A DNA stretch of 64,000 bases from Paenibacillus sp. FSL M7-0420 (GTDB taxonomy: Bacteria > Bacillota > Bacilli > Paenibacillales > Paenibacillaceae), in NCBI RefSeq assembly GCF_038002345.1, contig NZ_JBBOCJ010000001.1, positions 930,001-994,000 on the forward strand, read 5' to 3'. This document shows positions 1 through 64,000 of the stretch, piece by piece. Positions within the stretch are counted from its first letter, which is position 1; each line of letters begins with the position of its first letter. Below the pieces are notes generated by a model that searched no databases, had not been told where the DNA came from, and saw only the letters and a list, made by a program, of their open reading frames with translations. Made by a program: the position numbers and the translations under genes.

Positions 1-2
1 AC

Positions 3-3000
3 AATTCAAGGACGGGTAACATTGGTATCTCATATGATGTGAAAAATAACAATGCCACGGCCGGAACGGTGGGGATTCGGCTTCTTCTGGACAACGCGCT
101 GGGTTCAGAGATCGACGCACCTTATGTGCTGGTTGACCCGTCGCAGCCGACAATCGTTGAAACCGAATATAGCGGTGACAACCTTCCGCAGCAAATTAGA
201 TATGTTGATTCTCTGTCCGCTTCGAGCAAGACGGCTTATGCCCTCTTGTCCGGCTGGAGCGGCAACAAGGATGTCAACGTTGATAAAGTGATTGTCGGAC
301 ACTGGATTAATCTTGCAAACACCAGATACGAGTACACACCAAACCCCAGTGTTGACTTTACTAATTATTCCAACCGGTACTTGGTTCCTGACACGGCAAC
401 GGCCTATTATTGGAATGAAAAATCCATTGAGCCGGGTCAAGTCAGAATTTCTGAAATGCTCTATGGGATCGGCAGCTTTGCTGAACAAACCCAAAAGGAG
501 CATGTATCCATAGGGATTCAAACCGGAAATGTATACTTAGCTAACGACAAAAAGGCTTATGAAAACAATGGTGTTTTTAAAGCAAATGTAGTCATTGACA
601 ATAGTGTCTCCGGAGCAAAAGAACTTATAGAACCCATTGTAAAGCTTAGCCTCGAAGAGGGGCTTGTGTTTGCAGCCACGAATACACGGGAATACACGGT
701 GAAGATTTCGGGCGGTCTTAACATTGGAACGGTATTTAATATTCCGGATGTTGACATTATTGCAGAGACTCAGTCTATGATTACGTCAAAACGTCTGGTC
801 GTTTCGCTAAACGCCACAGAAATTATTGATGCTAAGACCCATAAAGTGGTTGACTACAGTGCCAACACAAACATTTTGATTCCAGCAGTGGAAGGAAAGC
901 TCCCGGAGGTTTCAATGAAGCATGTTTTCCCGGCGGCCGTTTATTATGAAGGCGACAAAAACCTTACCGTTTCTGGCGATATGAAGGTTTTGATGGAGGC
1001 CCTTTCGGGAAGTGACGGATGGAGTCTGTACCTTGTTGCATCCTCAAGCGTTGAGGCAGCTCTGATTGACAAAAGAAAAATAAGCTTTATTGATGAAGGC
1101 CAAACGCTTGCGTTCTCAACGAATCAGACGTTGGCGGTTGGAAAGTATGACATTGAATTCAGATTTACAAATCAACAGCTGATCGATGCCTTCGGTACCA
1201 AAATTAAAGCAGCAACTACAGTGGACGTTACCAGTAATTTAGCGGATAAAAGTGCAAGCTACGGTATTGTTTCGCTGGTCCGGTTCACAGATGCTGCAAA
1301 CCACAGACAGTTATATGACTATATCAGTTTTACAAACGAAGACGTAATGAAGAAATTTATAGCCGGCGGCGTGAGCAAAGACGGCATTCTTCACAAAGGA
1401 ATAGCCTTTAAAGAAGACGAAACAGAAATTCTGTTGACCCTTCGCGGAAAAATCAGACTTATGGATACAGGGACGGAAAAATATTACTCTGCCAGCCCGG
1501 CAGATGGCGACATTACCATCAACAGCATCTTGACCTATGACAGCACCGAAGCCCTTAAGATGACCGTTGACAGCAAGGGGGCCAAGCTGGAAGGCGATGG
1601 TACCGTCAAAGTGATCAACTCGATTAATATTTGGCATAATAAGTGGCATTTTGAAGCCAGCAATGGAACCAAATATACGCTGAACCGGGAGGCTGTTGCC
1701 GGGAAGACTGCTGAGGCCTTTGAACTTCAGCTCGGAGATGCCGGTTATATGCTGCAAAATATTGCAGGTTTTTTGATCAATATTAAATACGGTGTTATGA
1801 CCCGGGACGACGATGATTTCGGAATTAGCTTTGGCGGAAGAATTTCAATGCCTTTAAAAGCTGCTGATCCATCGAAGGGTGAGGAGCATTATGATTATAA
1901 AGGCTCGCTCACAGCGGACGTTCAAGATGTTCTCTATGGAAGTAAAGACAGCGAGATTGGTTTTGTTGGCATTAACACAACACTCTCAGTAGCTCTGCCC
2001 AAAGATATATTAGGCCCGTTAGTAGGAAACGAAGCCGGTGTTAAAGCGGATATAACCATTAACACCATTGAAGATATTTATAGTATTGATGCCGGTGTTT
2101 CTGTTACCATGCTGGAAGTAGAAGGGTCATTGGCCCTCAAAAAGGTGCCTATTAACTCCGTGCCCAAAATGATGCTGGACAAGCTCACCTTCTTTTTGGC
2201 GCCATCCACAATGAAGGTTCCTGTGGTTGCACCTTATGTATTTATCACAGGCCTTGGCGGAGGAATCTCAAACCTTGCAGACACCGTTGCCGGAGAACCG
2301 GCAGGCGAACTTCCACCCCTTACCATCCATCTTCAAACAAGGCTATTAATTAATGCCATTATTGTAGGTGACTTTAAGCTGGATGCGAAGCTATCCGGTC
2401 TTGCCATAGAAGGCAGCGGCCACTTGGAGAAAGATGAAGAGGGAAGGCTGCTTAATATTCAAGCGGGAATGAATGTTCAATGGATCTCGCCGTTTCAGCT
2501 TAATGCCTTCGGCAGCATCAGTATTCATGCCGGAGCCATTCGTGGCGGGATCACGATTAAAATTACGGAAGATTATTTTTATGGTTATGTGTATGCAGGG
2601 CTGTTCATTCCAGACTCCATCCCGCTGCTCGGGGGCAAGGAGATCGCAGGCGTTGAGGCAGCCGTCTCCTCTGACTTTGTGGGTGCAAACTTTAAGGTCA
2701 TTGGGGTGAAGCTGGGCTTTATCTATTATTGGAACGGTGACCTAAGCTTTGGCGGGTCCATCGACCTCTCTTCAAGAGGAGACGCCGTTCACTATGTTCA
2801 CTCGGAAGCGCTGGACGAGAGCGGCAACCTTGTGCCTACCACCATGATCTATGGAACGAATATGAGAAGACTGAATACGGAGGCCGTCGCTAAGACAAGG
2901 GCCGGAAATGGGGTTACCAAAGAGATTAACCCGGCAACAAAGGATGCACTTCTCTTTGAAATTCCGCTTCGCGGTTTAATCAAGCCTTCTGCCTCAGAAA

Positions 3001-5252
3001 TCAATGTCACCAATCCAAATGGCAAAAGATTGACCATGGTTGAAGACGATAACAAGGGCAACGGAAACTATCTTGTTCAATCTTTAGACGGCACGAATTA
3101 TTTGTACATTTCAGTCACTGACCCCTCTCTGATTGTTGCGGGGAACTGGTCCGTTTCAGTTTCAACACCTGATGTTTATATAGACAGCTTTGCAGTAAAC
3201 AGTGTTGACTATATGCCCGAGCTGACAGGAGTTAGTGCTTCTACCAGCACCAATACAAGCCGTGAACTTAACGTTTCCTGGACTACGGACAAGCAGGGCC
3301 AATATTCGGGTGCACTTAATGTCTATGTCACGAAGGACCCGTCCGTCATGAAAGCCATCGAATCTTCTAACATTCAAGATACTTCATCATTAATTAGTAT
3401 CGGTAACCTGGAGTTAGATGAAATTGAATCAGGTTCTCATGTGTTCACGCTTCCTGAGTCCTTTCCTGAAGGGAAATATCACGTGGTTGCAATGCTTGTT
3501 AACCATCAAGGCGGAATGAGCAAGAAAATCACTGCCTCAACCTTCACTTTTACCAATCCATTGCTCCCTCAAAACCCTAAATCTGTGTCTGCGGTCTACA
3601 GCGGTGACGGATATGTGAAGGTTAGCATAACGGGAAGTGACGACACTGCAACACATTATCTTGTGGCGATCCAAGACGAGGATGGGGATGAGGTCGAGAA
3701 TTCCTTTGGTCAATTTAAAGTGGGCAGTGACATCATCCTCAAACCATTAGAGAACCAAACCAACCGGCCTCTATTAGAGGAAGGCAAGACTTATTTTGTT
3801 AAAGTGCAGGCGGTTAGAATTGTGGAGTCTGCTCTTACACAGGCGGAATATTACCGTTCAACCGAATTTGCATCATCGCCAGGCTTTGTTATGCCTTCAA
3901 CGGATAAGCCTCAGCTTGTAAGCGTTGAGACAAACATTGACAGATCACAGGATCTCTATTACTTAAACACTAACCAATTCAAGGCGACGTACACCTTCGA
4001 CAGACCTGTGAAAATGACCTTAAATCTTAACACCGAAGATAAAAATACGCCTCAAGAATTTAAGAAGGTCTGGTCATTTGAAGAAAATCTTGAAGACGGC
4101 CAGCAACTGGTTGACTTCATAGCGGTTGCTGAAAACCGTGACACCCTCCAAGGCAGCCGCTCATCAGGGGCTATTGGATTTACTGTTGATACAAAAGCAC
4201 CTGCGTTACTCCTTGATGAAGATGTTCAAACCAGCCTTGATAAGGAAAACGTTGATAACACTGTCAGCAATCAGGTTGTTTTTGTTGGCGCAGACTCAAG
4301 CTACAGCTTCCGTGGTCTAACAGATCCATCCGCAACATTAACGTTAGACGGCACTTCAGACGGAATTGTTATCAGTCCGGACGGAACCTTCGTTGTCAAT
4401 CGTAAGGCCTCAAGCGAGGACCCGAACCAAACCCTGATGCTTACAGCGGTTGATGATGCCGGTAACGAAACGGTTGTTCCAGTGTATCTTGTGAATCGTG
4501 TTCTGTCAGAGTATGAAGGCATCAAGCTAATCTCTGACCTGGAGGGCTCCGAGGATCAGCCTGATTCGATTGAGCTTGGCATAGGCGGGGCAACGGCGCT
4601 TTCGGTTAAAGCTCTCCGCACAGTGGACGGTACCGTTCTAAAGGCAGAAGACGTTGTGTGGGACGTTCTGTATAATCAGAACATCATCAGACTTTCACAA
4701 AATGGGACCATTGAAGCATTAGCTCCAGGCGAAACGGCCATCAAGGTTAGTTACAGACTGTCTGCTTTTGAAGGCCAGAACGGGAAGACGGTCTATAAAG
4801 AACTGTCAGACGTAATCAAAATTCATGTAAAAGATTATGGTTACCGTTATGAGGTTCGTCAGACACAAGGGTTCTCGTTGTACGCCATATACACTGAAAT
4901 GAACATGGGCAAGGCAACGGTTGTGATTGGCGGCAACAAACAAACTCTGTTATATGACAATCTCAAGAAAGCCTATATTGGTGCTTCAAAGGAGATTGTC
5001 ACAGGCGAGCAATTAACAGCCAAGCTTGGTTTTGAACCAACGGTGAAATCTCCTGTTCTTCTGCGAGGAGATACCGATGGTAGCGGTGCGATTGATAAAG
5101 TCGATGTTTTGGCAACATTGAACGCTATTTTAGACAATGTTTACAACGGCTTTAGTTCAGTAGAAAATTGGATGAGAGCTGATACCAACGGTGACGGCGT
5201 TGTTGACATTGTAGATGCGCAGCTCACCCTAATGGAGGCACTTCAAAGATGA
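3..5252 (+). CDS. Giant exported multidomain protein with C-terminal type I dockerin (5' end outside window)
   Basis: The frame is open to the left edge and reads sensibly upstream of the first GTG (position 39), so the true start lies outside the window. At least 1,749 residues are present. The body is a long series of beta-rich segments without enzyme motifs that I recognise. Around 3.2-3.9 kb there are FN3-like modules, around 4.2-4.5 kb a bacterial Ig-like module, and around 4.55-4.84 kb a BIG2-like segment. The last 65 residues are a dockerin: two calcium loops, DTDGSGAIDKVD and DTNGDGVVDIVD, each followed by a helix. Dockerins bind cohesins, so the protein is probably tethered to a surface partner. 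The stop codon overlaps the next start (ATGA), and that next gene encodes a cohesin-like SLH protein. The presence of the dockerin is clear; the identity of the body is not. Confidence 0.85.
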   Translation, partial: NSRTGNIGISYDVKNNNATAGTVGIRLLLDNALGSEIDAPYVLVDPSQPTIVETEYSGDNLPQQIRYVDSLSASSKTAYALLSGWSGNKDVNVDKVIVGHWINLANTRYEYTPNPSVDFTNYSNRYLVPDTATAYYWNEKSIEPGQVRISEMLYGIGSFAEQTQKEHVSIGIQTGNVYLANDKKAYENNGVFKANVVIDNSVSGAKELIEPIVKLSLEEGLVFAATNTREYTVKISGGLNIGTVFNIPDVDIIAETQSMITSKRLVVSLNATEIIDAKTHKVVDYSANTNILIPAVEGKLPEVSMKHVFPAAVYYEGDKNLTVSGDMKVLMEALSGSDGWSLYLVASSSVEAALIDKRKISFIDEGQTLAFSTNQTLAVGKYDIEFRFTNQQLIDAFGTKIKAATTVDVTSNLADKSASYGIVSLVRFTDAANHRQLYDYISFTNEDVMKKFIAGGVSKDGILHKGIAFKEDETEILLTLRGKIRLMDTGTEKYYSASPADGDITINSILTYDSTEALKMTVDSKGAKLEGDGTVKVINSINIWHNKWHFEASNGTKYTLNREAVAGKTAEAFELQLGDAGYMLQNIAGFLINIKYGVMTRDDDDFGISFGGRISMPLKAADPSKGEEHYDYKGSLTADVQDVLYGSKDSEIGFVGINTTLSVALPKDILGPLVGNEAGVKADITINTIEDIYSIDAGVSVTMLEVEGSLALKKVPINSVPKMMLDKLTFFLAPSTMKVPVVAPYVFITGLGGGISNLADTVAGEPAGELPPLTIHLQTRLLINAIIVGDFKLDAKLSGLAIEGSGHLEKDEEGRLLNIQAGMNVQWISPFQLNAFGSISIHAGAIRGGITIKITEDYFYGYVYAGLFIPDSIPLLGGKEIAGVEAAVSSDFVGANFKVIGVKLGFIYYWNGDLSFGGSIDLSSRGDAVHYVHSEALDESGNLVPTTMIYGTNMRRLNTEAVAKTRAGNGVTKEINPATKDALLFEIPLRGLIKPSASEINVTNPNGKRLTMVEDDNKGNGNYLVQSLDGTNYLYISVTDPSLIVAGNWSVSVSTPDVYIDSFAVNSVDYMPELTGVSASTSTNTSRELNVSWTTDKQGQYSGALNVYVTKDPSVMKAIESSNIQDTSSLISIGNLELDEIESGSHVFTLPESFPEGKYHVVAMLVNHQGGMSKKITASTFTFTNPLLPQNPKSVSAVYSGDGYVKVSITGSDDTATHYLVAIQDEDGDEVENSFGQFKVGSDIILKPLENQTNRPLLEEGKTYFVKVQAVRIVESALTQAEYYRSTEFASSPGFVMPSTDKPQLVSVETNIDRSQDLYYLNTNQFKATYTFDRPVKMTLNLNTEDKNTPQEFKKVWSFEENLEDGQQLVDFIAVAENRDTLQGSRSSGAIGFTVDTKAPALLLDEDVQTSLDKENVDNTVSNQVVFVGADSSYSFRGLTDPSATLTLDGTSDGIVISPDGTFVVNRKASSEDPNQTLMLTAVDDAGNETVVPVYLVNRVLSEYEGIKLISDLEGSEDQPDSIELGIGGATALSVKALRTVDGTVLKAEDVVWDVLYNQNIIRLSQNGTIEALAPGETAIKVSYRLSAFEGQNGKTVYKELSDVIKIHVKDYGYRYEVRQTQGFSLYAIYTEMNMGKATVVIGGNKQTLLYDNLKKAYIGASKEIVTGEQLTAKLGFEPTVKSPVLLRGDTDGSGAIDKVDVLATLNAILDNVYNGFSSVENWMRADTNGDGVVDIVDAQLTLMEALQR

Positions 5253-6862
5253 TCAAATACTTAAAAGTTATTTTGTGCATCATGCTTCTAGGGGCTGTTC
5301 TACCATCCTATGCCTACGGCGCAAATGATGCGGCAGACCTTAGTTATCGTGTGGGCATCACCGTAACGGACAGCTCGGGTTCCCCGAAATCATCATTTGA
5401 AGTCGGGGAAAAAATACTGGTTAAGCTTAGTCTTGCCTATACTGGTGCCGGAAGGGCACCGGTATATGGCTTTCAGGGAAAGCTGCAGTTTGATTCTTAT
5501 GTACTGGAAAATACCGGTGTGAAGATGGAAAAGGACATTTCAATGAAAGTTTCCGATGGTGCCATCAACTATGTTTATCTGGATATGACCGCGAAAGGAA
5601 CAGAGGATGCCATACTGAAAAATATCGGAACGGCTGTATTTCAAGCTAAAAATAGCGGCACGTTCAGCCTTTCTTCAAGCGGCTTCATTCTAACCAACAA
5701 AGATGCGACACACCGGTATATTGAACCGGTTGAAGCTGTGCCAATCATTGTGGGCGATGGAGTAAAGGATGCCTCAAAATCTCTGTTATATGAAAACATT
5801 GTTGCTGCAAAAGCTTTACTTGCTTCAGTGACGATTGCGGATAATCCCAAAAACATCTATTACCCGGATCATTGGTATCCAACCAAATCCGCGCAAACAT
5901 TGAGAGCTGTGATTGCCGAGGCTGAGGCTGTTTTTAATAACAAGGACGCGCTGGCTTCGGAAATCTCTGAGGCTATCGAAAAGCTTAGCAAGGGCGTTTC
6001 CGATTTCGAAAACTCCAAAATTACCGGTCCGAAACGTTGGGCTGCTCCGGCCGGCAATACCACAGCCGATAGCACCGCAGTGGATCTTTACTATTCCGTT
6101 AAAGCTTCGGTTAAAGGCGGAAATGGCAAAATTGCCGAGGGCTTTGAAGTCCAAACCATTCGTGCAACAACCTCTGCCACCATCCGAATGATTCCGGATG
6201 AAGGGTTTGAAACCGAATATATCTTTGTCAACGGTGAGAAATTTATAGGCCATGACATTTACACCATTCCAGAGGTTAGCCGTGACACCCTTGTGGTTGT
6301 TACCTTTGCGAGAAAAACTCCTTTTACAGATATAGCACATGACGATTGGTTCTATTCTTCTGTAAGGTATGTGTACAACAAGGGACTATTCACGGGAACC
6401 TCTGAAACGGAATTCTCACCCTCCGGGAAGATGAGCCGTGCCATGCTGGCCACTGTAATCTATCGTATGGAGAATAAACCGGATGTTACATTTGTGAGTG
6501 TATTCTCTGATGTTCTAAGTGGCCGCTGGTATTCAAATCCGGTGATTTGGGCCAATCAAAAGAACATTGTTAACGGGTATGATAAGGGTAAATTCGCTCC
6601 CAATGAGGCCATCACCCGTGAGCAAATTGCTGTTATGCTGCATAGATACGCAAAGGTTAAAGGTGTTGGCCTTCAAGCTAAAAATTCAAGCCTGAGCTTC
6701 AAAGATGCCAATCAAATTTCAGGCTATGCCAAAGAGTCCGTTGCTTGGGCTGTGTCCAAGGGCATTATGAAGGGCAACACGGATTTAACTATCAATCCTT
6801 CGGGTCTTGCTACCCGAGCGGAGGTTGCCACGATGCTCGAAAGGTTTAATGAGCTGAATTGA
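5249..6862 (+). CDS. SLH-domain surface protein with cohesin-like domain
   Basis: This 537-residue protein has a signal peptide (about residues 1-25, ending SYAYGA). Residues about 30-170 look like a cohesin fold: a FEVGEKILVKLSL opening, then YGFQGKLQFD, DGAINYVYLDMT and ILKNIGTAVFQAK, the strand order seen in cohesin-type domains. Residues about 180-255 resemble a FIVAR helical module and about 280-355 an InlB-like B repeat. Three SLH domains (about 357-410, 417-475, 484-537) would bind pyruvylated secondary wall polymer. Translation is coupled to the dockerin gene by an ATGA overlap. Inference: this protein anchors its dockerin-bearing neighbour to the S-layer or wall. The SLH part is certain; the cohesin assignment is by pattern only. 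Confidence 0.85.
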   Translation: MIKYLKVILCIMLLGAVLPSYAYGANDAADLSYRVGITVTDSSGSPKSSFEVGEKILVKLSLAYTGAGRAPVYGFQGKLQFDSYVLENTGVKMEKDISMKVSDGAINYVYLDMTAKGTEDAILKNIGTAVFQAKNSGTFSLSSSGFILTNKDATHRYIEPVEAVPIIVGDGVKDASKSLLYENIVAAKALLASVTIADNPKNIYYPDHWYPTKSAQTLRAVIAEAEAVFNNKDALASEISEAIEKLSKGVSDFENSKITGPKRWAAPAGNTTADSTAVDLYYSVKASVKGGNGKIAEGFEVQTIRATTSATIRMIPDEGFETEYIFVNGEKFIGHDIYTIPEVSRDTLVVVTFARKTPFTDIAHDDWFYSSVRYVYNKGLFTGTSETEFSPSGKMSRAMLATVIYRMENKPDVTFVSVFSDVLSGRWYSNPVIWANQKNIVNGYDKGKFAPNEAITREQIAVMLHRYAKVKGVGLQAKNSSLSFKDANQISGYAKESVAWAVSKGIMKGNTDLTINPSGLATRAEVATMLERFNELN

Positions 6863-6887
6863 AATTTAAATGAATACAAACGAATAC

Positions 6888-6934
6888 AAACCAAGCTGAC
6901 TTAGAGTTTTTCTTTGTCAGTTTGGTTTTCTTTA
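6888..6934 (+). terminator. Rho-independent terminator of the dockerin/SLH operon
   Basis: AAACCAAGCTGAC (6888-6900) pairs with GTCAGTTTGGTTT (6916-6928) with one G-T pair, followed by a T-rich tail. It lies 25 bp after the SLH gene stop. Confidence 0.85.
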
Positions 6935-7133
6935 TGTGAACTTTAATGAAGCTGCGGGGGCGCCGGGTCCTCCGTTTTTTTTTGCTGCACAACCCAATCA
7001 GAATGGCTATTGCTAGAGTAGATTAGCTTGAGGGTGATTCTGTTAGAGTGGCGGCAATGGACTGCGCCAAAAATGTGGACAGGGGTAAAGGCGCGAATCC
7101 GTTCCGATTACATTAGGAAATGGGGGGATACAG

Positions 7134-7388
7134 ATGGATTTCAGTGCATTGACTGGCCTTTTCGTGGATAACAACGGTTCGGTCGTGCTGAATGTTCTGT
7201 TATCTACTGCCTTGATCTGGAGTGTTAAGCAAATTGCGAATAAAGAGAAAGTGATTCAGAATTATCAGAAACGGGATGAGGAGAATGAGAAGCAGCTTAG
7301 CGAATATAACCGTACGCTCGTGAAGCTGCTGATCGAGAGAGGAACCGCGGAGAAAAAACCTAATGATGAGGGGGTCGTCAACAAGTGA
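7134..7388 (+). CDS. Small membrane protein with coiled coil, holin-like architecture (BhlA/UviB type?)
   Basis: 84 residues. One N-terminal membrane segment (about residues 16-34) is followed by a highly charged helical tail (about 37-70) rich in Lys, Glu and Asn. This layout matches short BhlA/UviB-type holin-like proteins, but I cannot show homology. A G-rich ribosome site (TGGGGGGA) precedes the ATG. The stop overlaps the next small gene's GTG. It is the first of three tiny overlapping genes with no phage structural genes around them. Confidence 0.55.
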   Translation: MDFSALTGLFVDNNGSVVLNVLLSTALIWSVKQIANKEKVIQNYQKRDEENEKQLSEYNRTLVKLLIERGTAEKKPNDEGVVNK

Positions 7389-7561
7389 AGCTCCTCGATA
7401 TCTTTCGCAAGCACGAGCTGAAGCCCAGCCGGGTCAAACGGGAAATTGAGACCCTGGGCCAAATTCAGGAGGCGTATGAATCCAATGATCTAGAGAGGCT
7501 TATTGATCTGCACCGTACGGGCTTAGGCAGAAGGGGAGATGATCTGCATGGACATTATTGA
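7385..7561 (+). CDS. 58-residue hypothetical protein
   Basis: GTG start at 7385 inside the stop of the upstream gene, with GAGGGGG about 10 bp upstream. The product starts VKLLDIFRKHEL and ends with GRRGDDLHGHY. It is charged, soluble-looking and helical, with no recognised family. Its 3' end overlaps the start of the next gene by 14 bp. Tight overlaps with both neighbours are the main evidence that it is real. Confidence 0.5.
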   Translation: MKLLDIFRKHELKPSRVKREIETLGQIQEAYESNDLERLIDLHRTGLGRRGDDLHGHY

Positions 7562-7910
7562 CTTGATCCTGATTACACTGGAAATGATAGCCTTGATCGC
7601 TTTTACCGCGTATGTTATCCGTTACAGCAGGTATTTTATGGGACGAGGCCCCTTGCGTACGTATAATTTATATCTCCGCAGTGTGTGGATAACTTACGGA
7701 GCGGTAGCGCTGCTATGTCTCAATCTGCTCTGGGGCAGGCTGAACATTATTCTCGGGCTGAACCTGTCCGGCAGCTTATCCGATATCCTGCGGGAGTATG
7801 TGCTGGTGCTGACCCTGGTAATGCTTGTATTCGCAGGCTTGATGCACAAAGAGTTATGGGACAGCAACCATAGGCACAAGCCCCGCCGTGAGCGCAAGAA
7901 ACTGAAGTAG
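7548..7910 (+). CDS. Small three-helix membrane protein, unknown function
   Basis: 120 residues from ATG 7548, chosen because AAGGGGAG sits 9 bp upstream; an in-frame ATG at 7539 is too close to that site. Three hydrophobic segments (about 5-25, 46-66, 84-102) are followed by a strongly basic C-terminal tail (HKPRRERKKLK). The start lies within the previous small gene, so the three genes form one translational unit. Function not recognised; the neighbours suggest a phage-derived or toxin/holin-like cassette, but nothing proves it. Confidence 0.55.
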   Translation: MDIIDLILITLEMIALIAFTAYVIRYSRYFMGRGPLRTYNLYLRSVWITYGAVALLCLNLLWGRLNIILGLNLSGSLSDILREYVLVLTLVMLVFAGLMHKELWDSNHRHKPRRERKKLK

Positions 7911-8089
7911 TAGGCCCCACTGCGCATCATTTCCCCTCGTACACTAGTCCTCCGCCACGTTCATCTCTCTCAATATGAAAAAGCACCAGCTCCAGCTGAA
8001 ACAGCTGGCTCTAACCATCGCCCTGTCCGTTTTGGAGAAGCGGGATATTCAGATATAATAGGGGAAAAGCATGCAGGGAGGCGGTCTGT

Positions 8090-9046
8090 TTGACTTCGAA
8101 TGATACGCTGCAGCTGGCGACCTTCGCCGGCGGCTGCTTCTGGTGTATGGTCAAGCCGTTTGACGAGCTGCCGGGCATCGTCTCGGTAGTGTCAGGTTAT
8201 ACAGGCGGGCACACGGAGAATCCGACTTATGAAGAGGTAGGGTCGGAAGCTACCGGGCACCGGGAGGCGGTGCAGATTGTCTATGATCCGGAGCTGTTCC
8301 CGTATGAACGGCTGCTGGAGATCTATTGGCAGCTGATCGATCCGACGGATGACGGCGGGCAGTTCATGGACCGGGGGCATTCTTACGCTCCGGCGATCTT
8401 CGTTCACAATGAAGAGCAGCGGAAGCTGGCGGAGCTGTCGAAGGAGAGGCTGAAGGCCAGCAAGCGCTTCAAGGCGCCGATTGTGACGCCCATCCTGCCG
8501 GCTGCGCCGTTCTATCCGGCGGAAGCGGAGCATCAGCAGTATTACCGGACCCATCCGCTGGATTATAAGCTGTATCAGAAGGGCTCGGGCCGTGACGACT
8601 TCACAGCGCTGCACTGGAACAGCCGTGAGGATAAGAAGCGGCTGCGGGGGCAGCTTACAGAGCTGCAATATGAGGTCACCCAGAACAAAGGCGCGGAGCC
8701 TGCCTACCAGAATGCGTATTGGGACCACTTCGAGGAAGGCCTCTATACGGATGTGATCAGCGGTGATCCGCTGTTCAGCTCGGCAGACAAATTCGACTCC
8801 GGGACAGGCTGGCCCAGCTTCACGGGTCCGGTGGAAGAGGGGATAATCCGGCGGGAAGCCGATTACAGCGGCGGACAGGTGCGGACCGTGCTGCGCAGCA
8901 GGTTAAGCGGAGCTTATCTGGGGTATTTAACCTTTGACGGCCCGGAGCCGGCGAAGCAGCATTATCATATCTATTCTGCCGCCCTTCAGTTCGTCCCCAA
9001 GGCAGAGCTTGAAGACAGAGGGCTGGGTCGGTATGTGAGACTCTGA
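8090..9046 (+). CDS. msrAB: Peptide methionine sulfoxide reductase MsrA-MsrB fusion, MsrB half degenerate
   Basis: 318 residues from a TTG start with GGGAGGCGG 6 bp upstream; the nearby ATG frame is stopped. Residues about 8-165 are MsrA with the GGCFWC active site (Cys16 nucleophile, Cys19). Residues about 200-318 are MsrB by order of motifs ([33 protein letters not shown]). The usual HLGHVF.DGP and RYCINSAAL motifs read [10 protein letters not shown] and HYHIYSAAL, so the catalytic Cys is His and the active-site His residues are Tyr. MsrA should repair Met-S-sulfoxide; the MsrB domain is probably inactive or repurposed. The gene is free-standing. Confidence 0.9.
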
Positions 9047-9119
9047 ACTATGGGTCTATTTATAGCTGCCTTGAGCATATGCTGAATCTATAGTCCTGTC
9101 CACAAAAGGGGTTGAAGAT

Positions 9120-9851
9120 TTGGCGGGTGCACTTTTAGGCAGCTTTTTGTCTGCCATGGCAACGGTGCTGGGCGTTATTCCTATTCTGTTCGTAAGGCGG
9201 CTGTCCGAGCTGTGGAAGGATGTGCTGGTGGCCTTCACGGCCGGGATCATGGTCTCTGCAAGCACCTTCGGGCTGATGCCGCAGGCAATCAGAGAATCGG
9301 GTATTACTGCGCTGACACTGGGGCTGATTACCGGCGTATTGCTGCTCGATCTGATCGAGAGTCATATTCCGCATATCGATGTGGAGAATAAGCCCGGCCT
9401 CAGCAATCTGGATTCCAAAGCGCTGCTCGTCATGATTGCGCTGTTCATTCATAACATCCCCGAAGGGCTTAGCACAGGCTTCAGCTATGCCAGCGAGCAG
9501 ACAAGCCTCGGCCCGATGGTGGCGATTGCGATTGGCGCGCAGAATATGCCGGAAGGGCTGATTCTGGCAATCTTCCTCATGAATGCCCGCGCCAGCCGGC
9601 GTAAGGCGTTGACGATAGCAGCGTTGACCGGTCTGATGGAGATGGTGTCGGCTGTGATCGGGTATTTTACAGCCAGCTATGTACAGAATGTGGTTGGATA
9701 CGGGCTGGCATTCGCAGCCGGGGCAATGCTCTTCATCGTGTATAAGGAGCTGATCCCGGAGAGCCATGGCCACGGCTTTGAACGGCCCTCGACGTATTCA
9801 TTTATCTTCGGGCTGCTGGCGATGGTCTATATTACGCAGTTTTTTGGCTAG
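9120..9851 (+). CDS. ZIP-family divalent metal transporter
   Basis: 243 residues, about eight membrane helices. The two signature metal-site helices are present: HNIPEGLSTG (about residue 113) and AQNMPEGLILA (about residue 140), typical of ZIP/ZupT proteins that import Zn2+ and other divalent cations. TTG start with AAGGGG 8 bp upstream. A short histidine-containing loop follows the third helix (ESHIPHID), as usual for the family. It stands alone, 73 bp after msrAB. Confidence 0.88.
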   Translation: MAGALLGSFLSAMATVLGVIPILFVRRLSELWKDVLVAFTAGIMVSASTFGLMPQAIRESGITALTLGLITGVLLLDLIESHIPHIDVENKPGLSNLDSKALLVMIALFIHNIPEGLSTGFSYASEQTSLGPMVAIAIGAQNMPEGLILAIFLMNARASRRKALTIAALTGLMEMVSAVIGYFTASYVQNVVGYGLAFAAGAMLFIVYKELIPESHGHGFERPSTYSFIFGLLAMVYITQFFG

Positions 9852-9945
9852 GCTGCTTCAGCGGCAGTGTCATTTGCATCTGCCTGCCGCAGCTGCTATG
9901 CTATAACGCAATCCCCGGTTCCTATGGAGAAGGAGTGATAACAGG

Positions 9946-10245
9946 ATGGTTAGACTGGAATGGGAAGCTGCATTATCCTTCGTATTATTGATTGCTTCAT
10001 ACCTGTGTTTATACGCGGCTATTCAGAAGCGGACGAATTTCGCCCGCTACAGCATGACGGTTCTCCTGATAGCCAGCGGAGCGCCGCTGGCCGTGATGCT
10101 GATTCTGGAGAGCAGAAGAGAAGCGCTGGATGCCAATATCGGGCTGGGCATGGCGTTCCTGCTAACCTGGCTCATTACTGCAGTGGTATTTGTGGCTGCA
10201 TTGATTACGTGGATAGTTAAGGCAAGGAATCGCGCTCATAGGTAG
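9946..10245 (+). CDS. Small membrane protein, unknown
   Basis: 99 residues, three predicted membrane segments (about 8-26, 36-55, 66-90), short charged loops and a basic end (KARNRAHR). A good ribosome site (GGAGAAGGAG) precedes the ATG. No family recognised. It is followed by a hairpin shared with the convergent aldo/keto reductase gene. Confidence 0.6.
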   Translation: MVRLEWEAALSFVLLIASYLCLYAAIQKRTNFARYSMTVLLIASGAPLAVMLILESRREALDANIGLGMAFLLTWLITAVVFVAALITWIVKARNRAHR

Positions 10246-10261
10246 ACAATAAGAAGCCAAG

Positions 10262-10316
10262 CAAAATAAGAAGCTGTCCAGAGACTGTAATGCCTACAGT
10301 TTCCGTACAGCTTCTT
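10262..10316 (-). terminator. Terminator between convergent genes
   Basis: AAGAAGCTGT (10268-10277) pairs with ACAGCTTCTT (10307-10316). An inner ACTGTA/TACAGT arm extends the stem. The minus-strand side is followed by ATTTTG, so it best serves the aldo/keto reductase gene. Confidence 0.7.
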
Positions 10317-10336
10317 CTGTTAGCCGTAAGGTCGCT

Positions 10337-11245
10337 CTACACGTGCAGAGTATACCGTCCTGCCTTGCTGGAATCCCGTACAGCTTCAAGCTCCAGTGCA
10401 GAGAGCGGCTGCGAGCGGGCAGCCGCCATATTCTGCCGCAGCTGCTCCAGGCTGCTGGCCCCCGGGATCACGGCGGCTACCGCCGGATCGGCCAGCGGAT
10501 ATTGCAGCGCGGTCTGCGTCAGCGTCCGGGTAAGGGTGGTCTGGCTCATCAGCTGCTCATGCAGGGACGTGAGCTCGGCCTCCGTATAGTCCAGGTATGC
10601 CCGCTGTGCCTTGCTGCGGCCATGATCGGTCAGAATGCCGCTAGCCAGCGGCCCCCGCGCAATCAGGCTGATGCCTGCGCGGCCCAGCAGCGGAAGAATG
10701 CTCTCCTCCGGGCGTCTGTCGAGAATGCTATACTGGCTCATCACGCTGACGATGCCGGAGCGCTGCACATATTCCCTGATCACATTCGGCCGGATGGAGG
10801 AGATGCCGTAATGCCGGATAACCCCTTCCCGCTTCAGCTCCTCGAAGGCTTCAATCGTCTCATCGATATCATCCTCCAGCGTTCCTCCGTGCAGCTGATA
10901 CAGGTCAATATAATCGGTCTGCAGCCTGCGCAGGCTCTCCTTCACAGCGGAGCGGATATAGGCCTTGGAGGCATCCCAGCTCCAGCCTTCCTTGCCGGGA
11001 ATTCTGCGGTTGCCCACCTTGGTCGCCAGGATCACATCGGCGCGGCGGTGCCGGATGGCCTGACCGACAATCTCCTCATTGCGGCCCTCATCGTAGAGGT
11101 CGGCGGTATCCAGGAAGTTGATTCCGCGTTCGAGCGCTTCGTGGATAATGGCGGTGGCCTGCGCTTCCTCTGTCCCCAGCGACATGCAGCCAAGCCCCAT
11201 GGCACTTACATGTAAATCGGATTGCCCCAATCGGTTAGTCTTCAT
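10337..11245 (-). CDS. Aldo/keto reductase
   Basis: 302 residues from ATG 11245, preceded by AAAGGA; longer upstream starts lack a ribosome site. It is a TIM-barrel NADPH oxidoreductase with the AKR tetrad visible: DTADLYDEG (Asp, Tyr), LATKVG (Lys), YQLHGG (His). A C-terminal nucleotide-binding segment IPGASSLEQL follows. Substrate unknown. It is monocistronic, with a terminator hairpin downstream. Confidence 0.88.
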   Translation of the reverse strand: MKTNRLGQSDLHVSAMGLGCMSLGTEEAQATAIIHEALERGINFLDTADLYDEGRNEEIVGQAIRHRRADVILATKVGNRRIPGKEGWSWDASKAYIRSAVKESLRRLQTDYIDLYQLHGGTLEDDIDETIEAFEELKREGVIRHYGISSIRPNVIREYVQRSGIVSVMSQYSILDRRPEESILPLLGRAGISLIARGPLASGILTDHGRSKAQRAYLDYTEAELTSLHEQLMSQTTLTRTLTQTALQYPLADPAVAAVIPGASSLEQLRQNMAAARSQPLSALELEAVRDSSKAGRYTLHV

Positions 11246-11435
11246 CGGATGTCCTTTCGTTACGCAGTGATAGTTATTGATGGTTACGAATGAGTTCATT
11301 ATAGCATTCAGGCACACCGTAAGCACTCGGGCAGGACTGCTTCAAGATTCAACGGGTACAGCATCAGGTTTAAATTAGTGAAAACCGTTTGTTGCAGCGC
11401 CCCGAGTAGCTTACCTACTCATAGGCGATAGGCTT

Positions 11436-11620
11436 AATTGTATTTTGTACAACTAAAACGCCTGGTTTGCTCCCCAGTATACGTTTAGCTGTATTTCGTA
11501 CACTTAAAATCCCCGCTTTCCCGAGTTTCCACCCGTTGGGGCAGATTTAGTTGTACAGATTACAGCTATAAGGGGCAAGCCTTCTTTTTCGCTTTTTTTA
11601 AGTGTACATTCTGCAACTAT
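11436..11620. repeat. F-F-R-R intergenic element, copy 1 (51/63/51 bp spacing)
   Basis: Four copies of a motif close to TGTATTTYGTACAACTAAA. Forward copies begin at 11439 and 11490 (51 bp apart). Reverse-complement copies have their GTAC at 11553 and 11604 (51 bp apart), and the inner forward-reverse distance is 63 bp. The arrangement makes a nested imperfect palindrome able to fold into a long hairpin. CCCC and GGGG tracts lie in the central region. Confidence 0.85.
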
Positions 11621-11714
11621 CCCTGAATGTCTACTTGGAACTACACGCCATAAAGCACTGATTAGTTGAAGCTCTCCCGCCAACCCAATGTTCTATTGCA
11701 CCAAATAACCAACT

Positions 11715-11898
11715 GATTGTATTTCCTGCAATGGAAACCTCATATTTTGCTGTGAAATGGGATTCTACTGTATTTCGTACAGCAGAAAGTTGCATTTCAG
11801 GTGAAAAATAGCCATTGCTCGAGATTCAACTGTACAGAATACAATAGAGCCTAGGTGATAGCCATTTTTAGAGAATTCTATGGTACAAAATGCAATTG
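11715..11898. repeat. F-F-R-R intergenic element, copy 2 (51/63/51 bp spacing)
   Basis: Forward motifs begin at 11718 and 11769; reverse motifs have GTAC at 11832 and 11883. The distances 51, 63 and 51 bp are identical to copy 1 although the intervening sequence differs. It starts 279 bp after copy 1 in the same intergenic region. Confidence 0.85.
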
Positions 11899-12025
11899 CT
11901 ATTGTTCTAGCTAGCACAGCATCAGATGTTTAGCTACAGGAATGAAGCATTCGCGTGATAAGATCTGATCATTGTCATATTCACAAGATTAGCTCTGATG
12001 ATGTACTAGTTAGGGAGATCTGTAC

Positions 12026-12066
12026 AAAAAAAGAACCCTGCACCACCGCGAGCGGTGGGCAGGGTT
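12026..12066 (-). terminator. Rho-independent terminator of the YghZ-like reductase gene
   Basis: AACCCTGCACCACCG (12034-12048) pairs with CGGTGGGCAGGGTT (12053-12066), with one unpaired base in the longer arm. A run of seven A on the plus strand (12026-12032) gives the minus-strand T tail. It lies about 95 bp after the gene's stop. Confidence 0.85.
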
Positions 12067-12073
12067 GCCGTCA

Positions 12074-12131
12074 TATCTGTGATCTAGGATCTGTAATCTA
12101 TAATCTGTGATCTGGTATCTGTGATCTGTAG
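12074..12131. repeat. Short degenerate tandem repeat of ATCTGTGATCT-like units
   Basis: Five to six imperfect units built on GATCTGTAATCT / ATCTGTGATCT lie between the stop of the reductase gene and its terminator. It is non-coding and would be in the 3' untranslated RNA. Confidence 0.7.
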
Positions 12132-12159
12132 GTTCGGCAGGTGCAGTATCCGCCCCGGC

Positions 12160-13149
12160 TTATCCGCGCAGAATTGTCTCAATCTGCTCCAGCTCTTCCG
12201 CGCTTAGCTCAGGCGCATTCAGTGAAGCTACGGCATCCTCGATCTGGCTGATCTTGCTTGCCCCGATCAGTGCAGAGGTCACCTTGCCGCCGCGCAGCAC
12301 CCACGATAAGGCGAGCTGGGACATCTTCTGTCCGCGTGCAGCCGCAATCTCGTTCAGCTTGCCAACCTTGGCAAGCACCTCAGGCGTGAGCTCCTTCTTC
12401 GAGAGGAAGACACTCGGACCGGCTGCGCGGGAATCAGCTGCGATGCCGTTCAGGTAGCGGTCGGTCAGAATCCCCTTTTGCAGCGGGGAGAAGGCGATGG
12501 TGCCGATGCCCTCTTCCTCCAGCACATCCTGCAGGCCGTCCTCAATCCAGCGCGACATCATTGAATAGTTCGGCTGATGGATCAAGCACGGCGTGCCTAG
12601 GCGGCGGAGAATCTGCGCGGCTTCACGCGCTTCCTCCGGTCTGTAGTTCGAGATGCCGACGTACAGCGCCTTACCCTGGCGTACCAGCAGGTCGAGGGCA
12701 GACATGGTTTCTTCCAGCGGCGTATTCGGATCTGGACGGTGGTGGTAGTAGATGTCTACATAATCTAGCCCCATCCGCTTCAGGCTCTGATCCAGACTGG
12801 AGACGAGATACTTCTTGGAGCCCCATTCACCGTAAGGGCCGGGCCACATATAGTATCCTGCTTTGCTGGAGATGATCAATTCATCGCGGTAAGGGGCAAG
12901 ATCCTTCTTCAGCATCTGCCCGAAGCTCTCTTCGGCAGAGCCGGCGGGCGGACCGTAGTTATTAGCGAGGTCGAAGTGGGTGATTCCTAAGTCAAACGCC
13001 CGGCGGACCATAGCGCGGCCGTTCTCGAAGACATCATTGCCTCCGAAATTATGCCACAGCCCGAGGGAGATGGCCGGCAGCAGCAGGCCGCTGCGTCCGG
13101 TGCGGTTATATTTCATCGTGTCATAGCGTTCAGGATTGGCGATATACAT
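12160..13149 (-). CDS. yghZ: Aldo/keto reductase, YghZ / L-glyceraldehyde-3-phosphate reductase type
   Basis: 329 residues. The N-terminus (YIANPERYDTMKYNRTGRSG), the block SLGLWHNFGGNDVF and NNYGPPAGSAEESFG are characteristic of the YghZ subgroup, which reduces L-glyceraldehyde-3-phosphate and detoxifies methylglyoxal. Catalytic Tyr (NNYG), Lys (SSKAGY) and His (YYHHRPD) are present. The start has AGGAGGA upstream. It lies 95 bp downstream of an AraC regulator on the same strand, which may control it. Confidence 0.9.
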   Translation of the reverse strand: MYIANPERYDTMKYNRTGRSGLLLPAISLGLWHNFGGNDVFENGRAMVRRAFDLGITHFDLANNYGPPAGSAEESFGQMLKKDLAPYRDELIISSKAGYYMWPGPYGEWGSKKYLVSSLDQSLKRMGLDYVDIYYHHRPDPNTPLEETMSALDLLVRQGKALYVGISNYRPEEAREAAQILRRLGTPCLIHQPNYSMMSRWIEDGLQDVLEEEGIGTIAFSPLQKGILTDRYLNGIAADSRAAGPSVFLSKKELTPEVLAKVGKLNEIAAARGQKMSQLALSWVLRGGKVTSALIGASKISQIEDAVASLNAPELSAEELEQIETILRG

Positions 13150-13244
13150 ATTGGATTCCTCCTAAGTTTAAGTTGTGCGGGACTTCATACCTCCCTAATT
13201 GTAGCGGATAAACGCTTTCAATCGTATGTCAGCAAGGATGATTT

Positions 13245-14087
13245 TTATAGCACAATGTCCGTATCTGCATGGCGGAGCCGGTATTCTTTGGGCGAGCAGC
13301 CCTTCACCTTCTTGAACATCCGGGAAAAGAGCAAAGCATCCTGATACCCCACGGATTGCGAGATCTCCCCGATGGTGCAGCCGGTCTCTGTCAGCAGCTC
13401 GCAGGCTTTGGACATACGGAATTGGAGCAGATATTGCTGCGGCGGCAAGCCGACCGTCCGCTTGAACAGCGCCGACATATATTTGCGGTCCAGCTTCAGG
13501 GAAGCGGACAGACTCTCCATCGTCACATTCTCGGCGTAGTGGGCTTGAAGGTAATGCAGGCACTGCTCGACATAGACACTTCTGCTGCGCGGAGCCGGGC
13601 TGTCGGCAGCCGGGACCTTGCGAAGCAGCAGGGCGAAGAACTCATAGAGCATCACCTTCAGCGGCAGGTCCAGCAGCGCTCCGCTGCTCCCCGTCTTAGA
13701 TAACCTGGCAGACAGCGAGGGCATCAGCTCCTGATCCATCGGGAACACCGGCTGCTCCGGGGTAAGCGAAGTTCGTGACAACAGATAGGCCGCCTCCTCC
13801 CCGGTAAAAGCAATCCAGGAATACAGCCAAGGATCATCCTGATCTGCGGCATAATGTGTTACCACATGCGGATAAGTGAGGAAAGCCTGCCCTGCGTTCA
13901 ATGTATGGGTGGCTTCACCGACGGTTACCTTGCCGGTTCCGGCGTGAATGAAGTGGACTTTGTACAGGTTGCGTACTCCGGGTCCGAATGAATGACCGGG
14001 TGCGCACTGCTCCTGGCCCCAGTAATGCAGATACAGGTCAGGATTGGCCCGGTGGGGCCGATGGGCGTTATATTTGAATACAGTCAT
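13245..14087 (-). CDS. AraC-family transcriptional regulator with cupin sensor domain
   Basis: 280 residues from ATG 14087 (TTTAxx cupin start MTVFKYNAH; AGGAAATGAGG upstream); an ATG at 14135 without a ribosome site would add 16 residues. The N-terminal half is an AraC-binding cupin (HAGTGKVTVGEATHTLNAGQ). The C-terminal 100 residues hold two helix-turn-helix motifs (MESLSASLKLDRKYMSALFK; IGEISQSVGYQDALLFSRMF) and the usual GCSPKEYR end. It is probably sugar- or small-molecule-responsive. The adjacent downstream reductase is the most likely target. Confidence 0.88.
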   Translation of the reverse strand: MTVFKYNAHRPHRANPDLYLHYWGQEQCAPGHSFGPGVRNLYKVHFIHAGTGKVTVGEATHTLNAGQAFLTYPHVVTHYAADQDDPWLYSWIAFTGEEAAYLLSRTSLTPEQPVFPMDQELMPSLSARLSKTGSSGALLDLPLKVMLYEFFALLLRKVPAADSPAPRSRSVYVEQCLHYLQAHYAENVTMESLSASLKLDRKYMSALFKRTVGLPPQQYLLQFRMSKACELLTETGCTIGEISQSVGYQDALLFSRMFKKVKGCSPKEYRLRHADTDIVL

Positions 14088-14530
14088 GCTTGCAGCCTCA
14101 TTTCCTATAAGGATGATGGCACTCCTAATGAACATATAACTCTAGTATACCTCAGAAGGAGGAGGACCGGACAACCGCAAATAGTCCCAGCCCGGGGAGG
14201 GGAGGGACTGAGAGTATGAGGCTGAAGGCAGACTGGCTGGTGCTGCTGGGAATCAGGCTTCCATTTTGAGCATAGAGTATAGTCTCTTTTGGATTAATAA
14301 CTGCCATGAACCGGAGAATTCAGTGTAATCTAAGCTGACCTCAACCCACTGAATTTGTGGAAAATGTGTCCGGCGGGCAAATTCCTGTTTCATAAATTTT
14401 TTTGCGGAACCCGGCTTAAGATTGAAAGTTACCAGTTTCGCGGAGAAGGGTTTGGTTAAGTAAGGGATGTGAAAGTAAAGCGAGAGTTAAACCATTAACA
14501 ACCTAAATCAGCTACCAGGAGGGAATCGTT
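14088..14530. other. Divergent intergenic region, no gene seen
   Basis: About 440 bp between the AraC gene and the glycine-zipper gene. It must carry both promoters. I see no ORF with a ribosome site, no clear hairpin-T terminator and no repeat of the 51-bp families. A TTGAAA hexamer lies near 14425 without a convincing partner. Confidence 0.5.
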
Positions 14531-15415
14531 ATGAATAAGAAAATTGTAGGTGTGTTCCATACCGAGCATGAAGCATCACGGGCCATTGAAGACTTGAAGG
14601 CGCACGGCTTTCTGACAGAGGATATCTCAGTGATAGCAAGAAATAAACGCGATGTGGAAGCGATCAATGATGAGACGGGGACCAAGGTGCCGGAGGGCTT
14701 GGCTACGGGCGCAGCAACAGGCGGTCTACTCGGCGGTGTGACCGGACTGCTGGCAGGCATCGGTGCGCTGGCAATCCCGGGAATCGGGCCGATTATCGCA
14801 GCGGGGCCGATTGCAGCCACCCTGACAGGAGTAGCCGTAGGAGCAGGAACGGGCGGTCTGGTCGGCGGTCTGATCGGGCTGGGGATTCCGGAGGATGAAG
14901 CCGCCAGCTATGACAACTATGTGGACGAAGGCCGCATTCTGGTTATGGTGGATGCAGATATTGCGCGCGAAAAGGATGTGTACACTGTATTCCGCAACCA
15001 TAACTCGGCGAATGCTGACCGCTATATGAGGAGTGCCGGTACTGCGGATACGGCTGCTGATATGAATGCTCCACGGGACTCCGTGACAGACGCAGTGGAT
15101 GCGGCGTTCAATGGCTCAGGTCTGGAAGGCCGGCATGATACGGGGCTGGATACGATGAATTCGGCTACGGAGCATGACCTCCCGGAGCGAAGCGCAGTGG
15201 AGGATATGAAGCGGCCGGGAATGACAGGGGATCTGTATTCCGGCACGCGTAACGGTATCGACAAGATGCCGGATCATACTGCGGAACGCAGGCTCCAGGA
15301 TGAGGAGGATCGGCTGGCACAGGAAGCCGCCAGGCACGAGGGGGCACGGCCTGGCAGTGCCGGTGGAGTACGGGCGGAGGACCGTGAGGAATTGCTGAGA
15401 CGGCCCCGGCCGTAG
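14531..15415 (+). CDS. General stress protein 17M-like (YflT domain) glycine-zipper protein
   Basis: 294 residues. Residues 1-60 are the YflT/GSP17M-like domain (KKIVGVFHTEHEASRAIEDL, LTEDISVIAR). Residues about 60-120 are a Gly/Ala-rich membrane zipper (GGLLGGVTGLLAGIGAL). A short VDEGRILVMVDAD segment follows, then a hydrophilic acidic/basic tail of about 130 residues without recognisable domains. Good ribosome site (AGGAGG). Family members are stress-induced, but the molecular role is unknown. The long disordered tail is unusual for the family. It is followed by a strong terminator. Confidence 0.85.
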   Translation: MNKKIVGVFHTEHEASRAIEDLKAHGFLTEDISVIARNKRDVEAINDETGTKVPEGLATGAATGGLLGGVTGLLAGIGALAIPGIGPIIAAGPIAATLTGVAVGAGTGGLVGGLIGLGIPEDEAASYDNYVDEGRILVMVDADIAREKDVYTVFRNHNSANADRYMRSAGTADTAADMNAPRDSVTDAVDAAFNGSGLEGRHDTGLDTMNSATEHDLPERSAVEDMKRPGMTGDLYSGTRNGIDKMPDHTAERRLQDEEDRLAQEAARHEGARPGSAGGVRAEDREELLRRPRP

Positions 15416-15465
15416 CGATTTCAAGTGGGCTTCCATCTAGGGAGGCTCATCCAAGCGTCAATAAG

Positions 15466-15510
15466 AAGGGTTTCCCGAAGTCCCGACGGACTTCAGGGGG
15501 AGCCCTTTTT
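15466..15510 (+). terminator. Rho-independent terminator
   Basis: AAGGGTTTCCCGAAGTC pairs with GACTTCAGGGGGAGCCCTT around a short CCGACG loop and is followed by TTTTT, 50 bp after the stop of the YflT-like gene. Confidence 0.88.
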
Positions 15511-15610
15511 GCGTGGATATGTTAAGGGAAAGGGGAGTGGGGCAGGAATAGGGTATATATTGTATAGGTGAAATTTATCTGGAAAACGGATGAAAAGGAG
15601 GTGTTTACTT

Positions 15611-16210
15611 GTGCGGAAATCATTTGTCCTGTTCATGGGCGGATTATTCGTTCTGATGCTAGTGACCAGTGGATGCAGCAAGGATAGGCCTAAATACGCT
15701 GAGTTGTTCTCACAGGTTGAGAAGCACCGGGCTGTATTCAAGCAGCCGCTTGAAGAAGGGCTTGCTGTCCTGGGGATGAAGGATGCTGCACAAGTGTACG
15801 ACACAACCTTAGGTACACTGATGCTGGACGAAAAACTGACCGTCAATCAAAAGGAATTCGTCCAGCAGATGACGGCAGATGTCACAAACGGTAAGATCAC
15901 CGGTTACCGGATCGGGACGGTTCTTCCCAGATCGGACAGCGGGTATGAGGATGCGAGAGAGCTGGTACGTGCTTTCCTGAACCAATACAAACCAGGAGAT
16001 GAGGCAGAGGCTGACAAAGTAGAGGAATCACTCCAGTCGATTGACGGGATGACCTTCCCATTGAAGCCGCTGACTGGAGCAGTAGAAGAATCCTGGACGC
16101 ACGGCGAGGGTGATGACAAGTTGTTCATCACCTATAGAATGGCAAATAGCCTCGATAGCGATAAAGAATTGCCGCTGAATTTGTATTTCAGCTCAGAAGA
16201 GAAGCTATAG
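15611..16210 (+). CDS. Lipoprotein, unknown
   Basis: 199 residues from GTG 15611, chosen because AAAGGAGGTG lies 7 bp upstream; the in-frame ATG at 15590 overlaps that site. Signal peptide with lipobox VTSGC (Cys at about residue 22). The mature part is charged, alpha/beta-looking, with no family I recognise. Contains a helical segment around EDARELVRAFLNQYKP. Probably attached to the outer face of the membrane. Monocistronic. Confidence 0.75.
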   Translation: MRKSFVLFMGGLFVLMLVTSGCSKDRPKYAELFSQVEKHRAVFKQPLEEGLAVLGMKDAAQVYDTTLGTLMLDEKLTVNQKEFVQQMTADVTNGKITGYRIGTVLPRSDSGYEDARELVRAFLNQYKPGDEAEADKVEESLQSIDGMTFPLKPLTGAVEESWTHGEGDDKLFITYRMANSLDSDKELPLNLYFSSEEKL

Positions 16211-16244
16211 ACGCCCGTTGGCGTGAAGCCCGTAAAGATAACAG

Positions 16245-16289
16245 AACAGCCTTTATCCCTTTAGGTCGGGGTACAGGCTGTTTGTGTTT
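16245..16289 (+). terminator. Terminator between convergent genes
   Basis: AACAGCCT (16245-16252) pairs with AGGCTGTT (16275-16282); TGTGTTT follows. It lies between the lipoprotein gene and the EamA gene and could act in both directions. Confidence 0.65.
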
Positions 16290-16312
16290 GGGGAGAAGCG
16301 CAGCAGTTACTC

Positions 16313-17257
16313 CTAAACCAGGGGTTCAACGCTTGCTTTTGGAAGAACGGGCATTACCGGTTTAGGCTTGAAGAACAACTGCTTTAGTGCGCCGGCATTC
16401 ACAAGGATGGTTCCGAATATAATCGTGAACACGCCAAGCAGCGTTACCCAGGTGACTGCTTCGTTATAGAACAGGAAGCCTACCCCAACGGCAATCGGCG
16501 GCGAGATGTACAGCCAGGTGGACGGAAAAACCGGATTCGTCTTGGAGACGAGCCAATAGAACAGCGTATGTCCGACCATGGAGCCGACAACGGTCAGGTA
16601 GAGCAGGGAACCTGCGGTTTTAAATGACAACAGGAAGGACGGGTGCAGCGGCTCAGTGAACAGGGAGATGATGAACAGCAGCGCCCCGCCGTACATCATC
16701 TGGGCAGCGTTCAGAGCGACGGGGGACTCGGCGGAGAAGGTGATGGTTACTTTTTTGGAATAGATCGCCCCCGCCGCGTAGCAGAGTTCCCCAATCAGCA
16801 CCACCACACAGCCGATCAGCCAGAGCGGGGTAACGTCAGCCGCCAGGCTGGGCAGCACCAGCAGCAGGACTCCGGTGAACCCGATGATACAGCCGAGCAG
16901 GGAGTAGGCGGGAGCTTTTTGGCGCAGGAAAACCGTCTGCATCAGCAGAATCATCATCGGTCCGGTGGCTGATAATACGGCAGCAAGCCCGGAGGATACA
17001 TATTGTTCCGCCCAGTAGAGCGCGGCGAAGGTGCCGAAGGTAAGGGCTGCTCCTGTGAGCAGCATTTCCTTGCGCAGCAGCAGGGAGAAGCGGGCTTTGC
17101 CTCTAAGAACCATGAACAGGAACAGCACCGCACCCGCCACGAAAAAACGCAGACCCGCAGAGAAGAAGGGCGGCGCTCCGGCGTCTACGCCGATTTTGAT
17201 GGCCAGGAAGGTAGTGCCGAAGATCAGACAGACAAGTGAATAAGCTAACAGAATCAT
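16313..17257 (-). CDS. EamA/DMT-superfamily transporter
   Basis: 314 residues, ten predicted membrane helices in two EamA repeats, with a conserved FGTTFLAIKIGVDAG start and AALYWAEQYVSSGLAAVLSA in the first repeat. Probably exports metabolites such as amino acids or related compounds. Ribosome site AAAGGGGAA. It is divergent from a MocR-type regulator 262 bp away, a common arrangement in which the regulator controls the exporter. Confidence 0.87.
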   Translation of the reverse strand: MILLAYSLVCLIFGTTFLAIKIGVDAGAPPFFSAGLRFFVAGAVLFLFMVLRGKARFSLLLRKEMLLTGAALTFGTFAALYWAEQYVSSGLAAVLSATGPMMILLMQTVFLRQKAPAYSLLGCIIGFTGVLLLVLPSLAADVTPLWLIGCVVVLIGELCYAAGAIYSKKVTITFSAESPVALNAAQMMYGGALLFIISLFTEPLHPSFLLSFKTAGSLLYLTVVGSMVGHTLFYWLVSKTNPVFPSTWLYISPPIAVGVGFLFYNEAVTWVTLLGVFTIIFGTILVNAGALKQLFFKPKPVMPVLPKASVEPLV

Positions 17258-17519
17258 GGTTCAGTTCCCCTTTGCGGTGGTGATGTGCCACCCTCTTACA
17301 AGATTTCAGTTAATCATAGCCTCATAGGCACAGAACAGATTGGAGATAGTAGAACAGTTGCGGGAGGGAATGCTGTACAATAAGGGCAAAGAGAAGTTAG
17401 CGGCTGGGCGTGCGCGGATATGTAGAAGTCGGCAAGCGTCAGAGGGAGCTGTGTCGAGTGAATATTGAGAATTGGAACGGGGGCGACCCCGGTACATGTT
17501 GCAGAAAGGCGGCAGGTTG

Positions 17520-18944
17520 ATGAAAAAAATAGCGGGTGCCGGGCAGAATAATCCCTTATTCCGCCAAGTCTATGAGTTCATGCTGAACCGGATGGAGCGG
17601 GGGGAGTGGAGGGCCGATGATAAACTGCCTTCGATCCGGCTGCTGGCGGAGGAGCTGGGGGTTCACCGGCTGACCGTGTTCAAGGCCTACCGGGCGCTGA
17701 CCGAGAGCGGCAAGCTGTATGTCAAAGACAAATCCGGTTATTATGTGGCCCCGGGCAGCAGGCTGAACCCTCCGCCGGACGAAGGCTCGGCAGTGCCTGG
17801 ATATATGGTCAGGAGCCCGATGTCCGATATTCAGCGGCTGCCGGTCACGTACCAGTTCTCCCAAGCGTTGATTGATCCGGGCCTGCTGCCGAACCTGTTC
17901 CTGTCCGATTATGTCAAAAAAGTATTCGATCTCTACCCGAAGGTCATGGGCACCTACTCCACCGTGGAAGGGGATGAAGAGCTGCGTGTTACGCTGAGCA
18001 GCCATTTCGAGGAGCGGTATAGGCTCCAGCTGTCGGCCCGCGAGCTGCTGATTACTTCAGGCGCACAACAGGCCATCAATCTGATTGCCGGGATCATGCT
18101 TGGTCCGATGGATGCTGTGCTGGTGGAGCGGCCTACTTATAGTGTGGCGCTGGATATTTTTCGGCGGGCAGGAGCGCGGCTGGTAGCTGTGGATATCTCG
18201 CCGCAGGGCTATGACCTGGCGGCGGTGGAGGAGCTGATGCGTAAGAATAAGCCGCGGATGTTCTACATCAACCCGACCCATCATAACCCGACGGGGTATA
18301 CAATTCCGGCGAAGCAGCGCAAGCTGCTGGTGGAGCTTGCGGAGCGCTACCGCTGCCTGCTCGTGGAGGATGATCCGTTCCGTGACATGTACTTTGGGGA
18401 AGAGCCGCCCCCGCCGTTCTTCGCCTATGATACGGAGGGCTGGGTGATGTATATTAGCAGCTACAGCAAATATGTGGCCCCCGGCCTACGGATCTGTGCG
18501 GTGGCCTGCCGTTATCCGTTTATGGAGCGGCTGATCGCCGCCAAGTCCTTGGCGGATAACGGGACGCCTCTGCTGAATCAGAAGATTTTTCTGCATTATT
18601 ATACCTCGCCGCGCTTACAGCAGCATCTCGGCAAGCTGCGGATTGCCCTTCAGGTGCACAAGGAGATTATGGAGGAGGAGCTCACGGCCACCGGCTGGGA
18701 ATGGACAACTCCGCAAGGCGGGCTTAATCTGTGGGTCAAGCTGCCGGACAGTATTCCGGTAGCTAAGCTGCTGGCCCGTTGCCTGGAGCAATCCATCTCC
18801 TTCGTTCCCGGTGAGCTCTGCGATCCGCTGGGGGAGATGAAGTCCTGGCTGCGTCTCAGCTACTCGTTCGCCAGTGAAGCCTTGCTGCGCGAGGGAATGC
18901 AGCGGCTCACCGCCATTGCGCGGGAGATTGAGGCGGGGGAATAG
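17520..18944 (+). CDS. MocR/GntR-type transcriptional regulator with aminotransferase domain
   Basis: 474 residues from ATG 17520; upstream ATGs at 17496 and 17472 are possible. Residues about 10-75 are a GntR winged helix (DDKLPSIRLLAEELGVHRLT). Residues about 110-470 are a fold-type I aminotransferase-like domain with the PLP lysine in SSYSKYVAPGLR and the conserved NPTHHNPTGYT. MocR proteins use PLP as a ligand or sense aldimines rather than transaminate. Divergent from the EamA exporter, its likely target. Confidence 0.88.
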   Translation: MKKIAGAGQNNPLFRQVYEFMLNRMERGEWRADDKLPSIRLLAEELGVHRLTVFKAYRALTESGKLYVKDKSGYYVAPGSRLNPPPDEGSAVPGYMVRSPMSDIQRLPVTYQFSQALIDPGLLPNLFLSDYVKKVFDLYPKVMGTYSTVEGDEELRVTLSSHFEERYRLQLSARELLITSGAQQAINLIAGIMLGPMDAVLVERPTYSVALDIFRRAGARLVAVDISPQGYDLAAVEELMRKNKPRMFYINPTHHNPTGYTIPAKQRKLLVELAERYRCLLVEDDPFRDMYFGEEPPPPFFAYDTEGWVMYISSYSKYVAPGLRICAVACRYPFMERLIAAKSLADNGTPLLNQKIFLHYYTSPRLQQHLGKLRIALQVHKEIMEEELTATGWEWTTPQGGLNLWVKLPDSIPVAKLLARCLEQSISFVPGELCDPLGEMKSWLRLSYSFASEALLREGMQRLTAIAREIEAGE

Positions 18945-19009
18945 ATGGCGGGCGTGTGTAACCTTTCTCTGGAAATTTCCGTCTGAGGGTTATGAGGAGC
19001 GTGATATTG

Positions 19010-19708
19010 ATGGTAACGAGAAGGAAAATGCGGGGCGCCTGTCTGATGACTCTCTGTACGCTGATTGTCTTCATGACGCTGCTGACTGTGCGCCCGCAGG
19101 TAACCTATGCCTGTTCTTGTGTAGTGTCTCCTTCACCGCTGGAAGCAATGGAGCAGAGTGCAGCTGTTTTTGAAGGAACAGTAGTTTCGATTAAAGAGGA
19201 AGTTAAGCCGATGCAGTCCAGTATGGACCCGGTGTCAGTAACCTTTCAAGTAGGTTCCCGCTGGAAGGGTGAATTGGGGGAGAAGGTTACTGTAACTACG
19301 GCATCGTCGGGGGCGAGCTGCGGCTTCGAGTTCACCAAGGGGGAACGCTACATCGTGTATGCAGGCGGAGAGGAAACAGCGGGTGAGGGAGGAACAACTA
19401 AGCTTACAGCCAGCTTGTGCAGCCGGACCGCATTGTTCTCTGGTGCCGAGGAGGACCTGAATGAGCTAGGCGCTGGAATGTCAGGGGGCTCGCCCACGGA
19501 GCCGCCCGGAATCGCTGATGATCAAGGGGCGGCCTCTGGTAACCATCCAACATCAGATAATCCTCCTGTTACTGAAAATAACTCAACATACGAGCCTAAA
19601 ACCACATCGGCACCTTGGCTGCCATACGCTGGAGCAGGTATCGGTATAGTAGTCCTTGGAGCCGCCGCAGTGATTCTCCTGAGCCGCCAATCTAACTCGC
19701 GCAAATAA
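19010..19708 (+). CDS. Exported TIMP/netrin-like domain protein with C-terminal membrane anchor
   Basis: 232 residues from ATG 19010 (AGGAG 9 bp upstream; an ATG at 18992 overlaps that site). The signal peptide ends TYA, so the mature protein begins CSC, the invariant start of TIMP-type NTR domains whose N-terminal Cys chelates metalloprotease zinc. FEGTVVSI, SRWKGELGEKVTV, SSGASCGFEFTKGERYIVYA and LTASLCSRT follow the NTR pattern. A Pro/Ser/Thr-rich linker leads to one membrane helix and a basic end. Function in bacteria is unknown. Confidence 0.75.
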   Translation: MVTRRKMRGACLMTLCTLIVFMTLLTVRPQVTYACSCVVSPSPLEAMEQSAAVFEGTVVSIKEEVKPMQSSMDPVSVTFQVGSRWKGELGEKVTVTTASSGASCGFEFTKGERYIVYAGGEETAGEGGTTKLTASLCSRTALFSGAEEDLNELGAGMSGGSPTEPPGIADDQGAASGNHPTSDNPPVTENNSTYEPKTTSAPWLPYAGAGIGIVVLGAAAVILLSRQSNSRK

Positions 19709-19729
19709 TCCGGAGTACTTGCAGTAACT

Positions 19730-20297
19730 CCTGAATGAAGCGAACGCGGGCCCGCGATGAGCATAGGAAGGGCAGAAGTACACCTGAATATGCCGGATGC
19801 GCACTAAACGAGCGAATAGGGTGCACTAGTGCCCCTGAATGCAGCGGACTCGGGCGAAAGGAGCGAATGGGGTGCACTAGTGCACCTGAATGCAGCGGAC
19901 TCGGGCGAAAGGAGCGAATGAGGAGCATTAGTGCACCTGAATGCAGCGGATGCGCGCGAAAGGAGCGAATGAGGAGCATTAGTGCACCTGAATGCAGCAG
20001 ATGCGCGCTAAACGAGCAAATGAGGTGCACTAGTGCGCTTGAATTCCCCGGATGCGGGCAAAAGGAGCGAATGAGGAGCATTAGTGCACCTGAATTCAGC
20101 ATACGCGCGCGAAACGAGCGAATGAGGAGCATTAGTGCGCTTGAATTCCCCGGATGCGGGCAAAAGGAGCGAATGAGGAGCATTAGTGCACCTGAATTCA
20201 GCATACGCACGCGAAACGAGCGAAGGAGGTGCACCAGTGCACCTGAATGCAGCAGACTCGCGCTAAATAAACAAAGGAGGGGCATTAATGCCCCTCC
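19730..20297. repeat. 51-bp tandem repeat array A
   Basis: About eleven units. The anchor CCTGAAT (or CTTGAAT) occurs at 19730, 19783, 19834, 19885, 19936, 19987, 20038, 20089, 20140, 20191 and 20242: a 53-bp first step, then exactly 51 bp each time. Units carry a palindrome around GTGCACTAGTGCAC, and GGAGCGAATGAGGAGC. Two unit types alternate near the end, giving a 102-bp higher-order duplication (about 20033-20134 and 20135-20236). The array occupies the whole space between two convergent genes. All frames being a multiple of 17 codons creates spurious ORFs on both strands. Confidence 0.92.
20276..20297 (-). terminator. Perfect 22-bp palindrome, terminator of the cysC operon
   Basis: GGAGGGGCATT followed by AATGCCCCTCC is a perfect palindrome. 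Read on the minus strand it is followed by TTTGTTTATTT, a terminator tail, 23 bp after the cysC stop. It lies exactly where the next 51-bp unit's palindrome is expected, so it looks like an altered last repeat unit used as a terminator. Confidence 0.75.
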
Positions 20298-20320
20298 TTA
20301 TTCGTTATGCTCCTATTCCA

Positions 20321-20881
20321 TCAGAGCCGATAAAGCCGATGCTCTGTGAGCCAGCTGATCAGCTCTTCCATGCACTGCTCCGGTCTGTGCTCCGCTGTGT
20401 GCAGCGTCAGCTCCGGGTCAGCCGGGGCTTCATAAGGATCGGAGATCCCGGTGAAGGCCGGGAGCTCACCGGAGCGGGCCTTGGCGTACAGCCCTTTGAC
20501 ATCCCGCGCTTCGCAGACGGGAAGCGGGCAGTCCACATAGACCTCGACGAAGCCCGGCAATTCCTGCCGGGCATAGCTGCGCATCTCAGCATAAGGACTG
20601 ATTACCGAGACCACGGTAATCACGCCATGCCGGTTCAGCATCCCGGCGAGGTAGACCGCCCGGCGGATGTTCTCGAACCGGTCCTCGCGGCTGAAGCCGA
20701 GTCCACGGCCCAGGCTGCGCCGCAGTTCATCGCCGTCCAGCCATTCCACTGCCTGGCCCTGCTCCCGGAGCCGGTCTGTGAGCAGCGCGGCAAGCGTAGA
20801 CTTGCCCGCCCCGGACAGACCTGTAAGCCATATCGTTAATCCGGCAGAGGGCTTGTGTGCTTGTAGCTTACCAGTAGTCAT
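20321..20881 (-). CDS. cysC: Adenylylsulfate (APS) kinase CysC
   Basis: 186 residues. Walker A GLSGAGKST (residues 21-29), DGDELRRSLGRGLGFSREDRFENIRR and ISPYAEMR are standard CysC motifs. It phosphorylates adenylylsulfate to PAPS, the sulfuryl donor. It is the last gene of the STM4011-STM4015 operon and its start overlaps the preceding stop by one base (TAATG). No ATP sulfurylase or PAPS reductase is nearby, so a specialised role in this cluster is possible, either sulfation or a kinase on another adenylated or hydroxylated substrate. Confidence 0.92.
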   Translation of the reverse strand: MTTGKLQAHKPSAGLTIWLTGLSGAGKSTLAALLTDRLREQGQAVEWLDGDELRRSLGRGLGFSREDRFENIRRAVYLAGMLNRHGVITVVSVISPYAEMRSYARQELPGFVEVYVDCPLPVCEARDVKGLYAKARSGELPAFTGISDPYEAPADPELTLHTAEHRPEQCMEELISWLTEHRLYRL

Positions 20882-21750
20882 TACTCTGTCCTCCCTGCGC
20901 CGTAAGGAATCCGCTCCAGCAGGCCGGAGCCGTAGATCTGCTCCAGGCCCAGCTCCGGCATATGAATATAGCCGATGTAGCAGTCGCAGACCTTCATGCG
21001 GCAGCTACGCTGGGCCGCCAGCCCTTCCAGTCCGTCGCGGTAGAGGTTGCCGATGACCGCACGGTCCTTGTAGCAGCGCTTCACCAGGCCGGGGCCCTGC
21101 ACGTAGAATACGCTGCTTCCGGCATTACAGCTGGCGCCGAGGCTGTCGTAGTCCATCGCATTAATCTGGAAATGCGGGTCTATCCCGCTCAGGAAGCTTA
21201 TATCCTCCGCTGTATAATAATCCCGCTTGTCCTTGTAGGCATTCACCCACAGATAGACGTCCTCCGGCAGGGCCGCACGCAGCGAGGCGATAGCCGGGAA
21301 GGCACTATGAACCCCCACACTGCCTACGCTAAAAGGAATCCCCCGGGCGTATACACTCATGCACTGCGCCAGGAACCGCTCCTCACTGACCTGACCCGGA
21401 TGATAGGTTGCCCAGAAGGCTGCCTTGGCCGGGTTCAGTTCAGCAGTGAAATCAAGCCGGGCGGACAGATTGGTCTGGATGGCGACCTTGTCCACATGCT
21501 CCAGATTGGAGAGCGTAACAAGCGCCTCCCGGTACCAGCGGTGCGTCAAGCCTTCGCCATACGGATTGAAAAAGATAGACAGGCGATGGCCTGCGGTCCC
21601 CTGCTCCGCTACCCAGCGGACAAAGGTCTCAAGACCGGCGCGGTCTTTGGCGAGGGTGGCGGCGCTGTCTTTGGTTTTGCCGAAGGGGCAGTACGGACAG
21701 TCATAGTTACAGGAGGAGAGGGAGCCCCGGTAGTAGAGGACTGCCTTCAT
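20881..21750 (-). CDS. STM4011-family radical SAM protein
   Basis: 289 residues. The radical SAM cluster motif CNYDCPYC (Cys14, Cys18, Cys21; CX3CX2C) binds the 4Fe-4S cluster that cleaves S-adenosylmethionine. Further Cys residues toward the C-terminus (SCRMKVCDCYIGY, about residue 255) suggest an auxiliary cluster, as in SPASM-like enzymes. It overlaps the upstream gene by ATGA and the downstream cysC by one base. The family is recognised by order and motifs; its substrate is not known. Confidence 0.87.
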   Translation of the reverse strand: MKAVLYYRGSLSSCNYDCPYCPFGKTKDSAATLAKDRAGLETFVRWVAEQGTAGHRLSIFFNPYGEGLTHRWYREALVTLSNLEHVDKVAIQTNLSARLDFTAELNPAKAAFWATYHPGQVSEERFLAQCMSVYARGIPFSVGSVGVHSAFPAIASLRAALPEDVYLWVNAYKDKRDYYTAEDISFLSGIDPHFQINAMDYDSLGASCNAGSSVFYVQGPGLVKRCYKDRAVIGNLYRDGLEGLAAQRSCRMKVCDCYIGYIHMPELGLEQIYGSGLLERIPYGAGRTE

Positions 21751-23135
21751 GGCAGGATGAACTCCTGCATCTGCTCGCGGATCTCACCGGAGATGAACCA
21801 GTCACCGATGGAATCGGAGTAGCCCAGCCCATCTGGAGTCAGCCGCAGAATGCCCTCATCATCCGTGGCGAACCCGCTCTGTACCAAGAGGCCAAGCTCA
21901 GGGTGATCCTCCCATAGCTTAGTCCCGAACCGCTGGTTATAGTCGGCAATCGTCAGTCCTTCGCTGTGCAGGATGGCTTTTAGAATGAACCGCCGTTTCT
22001 GTTCGGCGAGGCTAAGCACGATGCCATAATCGGCTGTATCATAACGCTCTGCTGCAACATAATCCGCAATGATGCTCTCCGTGGCCTTGCGGCTGACGCC
22101 ATAGCGGGAGGCATAATGAACATTCCGGGTATAGGAACGCGCGCCGCAGCCGAGGCCGACCATCCCTTCCTCCTGGCAGCTGTAGTCGAGAATATTCTTG
22201 CCGGTCCCGGCATCCTCCTTGGCGAATCTGCGCATCGAGAATTGCCGGTAGCCACGCTCTGCCAGTACTGCACGTGCTGCTTCATAGCATTCGTGGCGGA
22301 TATCCAGCTGGTTCACCAGGTCGCCCGGTTTCACAATCGTATGCTCACGGGTGTAGAGCGGATAGAGGAAGATTTCCTCCGGTTCATGCAGCAGCGCCTG
22401 GTTCAGCGAATAGAGCCAGGAGTCCACCGTCTGCCCCGGGAGTCCGTAGATCAAGTCCAGATTGAGGATAGGAAAATCAAACTGCCCCAGCAGCTCCAGC
22501 GCACGGTAGACCACCTCGGGGTCCTGCGGGCGGTAGATCGCAGCCGACTCGTCGGCTACGAAGCTCTGGATGCCCATACTGACGCGGTCCACGGTATGCT
22601 CCTTCAGAATCGTCAGCTTCTCCTCTGTCAGCGTTTCGGGTGAGGTCTCCACGGAGATAGAGGTGGTTCTAAGATCAACCCCCATGATATCCGTTGCAAT
22701 CCTGAACAGCCGGTTCAGCTGTGCGGGAGCCAGAAGGCTGGGCGTTCCGCCGCCGATCGCGAAGCGCGCATAAGGCTTGTGCTTGGTGAAGACCGCCCAT
22801 TCCCTCGCCTGCCGCTCCAGTGCGTCAACGTATTCGGCGTGCACATTCGCTCTTTTATCAGGCAGCGTGAACAGATTGCAGAAGCCGCAGCGCGCGCCGC
22901 AGAACGGAATATGCATATATAAGAACAAACTCTCCGCAGGCTCATCCCGCCACAGCTCCTCTAACGAAACAGGCGGATCAAGCTCGCGGTAAGCAGTTTT
23001 GTGCGGATAGGAATAGAGATAATTGCGGTAGGGATGGGCTGTGATCTGCTCCGTCCATTGCTGAAGCTCCCCAGCGGAGAAGGGAGGGTGTCCGTCTTGG
23101 TTCATATGATGAAGAGATTGCCGGATGGACGTCAT
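21747..23135 (-). CDS. STM4012-family radical SAM protein (HemN/HemW-like)
   Basis: 462 residues. HIPFCGARCGFCN (Cys79, Cys83, Cys86; CX3CX2C), RFAIGGGTPSLL, SVETSPETL and NLDLIYGLPGQT are the HemN/HemW-type motifs. The C-terminal domain (EGLTIADYNQRFGTKLWE) is HemN-like. Real coproporphyrinogen oxidases and HemW are not found in such company, so this is a repurposed relative. Ribosome site AAGGAGAA. It lies 43 bp after the hydrolase gene and is coupled to the STM4011 gene. Confidence 0.87.
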   Translation of the reverse strand: MTSIRQSLHHMNQDGHPPFSAGELQQWTEQITAHPYRNYLYSYPHKTAYRELDPPVSLEELWRDEPAESLFLYMHIPFCGARCGFCNLFTLPDKRANVHAEYVDALERQAREWAVFTKHKPYARFAIGGGTPSLLAPAQLNRLFRIATDIMGVDLRTTSISVETSPETLTEEKLTILKEHTVDRVSMGIQSFVADESAAIYRPQDPEVVYRALELLGQFDFPILNLDLIYGLPGQTVDSWLYSLNQALLHEPEEIFLYPLYTREHTIVKPGDLVNQLDIRHECYEAARAVLAERGYRQFSMRRFAKEDAGTGKNILDYSCQEEGMVGLGCGARSYTRNVHYASRYGVSRKATESIIADYVAAERYDTADYGIVLSLAEQKRRFILKAILHSEGLTIADYNQRFGTKLWEDHPELGLLVQSGFATDDEGILRLTPDGLGYSDSIGDWFISGEIREQMQEFILP

Positions 23136-23177
23136 ACGTTCTCCTTCCTTGTGCGGGATCGAATTTCAGTTCAATGC

Positions 23178-23963
23178 TTATAAAATAAATTCCCGGTACG
23201 GAACATTCCATACCGTGTCATGCGCCAGCCGGTGGCCTTGGTAGCCGTCCTCTCCGTAAGCCGTACCGTGATCGGAAAAAGCCAGACAGAACACCGGATT
23301 GCCCCGCTTACGGAACGCATCGAACAGACGCCCCAGCTCCCCGTCGGCATAACGCAGCGCTGCGCGCTGGCTGTCCACCGAATCCTTGCGCGCACCCGGC
23401 AGGAACATATGGTTCGGGCCATGGATCGCCGAGACATTCATGAACAGGAACAGCCGCTGGTCCTGCGGGGTGTTGCCGAGCAGCTTGAGCGCATGGTTCA
23501 CCTGATGCTCCGTCGAGCGCGGGTTCGTGACCCCGAAGGTCATCCGCCAGTAGCTCTGCTGGAAATAACCGGGGAGGACGCGGGCGAGGGGCACTTTTTT
23601 GCTGAAAAAGATTACGCCCCCGATACACACCGTCTGATAACCCGCCGCTGCCAGCCCCGACACCATATCCGGTGTATCGAACAGCCAGGTATGGGGGTGG
23701 GTCTTCAGCCCGGTATTCCTGGAATGGAACAGCCGCACATGCTCAGCCTTATTTGTGTTCGCCGGAGTGGGCAGGAAGCCGCCAAAGAAAGCGTGATGGG
23801 CCGCATACGTGAAGCTGCCGGGGGTATGCCGCTTCTCCCAGGAGCCGCTGCCGCACAGATTGGGGCAATTCGCCTCCTCCAGCACAGCCGCATCGTAACG
23901 CAGAGTATCGAGTGTGATCATTAAGATATCGTGGGTGCCGACGATGGTATTCATATCGGTCAT
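23178..23963 (-). CDS. STM4013/SEN3800-family hydrolase (alkaline phosphatase/sulfatase fold)
   Basis: 261 residues, shorter than typical sulfatases (450 or more). The N-terminal metal site ILMITLDTLRYDAA and the C-terminal AFSDHGTAYGEDGYQGHRLAHD are those of the alkaline phosphatase superfamily. Where sulfatases carry CxPxR for formylglycine, this reads GSFTYAAHHAFFGGFLP, so the nucleophile would be Thr or Ser, as in phosphatases and phosphodiesterases. Strong AGGAGG upstream. Starts 16 bp after the STM4014 gene. Confidence 0.82.
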   Translation of the reverse strand: MTDMNTIVGTHDILMITLDTLRYDAAVLEEANCPNLCGSGSWEKRHTPGSFTYAAHHAFFGGFLPTPANTNKAEHVRLFHSRNTGLKTHPHTWLFDTPDMVSGLAAAGYQTVCIGGVIFFSKKVPLARVLPGYFQQSYWRMTFGVTNPRSTEHQVNHALKLLGNTPQDQRLFLFMNVSAIHGPNHMFLPGARKDSVDSQRAALRYADGELGRLFDAFRKRGNPVFCLAFSDHGTAYGEDGYQGHRLAHDTVWNVPYREFIL

Positions 23964-23978
23964 GGGGCCGGATTCCTC

Positions 23979-25400
23979 CTAAGACAGCTGCTTCATTTCC
24001 CATTCGTAGGTGCTGCAGCCTTGGTATTCAACATCGTACAACAAGTCGCCAAAAGGATTCACATCCGCTGTATACATCCGCCCGGAGCTTCCCGCCAGCA
24101 CATCGATGCCCGCGATAGAGCAGCGCGGAAAAGCGGCCAGCGAAGCCTCCGCTGTCCGGCGTACTTCTGCCTGCTGCGCCTCGCTCAGCCCGGCTTCCGC
24201 CGGAGTCATCCGCCGGCTGCGCAGATGCAGATTCGTAATCGGTGTGGTGCTGACTCTGGCGACTGCATGGCAGGCTTCACCAGCGACAACCAGCTGGCGG
24301 ATGTCGAAGGAATGTCCGTCCTTGCCGGGCTTCGGAATCCACTGCTCGGCATAGGCGCCGTGGCGGTAGAGCCAGTTAATGATTCCGGCAAGGCGGGCAG
24401 AATCGGTATAACGCTGCAGCTTGCCGGAATTATAATACACCGGGGGACGGGTGATATAGCTCTCGACTCCGATGGTGGTAACCGCCGACTCAGCTCCTGT
24501 TGCCGGGTTCAGCTGATAAGCAATCACGCCGGAAGCAGCGGAGCCGCTGGCCAGCTTGATGAACACGCGGTGCATCCGCTGCGACAGCATCAGCTCACGC
24601 AGGGATGCGTAATCCACGGGGACTTGTCCGCCGCTGCCGCGAAGCGGCCGGGGAACAGGGACGCCGGACTCCGCGAGAATCTGCTGGGTCCGGCGCTTGT
24701 CCGTCATGGCAGCGATCTCCGCCGGATCGTTGGTCCAGCGGGAGGCGGGCAGGAGCTGCCCGGCCTCCTGCCGGAGCCGCGCCAGCAGGCGGCAGTAGCC
24801 GCGGAACCACTGGGACGGGTGATGCAGCACGCCAGGCATGTCCTTCAGGGCTGAGGCCGCTTTGAAGCTGAGCGGCCTCAGGTCCGGCTGCTGCCCGAAC
24901 GGGTGCAGCGAGTCGTCCGGGTCCGGCGCATCCGGTGCGCCCAGCGCGATAAGCGCCCGCTCCAGCGCGAAGCTGCCGCCGGGGGACTCCAGCCGCAGCA
25001 GTGGCGGGGACGCTGCGGATGCCGATGCAGCGTGCCCGCTGAAGCTGCCGCTCGGAGAATCCGGCAGCAGGCGCTGCGCTTCCGCTGCGGACCCCTGGGC
25101 GGGTTGCCCGCCGCTCCGGCGGTCCGTTGTAGCCGGCTGTGCCGGAACCGGCCTCCCGTTCAGCGCTGGCGGTTCCAGCATTGCGCTACGGAGCAGCCGG
25201 CTCACCTGTTCCGGCAGTCCGGCTGCCTGCTGCTGCACAGCCTGCTCCAGCAGATCAGCCAGCGGCTGGTTCTCCAGCAGCCCGGCATAGGGAATCAGGA
25301 GCGCCGGGGGCATCCCGAGGCGCGAACGCGCCTGCTGAATACCGGCTGAGCGCCGGTCGCCCGGCTGGCAGAAGACAATCAGCGGTGCGGCGGGCTGCAT
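23979..25400 (-). CDS. STM4014-family protein, ATP-grasp-like
   Basis: 473 residues. The first ~45 residues resemble a pre-ATP-grasp segment. Residues ~50-200 are an Ala/Pro/Ser-rich, very GC-rich insertion. Residues ~210-470 look like an ATP-grasp fold: DKRRTQQILAESGVPVPR, VFIKLASGSAASGV, SFDIRQLVVAGEACHAVARV and the metal-binding end MYTADVNPFGD. Such enzymes ligate carboxylates to amines or alcohols through acyl-phosphates. The start overlaps the preceding stop (TAATG). The family name follows from the cluster; the ATP-grasp call is mine from motifs. Confidence 0.78.
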   Translation of the reverse strand: MQPAAPLIVFCQPGDRRSAGIQQARSRLGMPPALLIPYAGLLENQPLADLLEQAVQQQAAGLPEQVSRLLRSAMLEPPALNGRPVPAQPATTDRRSGGQPAQGSAAEAQRLLPDSPSGSFSGHAASASAASPPLLRLESPGGSFALERALIALGAPDAPDPDDSLHPFGQQPDLRPLSFKAASALKDMPGVLHHPSQWFRGYCRLLARLRQEAGQLLPASRWTNDPAEIAAMTDKRRTQQILAESGVPVPRPLRGSGGQVPVDYASLRELMLSQRMHRVFIKLASGSAASGVIAYQLNPATGAESAVTTIGVESYITRPPVYYNSGKLQRYTDSARLAGIINWLYRHGAYAEQWIPKPGKDGHSFDIRQLVVAGEACHAVARVSTTPITNLHLRSRRMTPAEAGLSEAQQAEVRRTAEASLAAFPRCSIAGIDVLAGSSGRMYTADVNPFGDLLYDVEYQGCSTYEWEMKQLS

Positions 25401-26245
25401 TATTCTGTGATCGACGGATAACGCCAGTCATCATCGTCATCGGCCTGCTGCTGGTCGCTGACATCCACCGGCAATCCGCTGTTCTTCAGGCGCAGCATCA
25501 TCTCGTCAGACATGTAGTGATGGCTCAGGTTGAGCTGCTTCAGTCCCTTGACCCGTTCGCTGGCGAGCAGCGCCTCAGCGCCGGTATCGCTAAGCGTTCC
25601 CAGTGACATGTCCAGGGTATGGAGCTGGTCCAGAATCGGCGCATCCGCCAGGGCTGCGGCAATTTCGTCCTGAATCTCACTGTTTTTGAGTCCGAGATAG
25701 GTAAGCTTAGGGAACTTTCCAGGCTCGATCAGCGGCAGGAGATCCTCCAGTCCGCCGTCGAAGCCGTAATTGTCTACACCAAGGTATAATTCCAGCTTGC
25801 GCAGATTCGGCAGGCGGGAGGCGGCAATGTCCGCCAGCACGGCCTTACTGAGTCCGCCGGTAATAATAATGAGTTCTTCGAGCTTGTCATGCTGCAGTTG
25901 GCTCAGACGCAGATCGGTACCGCCTTGTGCAGTCAGGGATTGCAGCTCAGGATAAGCGGACAGCAGCGGCGAGAGATCGGTCTGGTTAATCCACGAAATT
26001 TCACATTCCTCATAGCTCATATCCCCGATGAACAGCTTACGCAGTGCCGGGAAGCTGGCGCTGTGCTTCACCAGGGCCTGGACGGCTTCCTCCGAGGTGT
26101 TCTCGTAGGCTTGACCCCAGTCGCCAATCGTAAGGCTGGTCAGGCCGGCGGCTTCAAGACTTCCGCTTAAGCGTTCAATCTCCGTCTCCATCCGCTTGCC
26201 TTCTTCAAATGCATCATAATCAATACTGAGCTTCACTGCTGTCAT
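25400..26245 (-). CDS. STM4015-family leucine-rich-repeat protein
   Basis: 281 residues from ATG 26245, chosen for GGGAGGGAT upstream; an ATG 33 bp earlier has none. A short N-terminal domain (residues 1-50) is followed by about seven leucine-rich repeats (for example LRKLELYLG, LTYLGLKNSEI, LKQLNLSHHYM). The protein ends in an acidic tail, ADDDDDWRYPSITE. First gene of the operon. LRRs usually bind proteins; here it may be a scaffold or the protein substrate of the cluster. Confidence 0.85.
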   Translation of the reverse strand: MTAVKLSIDYDAFEEGKRMETEIERLSGSLEAAGLTSLTIGDWGQAYENTSEEAVQALVKHSASFPALRKLFIGDMSYEECEISWINQTDLSPLLSAYPELQSLTAQGGTDLRLSQLQHDKLEELIIITGGLSKAVLADIAASRLPNLRKLELYLGVDNYGFDGGLEDLLPLIEPGKFPKLTYLGLKNSEIQDEIAAALADAPILDQLHTLDMSLGTLSDTGAEALLASERVKGLKQLNLSHHYMSDEMMLRLKNSGLPVDVSDQQQADDDDDWRYPSITE

Positions 26246-26376
26246 GAACAATCCCTCCCGGAAAATAGTAGCTTCCAAATCACCCTAACATGTAGTGAGA
26301 GGGAGAGTCAAATAGCAGAGGAACAGGTGCACCTATTTCCCCGTTAACGCCCGTAACCACGGGGTTGTACGGGCCA

Positions 26377-26880
26377 AATGTAATCGAAAAACCGATCACA
26401 TTTGGCACGGCGGTGGCGTATGGTCCGAATGTAGTCGGAAAACTGAACACATTGGGCCTGGCGGAGGCGTGTGGTCCGAATGTAATCGAAAAACCGATCA
26501 CATTCGGCCTGACGGCGGCGTGTGGTCCGAATGTAATCGAAAAACCGACCACATTTGGCGTGGCGGTGGCGTGTGGTCCGAATGTAATCGAAAAACCGAT
26601 CACATTTGGAGTGGCGGTGGCGTGTGGTCCGAATGTAATCGAAAAACCGATCACATTTAGCGTGGCGGTGGCGCGCGACCCAAATGTAGTCGAAAAACCG
26701 ACCACATTCGGCCTGGCGGTGGCGTGTGGTCCGAATGTAGTCGAAAAACCGATCACATTTAGCCTGGCGGTGGCGCGTGGTCCGAATGTAGTCGAAAAAC
26801 CGATCACATTCGGCCTGGCGGTGGCGTGTGGTCCCAATGTAATCGAAAAACCGACCACATTTGGCACGGCGGTGACCCCC
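26377..26880. repeat. 51-bp tandem repeat array B with dyad core
   Basis: Ten units starting at 26377, 26428, 26479, 26530, 26581, 26632, 26683, 26734, 26785 and 26836, exactly 51 bp apart. Each begins with AATGTAATCG or AATGTAGTCG, then AAAAAC or similar, then CGATCACATT or CGACCACATT, a near-perfect inverted repeat. A 25-bp GC-rich part follows (GCGGTGGCGTGTGGTCCG). Lies between the feoB permease terminator and the first gene of the STM4015-cysC operon. The 17-codon period makes long false ORFs on both strands. Confidence 0.93.
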
Positions 26881-26905
26881 GCCGCGAAGGATGCGCCCAG
26901 AGCGC

Positions 26906-26943
26906 AAAAAAAGCACTATCCGCCCGTCCGGGGGAATAGTGCT
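26906..26943 (-). terminator. Rho-independent terminator of the feo operon
   Basis: On the minus strand AGCACTATTC pairs with GGATAGTGCT across a GC-rich loop and is followed by seven T. Lies just after the stop of the permease gene and just before array B. Confidence 0.9.
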
Positions 26944-26952
26944 CCGAATGAT

Positions 26953-28362
26953 TTACACCCAGCCGAACAGCCGGGCTGCCGAAGCCACCGCGAAGGTTAC
27001 GCCGATAGCGATAGCGAGCGGGATTACAGCGGAGAGCACGGCCCATTTCAGGCTTTTGGTCTCCTTGTAGATGTTCACGAGTGTGGTGCCGCAAGGATAG
27101 TGGAGCAGGGAGAAGAGCATCATATTCAGCGCCGTCAGCCAGGTCCAGCCGTGGCTCAGGAAGATGTCCTTAATGCTGCCGAGACCTTCGATATCGACCA
27201 TGGCCCCGGAGGACATGTAGCCCATCAGCAGGATAGGCAGCACAATTTCATTGGCGGGCAGGCCGAGGATGAAGGCCATAATAATGAAGCCGTCCATGCC
27301 GAGCAGCTGCGCGAACGGATCGAAGAACGCAGCCATATGATTCAGCACACTCTCACCGCCGACAAATACATTGCCGAGAATCCAGGTGATGATCCCTGCC
27401 GGAGCGGCCACGATGATGGCGCGGGTCAGCACATTGAGGGACTTTTCTTTGGAGGAGCGGACAATGGTCTTCCAGATCTGCGGGCGGCGGTAGGGCGGCA
27501 GCTCCAGGGTGTAGTGGGTAGGCACACCGCGCAGCGCGGTTTTGGACATGATCCACGATACGCTCAGGGTGACGATAATTCCGACCAGTACGATGCCCAT
27601 CAGCACCAGCGCCGTCGAGAAGGTACGCAGTGCCCCGGTGGTTGCTGCCCCGACCATGAACATGGAGGAGAGCAGAATAAGCGTAGGCCAGCGGCCGTTG
27701 CAAGGGACGAAGTTGTTGGTCAGAATGGCCAGCATCCGTTCACGGGGCGATTCAATAATGCGGGTGGACAGAATCGCGGCAGCGTTGCAGCCGAAGCCCA
27801 TCGACATCGTCAAGGCCTGTTTGCCATGCCCCCCGGATTTCTTGAACAAGCGGTCCATATTAAAAGCCACACGCGGCAGATAGCCGAAATTCTCCAGCAG
27901 CGCGAACACCGGGAAAAAAATCATCATAGGCGGCAGCATGACGCTGATGACCCATGAGGTGCCTCGGTACAGCCCCAGCACAAGAACGCCGTGCAGCCAG
28001 GCCGGGGCATGAACAGCCTCGAAGCCGGCGGTCAGATAGCCTTCGATCCAGCTGAAGAGGGAGGCAATCCAGCCGGAAGGGTAGTTGGCTCCGGCAATGG
28101 TAATCCAGAATACCAGGCCAAGGCCGGCCAGCATAATGGGGAAGCCCCAGATTTTTGAGGTGACGATATTATCCAGCTTGTAGGTGCTGCCCAGCTTCTT
28201 CTTGTCGTGATAGGTAACAGCATCGCTGCAGATTCCGGCCGATACCCCGTAGATTCCGCTGACGATCTCGTCACGGACCGCTCCTTTGTCTGCCAGCTTC
28301 TTCGCAGTAGCGAGCAGGGAATCAAGCGGGTCTTGGCCGTTAATGGCATGCGGTGACTCCAT
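26953..28362 (-). CDS. feoB: FeoB membrane (Gate/nucleoside-recognition) subunit encoded separately
   Basis: 469 residues with about nine membrane helices and two Gate-type domains (LYRGTSWVISVMLPPMMIFF; MSMGFGCNAAAI; GRWPTLILLSS). This is the ferrous-iron permease half of FeoB with no GTPase domain of its own. Its start lies 23 bp inside the GTPase gene in another frame, so the two halves are translated as separate polypeptides. Expected to import Fe2+ with FeoA and the GTPase subunit. Confidence 0.88.
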   Translation of the reverse strand: MESPHAINGQDPLDSLLATAKKLADKGAVRDEIVSGIYGVSAGICSDAVTYHDKKKLGSTYKLDNIVTSKIWGFPIMLAGLGLVFWITIAGANYPSGWIASLFSWIEGYLTAGFEAVHAPAWLHGVLVLGLYRGTSWVISVMLPPMMIFFPVFALLENFGYLPRVAFNMDRLFKKSGGHGKQALTMSMGFGCNAAAILSTRIIESPRERMLAILTNNFVPCNGRWPTLILLSSMFMVGAATTGALRTFSTALVLMGIVLVGIIVTLSVSWIMSKTALRGVPTHYTLELPPYRRPQIWKTIVRSSKEKSLNVLTRAIIVAAPAGIITWILGNVFVGGESVLNHMAAFFDPFAQLLGMDGFIIMAFILGLPANEIVLPILLMGYMSSGAMVDIEGLGSIKDIFLSHGWTWLTALNMMLFSLLHYPCGTTLVNIYKETKSLKWAVLSAVIPLAIAIGVTFAVASAARLFGWV

Positions 28363-29071
28363 GGCGGGCCACCTCCTTCGCTACAGATATACCCTTGCGT
28401 CCCATATGGGCTTTGAGGGAAGCCAGCAGGCTGTGGTCACCGTCCAGCAGACGCAGGGCAATCCAGCGTGCCGGATATCTGGCGCCGACCGTCTGTTCCA
28501 CCATCGGGATCAGCTCGGCAATGCCCCGCTCAATCTCATCGTTGTAGGTGATCTTCAGCGGCTCAGCCTTGAATTCACCGGTCGCTACGCGTGCGATCTG
28601 ATCCAGCAGCGCTTCAATACCGATCCCGTTGCGGGCTGAGATGGCCGTGACAGGCACCCCGAGCCGCTCCGCAATCCGCTGCAGATTAATATCAATGCCC
28701 AGCCGCTTGGCTTCATCGATCAGGTTGATGCAGACCACGGCGCGTCCCGTAATCTCCAGCACCTGCAGGGCCAGATTGAGGTTGCGCTCCAGCGAAGTTG
28801 CATCCAGAACCACCAGCGTGACATCCGGCTCCTCGAAAATAATATAGTCCCGGGCCGCTTCTTCATCGGCGGAATTGGAGTAGAGCGAATAGGTGCCGGG
28901 AAGGTCAACGGCCCGGTAAGTATGCTCCTTGTGGGTGAACCGCCCTTCGGCGGTGACTACGGTTTTGCCGGCCCAGTTGCCGGTATGCTGGCGCATCCCG
29001 GTCAGCAGGTTGAACAGCGTGCTTTTGCCCGTATTGGGATTGCCTGCAAAAGCAACGGTATATTCGCTCAT
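28340..29071 (-). CDS. feoB: FeoB small GTPase subunit
   Basis: 243 residues. G1 GNPNTGKST (10-18), G3 DLPGTYSL, and a switch region RQHTGNWAGKTV are FeoB-type; G4 reads NLIDEAK where NxxD is expected. The usual continuation into the membrane domain is missing and is provided by the next gene. The ATG overlaps the feoA stop (ATGA). Known in Paenibacillus and clostridia as a separate FeoB small GTPase protein. Confidence 0.9.
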   Translation of the reverse strand: MSEYTVAFAGNPNTGKSTLFNLLTGMRQHTGNWAGKTVVTAEGRFTHKEHTYRAVDLPGTYSLYSNSADEEAARDYIIFEEPDVTLVVLDATSLERNLNLALQVLEITGRAVVCINLIDEAKRLGIDINLQRIAERLGVPVTAISARNGIGIEALLDQIARVATGEFKAEPLKITYNDEIERGIAELIPMVEQTVGARYPARWIALRLLDGDHSLLASLKAHMGRKGISVAKEVARHGVTACH

Positions 29072-29322
29072 CCTTCTCCGCCTCCAATCAATTCGCCATA
29101 AATGAGGGAACTCTCTTCCCGGCGCAGGGCAATGGTAGTATTGCTGATCCGGTAAGCCGTAGGGTCTCCAAGCGGACTGCGCCGCAGCACTTCTACACTA
29201 TTCCCGGCGACAAATCCGAGATCAAGCAGTCTTCTCCGCAGCACGCCCTGGACCTCGATGCCGCTGATCCGCAGCGTGCTGCCGTTCGTAGCTTCAGACA
29301 ATGGAATTACGGATCCAGCCAT
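29068..29322 (-). CDS. feoA: FeoA-family ferrous iron transport protein
   Basis: 84 residues from ATG 29322 (GGGAGAG upstream; the frame runs further up without a ribosome site). SH3-like FeoA fold with LSEATNGSTLRISGIEVQG, RRRLLDLGFVAGNSVEVLRRSPLGDP and a last strand of TTIALRREE. First gene of feoA-GTPase-permease, all coupled by overlaps. I see no good Fur box in the upstream 240 bp. Confidence 0.9.
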   Translation of the reverse strand: MAGSVIPLSEATNGSTLRISGIEVQGVLRRRLLDLGFVAGNSVEVLRRSPLGDPTAYRISNTTIALRREESSLIYGELIGGGEG

Positions 29323-29568
29323 AAGCTCTCCCACTTTCGTATGAATAATGAATGAATAGTTATAGTTATCCTTAAGTATGAAATATGCACTTGTATAGTA
29401 TATTGTGCAGGGCACAGAATATTGCATCCTGCCACAAGATTAGTATACGTAAATAAATTTGTCCTTGCAACAATAATGTTTCCCTAGGGAAAGATAAATA
29501 CAGCAAGATTTATCAAAAGTATTTCCGGTGTCTGCTATATACTTTGAGTTGTGGAGGGGGTGAGAGTC

Positions 29569-30471
29569 ATGCACTATCAGTTGATTCACAAGAGCATCGA
29601 ATTTATTGAGCAGCATTTGGAAGAGGATTTGGATTTGGAGAAGGTGGCTAAGGCAGCAGGGTTATCCAAATATCATTTTCACCGGATTTTTCGCAAATAC
29701 GTGAACAAAAATGTCCATGAATATATCCGGGCCCGCCGTCTCAGTCAAGCAGCCAATCTCCTGCTGTATTCCGAGACACGAATTCTTGAGATTGCGCTGC
29801 AGTACGGCTTTGAGAGCCAGGAGGCTTTTACAAGAGCCTTCAAGGAAATCTATGATTTGCCGCCTGCGCAGTACAGATCGCAGGTGAGACTATTGATTCA
29901 AGAAAGAGAGGTATATACAATGTCAGAGATTACAGGCTGGTATATTACAGGTACCCACCAGGAGAAATATAAGGTCGAGATTGATCCCCGCGTCTGCTAT
30001 AAGACAAGTCCCTCCATGCATCTTCGTTCCAGCGGGGAAGCTAAGCAGGACGACAATGGTTTTGGAACCTTGATGCAGCAGTTTCAGGCAAGAGAATATC
30101 GGGGGAGACGGATGCGCTTCTCGGGGTTCGTTAGAACGGAGGAGGTCACCGGCTGGAGCGGCCTGTGGATGAGAGTGGATGATAATAAGCAGAATATGCT
30201 GGCATTTGACAACATGCAGAACCGGAGCATACAAGGAACCACGGAATGGAACCACTATGCTTGCGTCATGGATATTCCGTCCGAAGCCGATGTGATCAAT
30301 ATCGGAATTCTGCTGAGCGGAAGCGGACAGATATGGCTGGGGGAATGTGAATTCGAGGAAGTAGGCAAGGATGTTCCCGTAACGGATGGCTCTACAGGTG
30401 CGGAGAACCTTCCGTCCGGGCCGCAGAATCTGAAGTTCGACCAGCAGCCGGAGCACTCTGCTTCAAGCTGA
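29569..30471 (+). CDS. AraC-family regulator with C-terminal beta-sandwich-like domain
   Basis: 300 residues from ATG 29569 (GGAGGGGGTGAG 5 bp upstream). Unlike most AraC proteins the DNA-binding domain is N-terminal (residues 1-105: LEKVAKAAGLSKYHFHRIFR; ILEIALQYGFESQEAFTRAF; LPPAQYR). The remaining ~195 residues (MRFSGFVRTEEVTGWSGLWM, NHYACVMDIP) resemble a jelly-roll carbohydrate-binding type module. Divergent from feoA. Its stop overlaps the convergent germination gene by 9 bp. Confidence 0.85.
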   Translation: MHYQLIHKSIEFIEQHLEEDLDLEKVAKAAGLSKYHFHRIFRKYVNKNVHEYIRARRLSQAANLLLYSETRILEIALQYGFESQEAFTRAFKEIYDLPPAQYRSQVRLLIQEREVYTMSEITGWYITGTHQEKYKVEIDPRVCYKTSPSMHLRSSGEAKQDDNGFGTLMQQFQAREYRGRRMRFSGFVRTEEVTGWSGLWMRVDDNKQNMLAFDNMQNRSIQGTTEWNHYACVMDIPSEADVINIGILLSGSGQIWLGECEFEEVGKDVPVTDGSTGAENLPSGPQNLKFDQQPEHSASS

Positions 30472-31557
30472 ACGCTGTAACCGGCCCCGCACCCAGATCG
30501 ACAGGGCCAGCAGCAGCGGAATGGCGATCTGGAAGATCGGGTCAAGCTTCAGGCTCGGCCCCAGGCCGACGGCGATATGCTGGGTGTAATCCCGCTCCAG
30601 GAATGAGGAGCCGTAGATGACTGCCCCCACAGGGAAGACCCACCATTTCGCCGGTTTGCCGGTCAGCTCTGCAAGAGCTTTTACGGAACAGAAGTAGAAG
30701 AGCATCATCTTGATCAGCAGCCCCAGGAAGAGCTGGATCGTGACCAGAATATCAAGCCGCTCGACAAATTTGAGATTGGACAGCACCCGGACGGTTTTGA
30801 GAAAAGGCAGCTGGCTCACTCCCGCGATCGCCGGGCCGAGGACGGCCACATTCAGCGCGTTCATGAAGATCAGGAATGCGCTGATGAGCAGATAGGCGTT
30901 CACGGTGTATTTTACAGGCACACCGGGCTTCTCCCATAGCGTCCACAGCATCAGAAAAACAATCATCTGCCCGAAAGGAAACGAGACGATCTCCGGCAGC
31001 GCCGCTTGCAGAACCGGCATTACCCCGCCCTCCATCACAGGTGCCAGGCGGCCCAAATCAATCGCCCCCATGATGCTCAGCATCAGAACGAGCAGGAAAT
31101 AGAAGAACAGCATGACCGGCAGCAGCACCTCAGGCAGCCTGAAGACAACCTCCGCCCCCTTCCAGATCGCATATAGGGCCAGCAGCACGAACACCAGCAT
31201 CGTAATGGCCATTGGGGTTCTCGGCAGCATGGTCATCGCCGTCAGCTCGCCGAGGTCGCGGACATTGCGCATGGACTGATAGGCGAAATACAGGCTGTAG
31301 ACCGCGCCGATGAACGCCCCTGGAGCTGTGCCGAAATGAGCCTTGAGCATTCCGATCAGATCTGTGCCCGGAGACCGGTGCTGAATCCACATCAGCACAA
31401 GGAGCAGGGCGAAGCCCGCCGCTGAACCTGCACACATCGCCAGCCAGGAATCCTGCTTGGCGGTGCCCCCAAGCAGGAACAGCGGCGTGCTGCCGATTTC
31501 AAACAGCATAATCATGAACGCAATCTGCAGGGAAGAGACCTGTTCTTTGTTCACCAT
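30463..31557 (-). CDS. gerAB: Spore germination permease subunit GerAB-type (second B subunit)
   Basis: 364 residues, ten predicted helices, APC-superfamily germinant receptor subunit (start QVSSLQIAFMIMLFEIGSTPLF). Last gene of the operon and the second B-type subunit; the first lies between A and C. Two B subunits in one receptor operon are known in some Bacillus receptors and suggest alternate germinant specificities. GGAGG lies slightly far (13 bp) from the ATG. Confidence 0.88.
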   Translation of the reverse strand: MVNKEQVSSLQIAFMIMLFEIGSTPLFLLGGTAKQDSWLAMCAGSAAGFALLLVLMWIQHRSPGTDLIGMLKAHFGTAPGAFIGAVYSLYFAYQSMRNVRDLGELTAMTMLPRTPMAITMLVFVLLALYAIWKGAEVVFRLPEVLLPVMLFFYFLLVLMLSIMGAIDLGRLAPVMEGGVMPVLQAALPEIVSFPFGQMIVFLMLWTLWEKPGVPVKYTVNAYLLISAFLIFMNALNVAVLGPAIAGVSQLPFLKTVRVLSNLKFVERLDILVTIQLFLGLLIKMMLFYFCSVKALAELTGKPAKWWVFPVGAVIYGSSFLERDYTQHIAVGLGPSLKLDPIFQIAIPLLLALSIWVRGRLQRSA

Positions 31558-31567
31558 GATTTCATCT

Positions 31568-31801
31568 TTAGCCTCCTAACCAATAGATAATGGCTCTGCC
31601 GACAGGCTGGAAGAACGCCGTATACAGGCTGCCCAGCGATACATGAGGGGTATTGGTAATTCCGCATAGATTAAGATACGCCCCGTACCCCATAATGCAG
31701 CCAAGTAAGAGCCGTCTCCGGCGGCGCTCTTCTCCGCGTAGCTTCGTCCACCCCCACCCGTAAGCCAGCGCATAGAGTAGAAGAGTAATAGCTATTTTCA
31801 T
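31568..31801 (-). CDS. Small membrane protein of the germination operon
   Basis: 77 residues with two hydrophobic segments separated by a basic loop (LRGEERRRRRLLL). Ribosome site AAAGGAG. Sits between GerC and the second GerB with gaps of 12 and 10 bp, so it belongs to the operon. It may be a D-subunit-like protein; GerD-type small two-helix proteins are known in some ger operons, but I cannot show homology. Confidence 0.75.
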   Translation of the reverse strand: MKIAITLLLYALAYGWGWTKLRGEERRRRRLLLGCIMGYGAYLNLCGITNTPHVSLGSLYTAFFQPVGRAIIYWLGG

Positions 31802-31813
31802 AGATATGCTCCT

Positions 31814-33046
31814 TTACTTCTGCTGAACAGACTTGAATGATTTATTACTGAGTCCGGTCCGTTCTATCTCGATAGAGACCTGCGGGCGGATCTCAATCTC
31901 CTGAAAGACGCTGTCCCAGCTCTTCTCCTTCTCAATCTGCTTCCAGCGCTTCGGATCGCTCCGGTGCACTCTCACAGCAAATCCGGTGACGTCTGCCCCC
32001 AGCTGCTTGACCTCCGCCCAGGCGTTATTCATTAGCTCCAGCACCCGCTGCTCCAGCGAGGCCTCCATTTCACTGATCGCCTTGCGGTCGTTCAGGTCCA
32101 TGACACTGCCAAGCTCCGTCAGCACACCGCTGCCCTTGACGTTAACCTCCATCACATAATGATCCTTGTCCCAGACAGGGTGGACGGTGGTGGACGAATT
32201 CTGCAGGATGAATGAAGCATCCAGCTTGTCGCTTGCCCCCGGCCGGGAGGGGAAGGCAATGGTGGCAGAATCAACGTTATCGGTCAGAAAAGAAAGCCCG
32301 AACGCCTGCTTCTGGCTAAGCCAGCCCGCGAACGTGTCTCCTTTAATGACGCCCAGCCTTCCCAGCGCCAGCCGTGAGGGCAGATCTGTTACCGCTGTCT
32401 CACTGGTCTCATCCATCGTCCGGGAGCCGGTTAACAGTATCTCCGGCAACACCGCGCTTTTGGACTCGGAGGACAGCGCCATCGCCAGCTCATACAGCCG
32501 GGTTCCCGGATAGTAGGACAAGAGCCTTGATTCCTGTTCGATCATAAGCTGGATGCCGGCGCCCTGATTCTTGGTCATTTGCATCAGCTGATCCAGAATC
32601 ATCCCGGCATCTCCCTGGGAGATGAATACAAATACCGTTTCTCTGGCATCCTGCTTGCGCAGGAACATATCAATCAGCTGATTGATCCCGTGTCTGGCCA
32701 GGCTCTCGCCGATGACGGTGATTCTGGAGTGGGAGAAGAACATCTCCCGCGTACTGGTCAGATTCGTTCGTTCAATGGCTTCCATGATCGTCCGCCCCTT
32801 GACGGTGAAGGTGAGGAATGGCGGCGAGCTTGTGCTGCCTCCTCCGCTGCCGCCCATCCCGCTTGCGCCGGAGGAAGGATTGATGACCTGGTACGTGGCC
32901 TTCCACTGATTGTCCTCCCAGTCATAGGCTGAGCCGGAGGTAATGCCCAGTTCGTTAAGCTCCCGGTCATCCCAGCAGCCGGAGAGCAGAACGGATAGAA
33001 GCGGGAGGCAGAGCAGGAGGCGCAGCAGGGTGCCCGGTTTGTTCAT
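31814..33046 (-). CDS. gerAC: Ger(x)C-type germinant receptor lipoprotein
   Basis: 410 residues from ATG 33046, which overlaps the gerAB stop (ATGA); an ATG 9 bp earlier abuts the ribosome site. Lipobox VLLSGC (Cys24) followed by WDDRELNELGI, the GerAC hallmark. A Gly/Ser-rich linker (SGASGMGGSGGGS) interrupts the first domain. Membrane-anchored receptor subunit in the inner spore membrane. Confidence 0.92.
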   Translation of the reverse strand: MNKPGTLLRLLLCLPLLSVLLSGCWDDRELNELGITSGSAYDWEDNQWKATYQVINPSSGASGMGGSGGGSTSSPPFLTFTVKGRTIMEAIERTNLTSTREMFFSHSRITVIGESLARHGINQLIDMFLRKQDARETVFVFISQGDAGMILDQLMQMTKNQGAGIQLMIEQESRLLSYYPGTRLYELAMALSSESKSAVLPEILLTGSRTMDETSETAVTDLPSRLALGRLGVIKGDTFAGWLSQKQAFGLSFLTDNVDSATIAFPSRPGASDKLDASFILQNSSTTVHPVWDKDHYVMEVNVKGSGVLTELGSVMDLNDRKAISEMEASLEQRVLELMNNAWAEVKQLGADVTGFAVRVHRSDPKRWKQIEKEKSWDSVFQEIEIRPQVSIEIERTGLSNKSFKSVQQK

Positions 33047-34146
33047 GTGTCCCATCCTTTCCGCTTGGAGCGCGACTTCGGCACCTTATTCAGCAAGACC
33101 GCGCCCAGCGGAACCAGCACGTTGAACAGGCAGAAGACCACGAACCGGCCTTCCTGATTGTAGTTGTTCAGCTTGGCTGAGCTTTGCCAGGAGAACAGGC
33201 ATTCCAGGGCAATAATCAGACCTAGAGCTCCAATGAAGGGCCGGCTGCTGCTGACCCGGAACGTCTGCTTGAAGCACTCCACTGTCACGAACAGGAAGAT
33301 CGCAAATTTCAGATAGATCGACAGCACCCAGTAAGAGATGAAGAGAATATCCAGCTTCTCTATGAACCGGCCGATCCGGAGGATGCTGATGGTAGCGAAG
33401 CCGGGGTAGGCACTCAGCTTAATGAATTCCGGGCCGAATACCATCAGGGCGGTGATCAGAATGAACATCATCAGGATTGCAACGAACAGCAGGCCTGTCC
33501 AGCCGATAATCTTGGCTCTCTGCGGATATTGCAGATAAGGGGCCAGGAACAGCAGCACCGCCACTTCAGACATCCATGCAGTCGGTGTCAGGCTCGCCAG
33601 GGTGATCTCAGCCAGACTATGGTCGAACATAGGCAGCAGATGATGCACGTTCAGGTCGTTGTACAGCCCTAGCAGATACAGCGGTACGAAGAACAGATAG
33701 AGCAGAATAACCAGACTGTTCACTCTGGCGATAGCTTCAATGCCCTGCCTTACCATATAGATGGTGATGAAAAGAATCAGAATGACGAGCACCGTGATCG
33801 GAGTATTGATCAGGACGTTGTCTTTAAGGAAATTAACGAATTCACGCAGAATGGTTGCCGTGGTGTCCAGGTAGAACTGGAGCATCAGCAGACCGAGAAT
33901 CACGGACACTACCGGAGAGCTTTTCTCCCCGACCCACTCCAGAAAAGGAGCACCGTTGCTGCTCTGAATTACCGTCCCGACAATCCACGCTATAAGCAGC
34001 CCCGCCACGGTAGACAGGATAATCGCTAGCGGAGCGTCCTGCTCTGCATAGGAGCTGATAATGATAGGAAGCACGACGGTAGCTGTCGGCAGTATGGTAT
34101 TGACGACAAGCATGACGGCCTGGGTGGTGCCGATTTTTCCATTCAT
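33043..34146 (-). CDS. gerAB: Spore germination permease subunit GerAB-type (first B subunit)
   Basis: 367 residues, ten predicted helices, GKIGTTQAVMLVVNTILPTA start. Likely the germinant-binding, transporter-like subunit. Overlaps gerAA (ATGA) and gerAC (ATGA), so A, B and C subunits are translationally coupled. Confidence 0.92.
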   Translation of the reverse strand: MNGKIGTTQAVMLVVNTILPTATVVLPIIISSYAEQDAPLAIILSTVAGLLIAWIVGTVIQSSNGAPFLEWVGEKSSPVVSVILGLLMLQFYLDTTATILREFVNFLKDNVLINTPITVLVILILFITIYMVRQGIEAIARVNSLVILLYLFFVPLYLLGLYNDLNVHHLLPMFDHSLAEITLASLTPTAWMSEVAVLLFLAPYLQYPQRAKIIGWTGLLFVAILMMFILITALMVFGPEFIKLSAYPGFATISILRIGRFIEKLDILFISYWVLSIYLKFAIFLFVTVECFKQTFRVSSSRPFIGALGLIIALECLFSWQSSAKLNNYNQEGRFVVFCLFNVLVPLGAVLLNKVPKSRSKRKGWDT

Positions 34147-35765
34147 GCTGGACCCTCTCCCTGCGGCTTGGGCTGTGCCGGTGATGGATTAGCGGCATTT
34201 TCAACGGGCTGCGGCTTCTGGTTAGGGGCTTGTCTGCGGGTCTCCTTGCCCAGATTGGTCTTGGGACGCATATTCATGCTCCACAGCGGAACGCGGATGA
34301 AGATATCCTTCAGATAACGGGGTATCATCGGCGCTACCGGAGACAGATAGGGAACCCCGAAGGAGCGCAGGCCTGCCATATGAATCAGCAGCACCATCAG
34401 GAAGGACATAATGCCGAACAGGCCGAGCGAGGCAGCGATGAACATCATCACGAAGCGGATCAGCCGGATGGAGTTGGCGATGGCCAGTGACGGAATTACG
34501 AAGTTCGAGATGGCGGTAAAAGAAACTACAATGACCATTGCCGCCGAGACCAGCCCGGCCTGAACGGCAGCCTGCCCCAGCACCAGCGCACCGACGATAG
34601 AAATAGCCGGCCCGATGGTGCGGGGCATACGTACCCCCGCTTCACGCAGGACGTCGAAGGTCAGCTCCATCAGCAGTGCCTCTGCGAAGGCGGGGAGCGG
34701 AACGCCTTCCCGCTGGGCAGCCAGACTGATCAGCAGCGTGGTCGGCAGCATCTCCTGGTGAAAGGTAGTAACGGCAATATAAAGTGCAGGCAGCAGCATA
34801 GAGACGAAGAACGCACCGTAGCGGATCAGCCGCAGAAAGGAGGAAATATCATACCGCTGGTAGTAATCCTCGCTGGATTGAAAAAAGTTGAAGAAGGTGG
34901 ACGGGGCCAGCAGCGCAAAGGGAGTGCCGTCAATGACAATCCCCACCTGGCCTTCCAGAATGCCCCCGGCCATGGCGTCGGGACGTTCGGTGTTCTGAAT
35001 GGTGGGAAAAGGCGTCAGTCCGCCGTCCTGTATGAATTCTTCAATATAATTGCTCTCCAGAATGGCATCGGTATTGATGGCGTTCAGCCGGCGGCGGATT
35101 TCGGTCAGCACCTGTTCACTGGCGAGGCCCTTCAGATAGACGAGGGCAATTCCGGTCCCGGTACGCTGGCCGACGGTATATTCCTCAATCCGCAGATCAG
35201 CAGTTTTCAGGCGGCGGCGCAGCATGGAGGTCCCGGTACGCAGGCTCTCGGTGAAGCCTTCCTTGGGCCCGCGGATAACCCCCTGGGAGGTCGGCTCATT
35301 AATGCTTCTTTTCTCCCAGCCGGAGGTGTCGGCGGCCAGTGCGACCTGAAGCCCCTCGAACAGAATCAGGGTATAGCCGTCAAAGAGCAGGGGCAGCAGC
35401 ACCTCCAGGGTCCGGGCCTCCTTCACTCCCCCAACCGGCAGAATGTGCTCCTTTATCAGATCGAAGGCAGCTTCTGTGGTCATCTGATCTCCGTTCAGCG
35501 TGCTGTTCTCCATTAAGGACTGGAGGACCGCCTGATTGACGGTATCGGCGTTGACCAGACCGTCAATATAAATGAAGGCAAGGGTAAGTGGAGGCTTGGC
35601 TTCACTCTTATAATGGCGGATGACAATATCGGAGCTGCTGCCGATCCGGCGGCTGAACTCCTGCAAATTCTCCTCAAGGGAGAGCTTCAGCGGAAGCGGT
35701 GCAGGCACGGAGGTTTCTACAGGATCATTGGTAGTCTGGCGGCTCTTCTTCGTTTGCTGAGGCAT
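34143..35765 (-). CDS. gerAA: Germinant receptor A subunit GerAA-type
   Basis: 540 residues. Hydrophilic N-terminal domain (about 1-300) with family motifs ERPDAMAGGILEGQVGI and DGTPFALLAPSTFFNFFQ, then about five helices and a Pro-rich tail (QKPQPVENAANPSPAQPKP). Ribosome site AAAGGAG. First gene of gerA-B-C-small-B. A sigma-G-like promoter lies about 43 bp upstream. The receptor triggers germination in response to nutrients. Confidence 0.93.
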   Translation of the reverse strand: MPQQTKKSRQTTNDPVETSVPAPLPLKLSLEENLQEFSRRIGSSSDIVIRHYKSEAKPPLTLAFIYIDGLVNADTVNQAVLQSLMENSTLNGDQMTTEAAFDLIKEHILPVGGVKEARTLEVLLPLLFDGYTLILFEGLQVALAADTSGWEKRSINEPTSQGVIRGPKEGFTESLRTGTSMLRRRLKTADLRIEEYTVGQRTGTGIALVYLKGLASEQVLTEIRRRLNAINTDAILESNYIEEFIQDGGLTPFPTIQNTERPDAMAGGILEGQVGIVIDGTPFALLAPSTFFNFFQSSEDYYQRYDISSFLRLIRYGAFFVSMLLPALYIAVTTFHQEMLPTTLLISLAAQREGVPLPAFAEALLMELTFDVLREAGVRMPRTIGPAISIVGALVLGQAAVQAGLVSAAMVIVVSFTAISNFVIPSLAIANSIRLIRFVMMFIAASLGLFGIMSFLMVLLIHMAGLRSFGVPYLSPVAPMIPRYLKDIFIRVPLWSMNMRPKTNLGKETRRQAPNQKPQPVENAANPSPAQPKPQGEGPA

Positions 35766-35807
35766 CTCGGGGGGCTCCTTTATGCTGAAATCTGGATGTG
35801 CTCCCTG

Positions 35808-35837
35808 TATTATCCCCCGCTGGCGGATTCCTTATTC
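35808..35837 (-). promoter_or_regulatory. Candidate sigma-G promoter of the germination operon
   Basis: On the minus strand GAATA (35833-35837) and GATAATA (35808-35814) are 18 bp apart, matching the known sigma-G pattern GHATR-N18-CATWMTA except for the first -10 base. Position about 43 bp upstream of the GerAA start. Confidence 0.6.
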
Positions 35838-35886
35838 TGCCTGATTACAGACTGAACTGAGCCCGCTTGAGGAGCCGCTGGAATCC

Positions 35887-35943
35887 AAAAAAAGAAACTG
35901 CCCTTAGGAATGGCAGCTTCTCAGCATTCCATAAAGGCAGTTT
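35887..35943 (-). terminator. Terminator of the exoglycosidase gene
   Basis: AAACTGCC (35895-35902) pairs with GGCAGTTT (35936-35943), with an inner GGAATG/CATTCC arm. A plus-strand A run (35887-35893) provides the minus-strand T tail. Confidence 0.82.
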
Positions 35944-35982
35944 TATAAACACACTTTAGATTTGAACTCTAAGCTGGGTACA

Positions 35983-37149
35983 TTATTTAGTCTGGACGAC
36001 CAGCGCATTGCTGATCAGGCGTCCCGGAGTCGTCAAGTACTTGCCGTTATAGTACAGGCCGCTGGAGGCACCGCCATCGAGGTTCATTGCCTGGTAGGCT
36101 CCGGCCTGCTTCATAATTTCCGCCAGCTGGGGGATGGTTGCCCCGCCGGAGGTCAGCAGAATCAGCTTATGGTCGCGGGTGATGCCCAGCGCGCTGCGGG
36201 AGCCTCCGCCGGTCAGGATTTTGGGGTCCCGGAAGCCCTCGGCTGCCACATTCAGCGCGACCTTCCCGTTGACCAGCAGCCGTGGTCCAGCCTGAAGCGC
36301 GCCGTGAACGGAGCCGGCATCGAAGCGGGCTTTGAATTCACTGCCCGGAATCAGCTCAGCCAGCATATTGCGGTCGTAAGCGAATACTGCCCGTTTGTCC
36401 CCGGGGCTGTTCTTCAGCATCTTGCCGCCGCTGATGATGTAGCCGTAAGGAGCCTTGAAGGCGCCGTCAGTATAGGCGGCGAAGAATGTGCCGTTGATCG
36501 CTGCGGCGGCATTGCTGCGCTTGGCGATGCTGGCAAGGGCTTCCGTCTTGCCGACGGTATTCCCGGCCAGAACGGCATCCAGCTTCACTGAAGGATGCAG
36601 CAGGGAGACCGTGACTGTCTGGACGCTGAAGGAGCGGCCGCCGACCTTGTAGGTATGATGTCCGCTGACTACAGCGGGCGAGCCGCTCTTGATCAGGCTG
36701 CCGTTCTGTACAGGCAGGGTGGCTGTCTCAGCGGTGCCTGTTTCAGCCCCGCTTGTCAGTGTAAGCGACCCGGCCTCCTTGTTCCACTGGAGCTGTATGC
36801 CAAGTGTCTGGCTTACAAGAGATAAGGGGACGTAGGTAGTCCCGTTCTCACTGAAGGGCCGCACACTGGAGGTAACGGGCTTGCCGTTGACGGAAGCCCC
36901 GGGCTTGCCTGGAGTGAAGGTAATGGAATTCTCGCCGCGTGACATCTGAATCTGGCCGCCGGAAGCGGTAAGCACAGACTGGATACCGGCGAAGCCGTTC
37001 AGGAAGCGGAGCGGGATGAAGGAGTGATTCTCCTTGTCCACATATACGGCAAGCTTGGCCTGCGGCGCCGCAGCGGCACCGGTTTGCATGGCTGGAAGAA
37101 GGACAGCCAGCAGACAGAAAGCGGTAAAGAGGGTGAGCATTTTTTTCAT
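35983..37149 (-). CDS. Exported phosphodiester glycosidase (NAGPA/DUF2233-type) with copper-amine-oxidase-N domain
   Basis: 388 residues from ATG 37149 (AAAGGAG 11 bp upstream). Signal peptide ending TGAAAA. Residues about 28-130 are a copper amine oxidase N-like module (SFIPLRFLNGF, TYVPLSLVSQTLGIQLQWN), a wall-associated domain common in this group. Residues about 160-385 are the NAGPA-like domain: AAAINGTFFAAYTDG, GYIISGGKML, ALGITRDHKLILLTSG and AMNLDGGASSGLYYN. Such enzymes cleave N-acetylglucosamine-1-phosphodiesters, suggesting wall or exopolysaccharide processing. Confidence 0.87.
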   Translation of the reverse strand: MKKMLTLFTAFCLLAVLLPAMQTGAAAAPQAKLAVYVDKENHSFIPLRFLNGFAGIQSVLTASGGQIQMSRGENSITFTPGKPGASVNGKPVTSSVRPFSENGTTYVPLSLVSQTLGIQLQWNKEAGSLTLTSGAETGTAETATLPVQNGSLIKSGSPAVVSGHHTYKVGGRSFSVQTVTVSLLHPSVKLDAVLAGNTVGKTEALASIAKRSNAAAAINGTFFAAYTDGAFKAPYGYIISGGKMLKNSPGDKRAVFAYDRNMLAELIPGSEFKARFDAGSVHGALQAGPRLLVNGKVALNVAAEGFRDPKILTGGGSRSALGITRDHKLILLTSGGATIPQLAEIMKQAGAYQAMNLDGGASSGLYYNGKYLTTPGRLISNALVVQTK

Positions 37150-37346
37150 GATACACAAAATCTCCTTTGGGTTATAGCAGGTTGATCTGCAGGTTAGGAT
37201 GATTCTGGAACAGGCCCCAGAATGCAGCACTTGAGCTACCATCATATAATCGACTCCCGTTACCGTCAATGGAGCATGCATCCAGCAGCGGGTTAGTTTA
37301 TAATGGGATCACATTAGAATATCTGCATATAAGGGTGGTAGCGATC

Positions 37347-37925
37347 ATGACAAGAATAGGCTTAATCCGGCACGGCAGCACACGCTGGAATCAGGAGGGC
37401 CGGGTACAGGGCCACACGGATAATCCTCTGGACGAGGAAGGCTTCCGGCAGGCCGGCGTGCTTGCGGAGCGGCTAAGCGGTGAAGCGTGGGACTATATCT
37501 ATTCAAGCGATTTGCAGCGGGCCAGACAGACGGCGGAGACCATCGCCGGGAGGCTGGGCATCCCGCTGGCCGGTCTCCTTCCGGACATCCGGGAGATGAA
37601 CGGCGGATTAATTGAAGGAACCACAGAGAGTGAGCGGATCGAGCGCTTCGGCAGCCAGTGGAAGACGATGGATCTGAAGCTGGAGAGTACGGAGCTGGCC
37701 CGTAAGCGGGGAGTCCGGGCGATTGAAGAGCTTGCTGCCCGCCATCCCGGCAGCAATGTGCTGGTAGTCAGCCACGGGGCTATTCTGCGGAGTACGCTGG
37801 CCGGACTTGTGCCTTCCCTGGATGTGAGCGTGCTGCTGAAGAACACCTCTATCACCTGCCTGGTCAAAGAGAATGACAGCTGGAGCTGTGAATTGTACAA
37901 CAGCGCGAAGCATATGGACGGATAG
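37347..37925 (+). CDS. Histidine phosphatase family protein
   Basis: 192 residues from ATG 37347 (AAGGGTGG upstream). Catalytic RHGSTRWNQEGR, second His in VVSHGAILR, and phosphoglycerate-mutase-like GHTDNPLDEEG. Small-molecule phosphatase of the alpha-ribazole phosphatase/PhoE type; substrate unknown. A second member of the family is at 54.6 kb. Confidence 0.9.
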   Translation: MTRIGLIRHGSTRWNQEGRVQGHTDNPLDEEGFRQAGVLAERLSGEAWDYIYSSDLQRARQTAETIAGRLGIPLAGLLPDIREMNGGLIEGTTESERIERFGSQWKTMDLKLESTELARKRGVRAIEELAARHPGSNVLVVSHGAILRSTLAGLVPSLDVSVLLKNTSITCLVKENDSWSCELYNSAKHMDG

Positions 37926-38127
37926 GACGGGATATTTCCGAGCATTTCATTACAATAAAGCGCCGGTCCTGCCGATAATATGCTTAGTGCTGATCCGGTG
38001 GGGGTATTAATGTCCAGCATCCCCTGCGGGAGTTGTTCAGAATATGTTCAGTCGGATCCTGTACAGTAGCGCTTGAAAGCGATAAAACCAACAATTCATT
38101 GATAGGCTGAAGGAGGGCGTAAGACTA

Positions 38128-38979
38128 GTGGAAGAGGCCCGCAATTATATGCTGACGATTCTATCCATACTTATAGGGGTCCTGACCGTATATAGCACGC
38201 TCAGATTGACAAGGGATTTCTCCAGACAACCGCAAAGAACCCGGGCGGTCCGCTCGAGTCTTGTGGTGCTGGTAATTAGTGCCGGGCTTGGCGGAATGCA
38301 TCTGCTGGGCAGAAGAGCCTTAACCGGCTTCACTACAGAAGGCAGAAGCCTGCTGATCTCTTTGTTCCTGTACATGCTGACACTTGCCGGTATACTATAT
38401 CTGTTCCTGCGGGTGCGCATGATCCTTGGGGAGCGTGACCAGCTCAAGGAGTTGGCATACCGGGATACGCTCACCGGCCTGCTGAACAAGAACGGAATGG
38501 ATCATTTCTGGGATCACTGCAAATTGAGCGAGCAGCTGTCGGTATTATATCTCGACCTGAACCGGTTCAAATCGATTAACGATACCCTCGGCCATCATAC
38601 AGGGGATCTTTTACTGGAGGCCGTAGGAACCAGCCTGCAGCAATTTACCTGCAAAGGCAAGCGGCATATTTTCCGGGTGGGCGGAGATGAATTCGTCATT
38701 ATCGCCAAACGCTGCAGCCGTAAGGAGTCAGAGCAGCTTGCTCTTAAGGTTCTGGAGCGCATCACCCGGACCTATAAGCTGGAGAGCCATGAATTATTCG
38801 TGTCCGCCAGTGTAGGCGTGACGATTAGCCAGGGCCGAATTGACCCGAAGCAGCTGCTTCAGGAGGCGGATTCGGCTATGTACAGTGCCAAGCAGCTGGG
38901 CAGCGGGCGTTATGCCGTATACAAGCAGGAGAGCCGTATTCCTTCCGTGAAGCTGATCAGCAGCTCAAGAGCGCAATAA
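38128..38979 (+). CDS. Membrane-bound GGDEF diguanylate cyclase
   Basis: 283 residues from a GTG with AAGGAGGG 10 bp upstream. Three N-terminal helices (about 8-25, 42-60, 72-92) are followed by a GGDEF domain: DTLTGLLNKNGMD, YLDLNRFKSINDTLGHHTGD, FRVGGDEFVII with an intact GGDEF. It makes c-di-GMP. There is no separate sensor domain beyond the membrane part, and no obvious RxxD inhibitory site before GGDEF. Confidence 0.9.
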   Translation: MEEARNYMLTILSILIGVLTVYSTLRLTRDFSRQPQRTRAVRSSLVVLVISAGLGGMHLLGRRALTGFTTEGRSLLISLFLYMLTLAGILYLFLRVRMILGERDQLKELAYRDTLTGLLNKNGMDHFWDHCKLSEQLSVLYLDLNRFKSINDTLGHHTGDLLLEAVGTSLQQFTCKGKRHIFRVGGDEFVIIAKRCSRKESEQLALKVLERITRTYKLESHELFVSASVGVTISQGRIDPKQLLQEADSAMYSAKQLGSGRYAVYKQESRIPSVKLISSSRAQ

Positions 38980-39035
38980 ATATTTCGTTCAACAGGCGGA
39001 AAACAGCTTACATTGCTGCACGCAGGTAATCTCAT

Positions 39036-39058
39036 TCACCCGCAAGGGTGATTTTCTT
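39036..39058 (+). terminator. Terminator of the GGDEF gene
   Basis: TCACCC GCAA GGGTGA followed by TTTTCTT, 57 bp after the stop. Short stem with a tetraloop. Confidence 0.72.
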
Positions 39059-39092
39059 CAAAATATAAGAATTTATATGTTGCACACGACAA

Positions 39093-39156
39093 ATTATCCT
39101 TCTATTTCTCGCTGAAACGGTACCGTCCTTTAAATGGACGGTACCGTTTCCACTTG
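39093..39156. repeat. Dispersed structured repeat, copy 1
   Basis: Conserved leader ATTATCCTTCTATTTCTCGC, then a perfect 15-bp stem GAAACGGTACCGTCC / GGACGGTACCGTTTC with a TTTAAAT loop, then CACTTG. A near-identical copy lies at 61834-61900 in the same orientation. Confidence 0.85.
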
Positions 39157-39164
39157 TAATAGCG

Positions 39165-39196
39165 GCTGCGCCATCCTATATGGACAGCGCAGCCGT
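39165..39196 (-). terminator. Possible terminator or hairpin after the GDPD gene
   Basis: GGCTGCGC pairs with GCGCAGCC across a 15-bp loop, 11 bp downstream of the minus-strand GDPD stop. No clear T run follows, so it could be an RNA-stability hairpin. Confidence 0.45.
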
Positions 39197-39206
39197 GTTA
39201 TATCAG

Positions 39207-39941
39207 TCAGACGCCTCTGGCAGCCAGCAGCCCGGCCAGAACATCAGGGTGATCGGTAATGATCCCCGCCACCTCAGCATCGATTAATGCCTGCATCCGC
39301 TCGGGATCATTAACCGTCCACGGATGATAGACAATGCCTTTCTCCGCTGCGGCATTCACGAACTCCGGCAGTACCGAGGAATGATGGGCATGCAGCGCAT
39401 CTGCCTGCAAGGTGGCTGCGTAATTCCAAGGACGGTACAGCCCCTCTCCGTAGAGAATACCCGTACGGATCTCCGGTGCCAGCGACTTGCAGTATGCCAG
39501 GGAATAATGGTTGAAGCTGGAGATCACCACCCGCTCACTCATGCCCTGCTCCCTTACAGCGGCGATGACCTTCTCTTCCATGCCGGGATAGAGGAAGGTC
39601 CCGTTCTTCAGCTCGATATTAAGAATCGTCTCCCGGCCCTGCAGCAGATCCAGCAGCTCGTCCAGTGTCGGAATCCGTTCTCCTGCGAACTCAGGGCTAA
39701 ACCAGGAGCCTGCATCTACCTCCAGTACTTCACGTAGCGTCTTATCCTTCACATAACCGCTGCCTGAAGTGGTGCGGTTAAGACTCTCATCATGGATCAC
39801 TACCACTGCTCCGTCACTGGTCATTTGTACGTCGGTCTCAATGCCGGTTGCACCAAGCTCCAGACCCTTGCGGAAGGCCGCCATTGTGTTCTCCGGGGCG
39901 GCTGCGGATGCGCCGCGATGCGCGAAATTAATGATGTTCAT
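39207..39941 (-). CDS. Glycerophosphodiester phosphodiesterase, cytosolic type
   Basis: 244 residues with no signal peptide. GDPD motifs: FAHRGASAAAPENTMAAF (catalytic His), GATGIETDVQMTSDG and VIHDESLNRTT (metal and second His), WTVNDPERM and GIITDHPD near the end. It hydrolyses glycerophosphodiesters to glycerol-3-phosphate and an alcohol. Ribosome site GGAGGGA. Free-standing. Confidence 0.92.
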   Translation of the reverse strand: MNIINFAHRGASAAAPENTMAAFRKGLELGATGIETDVQMTSDGAVVVIHDESLNRTTSGSGYVKDKTLREVLEVDAGSWFSPEFAGERIPTLDELLDLLQGRETILNIELKNGTFLYPGMEEKVIAAVREQGMSERVVISSFNHYSLAYCKSLAPEIRTGILYGEGLYRPWNYAATLQADALHAHHSSVLPEFVNAAAEKGIVYHPWTVNDPERMQALIDAEVAGIITDHPDVLAGLLAARGV

Positions 39942-40141
39942 GTCGAGTAGTTCCCTCCATCTCTATGATGTAATGCAGCCCGTAGTGTCCAGGCCTCTTA
40001 TAGTATATTCCACATCACGTCAAGAAACCCTGTCCCCTGTTCTATAAAGGACGGGTTTCTTGAATTTTACCGTGGTACGTCCGGAAGGAATCGCTTAGAA
40101 TAGACAACAACTATACTACCTACAGAAAGAAGCGATAAAGC

Positions 40142-40669
40142 TTGAAGTTTTGTCTGGAATGCGGAAGCCGCTTGGTAATGAAGGAATGCAATGGAGAAGG
40201 TGAGGTACCCTACTGTGATTCATGCGCCGTCTTCAGATTCCCTGTGTTCAGCACAGCGATGAGTACAGCCGTACTGAACCGGGAATTGGACAGAATCCTG
40301 CTCATCCAGCAGTATAAGCGCAAGGATTACATTCTGCTCGCCGGGTATGTGAACAAGGGGGAGAACGCCGAAGCGGCTCTGGTCCGTGAAGTGAAGGAAG
40401 AAGCGGGGCTTGAGGTCATAGCTTATGAATATATGCGCAGCCAGTATTTCGCCCCGTCCAATACATTAATGCTCAATTACATCAGTGTGGCTGACACGGA
40501 GGACCTGAGTGCCATGAGCGACGAGCTGGACCACGCAGCCTGGTTCACACTGGATGAAGCTGCGGACGCTATATTACCGGGCAGCCTCGCGGAGAGCTTC
40601 CTGCTCACCATCATTGATAAGCTGAGACAGGGGCGGGCTCTGGAGGATTTTACAGCGGCTGTCCGGTAA
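40142..40669 (+). CDS. Nudix hydrolase with zinc ribbon (NudC-like)
   Basis: 175 residues from TTG 40142; only a weak AAAGAAG precedes it. An N-terminal zinc ribbon (Cys4, Cys7, Cys25, Cys28) leads into a Nudix domain with box GYVNKGENAEAALVREVKEE. The layout resembles NADH pyrophosphatase NudC but without the N-terminal domain. Probably hydrolyses a nucleoside diphosphate derivative. Confidence 0.87.
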   Translation: MKFCLECGSRLVMKECNGEGEVPYCDSCAVFRFPVFSTAMSTAVLNRELDRILLIQQYKRKDYILLAGYVNKGENAEAALVREVKEEAGLEVIAYEYMRSQYFAPSNTLMLNYISVADTEDLSAMSDELDHAAWFTLDEAADAILPGSLAESFLLTIIDKLRQGRALEDFTAAVR

Positions 40670-40761
40670 TTGCGAATACTGAATGGTTACGGCTTCCCTT
40701 CGGGCACAACCCGCTTCGTAAGCTTTGGCAAGTGAACTATTAATAGATATGCGGGAAGAGA

Positions 40762-41436
40762 TCAGGTATGTATGACTTCAATCGGGGTACTGGCGGAATT
40801 CACAGGTGTTCCTGAAACTGCGTTGATCCAGGCCGCGTACAGACGTCCAAGACCTACAAGCAGCAGCGGCAGAATCAGCAGCAGTACAAATCCGGTTCCG
40901 CATAGAATCCACGAGCGTTCATCTGAGGTTGTGCCGGACAGGAAGAAGAAGAACTCCGGGTCCAGCATATTCAGATCATAGGAGAATACCGATGAACTGA
41001 TTCTCTGGGCCAAAGGTGACAGAAGAGCACTGAAGACAACAGCAGGCAGAACCAGCGCCAGTGTGAAGCCCAGAATACCTGCAGGCAGCAGCAGAACGCT
41101 ATACAGAATTCCCCGGTACGACTCGCCTTGGCGGAGCTGCAGCCCTAATGTGCGGAGCCCCTCCCAGCGGAAGGCGGGAGCATAATCCGCCATAACAGCG
41201 GGCTGCCCGGTTCCGCTTAGGCTGTTGCCGCTGGACCAGGCTTCAACGATCTTATGTTCTCTGGACATCATGCTGCGGCACCAGGTTAAGGTTAGGGCCA
41301 GCAGAGGCAGCCCCACCCATACAATAATCAAGGGCAGGCTTGCACATAGACCTGTAACAGCAATTACGAAGGCAATGATTCCTTTGGGCAGAGAGAGGAT
41401 CAGCATTTTCCACGCGTGTATACTTTGTCTTATCAT
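40762..41436 (-). CDS. Membrane protein with putative sensor domain
   Basis: 224 residues, four to five helices. The sequence order (two helices LPKGIIAFVIAVTGLCASLPL, a loop with ADYAPAFRWEGLRTLGLQL, then two more helices) resembles the membrane sensor domain found at the N-terminus of some actinobacterial and firmicute histidine kinases, here standing alone. Function unknown. Monocistronic. Confidence 0.65.
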   Translation of the reverse strand: MIRQSIHAWKMLILSLPKGIIAFVIAVTGLCASLPLIIVWVGLPLLALTLTWCRSMMSREHKIVEAWSSGNSLSGTGQPAVMADYAPAFRWEGLRTLGLQLRQGESYRGILYSVLLLPAGILGFTLALVLPAVVFSALLSPLAQRISSSVFSYDLNMLDPEFFFFLSGTTSDERSWILCGTGFVLLLILPLLLVGLGRLYAAWINAVSGTPVNSASTPIEVIHT

Positions 41437-41649
41437 TCAGGGCGCTCCATTCCGGATTTCCAAATTTCAACTTCTTCAGTATAGAGGCTTCATCCAGAGA
41501 ACACACTCTCCAAAAGGCGGGAAAAATCCTGGTCGCAGGTCCAGTACTGACATAGTCAGGAATCTTCCTGTTATTTACAATGTTTATCTTTATACTAAGG
41601 GTAGAGCGGTTTATAAGGATTACGACTAAGAAGGGGAGTGTAGCAATTT

Positions 41650-42345
41650 ATGCTGTTAGAGGTTATAGCTACTACAGTAAGTGATGCAGTCATAGCGGAG
41701 CGTTATGGTGCCGACCGGATTGAACTGATTACGGGAATCCTTGAAGGCGGATTAACGCCCAGTCTGGGACTGATCGAAGCGGTCCGGGAGAAGGTCAGTA
41801 TTCCAGTGAGAGTGATGGTCAGGCCGCACGCCCGCTCCTTCGTGTATGACGCATCCGATGCAGAGACCATGCTGCGCGATATCCGGTATATAGGCGGGAC
41901 AGGCGGGCTGTCTTTGGTTATGGGCATGCTCCGCCAGGACCGGACAATAGATGAAGAGCTGTTGAATCGGCTGCTGGAGCGGGCAGGGGGGATGGAGGTT
42001 ACCTTCCACCGTGCGTTTGACGAGGTGCAGGACCAGCTTGAAGCCCTTGAGGTCCTGAAGCGGTATCCGCAGATTACCGATATCCTGACCTCCGGCGGGA
42101 CTGCTGCGGCCAATACACCCGGCGGTATGGTAAGGCTCGCCGTATTGGAAAGGCTGTCTGCCGGTTCTTCGCTCTCCATCCTGGCAGGCAGCGGTCTGAA
42201 CGCCGCTGATCTGAAGGATTTCGTTACAAGGACCGGCGTCCGCCGGGTACACTTCGGATCGGCGGTCCGGGAGGACGGCGATCCGCTGAAGCCCATTGAC
42301 CCGGAGCGGCTCGAAGCCATCCGGGCGCTTCTCAAGCCCTATTAG
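41650..42345 (+). CDS. cutC: CutC family protein
   Basis: 231 residues. LLEVIATTVSDAVIAERYGADRIEL, GGLTPSLGLIEAVRE, PVRVMVRPHARSF, VTFHRAFDEVQDQLEAL and LTSGGTAAANTPGG are the CutC TIM-barrel motifs. Named for copper homeostasis in E. coli, though direct copper function is disputed. Ribosome site GAAGGGGAG. Its stop overlaps the convergent AraC gene's stop by 4 bp. Confidence 0.93.
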   Translation: MLLEVIATTVSDAVIAERYGADRIELITGILEGGLTPSLGLIEAVREKVSIPVRVMVRPHARSFVYDASDAETMLRDIRYIGGTGGLSLVMGMLRQDRTIDEELLNRLLERAGGMEVTFHRAFDEVQDQLEALEVLKRYPQITDILTSGGTAAANTPGGMVRLAVLERLSAGSSLSILAGSGLNAADLKDFVTRTGVRRVHFGSAVREDGDPLKPIDPERLEAIRALLKPY

Positions 42346-44015
42346 AGCCCCAGCAGTCTGGGCAGTAGCGTCAGCAGCCGCTCCCGGGTCAGCGCATCGC
42401 CGGAATTCCATTTGGCTCCATCCAGCATATAGGCATGGCCCTGCTCCACGGCAGGCAGACTGCTCCAGAGCTCCGTCTGGAGCAGCTGCTCCATGGCCTC
42501 CCGGGAGTCCTCCCGCTCTGGAATCAGCATGAAGACACGGTCCCCTGCGTAGCTGTGCAGCATGGCCGGGTCCACTTCGCGGAACCCAAGATCCTTGTCC
42601 AGAATGTCCTTGATCTCCGCTGTCGGCTGCAGGCCGCCAGGGGCATACAAGGCCGTGGACAAGCCGGTCATTCCCATGGCGTATAGATGGTTGCCATGGT
42701 CATAGAACAGCGCTGAGGCCGTTTCACCCGCCCGCAGCCCTCCGGCGTAGAGACGCTGCCACATGGCGGCGTTCTTGGCATGGTAGGCTTGCAGCCAGAC
42801 CTCAGCTTCGCGCTGCTTCCCGAGCCACTCTCCAAGAATCCTCAGCCGCTGCTCCAGCGGTGCGAATGAATCGAAGGTGAGTGACGGGGCGATGCCGGAT
42901 ACCCCCCGGTAGACCTGTTCATCCGGGCTTGCGAGGATAATCAGGTCAGGCCGGATGGACCGGGTCAGCTGCGGGTCCAGCGGAAATCCGACATTGGCTA
43001 AGCGCTTGACCCGGTGGCTGTAGACACTGCCCCGGGCGAACGCTTCGTCACCGCCGACAGGCTTCACCCCCAGCGCCAGCACATCGCCCAGTGTCTCTCC
43101 GTGGTAGACAACACGCTTCGGACGCTCCGGGATGTCCACCGAATGTCCGGTCCAGTCCGTGACGGTAATCCGGCGCTGCTGCGACCGGGCATATTGCCCG
43201 GGAGTCATTCCCGTCTTTTGCCGGAAGCGGCGGCTGAAGTAGTATTCGTCGGAGAATCCGACCAGCCGGGCAATCTCGCGCAGCGGCTCGGCGGCTTCAA
43301 GCAGATAAGTCTTCGAGTGCCCAATACGCACATCGGTCAGATAATCGAGCGGGCGCTGGCCGGTCAGCTTCTGGAAGATCGGAGTGTATTGCCACGGGGA
43401 GACACCGGCCAGCTCCGCGAGCTGCTTCACCGTGATGCTCTCTTTGTAATGCTGCTGCATGAAGTGTATCGTGCTCTCCACCGATTGCGCCGGACTTGGC
43501 AGCTGGCGGGTGGAGTAGTTCTGTTCAAGCAGCAGGAGCAGCAGCTCTTGGAATTGGAGCTGTTGTCTGACATGCTGGAGCTCATCCCTGCCGTTATGAT
43601 GCGCAAGCAGCTCCTCCGCCAGCCGGATCACTCTGGTGAAGGGGTGGACAATCAGCTCTTTTTGCCCCGGGAGCAGTTCATCCAGGCAGAACGCAGGGGA
43701 ATCACCTGTAGTAACAGCGGCAAAAGTCAGCACATAATAATAAAGCGTCAGCTCCCGGTTCTCCAGACTGTATGAGGTTCCGGGAGGCAGCAGACAGCAC
43801 TTGTCCGCATGCACAGAGAGTGAGGTCTGCTCCGTGATTCCGAGTTCACCGCGCCCGCCCGTAAACAGCAGCAGCGTATGCTGCTCCGCTGTCTGCACAG
43901 CCGATATAGTGTCAGCGCTCTGCATCACCAGCTCAATGCTCCTGAATTGAAACAGCAGGGAATGGAGAGGGGCGGACGGGAGAGCAGTCAGGTGGTCGTG
44001 GTCAGGCTCGCGCAA
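42342..44015 (-). CDS. AraC-family regulator fused to siderophore-binding domain (Btr-like)
   Basis: 557 residues from TTG 44015, chosen because AAAGGAGTG sits 7 bp upstream. Order: cupin-like sensor (about 1-150), AraC DNA-binding domain (about 170-270: VKQLAELAGVSPWQYTPIFQ; IARLVGFSDEYYFSRRFRQK; TPGQYAR), then a FhuD/BtuF-type periplasmic-binding domain (about 275-557). The architecture is that of B. subtilis Btr, which senses bacillibactin and activates iron uptake. A Fur box lies upstream. The binding domain is visibly related to the neighbouring binding protein. Confidence 0.9.
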   Translation of the reverse strand: MREPDHDHLTALPSAPLHSLLFQFRSIELVMQSADTISAVQTAEQHTLLLFTGGRGELGITEQTSLSVHADKCCLLPPGTSYSLENRELTLYYYVLTFAAVTTGDSPAFCLDELLPGQKELIVHPFTRVIRLAEELLAHHNGRDELQHVRQQLQFQELLLLLLEQNYSTRQLPSPAQSVESTIHFMQQHYKESITVKQLAELAGVSPWQYTPIFQKLTGQRPLDYLTDVRIGHSKTYLLEAAEPLREIARLVGFSDEYYFSRRFRQKTGMTPGQYARSQQRRITVTDWTGHSVDIPERPKRVVYHGETLGDVLALGVKPVGGDEAFARGSVYSHRVKRLANVGFPLDPQLTRSIRPDLIILASPDEQVYRGVSGIAPSLTFDSFAPLEQRLRILGEWLGKQREAEVWLQAYHAKNAAMWQRLYAGGLRAGETASALFYDHGNHLYAMGMTGLSTALYAPGGLQPTAEIKDILDKDLGFREVDPAMLHSYAGDRVFMLIPEREDSREAMEQLLQTELWSSLPAVEQGHAYMLDGAKWNSGDALTRERLLTLLPRLLGL

Positions 44016-44055
44016 GTCAGGCACTCCTTTCAGGCCGATTAGAATTGAATTATAT

Positions 44056-44070
44056 TGAGAACGATTATCA
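44056..44070 (-). promoter_or_regulatory. Fur box upstream of the Btr-like regulator
   Basis: TGAGAACGATTATCA matches the Fur consensus TGATAATNATTATCA at 12 of the 14 defined positions. About 40 bp upstream of the TTG start. Confidence 0.75.
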
Positions 44071-44093
44071 ATAAACAATATTGTATATAAAAT

Positions 44094-44129
44094 AAAGCAG
44101 CTTATCAACAGGCGTTGATAAGCTGCTTT
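44094..44129 (-). terminator. Terminator of the siderophore-binding protein gene
   Basis: AAAGCAGCTTATCAAC (44094-44109) pairs perfectly with GTTGATAAGCTGCTTT (44114-44129). On the minus strand ATTTTATA follows. Confidence 0.88.
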
Positions 44130-44149
44130 TCAGTCTGTCTGCCCCGGAA

Positions 44150-45133
44150 TTATTGCTTGCCCAGCATGGTAGGAATCTCACCGAGCAGCCACTCTCTGGT
44201 GGTAGCATCACTGGAGGTCTTCATGATGTCCTGTGTGTAGACGTAGCCGTTCTTAACGGCAGGCAGGCTGTTCCACACCGCGCTCTTCAGCAGATTGCCG
44301 GTCGATTGCTTGGCTTCGTCTGCTACCGGAGTCAGCAGGAAGATGCGGTCTCCGGCGTATTCCCGGAGCACTTCCAGCGAGATTTCCTGGAAGCCCATAT
44401 CGGCATCCAGCACCTTTTGAATCGCCGGGGTAGGCTTGAAGCCTTGCTCTCCGTACAGTACCTGCGAGAGGCCCGTCGTTGCCATTACGAACAGCCGGTC
44501 CCCCGGATAATAAGTGAAGACCGAAGCGGTCTCGCCGTCCTTCATCCCCGAAGCCTTAAGCTGGGCCCACATCGCATCCTCCTTTGCCTGATACTGGGCC
44601 AGCCAGGCCTCCGCTTCCTGCTTCTTGCCTAAAATATCTCCAATATCCAGCATCCGCTCCTTCAGGGGGGCGAAGGTATCGAAGATAATCGTTGGAGCAA
44701 TTTTGGACAGAGCCTCATAATCTGCTTCCTCAATGCCGGCATAGATAATCAGGTCGGGCTGAAGCTCAATCGTCTTCTCCAGGTTAATGGGGAATCCTAC
44801 ATCTTCCACTCCAGTGAGCTTGTCCTCGAAGACCTGGCCTTCACCCATGGAGAGCGGATAGCCGATGGCTTGTACACCAAGTGCCAGCAGATCGCCATAC
44901 GTTTCTCCGGAATAGATAATCCGCTGCGGATTCATTGGAATCTCTGCTGTATGGCCTTTGTAATCCGTGTGTGAACGGGTGGTAGCGGCAGGTTCAGCAG
45001 TGGCTTGCGCGGCAGGTGCGGTGGTTGCTGCACTGCTCCCCTGATTATTCTTATCGCTGCTGCAGGCGAGCAGTAAAGTGCCCATCAGGAAGAGCATGCC
45101 CAGGATAGCGAAGGTTTGTCGAGTCTTGTTCAT
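44150..45133 (-). CDS. Iron-siderophore ABC transporter substrate-binding lipoprotein
   Basis: 327 residues from ATG 45133 (GGGAGG upstream). Lipobox LLLACS (Cys24), Ala/Thr-rich linker, then a FhuD-type domain: HTAEIPMNPQRIIYSGETYG, LQPDLIIYAGIEEADYEAL, IAPTIIFDTFAPLKERM. Ends with SLPAVKNGYVYTQD. Binds an iron-siderophore complex at the membrane surface; no permease or ATPase genes are present here, so it must use a distant transporter. Controlled by a near-perfect Fur box. Confidence 0.9.
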   Translation of the reverse strand: MNKTRQTFAILGMLFLMGTLLLACSSDKNNQGSSAATTAPAAQATAEPAATTRSHTDYKGHTAEIPMNPQRIIYSGETYGDLLALGVQAIGYPLSMGEGQVFEDKLTGVEDVGFPINLEKTIELQPDLIIYAGIEEADYEALSKIAPTIIFDTFAPLKERMLDIGDILGKKQEAEAWLAQYQAKEDAMWAQLKASGMKDGETASVFTYYPGDRLFVMATTGLSQVLYGEQGFKPTPAIQKVLDADMGFQEISLEVLREYAGDRIFLLTPVADEAKQSTGNLLKSAVWNSLPAVKNGYVYTQDIMKTSSDATTREWLLGEIPTMLGKQ

Positions 45134-45172
45134 TGTATGTATGCCTCCCAAAGGTATTGTGATTACCAATAA

Positions 45173-45187
45173 TGATAATCATTATCG
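45173..45187 (-). promoter_or_regulatory. Fur box upstream of the siderophore-binding protein
   Basis: TGATAATCATTATCG matches the Fur consensus at 13 of the 14 defined positions, 40 bp upstream of the start codon. Confidence 0.85.
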
Positions 45188-45415
45188 TTTAGACCATCAT
45201 AAATTATAGCCAGTTGTTACTCAATGGACAAAACACGAGACAGGATTTGAATTTGTACAATATATTTTGCCTGTTTTGTTAATGACATATTGATAATATC
45301 AAGGAGGTCTGCTATGATGTTGTTAATAACAATTTAATAATAACAATTAATTAATAACTGAGTTCGCCTTTGCTCAACAGATGACTCAGAATACAACCCC
45401 TAGGAGGTAATGACC

Positions 45416-46471
45416 ATGTTTGGATTCCGGTTCGTGAAATTTCAGCCCAGTGATTATGTGCTCAAGGTGAAGAATGGCAAGGTAGTGCGTGAAGGGGTCG
45501 GGCTTTCTTTTCATTATTATGCGCCGACAACCTCGGTGGTTGTGGTGCCTGTCTCCTCGATCGATGTTCCATTCATGTTCGAGGAAATTACGGCGGACTA
45601 TCAGACGGTAACCGTCCAGGGGCAGCTGACCTACCGGATTGTCGATTACCGCAAGACCACCCAGATCCTCAACTACACCTATAATCTCAAAAAGAACACC
45701 TATCTCTCCGACGATCCGCACAAGCTGGCCCAGCGGGTGATTAATATCGCCAAGGTCCTGACCAAGAAGCAGCTCGGGCAGCTCCCGCTGAAGGAGGCTA
45801 TCCAGTCGAGTGAACGTCTGGCCAAGCTGATTACCCATGAAATCGGCCAGAGTGCGGAGATTGAGAAGCTGGGCATTGAGCTGATGGGCCTGTCCATTCT
45901 GGCGATTGTACCGAATAAGGAGACGCTGCGGGCCTTGGAAGCGCAGGCCAGGGAGGAAATGCTCCGTAATGCGGATAACGCGCTATATGAGCGGCGCAAT
46001 GCTTCGATTGAGCAGGAGCGGCGGGTGAAGGAGAATGAGCTGAATACGGAGATCGCCGTTCAGACGAAGAAGAGACAGATGCGTGAGGCGCTGCTTGATT
46101 CTGACCGGTCAGCGAAGCAGAAGCAGAACGAGATGAAGGAAGAGCAGCTGATTTTTGATACGGAGCTGGAGGAGAAGAAGCAGGCGCTGATTGAGCTGGC
46201 CATTGCGAATAAGAGAGCCGAAGCAGATGCCAAGGCTTACGAGCTGACGGCGGTAATGAATTCGCTGCAAAATGTATCGCCTAACGTCCTGCAGGCGCTG
46301 ACGAATGTCGGCATGAACCCGGATAAGCTGATCGCCATCGCCTTCCAGGAGCTGGCGGAGAATGCCGGGAAGATTGGCCAGCTTAACATTACACCGGATC
46401 TGCTGCAAGGAATCATGGCCGGTTCGGCAGGAGGTGGAGCCGGAGCAGACAGAGGAGGTAACGGACGATGA
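45416..46471 (+). CDS. SPFH/band-7 domain protein
   Basis: 351 residues from ATG 45416 (TAGGAGG upstream; an ATG 6 bp earlier is too close). No signal peptide or membrane helix. Residues about 10-180 are an SPFH domain (VPVSSIDVPFMFEEITADYQTVTVQGQLTYRIVDY read in segments). Residues about 185-275 form a charged coiled coil. A Gly-rich end follows. SPFH proteins oligomerise into rings or scaffolds. The stop overlaps the next gene (ATGA). Confidence 0.87.
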   Translation: MFGFRFVKFQPSDYVLKVKNGKVVREGVGLSFHYYAPTTSVVVVPVSSIDVPFMFEEITADYQTVTVQGQLTYRIVDYRKTTQILNYTYNLKKNTYLSDDPHKLAQRVINIAKVLTKKQLGQLPLKEAIQSSERLAKLITHEIGQSAEIEKLGIELMGLSILAIVPNKETLRALEAQAREEMLRNADNALYERRNASIEQERRVKENELNTEIAVQTKKRQMREALLDSDRSAKQKQNEMKEEQLIFDTELEEKKQALIELAIANKRAEADAKAYELTAVMNSLQNVSPNVLQALTNVGMNPDKLIAIAFQELAENAGKIGQLNITPDLLQGIMAGSAGGGAGADRGGNGR

Positions 46472-47451
46472 GCAGCCGGGGATCGGAGAACAAAATCATA
46501 CTGATCAAGCGCAAGACACGCCTGGAGGAGCTGGTGGTCCGCTACAACACAATCCAGCAGGCCCAGTTCTATATTGAACGGCTGGGAGCCGATTTCAGCG
46601 ACTACTTAAGTGAGGATTTCCAATACCGCAAAGCGGTGGAGACCGCAGTGACCGAGCTCAGCGCCATCGGCCGGCTCCAGGTGCTGGAGCGGCAGCATGT
46701 GCCGAATTTCATCTTCGGGGCTGAGGATACCGTAGTGGTCCTGGGCCAGGACGGTCTGGTCGCGAATACGCTGAAATACCTTCAGGAGCAGCCGCTGATC
46801 GGAGTGAATCCTGACCCGCTGCGCTGGGATGGCGTGCTGCTGCCCTTCAGAGTCAAGGAGGTGCGGCAAGTAGTGAGTGAGGTGCTGCGCGCCCAGCGCC
46901 AGGTCCGTGAGGTTACCCTTGCCAAGGTGGAGCTGAATGACGGGCAGAGCCTGTACGGGGTGAACGATCTGTTCATCGGCCGCCGGACCCATGTCTCGGC
47001 CCGGTATCAGCTGGAGCTGAACGGGCAGCTGGAGCAGCAGTCCTCCAGTGGCATCATTGTCTCGACCGGCCTGGGCTCCACGGGCTGGCTCAAGAGTGTG
47101 CTCGCCGGAGCCGCAGGTATCGTCAGCCGTGCCGCACAAATGCAGCATGCAGAGGCTGAACGGACAGCCCGGGTATCTGCGGAGATTGCTGCAGTCAGCG
47201 CGGGCGGCGGGCTGGCCTGGAATCATCCAGAGTTGTATTTCACTGTGCGGGAGCCTTTTCCAAGCCGGACGACTTCAGCAGAGCTGGTATTCGGGAGAAT
47301 CAGCAGCAGTCTGCCGCTGCGCATTACGTCGCAGATGCCAGAGGATGGCGTGATCTTCAGCGATGGCGTAGAGAGCGATTATCTGGAGTTCAACTCCGGG
47401 GTGGAAGCGACGGTTGGGCTCGCGGAGAAGACCGGCAGGCTGGTAGTCTAG
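46468..47451 (+). CDS. NAD kinase-like protein with altered GGDG motif
   Basis: 327 residues. The NAD/diacylglycerol-kinase fold is indicated by VVVLGQDGLVANTLKYL (GGDGT position), PLIGVNPDPLRWDGVLLPF and GIIVSTGLGSTGWL, a match to the NADK STGSTA motif region. The first Gly of GGDG is Gln-shifted (GQDGL), so catalysis is uncertain. An N-terminal ~85-residue helical extension is present. Coupled to the SPFH gene, implying a joint function. Confidence 0.75.
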   Translation: MSSRGSENKIILIKRKTRLEELVVRYNTIQQAQFYIERLGADFSDYLSEDFQYRKAVETAVTELSAIGRLQVLERQHVPNFIFGAEDTVVVLGQDGLVANTLKYLQEQPLIGVNPDPLRWDGVLLPFRVKEVRQVVSEVLRAQRQVREVTLAKVELNDGQSLYGVNDLFIGRRTHVSARYQLELNGQLEQQSSSGIIVSTGLGSTGWLKSVLAGAAGIVSRAAQMQHAEAERTARVSAEIAAVSAGGGLAWNHPELYFTVREPFPSRTTSAELVFGRISSSLPLRITSQMPEDGVIFSDGVESDYLEFNSGVEATVGLAEKTGRLVV

Positions 47452-47488
47452 ACGAGGCGCAGACCGTTCATGGCGGGGCGGGTACGCC

Positions 47489-47537
47489 AAAAGGGTTCTC
47501 TCAGCTTCCGCTGCTGCGGTCTGAGAGAACCCTTTTT
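47489..47537 (+). terminator. Strong bidirectional terminator
   Basis: AAAAGGGTTCTCTCAG pairs perfectly with CTGAGAGAACCCTTTT; T runs flank both sides. Between the NADK-like gene and a convergent gene. Confidence 0.9.
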
Positions 47538-47587
47538 AGCATACAAAACAGTCGTTCAAGCGAAGCTGCCTATGCTCCCCGCTCTTC

Positions 47588-48145
47588 CTACTGGAAGCTT
47601 CGTCCCTGGTTCATTGGAGCGTTATAGGAGGAGCCTGCGGACATCGGTGTCTGCATTGGCGTATGCATCGGCTGGTGGTTGATCCCCGCGTTGATCGGGC
47701 TATGCAGTGAGTTCACCGGCTGGCTGCTTGAAGTGAAGGACGGGCTGAAGGAGGAGTTATACCCTCCCATTCCTGTATTGTGGCTCTGGCCCATTGGCTG
47801 GTTCTGTCCCATAGAATGCATTAGTCCCATCTGGTTCCCGGAATTGAAGCTTGGAATGCTTGTATGGGTATTGAAGCCGGAAGTCTGCGGGAACTGCTCC
47901 ATTGATCTGACCGACTGCGAGATCTGCTCCAACTGCTGCATCGCGGTCTGATGGCCCTGCAGCGCCTGCTGGATCATCTGAATGGCCTTGCTGTTATGCT
48001 GGCTAAGCTCCTGGAGCTTGGCGGCATCCTGCTGCTCCTGCTGGAGAAGCTGCTGATAATTCTGCGTTCCCTGCTGGGTCTGTGCCATCAGCTGCTGAAC
48101 GATTTGCTCGCATTCCCGGATCTGTGCAGATGAGTTGGTATTCAA
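47588..48145 (-). CDS. Gln/Met/Ser-rich protein with N-terminal coiled coil
   Basis: 185 residues from TTG 48145 (AAGGAGG 8 bp upstream). Residues about 1-80 are a Gln-rich coiled coil (QIRECEQIVQQLMAQTQQG, QLLQQEQQDAAKLQELSQ). Residues about 85-185 are low-complexity, rich in Ser, Asn, Gln, Met, Pro and Gly, with repeated PMxTPM-like turns. No membrane segment or signal peptide. It may be a spore coat or spore-associated protein; no family recognised. Confidence 0.65.
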   Translation of the reverse strand: MNTNSSAQIRECEQIVQQLMAQTQQGTQNYQQLLQQEQQDAAKLQELSQHNSKAIQMIQQALQGHQTAMQQLEQISQSVRSMEQFPQTSGFNTHTSIPSFNSGNQMGLMHSMGQNQPMGQSHNTGMGGYNSSFSPSFTSSSQPVNSLHSPINAGINHQPMHTPMQTPMSAGSSYNAPMNQGRSFQ

Positions 48146-48400
48146 AATTGTTGGCCTCCTTGAGATGGGTGTTATGGTCATGCGGGCTTATTATCTCTGA
48201 TGGGGCTGGCGAATATTCACGCTTCTGTTGCAAGGGAGGCGCTTCCGCCAAGAACGGTTACAATATTGCAAACGTTGCGTCACTCCGGGCGGGACGAGTT
48301 GATAAGAATAGGTACAGGCTGCTCTGCAACTATTGCGGCAAATGAACGTCTATGTAGAAAGACAATCCAGAATCATCCATAACCTGGAGGTGGGGCAACT

Positions 48401-49306
48401 ATGAGTCAGCGTGAACAGGCAAGCCGGATTCAAACGTATTTTCCCAAAAGCATCGCACTTACACTGGTATTCGTAATGCTTTTGACCGCATGCTTCACAG
48501 GATCGGCCGCTGCGGCATCGTCTTCTTCAGATCTGATCATTGTGAACAAAAAAACGAACAAACTGGCCTATTACAGTGATGGCAAGCTGGTGAAGATTTT
48601 TCCGGTCGCTACCGGTAAAACGAAAAGTCTGACGCCTGAAGGCAGCTTCAAGATGGTGGTCAAAATCAAAAACAGACCCTACTACAAGGATAAGATTCCC
48701 GGAGGCGATCCGGCCAATCCGCTGGGGGACCGCTGGCTGGGGCTGGAGGTAAATGACACTTACGGCACGACTTACGCCATTCACGGCAACAACAATGAAT
48801 CCTCAATCGGTAAATATGTCAGCGCCGGATGCATCCGCATGCATAATGACGATATTCATTGGCTGTATCCGAAGATTAAGAAGAATACCCGGGTAATCAT
48901 TACAACCTCCGGGCTTGAGATGGCGGGCATTGCCGAGAAGAGCGGCTACCGTCTGGGATCTACGATGATTGCGGGAGCTTTTGTCAAGGGCGGGGAGAAG
49001 CTGCCGGTGAAGAATTCCTTCCTGCTGGAGGATGCACGGGTGTACATTCCACTGAGTGAATCCGTGAAGCTGCTGGGCGGAAGCCTGATGCAGGAGGCGG
49101 GAACCGGAGCGCTCATCATCACAATAGGCAAGAATACAGCAGTTCACAAGCCGCTTAGCACGAAGGCAAAAGTGAACGGCAAAACGGTGGAGATGCTAGC
49201 CTCCAAAAGTATAGACGGGCGCCTGTATATTCCACTGGGCAGCTTAACGCCTTTGTTCGGCCTGCCGTTCAGCTGGAATGCTAAAGAGGGAGTAGTGAAG
49301 CTATAA
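48401..49306 (+). CDS. Exported L,D-transpeptidase with copper-amine-oxidase-N domain
   Basis: 301 residues. Signal peptide (FVMLLTACFTGSAAAA). YkuD domain at about residues 45-170 with IHGNNNESSIGKYVSAGC and catalytic Cys in SAGCIRMHNDD. The C-terminal ~100 residues are a copper amine oxidase N-like module (ARVYIPLSESVKLLGGSL; RLYIPLGSLTPLFGLPFSWN). Catalyses 3-3 peptidoglycan cross-links, often in spore cortex or stationary wall. Ribosome site GGAGGTGGGG. Confidence 0.92.
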   Translation: MSQREQASRIQTYFPKSIALTLVFVMLLTACFTGSAAAASSSSDLIIVNKKTNKLAYYSDGKLVKIFPVATGKTKSLTPEGSFKMVVKIKNRPYYKDKIPGGDPANPLGDRWLGLEVNDTYGTTYAIHGNNNESSIGKYVSAGCIRMHNDDIHWLYPKIKKNTRVIITTSGLEMAGIAEKSGYRLGSTMIAGAFVKGGEKLPVKNSFLLEDARVYIPLSESVKLLGGSLMQEAGTGALIITIGKNTAVHKPLSTKAKVNGKTVEMLASKSIDGRLYIPLGSLTPLFGLPFSWNAKEGVVKL

Positions 49307-49418
49307 AGTAGCAGGGCGCTGCGCAAGGCCAGATGATCCAACCAATATGCCGCCGTATACTGCGGCTCCAGAAGCCAGCCGATCGATTATTGATGGGCTG
49401 GCTTCAATGTTTCACTAG

Positions 49419-50033
49419 GTGAGTAGAGTGACAGGATACATAGAGAATAGTAATATGAGAGAGATTTGTTATATTCTTGATCTGCCAGGGGAGGGACTGA
49501 AGATTAGAGTACGTATTATAGGCGGCTGCGGGAGCGGGAAGACGTATATCGCCCGGAAATTAGCTCAAAGTTACGGAATTCCATGCTATGAAACGGATAA
49601 TTTTGTCTGGGATCGCATGGACAACACCAAGAACTCCCCGGAGGTACGGGATGCCAAGCTCGCGGAAGCTATGGATGCGGAGTCGTGGATCATAGAGGGC
49701 GTGCATTACCAATGGGGAACCGAAAGCTTCCGGCAAGCGGATCTGATTTTTCTGATTCGGCCTAAGGCTTATGTACAGGATGCCCGGGTCATCAGCAGGT
49801 TCATGAAGACCAGGCTGGGGCTGGAGCAGGGGAATTATAAGCAGTCGTTCAAGTATCTCCGGGTGATGCTGCTGGAATGGAACCGCGGCTTCCGGAGGGA
49901 GAGTATTCCTGCGATTATGGCATTAACCGAACAGTATCAGGCTAAACGGATCATCGTGCAGCAGAATCGTGAGATTTTGCAGCATGTCGGCAGGTATGTG
50001 CGGGGGAAGAGTGTGCTGGGAGCGAGTGATTAA
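49419..50033 (+). CDS. P-loop kinase, DNA topology modulation (FlaR)-like
   Basis: Up to 204 residues; the start is uncertain. Options are GTG 49419, ATG 49455, or a shorter form beginning close to the Walker A, where GGGGAGGG precedes an ATT. Walker A GGCGSGKTYIARKLA, then YETDNFVWDR, WIIEGVHYQWG and DLIFLIRPKAY are typical of the adenylate-kinase-like FlaR group. Biological role unclear in this family. Confidence 0.75.
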   Translation: MSRVTGYIENSNMREICYILDLPGEGLKIRVRIIGGCGSGKTYIARKLAQSYGIPCYETDNFVWDRMDNTKNSPEVRDAKLAEAMDAESWIIEGVHYQWGTESFRQADLIFLIRPKAYVQDARVISRFMKTRLGLEQGNYKQSFKYLRVMLLEWNRGFRRESIPAIMALTEQYQAKRIIVQQNREILQHVGRYVRGKSVLGASD

Positions 50034-50115
50034 TGGGATTGTATGGGAGGCCCGAGTTGTGTGGCCGGGGTTATGGACATGAGTGATAGACTACTTTTGC
50101 GTGAGGGGTGAAAGT

Positions 50116-50685
50116 ATGGAGCCGTGGATCGAGGAAGAACTTAATTTATACGATTTTGTAGGCTTTTGGAAAAGAGTGCTGATTAATTTCATCGATTTCC
50201 TGATTCTTATTTTTCCAACTTACTTGCTGGAGCGGATTTCAGTTTCTGCTGCAGAATCGGCAGGGTCAGCGTTCCCGCTTTTTATACAGTTTGTACTGCT
50301 TATGGCGTTCAATGTATTTATGGTTGTCCAATACGGAGGCACGCCGGGCAGGCTTCTTTTGAGGGCAAGAATCGTTGATGAGAATGGAAGATATCCGGTG
50401 CTCAAGCAGGCTTTAATCAGGGATAGTTTTATTATTGTTAACAGCTTCCTGGCAGTGATTGTAGGTCTGAATTCAGAGGCGTTATCCGCCATACCAAGCA
50501 GTCCCGTGAACTGGAGTCCGCTTGCGGCGGATTTGAATGCTTTTATTGGCTGGGTCGTGGTGTTGGATTGCCTATTCATCGTATTTACCCCACGCAAGCG
50601 GGCGCTGCATGATCTGATGGCCCGAACTTATGTGGTGAACAAAACAGCGCTGGACCGTGATCAGACAGGAAAATTCATAGCATAA
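50116..50685 (+). CDS. RDD-family membrane protein
   Basis: 189 residues from ATG 50116 (GAGGGGTGAAAG upstream). Three to four helices; GFWKRVLINFIDFLIL, YGGTPGRLLLRARIVDENG and RKRALHDLMARTYVV are RDD family features. Function unknown; some RDD proteins act as Na+ or Li+ transporters. Confidence 0.85.
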   Translation: MEPWIEEELNLYDFVGFWKRVLINFIDFLILIFPTYLLERISVSAAESAGSAFPLFIQFVLLMAFNVFMVVQYGGTPGRLLLRARIVDENGRYPVLKQALIRDSFIIVNSFLAVIVGLNSEALSAIPSSPVNWSPLAADLNAFIGWVVVLDCLFIVFTPRKRALHDLMARTYVVNKTALDRDQTGKFIA

Positions 50686-50805
50686 GGCAATGTGTATAAT
50701 ACCTGGATCAGGAGGCCTGCACCTGCAACCTTTGTTACAGCCCCTGCGTCATAGGGTACAGTTTAGACACACGAGGATGTTTCCAACAACGAAGGAGATG
50801 GCAGC

Positions 50806-51558
50806 ATGACTACATCAATTAGAACAATCACAGGTATTCTTATCATTGGTGCGATGCTAAGTCTTACAGCCTGTAATTCCGGCAAAACGAATACATCGTC
50901 AAGCAATACGGCTGCGGCTACAGCGACTGTGCAGACAGGGGATAATGCTTCATCTGCAGCAGAAGGTGCGCGGGTAAGCGGATCTAGTACAGATGACGGC
51001 GCTGCTGCGGGTGCAGAGCCTGTAACTGCTGACCCTGAAGCCGCTGCCGGAGCTGCATCAGAGTCTACGGTCACTGAAGCCGCAGGGGCTGAAGCAGATA
51101 CCGTAGCTCCCGCCACTCCGCAGGAACGCAGCAAGCAGCTGAAGGAGCTGCTGGAGCTTGCTAAGCAGGGCAAGGTGCCCGGCGTCGAATATGCTGCACA
51201 CACCGGACTTATTGATGAGGTGGAAGCAGCATGGGGAGAGCCGGATCTCAAGGAATCGGCAGGCAAAGGGATCTATTCCACCTATTCAGGCAAGCAGGTG
51301 GTAATCGGCTTCAATAAGGGCAGCAAGATTTTCGATGTGCGCTCCAGCGCCCCGGACCTGCGTAACCTGACACTGGAACAGATTGAAGAGGTGCTCGGGA
51401 AGCCGGATGCCACCACCGTGAATGGTGAGCATAACATCTATATTTATCAGGCCAACAAGCAGTATCAGCTCAAATTCATCATTCCGGAATCAACAGGAAC
51501 GGTAGATCATATCTCCGTGTTTTCGGAGCAGGATTCTATTAATAATATGGCAGGCTAG
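50806..51558 (+). CDS. YjgB/DUF4309-like lipoprotein
   Basis: 250 residues. Lipobox LTACN (Cys23), then an ~85-residue Ala/Ser/Thr/Glu-rich linker, then a DUF4309-type domain (KVPGVEYAAHTGLIDEVEAAWGEPD read in segments; LEQIEEVLGKPD). Membrane-anchored, extracellular. Ribosome site GAAGGAG. Followed by a terminator and repeat array C. Confidence 0.83.
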   Translation: MTTSIRTITGILIIGAMLSLTACNSGKTNTSSSNTAAATATVQTGDNASSAAEGARVSGSSTDDGAAAGAEPVTADPEAAAGAASESTVTEAAGAEADTVAPATPQERSKQLKELLELAKQGKVPGVEYAAHTGLIDEVEAAWGEPDLKESAGKGIYSTYSGKQVVIGFNKGSKIFDVRSSAPDLRNLTLEQIEEVLGKPDATTVNGEHNIYIYQANKQYQLKFIIPESTGTVDHISVFSEQDSINNMAG

Positions 51559-51590
51559 TCAGCTCAGAGCATCTTAGAGCAACTATGATA

Positions 51591-51624
51591 TCCCCTTGCA
51601 GCGGCAACTGCAGGGGGATTTTTT
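51591..51624 (+). terminator. Terminator of the YjgB-like gene
   Basis: TCCCCTTGCAG pairs with CTGCAGGGGGA, followed by six T; 33 bp after the stop. Confidence 0.9.
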
Positions 51625-51636
51625 CGGTTTACAGCC

Positions 51637-51975
51637 ATGTAATCGGAAAACCGATTACAATGGGACCGAAGGCGGCGCGCAGGTCAAATGTAATCGAAAA
51701 ACCGATCACAATGGGACCGAAGGCGGCGCGCAGGCCAAATGTAATCGAAAAACCGATCACAATGGGACCGAAGGCGGCACGCAGGCCAAATGTAATCGAA
51801 AAACCGATTACAACGGGACCGGGGGGCGGTGCGCAGGCCAAATGTAATCGGAAAACCGATTACAATGGGACCGAAGGCGGCGTGTAGGCCAAATGTAATC
51901 GAAAAACCGATTACAATGAGACCGAGGGACGGCGTGTAGGCGAAATGTAATCGAAAAACCGCTGGCGCGTGAGCC
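51637..51975. repeat. 51-bp tandem repeat array C with the same dyad core as array B
   Basis: Seven units with ATGTAATCG at 51637, 51688, 51739, 51790, 51842, 51893 and 51945. Steps are 51, 51, 51, 52, 51 and 52 bp. The core TGTAATCG-GAAAAC-CGATTACA is a perfect 8-9 bp hairpin in several units. The intervening half (GGGACCGAAGGCGGCGCGC) differs from array B. The last unit is truncated after the core. Lies between a terminator and the winged-helix gene. Confidence 0.92.
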
Positions 51976-52069
51976 AGGCCGCCTTAACCAGTTGCGAGTA
52001 CTTAAATAAAGTCAACGCATGATGTATACTTTCTCTTATGAAAGAAATCAGAAGAAATGAGGCACGGCC

Positions 52070-53224
52070 ATGCATCTGGAGCTGATCGCAAGTGAATATA
52101 AGGTATCCGCCGGAGGATTAACGGTAGAGCTGTTGCCCAAGGAGTTCGCACTACTGCAGTTTCTGTACCGCAACCGGGGGCGGACCTTCAGCCGCGAGCA
52201 GCTGCTGGATAAAGTGTGGCCGATGGAGTATCCGGTGGAGCGGACGGTGGACGATCATATCTACAGGCTGCGTAAGAAGCTGAGGCCGTTAGGCGGGATC
52301 GACATTAAGACGATCCGCGGCTTCGGCTACAGTCTGACAATTCCAGGGAGTCTGGAAGGCGTAGCGGTGAATCCGGCAACGCATGATTCTGGGCTGCGGG
52401 ATACCATGCGCGAGGTCTTCTCGAAATTCCATGTGTACGGCCAGGGCAAATCGATGCTCACTCTGGCCCGCCAGCAGGACATCCTTGGCTATGAGCTGGA
52501 CCCGCATTATGCGATGGTTGTTCATTTCGTGCAGGGAGATCTGGAGTGGCTGATTCATACGGACGAGATACCGCTGAAGGACCGGCTCTTTTACCTCAAT
52601 CTGTTCTACTTCTTCACTGGCAATCCCAAGGAGAAGGTGGAATACGCCGAGCGCCTCATAGAGCGGAATCTGCTGAACGCCCCTGAACAGCTGGAGCTGG
52701 AGATTCTGACGATGCTGGACTTGTACACCCTTGCCGGGTTGCCGGAGCTAGCGCTGGAACGCCTGAAACGAACCTACCAGGTCATCGCTGAACCCGGCTT
52801 CGAGAATTTCATACCTGTTACGATGATTACCGAGTTGTTCGTCCGTCTGGTGGCGGGTGCCGGTGAGGAAGAACTGGAACGGCTGGATGAAGCAGTGGGC
52901 CGAGTGCTGCGGGATAAGCCTTTTTTGCGCGAGATTGGCAGTTATAAGGTGGTAAAAGGTCTCTGGGCGCTACGGCGTGAACAATGGGCGGAAGGGGATA
53001 AGCTGATTCAGGAGGGGCTGCAGGTGATGGAGATGTCCGGCTTCGTTCCGCTGCGGCTCTATTCGATCTACCGGATTCACCATTTCTGCCGCATGTTCCT
53101 GGCGGGAAGCTCCTTGGACCGCAAATATGAGGAACTGTTCACTACAGGCCTTGAAGTTTGCGGCCTGCCCCGGCTGGAGCAGACGCTTGAGGATCTGCTG
53201 CTGGGATTGCCGGAAGCCCTCTGA
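52070..53224 (+). CDS. Winged-helix regulator with C-terminal helical (BTAD/TPR-like) domain
   Basis: 384 residues. Residues about 1-95 are an OmpR/PhoB-type winged helix (LPKEFALLQFLYRNRGRTFS; VDDHIYRLRKKL; IKTIRGFGYSL) with no receiver domain before it. Residues about 120-384 are helical repeats, similar to BTAD/TPR activator domains. Likely a ligand- or partner-controlled activator. An MFS gene starts 80 bp downstream and may be its target. I see only a weak ribosome site. Confidence 0.8.
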   Translation: MHLELIASEYKVSAGGLTVELLPKEFALLQFLYRNRGRTFSREQLLDKVWPMEYPVERTVDDHIYRLRKKLRPLGGIDIKTIRGFGYSLTIPGSLEGVAVNPATHDSGLRDTMREVFSKFHVYGQGKSMLTLARQQDILGYELDPHYAMVVHFVQGDLEWLIHTDEIPLKDRLFYLNLFYFFTGNPKEKVEYAERLIERNLLNAPEQLELEILTMLDLYTLAGLPELALERLKRTYQVIAEPGFENFIPVTMITELFVRLVAGAGEEELERLDEAVGRVLRDKPFLREIGSYKVVKGLWALRREQWAEGDKLIQEGLQVMEMSGFVPLRLYSIYRIHHFCRMFLAGSSLDRKYEELFTTGLEVCGLPRLEQTLEDLLLGLPEAL

Positions 53225-53303
53225 TATTTCTCTGACAATCCTCCGTTATCTTAGGATCATAGATGGATCATCTAAGATTACAGGTAACCTGGAGGAATGT
53301 CAG

Positions 53304-54587
53304 ATGGAGATTTCAACCAAGCAGGGAACAAGCCTGCTGCACAACAAAACGTATATGCGGGTCTACACGGCGTTCGCCACTGCCAGCTTCGGCGACTGGT
53401 TCGATGCGCTGGCCATTCAAGTGCTGGTCGGCTACCGCTGGCAGGCCAGTCCGCTGATGCTGGCGCTCATTCCGGTAGCCCTAGCGCTGCCGAGCATTCT
53501 GCTCGGCTCGGTTGCCGGCGCGGCCGCCGACCGGATGAACAAGCTGAAGCTGATGCGTATCTGCGACCTGCTGACCGCTCTCTTGACCCTACTGGTGCTG
53601 TTCGCTCCGAGTATGGTCTGGCTGCTGCCGCTGCTGGCCCTGCGCTCCGCGCTGTCCACGCTGAATATGCCGGCTCAGCAGTCCCTGACCCGCAGTCTCG
53701 TGAGAGAAGACCAGCTGCTGCAAGCCTCATCACTCAACGGACTGGTCAACCAGGGCTCCAAAATCGCAGGTCCCTTGCTCGGAGGTCTGGCCCTCGCCTT
53801 CCTTACGCCGCAGTGGTGCATCCTGCTGAATGCCTTGCTGCGCGGCTGCTCTTATCTGTTGTTGTTGTCTATCAAGAATATCCGCACGGATGAAGCAGAC
53901 AGCAAGCTGTCTGAAGCGCAGGAAGGCAAGCTCCCGCTTCTCACAATGTGGCGGGAAGGCTGGGGCTTCCTGCTGCGCAGCCGGCTGCTGCTGACCGCGA
54001 TGTTCTTCGGACTGGCCGGATCAATGGTCATTCAGGTGGTTGATTTTCAGTTCACCAGTCTGTTCCGGATCTTCGCACCGGAGCGGGAAGCGCTGCTGGG
54101 CTGGATGGTTGCCGCCACGGGAGCGGGAGCCGTGCTGATCATTCTGGTTCTGAACAAGCTGAAATCCGAATACGGGTATGGCTGGAAGCTGGGCCTCGGG
54201 TATGTGCTGATTGGCGGGGCGATTGCGGCGCTGGGTCTGCTTCAGCCGGGGGCGTCAATTCTGTGGGTGCTGTTCATCGGCTTTGTGCTGGGGATCGGCA
54301 ACGGTATGTTTATGGTGACGTTCAATTATTGTCTGCAAAAAGAAACCCCGCCGCACATGATAGGCCGAATCTTCGGGATCCAGAATACCGTACTCAGCGC
54401 GGTGCTGATTGTAGCGCCTCTCCTGGGCGGTGTGCTGGTGCAGTATGCGGGTCCGGCCCGTATATTTGTCAACATTGGCTTGCTGCAGGTGCTCCTGGGT
54501 CTGACAGGTGTGGTGTTTGGCCGGCAGCTCTGGCCGGTGGCGGGGTCTAAAGCGGAAGCCGCTCATCCGGCAGCAGAGAGTAGCTAA
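53304..54587 (+). CDS. MFS transporter
   Basis: 427 residues from ATG 53304 (CTGGAGGA upstream). About twelve helices; ATASFGDWFDALAIQVLV start and GSVAGAAADRMNKLKLM loop 2-3 motif. Resembles the MefA/enterobactin-exporter type of drug-efflux MFS (MFS_3). Substrate unknown. Downstream of the winged-helix regulator on the same strand. Confidence 0.88.
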   Translation: MEISTKQGTSLLHNKTYMRVYTAFATASFGDWFDALAIQVLVGYRWQASPLMLALIPVALALPSILLGSVAGAAADRMNKLKLMRICDLLTALLTLLVLFAPSMVWLLPLLALRSALSTLNMPAQQSLTRSLVREDQLLQASSLNGLVNQGSKIAGPLLGGLALAFLTPQWCILLNALLRGCSYLLLLSIKNIRTDEADSKLSEAQEGKLPLLTMWREGWGFLLRSRLLLTAMFFGLAGSMVIQVVDFQFTSLFRIFAPEREALLGWMVAATGAGAVLIILVLNKLKSEYGYGWKLGLGYVLIGGAIAALGLLQPGASILWVLFIGFVLGIGNGMFMVTFNYCLQKETPPHMIGRIFGIQNTVLSAVLIVAPLLGGVLVQYAGPARIFVNIGLLQVLLGLTGVVFGRQLWPVAGSKAEAAHPAAESS

Positions 54588-54635
54588 GAAGGTTGATAGA
54601 TCACTAATGTCTGTATGGACGAACAGGAGGAGCTT

Positions 54636-55202
54636 ATGACTACTTATATCTACATGGTGAGGCACGGGGATTCGCTGCGGACCGGGGTGGATGAATGGAC
54701 GCGCGGCCTGTCGCCCAAGGGGGAGGAGGATGCCCAGCGGGTCACGGAATGCCTGAAGGATGAAGGCATAGATGCCCTGTACAGCAGCCCGTATATCCGG
54801 GCGGTTAATACAATTGCGGATTTGGCGGATAAGCTGGAGCAGGAAATCATTCTGATCGATGATCTGCGGGAAAAGGTCTGGATGGAGGGCAACCAGCAGC
54901 TAACCGACGATGACCTGTATCTTGAGCTCCAGAAGATGTACACCGATCCGGATTACGCCCTGCCGGGCGGGGAATCAAACCGGGAGTGCCAGGCACGTGC
55001 AGTGAAGGCGCTACAGGACATTCTGCGGACCCATGCTGGGGAGCGGGTGGTCATCGGCACCCATGGCATGGTGATGTCCTTGATGATGGGCTATTTTGAC
55101 CCGGGATATGGTCTGGACTTCTTACTACAGACGACCAAGCCGGATATCTATGTCATGGAGTTCGAAGAAGATGAAGTACTGGTCCGGCGGATGCCTGTGT
55201 AA
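54636..55202 (+). CDS. Histidine phosphatase family protein
   Basis: 188 residues from ATG 54636 (AGGAGGAG upstream). YMVRHGDSLRTG with catalytic RHG, LYSSPYIRAVNT, and second His in IGTHGMVMSLMMGYF. Follows the MFS gene by 48 bp and could be co-transcribed. Substrate unknown. Confidence 0.9.
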   Translation: MTTYIYMVRHGDSLRTGVDEWTRGLSPKGEEDAQRVTECLKDEGIDALYSSPYIRAVNTIADLADKLEQEIILIDDLREKVWMEGNQQLTDDDLYLELQKMYTDPDYALPGGESNRECQARAVKALQDILRTHAGERVVIGTHGMVMSLMMGYFDPGYGLDFLLQTTKPDIYVMEFEEDEVLVRRMPV

Positions 55203-55298
55203 GCTAAGGGCAGAATAATTACCATTATTACAAAAAATGGTGAAGTAACATGATAGTCATTACGCTAAAAGGTAACAATCGCCCAATAAATTCAAGAA

Positions 55299-55337
55299 GG
55301 CAGCCGACCAAAGTGGTGGCTGCCTATTTAGCTTTTC
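55299..55337 (+). terminator. Terminator of the phosphatase gene
   Basis: GGCAGCC (55299-55305) pairs with GGCTGCC (55318-55324), extended by ACC/GGT in the loop, followed by a T-rich stretch. Confidence 0.78.
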
Positions 55338-55466
55338 TTAATCAGCTAGTCGCAAACGGATAATCCGGAATTTCCCTCTTAAAATCATGCGCGCGCCTAA
55401 CAGCGTCTTCTTGCTCTGCTATAGAGACATCTTCAAAGACTGGGTTCGAAGCGAACATTCGGGGAT

Positions 55467-55650
55467 AGTTGTATTCTATACATTTAAAAACAGTCAAAGG
55501 GAAGGATTTCCTCTTCTAGCTGTAGTTTGTACAACTAAATTTGCCCGAGTGGGCGAGATCCCGGATAATGAGGCATTTTATATGTATGAAATACAACTAA
55601 ACGGTTATTCGGCGGTAAATCAAACGATTTAGTTGTACTAAATACACTTA
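55467..55650. repeat. F-F-R-R intergenic element, copy 3 (51/63/51 bp spacing)
   Basis: Forward motifs (TGTATTCTATACA, TGTAGTTTGTACAACTAAA) begin at 55470 and 55521. Reverse motifs have their GTAY at 55584 and 55635. Distances are 51, 63 and 51 bp, the same as the two copies 44 kb away. Confidence 0.85.
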
Positions 55651-55708
55651 AGCATTTCGCCTGCACCCTAATCAGTTCTGATGCTGTACTTAAGTAGAGT
55701 GGCTAGCC

Positions 55709-56494
55709 CTATAGCCCATAGAATCGTTTTGTGTTGGCCGTCAGCAGGGCCTGGGCCTCTGGAACGGAATAACCATGCAGTGCTCCCCAGGCGGCAGCAA
55801 CGTCATGGACCATAGCCGGATGGGTGGTGCGCCCGCCGAACGGTCCTTCAAACGGCCAGGGGCCATCCGTCTCCGCCATGACCAGCTCCGGCGGATAGCG
55901 GCGTGCCAGCTCCTGAATCTCCGGTTCGTAGAGGATGTCGGGAGTGAAGGAAATGTAGTAACCGCGGCTAATCATCCGGTCAACGGTAGCAGTGGGGCCC
56001 TTGAACCAGTGGAAATGGGCCTGCGCAAGGCCATGCTGCTCCAGCAGATCGCATACGGTCCATGCATCCTCATAGACGGCATGCAGTACTACAGGCTTGC
56101 CCAAACGTGCAGCCAGTCCAAGAAGTATGTCCAGAAGCTGAATGTAGGGTGCCATATCCCAAGCTTCGCCACGCTCCACAGCTTCTGCCCGGGAGTAGTA
56201 GGGAAGACCGATTTCACCAATAGCGACTATATTGTCCGCATGGGTTGTAATCCAATCCAGTAGTGTATTTAGCTCTTGTTCCGCAGGCAGCACCTGCTCG
56301 GGATGGAAGCCGTAAGCCGGCTTCACCAGACCGGGATACCTGGCTGCGAGCTCCCAGGTACGCTTGCTGGAGGCGAGATTCATGGAGACCGCGATCAGGG
56401 CCTTAATGCCCTGATCCGGCAGTCCCTCCAGCAGCGAGGACACTGCGTGATCGTCATATCGGTCAAGATGAATATGGGCATCAATCATTGGCAA
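55709..56494 (-). CDS. TatD-family metal-dependent hydrolase
   Basis: 261 residues. HxH metal motif MIDAHIHLDRYDDH (His7, His9), IGEIGLPYYSRAE (Glu), VVLHAVYEDAW (His), FHWFKGP and MAETDGPWPF (Asp). TatD proteins are DNases or related amidohydrolases. The usual IGE.GLDY motif reads IGEIGLPYYS, so it may be a divergent branch. Ribosome site GGAAGGAGAG. Confidence 0.87.
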   Translation of the reverse strand: MPMIDAHIHLDRYDDHAVSSLLEGLPDQGIKALIAVSMNLASSKRTWELAARYPGLVKPAYGFHPEQVLPAEQELNTLLDWITTHADNIVAIGEIGLPYYSRAEAVERGEAWDMAPYIQLLDILLGLAARLGKPVVLHAVYEDAWTVCDLLEQHGLAQAHFHWFKGPTATVDRMISRGYYISFTPDILYEPEIQELARRYPPELVMAETDGPWPFEGPFGGRTTHPAMVHDVAAAWGALHGYSVPEAQALLTANTKRFYGL

Positions 56495-56515
56495 GTCTCT
56501 CCTTCCGGCAGCCGA

Positions 56516-57625
56516 TTATTTCTCCACAATGGCTTCACCCCGTTCATGCGGCTCAAAAGCAATAGACCCCAGCTCCATCCCCGTCTTGCCTGACTTATAT
56601 TCCAGCTTCAGGGTACCGACACTCTCGGTCATGCCGACCATTAAGCTGGTATCTGCAAGCAGCTTGTTATTCTCAACTTTGTAGTAAGTCACTGCGCCAA
56701 TGGCCGCTTTGCTGCCGAAATACTTCAGGCCGTCCTCAGCACGGTCCGGGAGTCTCAGCGTCAGTTTGGAGGGCGCGGATCCTGTAAGCTCAAGCTTCAG
56801 CAGGACATCGTCCTTATCGAGCGAAATACTGGAGGATACTACAGCAGAAGCCGCCTTGTCCGCAGCAGGCACGGAGAGCTCCTTCCCCTGCTCCGGCTTC
56901 ACGACATGAACCTCCTGTGCAACCAGCGAGGTTCCGGTTCCCAGAGTGAACACAACCGTAGCCTCCGGTTTGCCGTCCGAATCTACATCGGCATAGAAGA
57001 GCTGAGGCGGGTGCGAATAGTCTCTGGGTACGGTCCAGTTGAAGTGTTGCTTCTTGCCGTTAACCTCAAGGATGAAGCCTTTGTAGGTATTGCCGTCCTT
57101 CAAGGCAGCATAAAGCTTCACCTTGCTGTTATTGCCGGCAACGGCAAGAGGCTCTGCGGGAACCCTGACCGTGGTGCTCAGATCGCCTGGGGTAACAGTG
57201 ACCCGGCTTCCGCCAGGCTTGAGCTCCGTGACAGCTCCTGTAAGGGAATCCAGCGTAGCTGCTGCGATATATACACGCCCCGCCTTCAGCAGTACGGGCG
57301 CATCCAGCGTTTCATTAGCGCCTCCATCCGTTTGCATGGAAGCGCTGCCGGGCGTAAGAATCGTCTTGTCCCAGCTTGTGGACAGAGTAAGCTGCTTGAG
57401 GGTGTTGTTCCATTGCAGCTGCATCGGATAGAACTCCAGCAGCGTGCGGGCCGGAACATACAAGATGCCGCCGGAATGGAAGGGCGCAGCATAGGGCAGG
57501 ACGGCTTGTCCATCTACAATAAGAGATAGCGGTGCAGGAGCAGAAAGGGCTGTATCTATAGGTGATGCCGCAGCAGCGCCAGCGAGGAGCAGGGCAAGGG
57601 CAGTAGCAGCGAGAATTTTTTTCAT
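56516..57625 (-). CDS. Exported copper-amine-oxidase-N domain protein
   Basis: 369 residues from ATG 57625 (CGGAGG upstream). Signal peptide (LAATALALLLAGAAAASP). Residues about 30-125 are the copper amine oxidase N-like module (ILYVPARTLLEFYPMQLQWN). The rest is beta-rich, with YADVDSDGKPEATVVF resembling an FG-GAP/EF-hand-like loop. Third protein with this module in the window. Function unknown, probably wall-associated. Confidence 0.8.
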   Translation of the reverse strand: MKKILAATALALLLAGAAAASPIDTALSAPAPLSLIVDGQAVLPYAAPFHSGGILYVPARTLLEFYPMQLQWNNTLKQLTLSTSWDKTILTPGSASMQTDGGANETLDAPVLLKAGRVYIAAATLDSLTGAVTELKPGGSRVTVTPGDLSTTVRVPAEPLAVAGNNSKVKLYAALKDGNTYKGFILEVNGKKQHFNWTVPRDYSHPPQLFYADVDSDGKPEATVVFTLGTGTSLVAQEVHVVKPEQGKELSVPAADKAASAVVSSSISLDKDDVLLKLELTGSAPSKLTLRLPDRAEDGLKYFGSKAAIGAVTYYKVENNKLLADTSLMVGMTESVGTLKLEYKSGKTGMELGSIAFEPHERGEAIVEK

Positions 57626-57820
57626 AAGATAACCTCCGGAGTCTGGAAATTCCAATCTCTTGTATTATAAATGAAAAACGCCGCCTGCGGGTCACGTTCT
57701 GTTAACAAAGATAAGACAAGCCTGTTACAGCCCTAGCTCATACAGCCCATACTGCCCATACTGTATTGTGCCTATCCGCCTGCAACTTGCCATCCCTTAT
57801 ATAGTAGTCTTGCAGGAACC

Positions 57821-58396
57821 TCAAGCTTCAAGCGCCTTAAGGGCAAGCGACACCAGGGATCTGACGGAGGCCTCGCTCAGTTCTCCCCCGGTCAGCAGCA
57901 GCCGGTAAAAAATAGGGCCGTAGACCAAGTCGATACAACTCCCGATATCGAGTCCCTGCTTCAGTTCCCCCTGGGCAATCCCCCGTTCGAACAGCTTCCG
58001 GGCTTCCTCGCGGCGCGGGCCGAAATATCTGCTCCGGTATGCCTCCGCCAGTCCGGTATCGGATTGCCCTTCACCGATCAGCTCCGTAATGACTTTACCT
58101 TCCCGGCTGGTGAGGAACTGCGCGAGCGTCCCCGCATGAATCAGAATGTCCTCCTTGGCGGAACCGGTATCCGGGATCGGAAGTCTCGCATTAGCAGCAT
58201 ACAGATATCCGTCCATCACCACTGCCGCTTTATTCGGCCACCATTTATAGATCGTTGCCTTACTGACCTGGGCCTGCTCCGCAATCTTCTCCACGGTAAC
58301 TGCGCCGAAGCCGGTCTCCAGCAATAATTCATATGAAGCGTTCAGAATAGCGTTCTTGGCCTCGGTATTGCGCGGGCGGCCTCTTTTTTTCTCCAT
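57821..58396 (-). CDS. TetR-family transcriptional repressor
   Basis: 191 residues. N-terminal HTH at about 30-55 (VEKIAEQAQVSKATIYKWW), with KKRGRPRNTEAKNAIL before it. C-terminal helical ligand domain of the TetR_C type. Ribosome site CAGGAGGA. Divergent from an MFS gene, with two palindromic operators in between. Confidence 0.92.
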   Translation of the reverse strand: MEKKRGRPRNTEAKNAILNASYELLLETGFGAVTVEKIAEQAQVSKATIYKWWPNKAAVVMDGYLYAANARLPIPDTGSAKEDILIHAGTLAQFLTSREGKVITELIGEGQSDTGLAEAYRSRYFGPRREEARKLFERGIAQGELKQGLDIGSCIDLVYGPIFYRLLLTGGELSEASVRSLVSLALKALEA

Positions 58397-58462
58397 GATG
58401 ATTCCTCCTGACAGTGCTGGTTCAACTATAATTGGAGTATAGCATAAAATCGCCTATTTACA

Positions 58463-58480
58463 ATACTGAACGTTTAGTAT
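58463..58480. promoter_or_regulatory. TetR operator O1
   Basis: ATACTGAACGTTTAGTAT, an 18-bp palindrome with one mismatched pair, in the divergent tetR-MFS region. Confidence 0.75.
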
Positions 58481-58504
58481 ATTATTTGCTCATAACTAAT
58501 TAGT

Positions 58505-58522
58505 GTACTTAGCGTTCAGTAT
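58505..58522. promoter_or_regulatory. TetR operator O2
   Basis: GTACTTAGCGTTCAGTAT, related to O1 as an inverted copy; the centres are 42 bp apart. It ends 26 bp before the MFS start, placed to block transcription. Confidence 0.75.
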
Positions 58523-58548
58523 TTAAAAACTGGAAGGTGGCGCTTCAA

Positions 58549-59768
58549 ATGAAAGCTGGAATTCCTGCGCAACAACAATCAGTATCCCCTGTTACTCAAA
58601 AGGCTGTTCCCGGCTGGATCACATTTCTGCTGGCTGTCTCCTGCGGACTGATCGTGGCGAATCTCTATTATACCCAGACGCTGGTTGGGCCCATCGGGCA
58701 GGCCATTCATCTGTCCGCTGGAGCGACAGGGCTAATCGTTACCCTGACGCAAATCGGTTACGTAGCCGGGCTGCTGTTCATTGTCCCGCTCAGTGATATT
58801 ATCGAGAACCGCCGGCTGACTGTGATGTCGCTGATTCTGGTTGTGGCCGCCCTGGTGCTATCCGTCCTGGCACCGAATGCACCGCTGTTCCTGGCCGCCT
58901 CCCTGCTGATCGGGCTGGGCTCGGTAGCGGCGCAGGTCCTGGTGCCGTATGCCTCCTATCTGGCGACGGAGGAAGATCGCGGCCGCGTCGTCGGCAATGT
59001 GATGAGCGGCCTCTTGCTGGGCATTATGTTCGCCCGCCCGGTTGCCAGCTTCATGGCCGGACTCTGGGGCTGGCAGTCCATCTTCATAGTCTCGGCTGTC
59101 GTAACTGCGCTGTTGACGCTGCTACTAGCCCGTGTCCTGCCTGCCCGGAAGCCCGCTCCCGGCTTGAGATACGGACAATTGCTCCGCTCTCTGGGCACAT
59201 TGCTCATGCATACGCCGGTGCTGCGGCGCCGCGCTTTATACCAGGCTAGCCTGTTCGGTGCCTTCAGTCTGTTCTGGACGACAGTTCCCTTGTATCTGTC
59301 CAGCGAGTATCATCTGTCCCAGCAAGGAATCGCCCTGTTTGCCCTGGCTGGTGTGGGCGGAGCCGTAGCTGCGCCGATTGCGGGCAGATTGGCTGACAAA
59401 GGCTGGACCCGGTTATTGACCGGTCTAGGCATTTCACTGGCCGTTCTCTCCTTTATCCTGGCCTATCTGCTGCGGGATACCTCCAATCTTACACTAGGCC
59501 TGCTGGTGCTGACGGCCATTCTGCTCGATATGAGCGTGTCCGGTAATCTGGTGCTGGGGCAGCGGGCGATCTATTCACTGGGCAATGAGACCCGGGGGCG
59601 GCTGAACGGCTTGTTCATGGCGATTTTCTTCATTGGAGCGCCGTGGGATCATCACTCGGGGGCTGGGCATATGCTTACGGCGGCTGGAGTCTGACCACCC
59701 TAATCGGGCTGGCACTGCCAGTGCTGGCGCTGATCTACTTTTTGACCGAGAAGAAGCAGCGCGCTTGA
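58549..59768 (+). pseudogene. MFS transporter broken by a -1 frameshift
   Basis: From ATG 58549 (GGAAGGTGG upstream) the frame reads twelve-helix MFS sequence up to about 59640 ([12 protein letters not shown]), then goes out of frame and stops at 59694. The expected end resumes in another frame as [18 protein letters not shown] and runs to TGA 59768. One base is missing near GGAGCGCCGTGGG (59637-59645). Only the last ~40 residues are affected. It could be a sequencing error or a recent mutation. Regulated by the divergent TetR. Confidence 0.85.
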
Positions 59769-59834
59769 GAAAAGCAGACATGGCGTTCAGCAATAATCCG
59801 CATAGCCAGTAATTCCTAAAAAAACTACAGTAGG

Positions 59835-59863
59835 CAGAGGAGCTAGATCCTCTGTCTTTTTTT
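59835..59863 (+). terminator. Terminator of the MFS gene and insertion context of the intron
   Basis: CAGAGGA pairs with TCCTCTG, followed by TCTTTTTTT. The group II intron begins about 13 bp after the T run. Confidence 0.88.
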
Positions 59864-60216
59864 CGAAATATAAGGCGTGTCCAGAAAGCGCGTATCTTCT
59901 AACCGGTGAAAGTCCGGTCACGGGAGGGGCCAAGCCCCCGTGTAGCTAGGATGCCTGCGTACGGCGAAATCCGTGCGTAGAAGCGCATCGACAAAAGTCC
60001 GGTCAGAGACAGGGCGAGCAACCCGCCAGGCCGTAACATGAAGTGAATCCTGCCGCGTCGTCATAAAGGCCCCGCAAGGGGGAAGAGAGGAAGTCGAACC
60101 TCGCTTATATGGGTGAAGACCATGGAAGCTGCAGAGAACTTGGAACGGCAGTGAAGAATCCTCCGGCGTATGGGGATCGGCATGGAAGGAAAGAAGACAT
60201 AGTGAACTGGGGAGAC

Positions 60217-60253
60217 CCTCCCCCACACGGGAGGATTTTTTTTTTTTTTTTTT
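60217..60253 (+). terminator. Terminator-like hairpin with 18-T run inside the intron
   Basis: CCTCCC (60217-60222) pairs with GGGAGG (60229-60234), then A and 18 T (60236-60253). An overlapping alternative hairpin GGGGAG (60209-60214) / CTCCCC (60218-60223) excludes it. Lies between the intron's 5' RNA and the maturase ORF. Confidence 0.7.
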
Positions 60254-60415
60254 AGAAACCCGTAAAAAGACGCTCTATAAGTCCAAAAGATGAAATGAAC
60301 CGTCTGTGGGAAGGGAGTCCGAGGGGCTCATAGTACCGAGGAACCTAAGGACAACATAACCTTAGGGAGAGAAGGAGCCCTGCTTTGTTTATGCTTTTGG
60401 AGGAGGTACGAGTGA

Positions 60416-61708
60416 GTGAATGCCAGTAGGCTAACGACACCCAAGGAAAAAGTTCAAGAACTCCAAGAAAAGCTAGGTCATGCGGCCAAGGAGAACAACA
60501 AGCGTAAATTCCATGCGCTGTACGACAAAGTCTACCGCTGGGATGTGCTGAGCGAAGCCTGGAAACGGGTGAAAGCGAACAAGGGGGCTGCCGGAGTAGA
60601 TGCGGTGACGCTCGCGGATATTGAGAAACAAGGAGAAGTGCAATTTCTCAAAGACTGCGAGCGAGCATTAAAGGATGGTAACTACCACCCACAGCCCGTA
60701 CGGCGGCACTATATCCCAAAGAAAGACGGGAAACCAAGACCGCTGGGCATACCCAGCGTGCGCGACCGAGTGGTGCAGATGGCAACCAAACTCGTCATTG
60801 AACCGATCTTCGAAGCAGATTTCGAAGAAGTATCCTTCGGATTTCGCCCGAAGCGAAGTGCGAAAGGAGCACTGGATCGAATCCGGAAAGCCTGCAACCG
60901 CAAAGGAAATTGGGTAGTCGACGTCGACATCCAAGGTTACTTCGACAATATTAACCAGGAGAAACTGATGAAATTGGTACAAATGCGTATCAATGACAGA
61001 CGAATCCTGAAGTTAATACGGAAGTGGCTTCAGGCGGGAGTCATGGAAGAAGGAAACGTAAGACGTTCCGATTTAGGCACACCACAAGGTGGAGTGATCT
61101 CACCACTTTTGGCGAACATCTATCTGAACTATTTTGACCGACTGTGGGAAAAACACGGGAAAGGAGTAGGTGAACTCACGAGGTATGCAGACGATCTTGT
61201 GGTGGTCTGTAAAACTAAAAAGGACGCCGAACACGCGTATGAACTCATACGCAGAATCATGGAACGTCTGGAGCTGACGCTACACCCAACCAAAACCCGT
61301 ATTGTCGGCTTATGGACAGGAGACGAAGGATTCGACTTCTTAGGAATGCACCACCGGAAAAAGAAGGCAGAAACATCCCAAGGCAAGGTGTATTACACCA
61401 CGCAGCAGTGGCTAACGAAGAAGGCGGAGGAACGAATTCGAGGCGTGGTTAAAGAAAGATTAGCACCGCCCAGCATGCGTTCGAAATCGTTTGCGGAACA
61501 CGTGGAATGGCTCAATCCCAAGATTCAAGGATGGAGAAACTACTATTACACAAAGTACAGCCAAAAGAGGTTAGCAAAACTGGATTGGTATATTCTGCAA
61601 CGATTTACCCGGTGGTATGCGAAGAAGAGACAACGAGGAAGATGGATGAGATCCCGGTCAGAAGTTAGATATTTGACCATCCAATATGGACTAAAAACGC
61701 TATTGTAA
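60416..61708 (+). CDS. ltrA: Group II intron reverse transcriptase/maturase
   Basis: 430 residues from GTG 60416 (GGAGGAGG 9 bp upstream). RT domains 0-7 with [53 protein letters not shown] and the catalytic RYADDLVVV. The C-terminal maturase X domain ([20 protein letters not shown]) ends the protein. No HNH endonuclease domain, as in class C maturases. It aids splicing and retrohoming of its host intron. Confidence 0.95.
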
Positions 61709-61833
61709 TCTGCATGCCCATGAATGACAAACATCGGAAAGCCGTATGAGGGAAAACCTCACGTACGGTTTGATGAGGAGGGGCTGGGTTGCACCAGCCC
61801 TTTACTCTAGAATGTATAGGTTTCACGCTATAC

Positions 61834-61900
61834 ATTATCCTTCTATTTCTCGCCGAAACGGTACCGTCCTATAAAAGGACGGCAAAGCCGTTTCCACTTG
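61834..61900. repeat. Dispersed structured repeat, copy 2
   Basis: Same leader ATTATCCTTCTATTTCTCGC, then GAAACGG..CCGTCC / GGACGG..CCGTTTC with an internal loop, then CACTTG. Copy 1 is at 39093-39156. Here it follows the intron's 3' end and a small AATGTATAG/CTATACATT hairpin (61811-61836). Confidence 0.82.
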
Positions 61901-61993
61901 CCTGCATATGTAATGGATTCGATAGATAGAGCGTATTAGCTCATGTAAATTACTTGGCCAAGTAAATTCAGCCTGGAAGGGAGGGCTTAAGGA

Positions 61994-62557
61994 ATGCAAG
62001 AGCGCGCATTGCTGCCTTTGATACATGACAGGGTTCCTGCTCATATAGAGACAGAGCTGGAGTTTGCAGCGGTTTTTGAAGCCTATTATAAACGGATATT
62101 CAACTATATCGCCTACCGGGTGAGCTGCCGTTATACCGCCGAGGATCTGGCCAGCCAGGTATTCGAGAAGACGCTATCCAAGCTGCCCGCCTACTCCCCG
62201 GAGAAAGCGCCGCTGGAAGTGTGGCTGTTCGCCATTGCCCGCAACGTAGTGAATGATTATTACCGGAGCCGCGCGCGTCAGCGCTTCTTCTCCCTGGACA
62301 GTATCCGGGAGCTTGTGTCGGGCAAAAAAGAGCCGGAGAAGCTCATCCTCGGCAGAGAGCGCAGCGATAGGCTACAGGTGGCGCTGGACACGCTCAGCCC
62401 GAAGGAACGTAACCTCATCGCTCTGAAATTCGGGGCGGATCTGAAGAATACGGAGATTGCCCGGATTACCGGAATCTCGGAGAGCAATGTCGGAGTCATT
62501 CTCTATCGCAGCATGCGAAAACTGAAATCTGAAATAGGGAGTGTGGAAGAGCTATGA
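61994..62557 (+). CDS. ECF-type RNA polymerase sigma factor
   Basis: 187 residues. Region 2 (FEAYYKRIFNYIAYRVSCRYTAEDLASQVF in two segments; FAIARNVVNDYYRSR) and region 4 (LSPKERNLIALKFGADLKN; IARITGISESNVGVILYRSM) are present. Ribosome site GGGAGGG. The stop overlaps the next gene's ATG (ATGA), which encodes the likely anti-sigma factor. Confidence 0.92.
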   Translation: MQERALLPLIHDRVPAHIETELEFAAVFEAYYKRIFNYIAYRVSCRYTAEDLASQVFEKTLSKLPAYSPEKAPLEVWLFAIARNVVNDYYRSRARQRFFSLDSIRELVSGKKEPEKLILGRERSDRLQVALDTLSPKERNLIALKFGADLKNTEIARITGISESNVGVILYRSMRKLKSEIGSVEEL

Positions 62558-63462
62558 ATGACAAGAAGAGCGCCGCACAGGCAGATGAACTTGAGCTTCA
62601 GGAGCTGGGGGACTATCTGGCCCGCCAGGACTTCTCACGGGAGTCCGATCCGGCGGAGGTTCTCCGCCAGGTGAAGAGCCGCTCCATTCAGAAACAACAG
62701 GAGGATGATAGAATGAAGAACAAACAACGGGTCAGACGTCCGGTAATGATTGCAGCTTCCCTGCTGGTAGCTGCCGTGGTGAGTATATCCTTCGTCAGAC
62801 CCTCGTTCGCACAGGAAATGCTGGAGCGTGTGCTGAATTCAGTCCATCTGGGACATATTGAGGTCGCTCAGATGGACGGGAGCCACCCTAAGGAGTTCCC
62901 GGACGACTGGAAGGGCAAGATATTTGACCAAGAGGGTAAGCCCGTCACCTCATTTAACCCCATGCCGGAAGCCATCTTCAATGCAGCCGGGGAGGCCATC
63001 GTCAATTTCGACGGGGATAAGCTGATTACCCTGAGCGAGCAGGAGCAGCTTGACAAGGAAGCGTCAGAGCAGAAATTTATCGTCAAGGAGACAGCGAAGC
63101 TGGATCAATACGCTCTCTTCAAGGTGAAGCTGCCGGAATACCTGCCAGAGGGCTTTGCCTTTGAACGCGGGGAGTTCTATAAGGATGAGACGGGCGTAAG
63201 CGGGCAGATTGTTGAACTGTTCTTCGCTAGCAAAGATAAGGATAAGCGAATCTGGATGCAACTGCGCCTTGCTAATGAGGAGAATGCCTTTTCAATGGCA
63301 ACTGACGATAAGGTGGAGCAGGTGAAGATCAAGGGGACGGATGCGGTTCTGGTCAGTGACAGAAGCCTGGACTGGGAAGCGAACGGCGTGATGTACGGCC
63401 TCAGCACCCGTGGCCTTGACCGGGCTGAGGTTCTGAAGATCGCAGAGTCGATTAACTGGTAA
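62554..63462 (+). CDS. Membrane anti-sigma factor with DUF4367-type domain
   Basis: 302 residues. Cytoplasmic part (1-65), one membrane helix (about 68-86: VMIAASLLVAAVVSISFV) and an extracytoplasmic part ending in a DUF4367-like domain (YLPEGFAFERGEFYKDE; VLVSDRSLDWEANGVMYGL). The single-helix topology and coupling to the ECF gene suggest it holds the sigma factor at the membrane. No zinc-finger HxxxCxxC is present in the N-terminus. Confidence 0.82.
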   Translation: MNDKKSAAQADELELQELGDYLARQDFSRESDPAEVLRQVKSRSIQKQQEDDRMKNKQRVRRPVMIAASLLVAAVVSISFVRPSFAQEMLERVLNSVHLGHIEVAQMDGSHPKEFPDDWKGKIFDQEGKPVTSFNPMPEAIFNAAGEAIVNFDGDKLITLSEQEQLDKEASEQKFIVKETAKLDQYALFKVKLPEYLPEGFAFERGEFYKDETGVSGQIVELFFASKDKDKRIWMQLRLANEENAFSMATDDKVEQVKIKGTDAVLVSDRSLDWEANGVMYGLSTRGLDRAEVLKIAESINW

Positions 63463-63771
63463 GCCGCTGAGGAGCGGATAAGGGAACAGGTACGAGGCAT
63501 AGACAGGCATAGGAAGAATCAGAGCATCAGACTGCAACCCCCGAGCATGGGGGATCGCGGGCTGGTGCCTTTTTGTAATAGCGTTTCTACTATATAGAAG
63601 GAAATAAGAGGAACCATACATAGATTGTTAGATTCCCGGGTGGCGGGAGCGGATTCGCGGCTGGAATAACACTTCTCTTCATGCTTGTCATGCCCGTCTG
63701 CATATTGAGGCCAAGTCCTTCATAGACATGTACTAATCAATGCATTCAAAACAGGTTAAGGGGATGATGTC
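63463..63771. other. Intergenic region, no gene seen
   Basis: About 310 bp. A CCCCC..GGGGG hairpin (about 63539-63554) with a T run 15 bp further may be a weak terminator of the sigma operon. Nothing else stands out. Confidence 0.5.
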
Positions 63772-64000
63772 ATGCGCCGGATAACATGGGTACTCGCGAT
63801 CATTATGAGCGTGGCCTTAGTATTGGCGGGGTGCGGGAAGAAGGATGCCGCCTCTGTAGTCAAGGATCTGAATCAAGTGTCTGACAAGCTGGAGAGCAAG
63901 CAGGGAGCTTATCAGGGCTCAGGCACGATGACCTTGTACACCGGGGAGCAGCCGCAGGATTACAAGGTGGAGGTATGGTATAAGAATCCTTCGTATTACC
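63772..64000 (+). CDS. LolA/YdcC-like lipoprotein (3' end outside window)
   Basis: First 76 residues from ATG 63772 (AAGGGGATGATGTC upstream). Lipobox LVLAGC (Cys21), then KDAASVVKDLNQVSDKLESKQGAY and GSGTMTLYTGEQPQDYKVEVWYKNPSYY read in segments. This start is typical of LolA-like/DUF4367-associated lipoproteins such as B. subtilis YdcC. Continues past the right edge. Confidence 0.75.
   Translation, partial: MRRITWVLAIIMSVALVLAGCGKKDAASVVKDLNQVSDKLESKQGAYQGSGTMTLYTGEQPQDYKVEVWYKNPSYY

Follow-up and report, generated by a model that had tools for sequence, protein, structure and literature searches.

Intergenic repeats of at least three sequence classes in the genome of Paenibacillus sp. FSL M7-0420 (the host) mostly repeat every 51–52 bp, which suggests that a spacing rule, beyond shared ancestry alone, shapes several families that are otherwise unlike. 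In every class the unit combines a 25–26 bp inverted-repeat (dyad) site with a spacer that hardly varies in length, its sequence being far less conserved than the dyad; the dyads stand in tandem in the classes alpha and beta and in a two-plus-two inverted order in delta, and from centre to centre they mostly lie 51/52 bp apart, or 62 bp across the inverted junction. The repeats of the window, by which we mean the whole 64,000-nucleotide stretch analysed, and the features beside them are as follows.

11436..11620, unstranded: delta element 1, a ++-- set of four dyads, inside a dispersed block of ~315 bp (11356-11670)
11715..11898, unstranded: delta element 2, an arm variant (TTCTACTGTA...TACAGCAGAA) with steps 51-57-51
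19731..20297, plus strand: array A, beta family, lying between convergent genes; tandem 51-bp units whose dyads include GGTGCACTAGTGCACC (TRF period 51)
26377..26880, plus strand: array B, alpha family, flanked by two minus-strand genes; 10 dyads spaced by 51 bp, TGTAATCG-AAAAAC-CGATTACA or variants of it
26906..26943, minus strand: terminator-like hairpin and T-run of a minus-strand gene, beside array B (read by eye)
51592..51624, plus strand: hairpin and T-run resembling a terminator, belonging to the upstream gene and immediately preceding array C (read by eye)
51637..51975, plus strand: array C, alpha family, 7 dyad starts with steps 51, 51, 51, 52, 51, 52, the last dyad truncated
55467..55650, unstranded: delta element 3, steps 51-57-51, orientation opposite to element 1

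An initial annotation of the window had given coordinates and 51-bp step counts for the three arrays and the four-motif elements, and these hold when the steps are counted with anchor words: 51 bp in 9 of 10 steps of array A, the last being 52, and in 9/9 steps of array B. A second anchor in array A reads 53-51-51-51-51-50-52-50-52-51, its 50/52 pairs arising because that anchor set contains a one-base variant. TRF returns period 51 for A, B and C, with overlapping multiples of 102, 103, 153 or 154 for A and C. All three delta elements have motif-start steps of 51-57-51; the fourth motif of element 1 falls under the score cut-off, yet reads in place when aligned, and the block around this element is 94% identical to one at C1:4409666 of the host. 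Long open frames cross arrays A and B. Searches against Rfam gave no match to an element above the gathering score, only a group II intron exceeding such scores, and chance-level matches alone for 11250-12050. The same annotation had described six unrelated-looking repeats of fixed length and free sequence, alike only in B and C. There are in fact three families: B and C do form one (alpha) from which A stands apart (beta), but the three four-motif elements also constitute one family (delta), and while the spacer is indeed variable, the dyad in each unit is conserved.

The array counts rest on a 1.6 Mb sample taken along the host genome, in which 36 of the 44 intergenic tandem arrays with a period of at least 25 have units of 51, 52, 102 or 154 bp; a few intergenic arrays have other periods (36, 37, 43, 45 and 72 bp). 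When matching positions are counted in 40-bp windows with at least 80% identity, lag 51 yields 5208 and lag 52 yields 1305, compared with 0–374 at each of the other lags from 40 to 65, an excess indicating that the 51-bp period is not due to chance. What the initial annotation had named as support, a sharp 51-bp peak across intergenic repeats unrelated in sequence, is seen in the sampled part of the host genome. A length of 51–52 bp corresponds to about five turns of the helix. The arrays are mostly intergenic and mostly 3′ of at least one gene, with only 3 of 46 overlapping a gene by more than 10% (a 63-bp coding array being left out). No significant similarity connects the classes. The best circular match of alpha to beta (p=0.105) pairs dyad with dyad, so that these two might be distantly homologous; the other two class-to-class comparisons, with delta represented by a single unit, give p values of 0.80 and 0.25.

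The alpha motif has 412 matches in the host (up to 2 mismatches), and all 26/26 host alpha arrays have a period of 51 or 52; among 143 dyad steps from the host sample and the window, 98 are 51 and 41 are 52. Two subfamilies, F1 (51) and F2 (52; 7 host arrays), have a dyad core and spacer pattern in common as judged by eye. Between the 19 period-51 host arrays mean identity is 0.82 in the dyad and 0.49 in the spacer, for which the composition baseline is 0.36. Within arrays, spacer identity to the array's own consensus averages 0.72–1.00, the spacers differing between loci, and 18 of 142 steps depart from their own array's period, much of this being exchange of 51 and 52. Non-array intergenic DNA accumulates 0.107 indels per substitution, a rate at which spacer divergence without length change is unexpected; within single arrays the figure is 0.062 indels per spacer substitution, a modest deficit. 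The arms change symmetrically between lineages (TGTACTCG/CGAGTACA, TGTATGCG/CGCATACA, TGTAATCG/CGATTACA). Many dyads are imperfect, with A.C at pair 5 in 179 of 574, and over ten pairs there are 179 G.T and 291 A.C wobbles, found on both strands and without a consistent transcribed strand. Units of the host arrays at 389794 and 1605006, distant loci, agree by eye at 46 of 51 positions. At loci of P. piscarius and P. silagei 254 of 276 alpha steps equal 51, and alpha steps of 51/52 are present too in other genera and in another family of the order. Beta is likewise one family: array A aligns with a further 12 beta arrays from the host sample.

Delta elements are dispersed and share a ++-- geometry with dyad centres 51-62-51 bp apart; the closest pair has a 315-bp block in common, wider than the four motifs, and no full-length element with separated ends was evident among the motif chains of the 1.6 Mb sample and the window. 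In 12 elements aligned in one register and orientation, the motifs carry 1.15–1.29 bits (mean identity 0.71) and the gaps 0.51–0.56 bits (identity 0.45, median 0.39, against a baseline of 0.26); the alignment is gap-free and the steps of 51-57-51 are kept. Because these spacers lie above the composition baseline, part of their constancy can reflect shared descent, and such gap conservation makes the argument from a free spacer weaker for delta. A sequence-light search over 100 genomes of the genus found delta-type dyad pairs in 54, whereas its reversed control had hits in 6 of these genomes, at 1 per strand. Among the 95 matches listed, where adjacent pairs from the same element depend on one another, 69 pairs are spaced by 51/52 bp, 22 by 60–62, three by 50, one by 39 and none by 53–59.

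Array orientation in the host follows replication, not transcription. Alpha arrays lie along replication in 24 of 26 cases (13/15 on the right and 11/11 on the left replichore), as do all 13/13 beta arrays of the host sample, and this orientation holds where both flanking genes oppose the array, at array B of the window and at host positions 2132393 and 6993310. In the relative G063 all 71/71 alpha dyads point along replication, relative to presumed replichores, and in G112 the listed dyad orientations are mixed. Replication polarity, the conserved dyads as a common feature, and the family relations past B and C all go beyond the initial annotation.

Comparison with relatives shows both the reach of the period and its patchiness. 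In small samples from six relatives the strongest lag is 51 or 52 in 4, with no such peak in G012 and G014. Alpha matches are absent from 72 of 100 genomes of the genus and the delta-type pair from 46 of 100, so the arrays are dispensable. The orthologous place of array B holds alpha arrays in 8 relatives, with species-specific spacers and copy number; at that of array C there are about six units in the host and G114, 3.5 in G101, about 2 in G112, 1.5 in G115, a single dyad in G113 and G088, and none in some relatives. At both loci, then, copy number differs among species and units are homogenised within them. The arrangement of terminator-like sequence and array C is similar in several relatives, and although empty, single-unit and multi-unit forms occur there, the flanks are too diverged for an insertion junction to be read. 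In G114 delta 3 is present at its orthologous place, while delta 1 and 2 are absent from theirs, where a different sequence with alpha-like remnants leaves no clean junction.

The reading we tentatively prefer, and to which we give a little less than an even chance, is that the repeats are operator-like sites in helical register, which unequal exchange has homogenised and which have spread, or been retained, with one polarity towards the fork. The dyads would be putative sites for a dimeric DNA-binding protein, or for several related ones of different specificity, and the spacing would be held so that bound dimers share one face of the helix as a cooperative array, with five turns between them in direct series and six where the junction is inverted. 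Unequal exchange or slippage would expand and homogenise the arrays, and new copies would be gained, or would persist, chiefly in a single orientation with respect to the fork. Of the three mechanisms offered by the initial annotation, a protein array at about five turns appears to fit best, given 51/52 bp in direct series, 62 bp at the inverted junction and the empty interval of 53–59 bp among the 95 matches listed. A copying mechanism of set unit, also among the three, would agree with the replication orientation. Five turns alone does not account for the non-use of 41 or 62 bp in direct arrays.

Common descent without selection on length seems to us rather unlikely; here one ancient 51-bp unit per class would have been spread and homogenised by recombination, the period being inherited and two or three classes coinciding or being remote homologues. 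The likeness of F1 and F2 in dyad core and spacer pattern, the unity of beta, the alpha–beta match of dyad on dyad, the similarity left in delta spacers and the only moderate depletion of indels within arrays all agree with it. Such descent is harder to reconcile with alpha spacers that have diverged towards the composition baseline, yet keep 51/52 in 26/26 arrays, with delta steps retained in 12 elements despite a gap identity of 0.45, and with the want of 53–59 bp distances among the 95 matches listed. Unlikely, too, are mobile repeats of REP or IS200/IS605 type, in which a dyad hairpin on the lagging-strand template would be recognised by a Y1 (HUH) transposase, giving the replication orientation seen in alpha and beta, and the enzyme would process a segment of 51 bp. 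Hairpins that are imperfect, with mismatches that recur, the near-identical units at 389794 and 1605006, and an element with a Y1 transposase and a putative TnpB gene adjoining a host alpha array favour this, but PF01797 was found in 11 of the 20 alpha-bearing genomes searched and is absent from 9, including G112 (276 dyads) and G063, while G001 has 51-bp arrays and no PF01797 match; the frequent hairpin mismatches (A.C at pair 5) and the absence by eye of a conserved GTAG/CGTC tag from 26 alpha array consensuses also weigh against it. The absence from 9/20 genomes leads us to reject Y1/RAYT as a necessary mobiliser, though a transposase formerly present may since have been lost. In the host a single Y1 gene is intact, which the TnpB-like gene next to it marks as IS605 type; there are degraded pieces as well.

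That the repeats are RNA hairpin arrays of fixed unit (terminators, antisense or stability elements) is improbable: their position 3′ of genes, the terminator-like sequences adjoining B and C and the symmetric arm changes are as expected of such elements, but orientation follows replication even against both flanking genes, no Rfam match to the elements exceeds the gathering score, and G.T and A.C mismatches occur on both strands with no consistent transcribed strand, for which reason we reject it. Replication-coupled copying or slippage, with the unit set by the fork machinery independently of a binding protein, would explain the same step in unlike sequences, the replication polarity and the local homogenisation; it predicts neither conserved dyads, the ++-- design nor the 62-bp junction, and with intergenic arrays of 36, 37, 43, 45 and 72 bp in the same 1.6 Mb sample we think it very improbable. 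Hardly credible is selection for 17-codon units, another mechanism of the initial annotation. Although 51 is divisible by 3 and arrays A and B are crossed by long open frames, a mixture of 51- and 52-bp steps does not stay in frame, almost every array lies between genes (an overlap above 10% with a called gene is seen in 3/46), and the 52-bp subfamily, with the same dyad core in 7 host arrays, leads us to reject coding 17-mers.

No description of such arrays was found in the literature searched. In iterons, parC/tubC and parS clusters, dyad or direct sites recur along one face of the helix, an arrangement that the arrays would share to judge by their spacing and symmetry; they differ in being dispersed over the chromosome at long spacing and in having no known partner protein. 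In CRISPR arrays, too, spacers of uniform length separate copies of a conserved palindromic repeat, but those spacers are unique, whereas the present ones are alike within an array and different between loci. Minisatellites, VNTRs and satellites are also tandem, intergenic and homogenised, with copy number variable among related species as at locus C; here, however, one unit length extends across unlike families, a conserved dyad accompanies a variable spacer, and there is replication polarity. PMC6749651 reports non-coding satellite families that are dispersed and have long repeats from Leptospira interrogans and Methanocella conradii only, and its main text nowhere contains 'Paenibacillus'. 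A MITE would have terminal inverted repeats, sharp boundaries and a target-site duplication; delta shows a dispersed ++-- order and, in its closest pair, a common block that extends past the four motifs. IS200/IS605 elements, which insert precisely 3′ of a short target that is not duplicated, share replication-coupled orientation and mismatched hairpins with the arrays, which lack an evident gene and, in 9/20 alpha genomes, any Y1 match. REP/BIME sequences with TnpA-REP (RAYT) and REPINs, as portrayed in excerpts of the literature, are likewise short intergenic palindromes in hundreds of copies, with several families per genome and regular spacing; high copy number in intergenic DNA is common to both (412 alpha matches, sampled arrays mostly intergenic), but here we find head-to-tail units of 51/52 bp, one class of fixed ++-- geometry, no conserved GTAG/CGTC tag at the palindrome foot in 26 alpha consensuses and no obligatory Y1 transposase. 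Single-strand transposases of the TnpA-REP superfamily act at the lagging strand according to passages of PMC6006769, and the main text of PMC3733652 contains neither 'Paenibacillus' nor 'Firmicutes'.

Repeat length is usually taken as an accident of each repeat's origin. Here the same step recurs in at least three sequence classes of one genome and in alpha relatives in other genera, with replication polarity in two of the classes, and the common step and polarity together raise two testable questions: what measures 51 bp, and what ties a dispersed intergenic repeat to fork direction. A broader reading of these sequences, which we regard as doubtful, is that putative binding arrays in helical phase, dispersed over Paenibacillus chromosomes and polar with respect to replication, may form one system, in which several site families of differing specificity obey one geometric rule (five turns direct, six across an inverted junction) and a putative protein assembles on one side into filaments or bridges, marking the direction of the fork or organising the nucleoid. 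If such a protein is found, this large genus of soil bacteria would prove to have an architectural or mobile system of a new kind, extending over the whole chromosome.

The tandem arrays and four-motif elements lie in the window where the initial annotation placed them, and the window also contains a group II intron:

11436-11620, 11715-11898 and 55467-55650: four-motif elements (family delta)
19730-20297: tandem array A (family beta)
26377-26880: tandem array B (family alpha)
51637-51975: tandem array C (family alpha)
59900-61810: group II intron (Rfam RF02003, RF00029), whose parts enclose an ORF at 60416-61708

The common 51-bp step proposed for the six repeats is borne out by anchor words in 9 of 10, 9 of 9 and 4 of 6 steps in arrays A, B and C, and motif starts in the four-motif elements follow 51-57-51. 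The host genome assembles into two contigs totalling 7.67 Mb, with the window at C1:930001-994000, and we sampled C1 as 80 stretches of 20 kb (1.6 Mb in total), mostly one per 76 kb and one per 152 kb from 3.04 to 5.95 Mb. Tandem Repeats Finder reports 29 arrays of period 51 and eight of period 52 in this sample, with one to four for each other period of at least 30; lag 51 has 5208 matching positions and lag 52 has 1305, with 0-374 at other lags from 40 to 65. This excess is sharp, and the opposite outcome contemplated at the outset, many unit lengths without enrichment of 51, is therefore not the case in the 1.6 Mb. By simple gene calls, 36 of the 44 intergenic arrays of period at least 25 have period 51, 52, 102 or 154, two of the other eight being CRISPR-like, and three additional 51-bp arrays overlap ORFs that the caller accepts. 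A CRISPR-like array with repeat GTCGCACTCCGTATGGAGTGCGTGGATTGAAAT lies at L023 5507-6417. At L055 5069-8193 and L067 15741-15910, arrays of 72, 39 and 37 bp share stretches with 51/52-bp arrays, the 39-bp array overlapping an accepted ORF.

Each unit comprises an inverted-repeat site of 25-26 bp (the dyad) and a less conserved spacer. In alpha, which includes B, C and most other arrays, the dyad is AATGTAATCG-AAAAAC-CGATTACATT with variants, and the spacer that follows is rich in G; the period is 52 in a subfamily whose dyad is TGTATGTG-AAAAAC-AGCATACA. Beta dyads are, for example, TCAGGTGCAGAAGTGCACCTGA or AAGGGATAAATCCCTT, and a single consensus fits 13 aligned arrays. Delta dyads approximate YTGTATTTCGTACAR; their arms are longer (TTTAGTTGTA...TACAACTAAA or TTCTACTGTA...TACAGTAGAA) and their order is ++-- (two in one orientation, two inverted). 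By reading, a TGCAC...GTGCA tandem type (host 162883 and 1613375) resembles delta, and one such chain scores in the delta motif search. Alpha, beta and delta units show no mutual match beyond shuffled controls.

The 143 alpha dyad-to-dyad steps in the host sample and window are 51 (98), 52 (41), 50 (2), 53 (1) and 58 (1), and in relatives' loci examined 44 of 74 are 51 and 26 are 52. At 59 alpha stretches of P. piscarius and P. silagei, located by exact motif, 254 of 276 steps are 51, the others being 49, 50 (6), 52 (11), 57, 61, 79 and 103. Mean spacer identity is 0.49 among 19 host arrays of period 51 (composition baseline 0.36; dyads 0.82) and 0.74 among seven of period 52 (baseline 0.30; dyads 0.97). 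Steps off their own array's period (18 of 142 in host alpha arrays) amount to 0.062 per spacer substitution, versus 51 indels to 477 substitutions (0.107) in non-array intergenic DNA between the window and relative G114, so that the indel deficit within arrays is less than twofold. Length constraint has stronger backing from between-array data, from delta geometry and from the empty 53-59 bp interval among the dyad pairs listed.

Delta comprises ten complete ++-- elements and eight partial chains in the host sample and window. Of 26 steps between motifs of the same orientation, 25 are 51 and one is 50; of 16 between adjacent motifs of opposite orientation, 13 are 57, the others being 58, 108 and 46. 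With the second motif pair inverted, a start-to-start distance of 57 corresponds to 62 between dyad centres. Twelve elements with steps 51/57/51 were aligned in common register and orientation, excluding two with a 58 or 50 step; motifs carry 1.15-1.29 bits and gaps 0.51-0.56 bits, with gap identity averaging 0.45 (median 0.39, baseline 0.26). A 315-bp block around one element (window 11356-11670) recurs at host C1:4409666 with 94% identity, a dispersal between distant places exceeding the four motifs.

A sequence-light query, TGTA-N5-TACA pairs 36-66 bp apart, finds matches in 54 of 100 genomes of the genus, while the reversed motif gives one match per strand in six, two of them lacking a true match. 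Among 95 plus-strand pairs listed from six genomes, a subset of all matches, spacings are 51 (44), 52 (25), 62 (17), 61 (4), 50 (3), 60 (1) and 39 (1), with none at 53-59. In the host sequence examined, 38 pairs at most 160 bp apart lie at 51 (12), 62 (10), 113 (10), 114 (3), and 63, 67 and 118 (one each), and nine in relatives' loci at 51, 62 and 113 (three each); the reversed motif, itself rarer (25 versus 60 sites in the host), gives no pair. Relaxing the motif to TGYA-N5-TRCA brings in further steps at 52, 103 and 154, plus some odd ones; an alpha-type reversed control gives four pairs. About one helical turn separates the two main distances, 51 and 62.

Six relatives were sampled, at 160 kb each except for G028 and G014 (80 kb each). 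Lag 51 or 52 is highest in G001, G006 (weakly), G007 and G028; both lags are absent from the G012 (160 kb) and G014 (80 kb) samples. G001, which has 51-bp arrays, also carries two arrays with a unit of about 41 bp, or about four helical turns (L134 4540-5066). We find the alpha pattern in 28 of 100 genomes from the genus and in 25 of 198 from the order (6 of 43 genera); among matches listed, steps in other genera are 51, 52, 104 or about 154-156. At the orthologous place of array C there are about six copies in the host and G114, 3.5 in G101, about two in G112, 1.5 in G115, one dyad in G113 and G088, and none in, for example, G086, G087, G063, G084, G095 and G092; at that of array B, alpha arrays whose spacers are species-specific are present in nine species, the host among them, and other species carry different sequence. 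This copy-number spread and these spacers reflect local homogenisation. By reading, IS3-like elements are inserted inside the arrays at locus A of G114 (L302) and at locus B of G101 (L217). An element with a Y1 transposase gene and, by reading, a TnpB-like ORF (L120 1041-2958, host C1 near 3404314) adjoins a short alpha array.

Host GC skew changes sign at 3.65-3.8 Mb and 7.24-7.30 Mb. Of the 26 alpha arrays that have three or more dyads, 24 carry the AAAAAC strand along the replichore (13 of 15 on the right, all 11 on the left), as do nine singletons selected by eye out of 46 listed hits. The two discordant arrays are located near 703 kb and 2205 kb; around the latter (L038, C1 2204001-2224000) GC skew is low, 0.013, and a local inversion is possible. 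Beta arrays follow the replichore in 13 of 13 cases, two on weak matches. Against the gene bias (71.5-73% along the replichore), binomial p is 0.026 for alpha and 0.0009 for alpha and beta together (37 of 39), the arrays not being fully independent. Arrays flanked by two opposite-strand genes (window B; host 2132393 and 6993310) are still replication-oriented. By position alone, all 71 G063 dyads fit a single switch, with 53 on the plus strand below 3.96 Mb and 18 on the minus strand above 4.78 Mb; dyads listed for G112 are plus as far as 0.12 Mb and mostly minus from there to 2.17 Mb, plus dyads recurring at three places.

Among the papers listed by searches of an open-access library, none is seen to describe these repeats. 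PMC6749651 reports non-coding satellites that are dispersed and have long repeats from Leptospira interrogans and Methanocella conradii alone, and REP families are described in PMC3733652 and PMC2817692. REP-like mobility is improbable in our estimation: Y1 transposases are known to act on the lagging strand (PMC6006769), but 9 of the 20 alpha-bearing genomes searched lack them. Plain descent we consider unlikely too, if marginally less so. The reading that we rank first, tentatively, is a helical array of predicted binding sites, in which a dimer would bind the dyads cooperatively; this fits because of the dyads themselves, their same-face spacing, the inverted symmetry of delta and the symmetric arm changes. 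The lagging strand may be where such arrays are inserted or where they are selected, either of which would fit because of their replication polarity.
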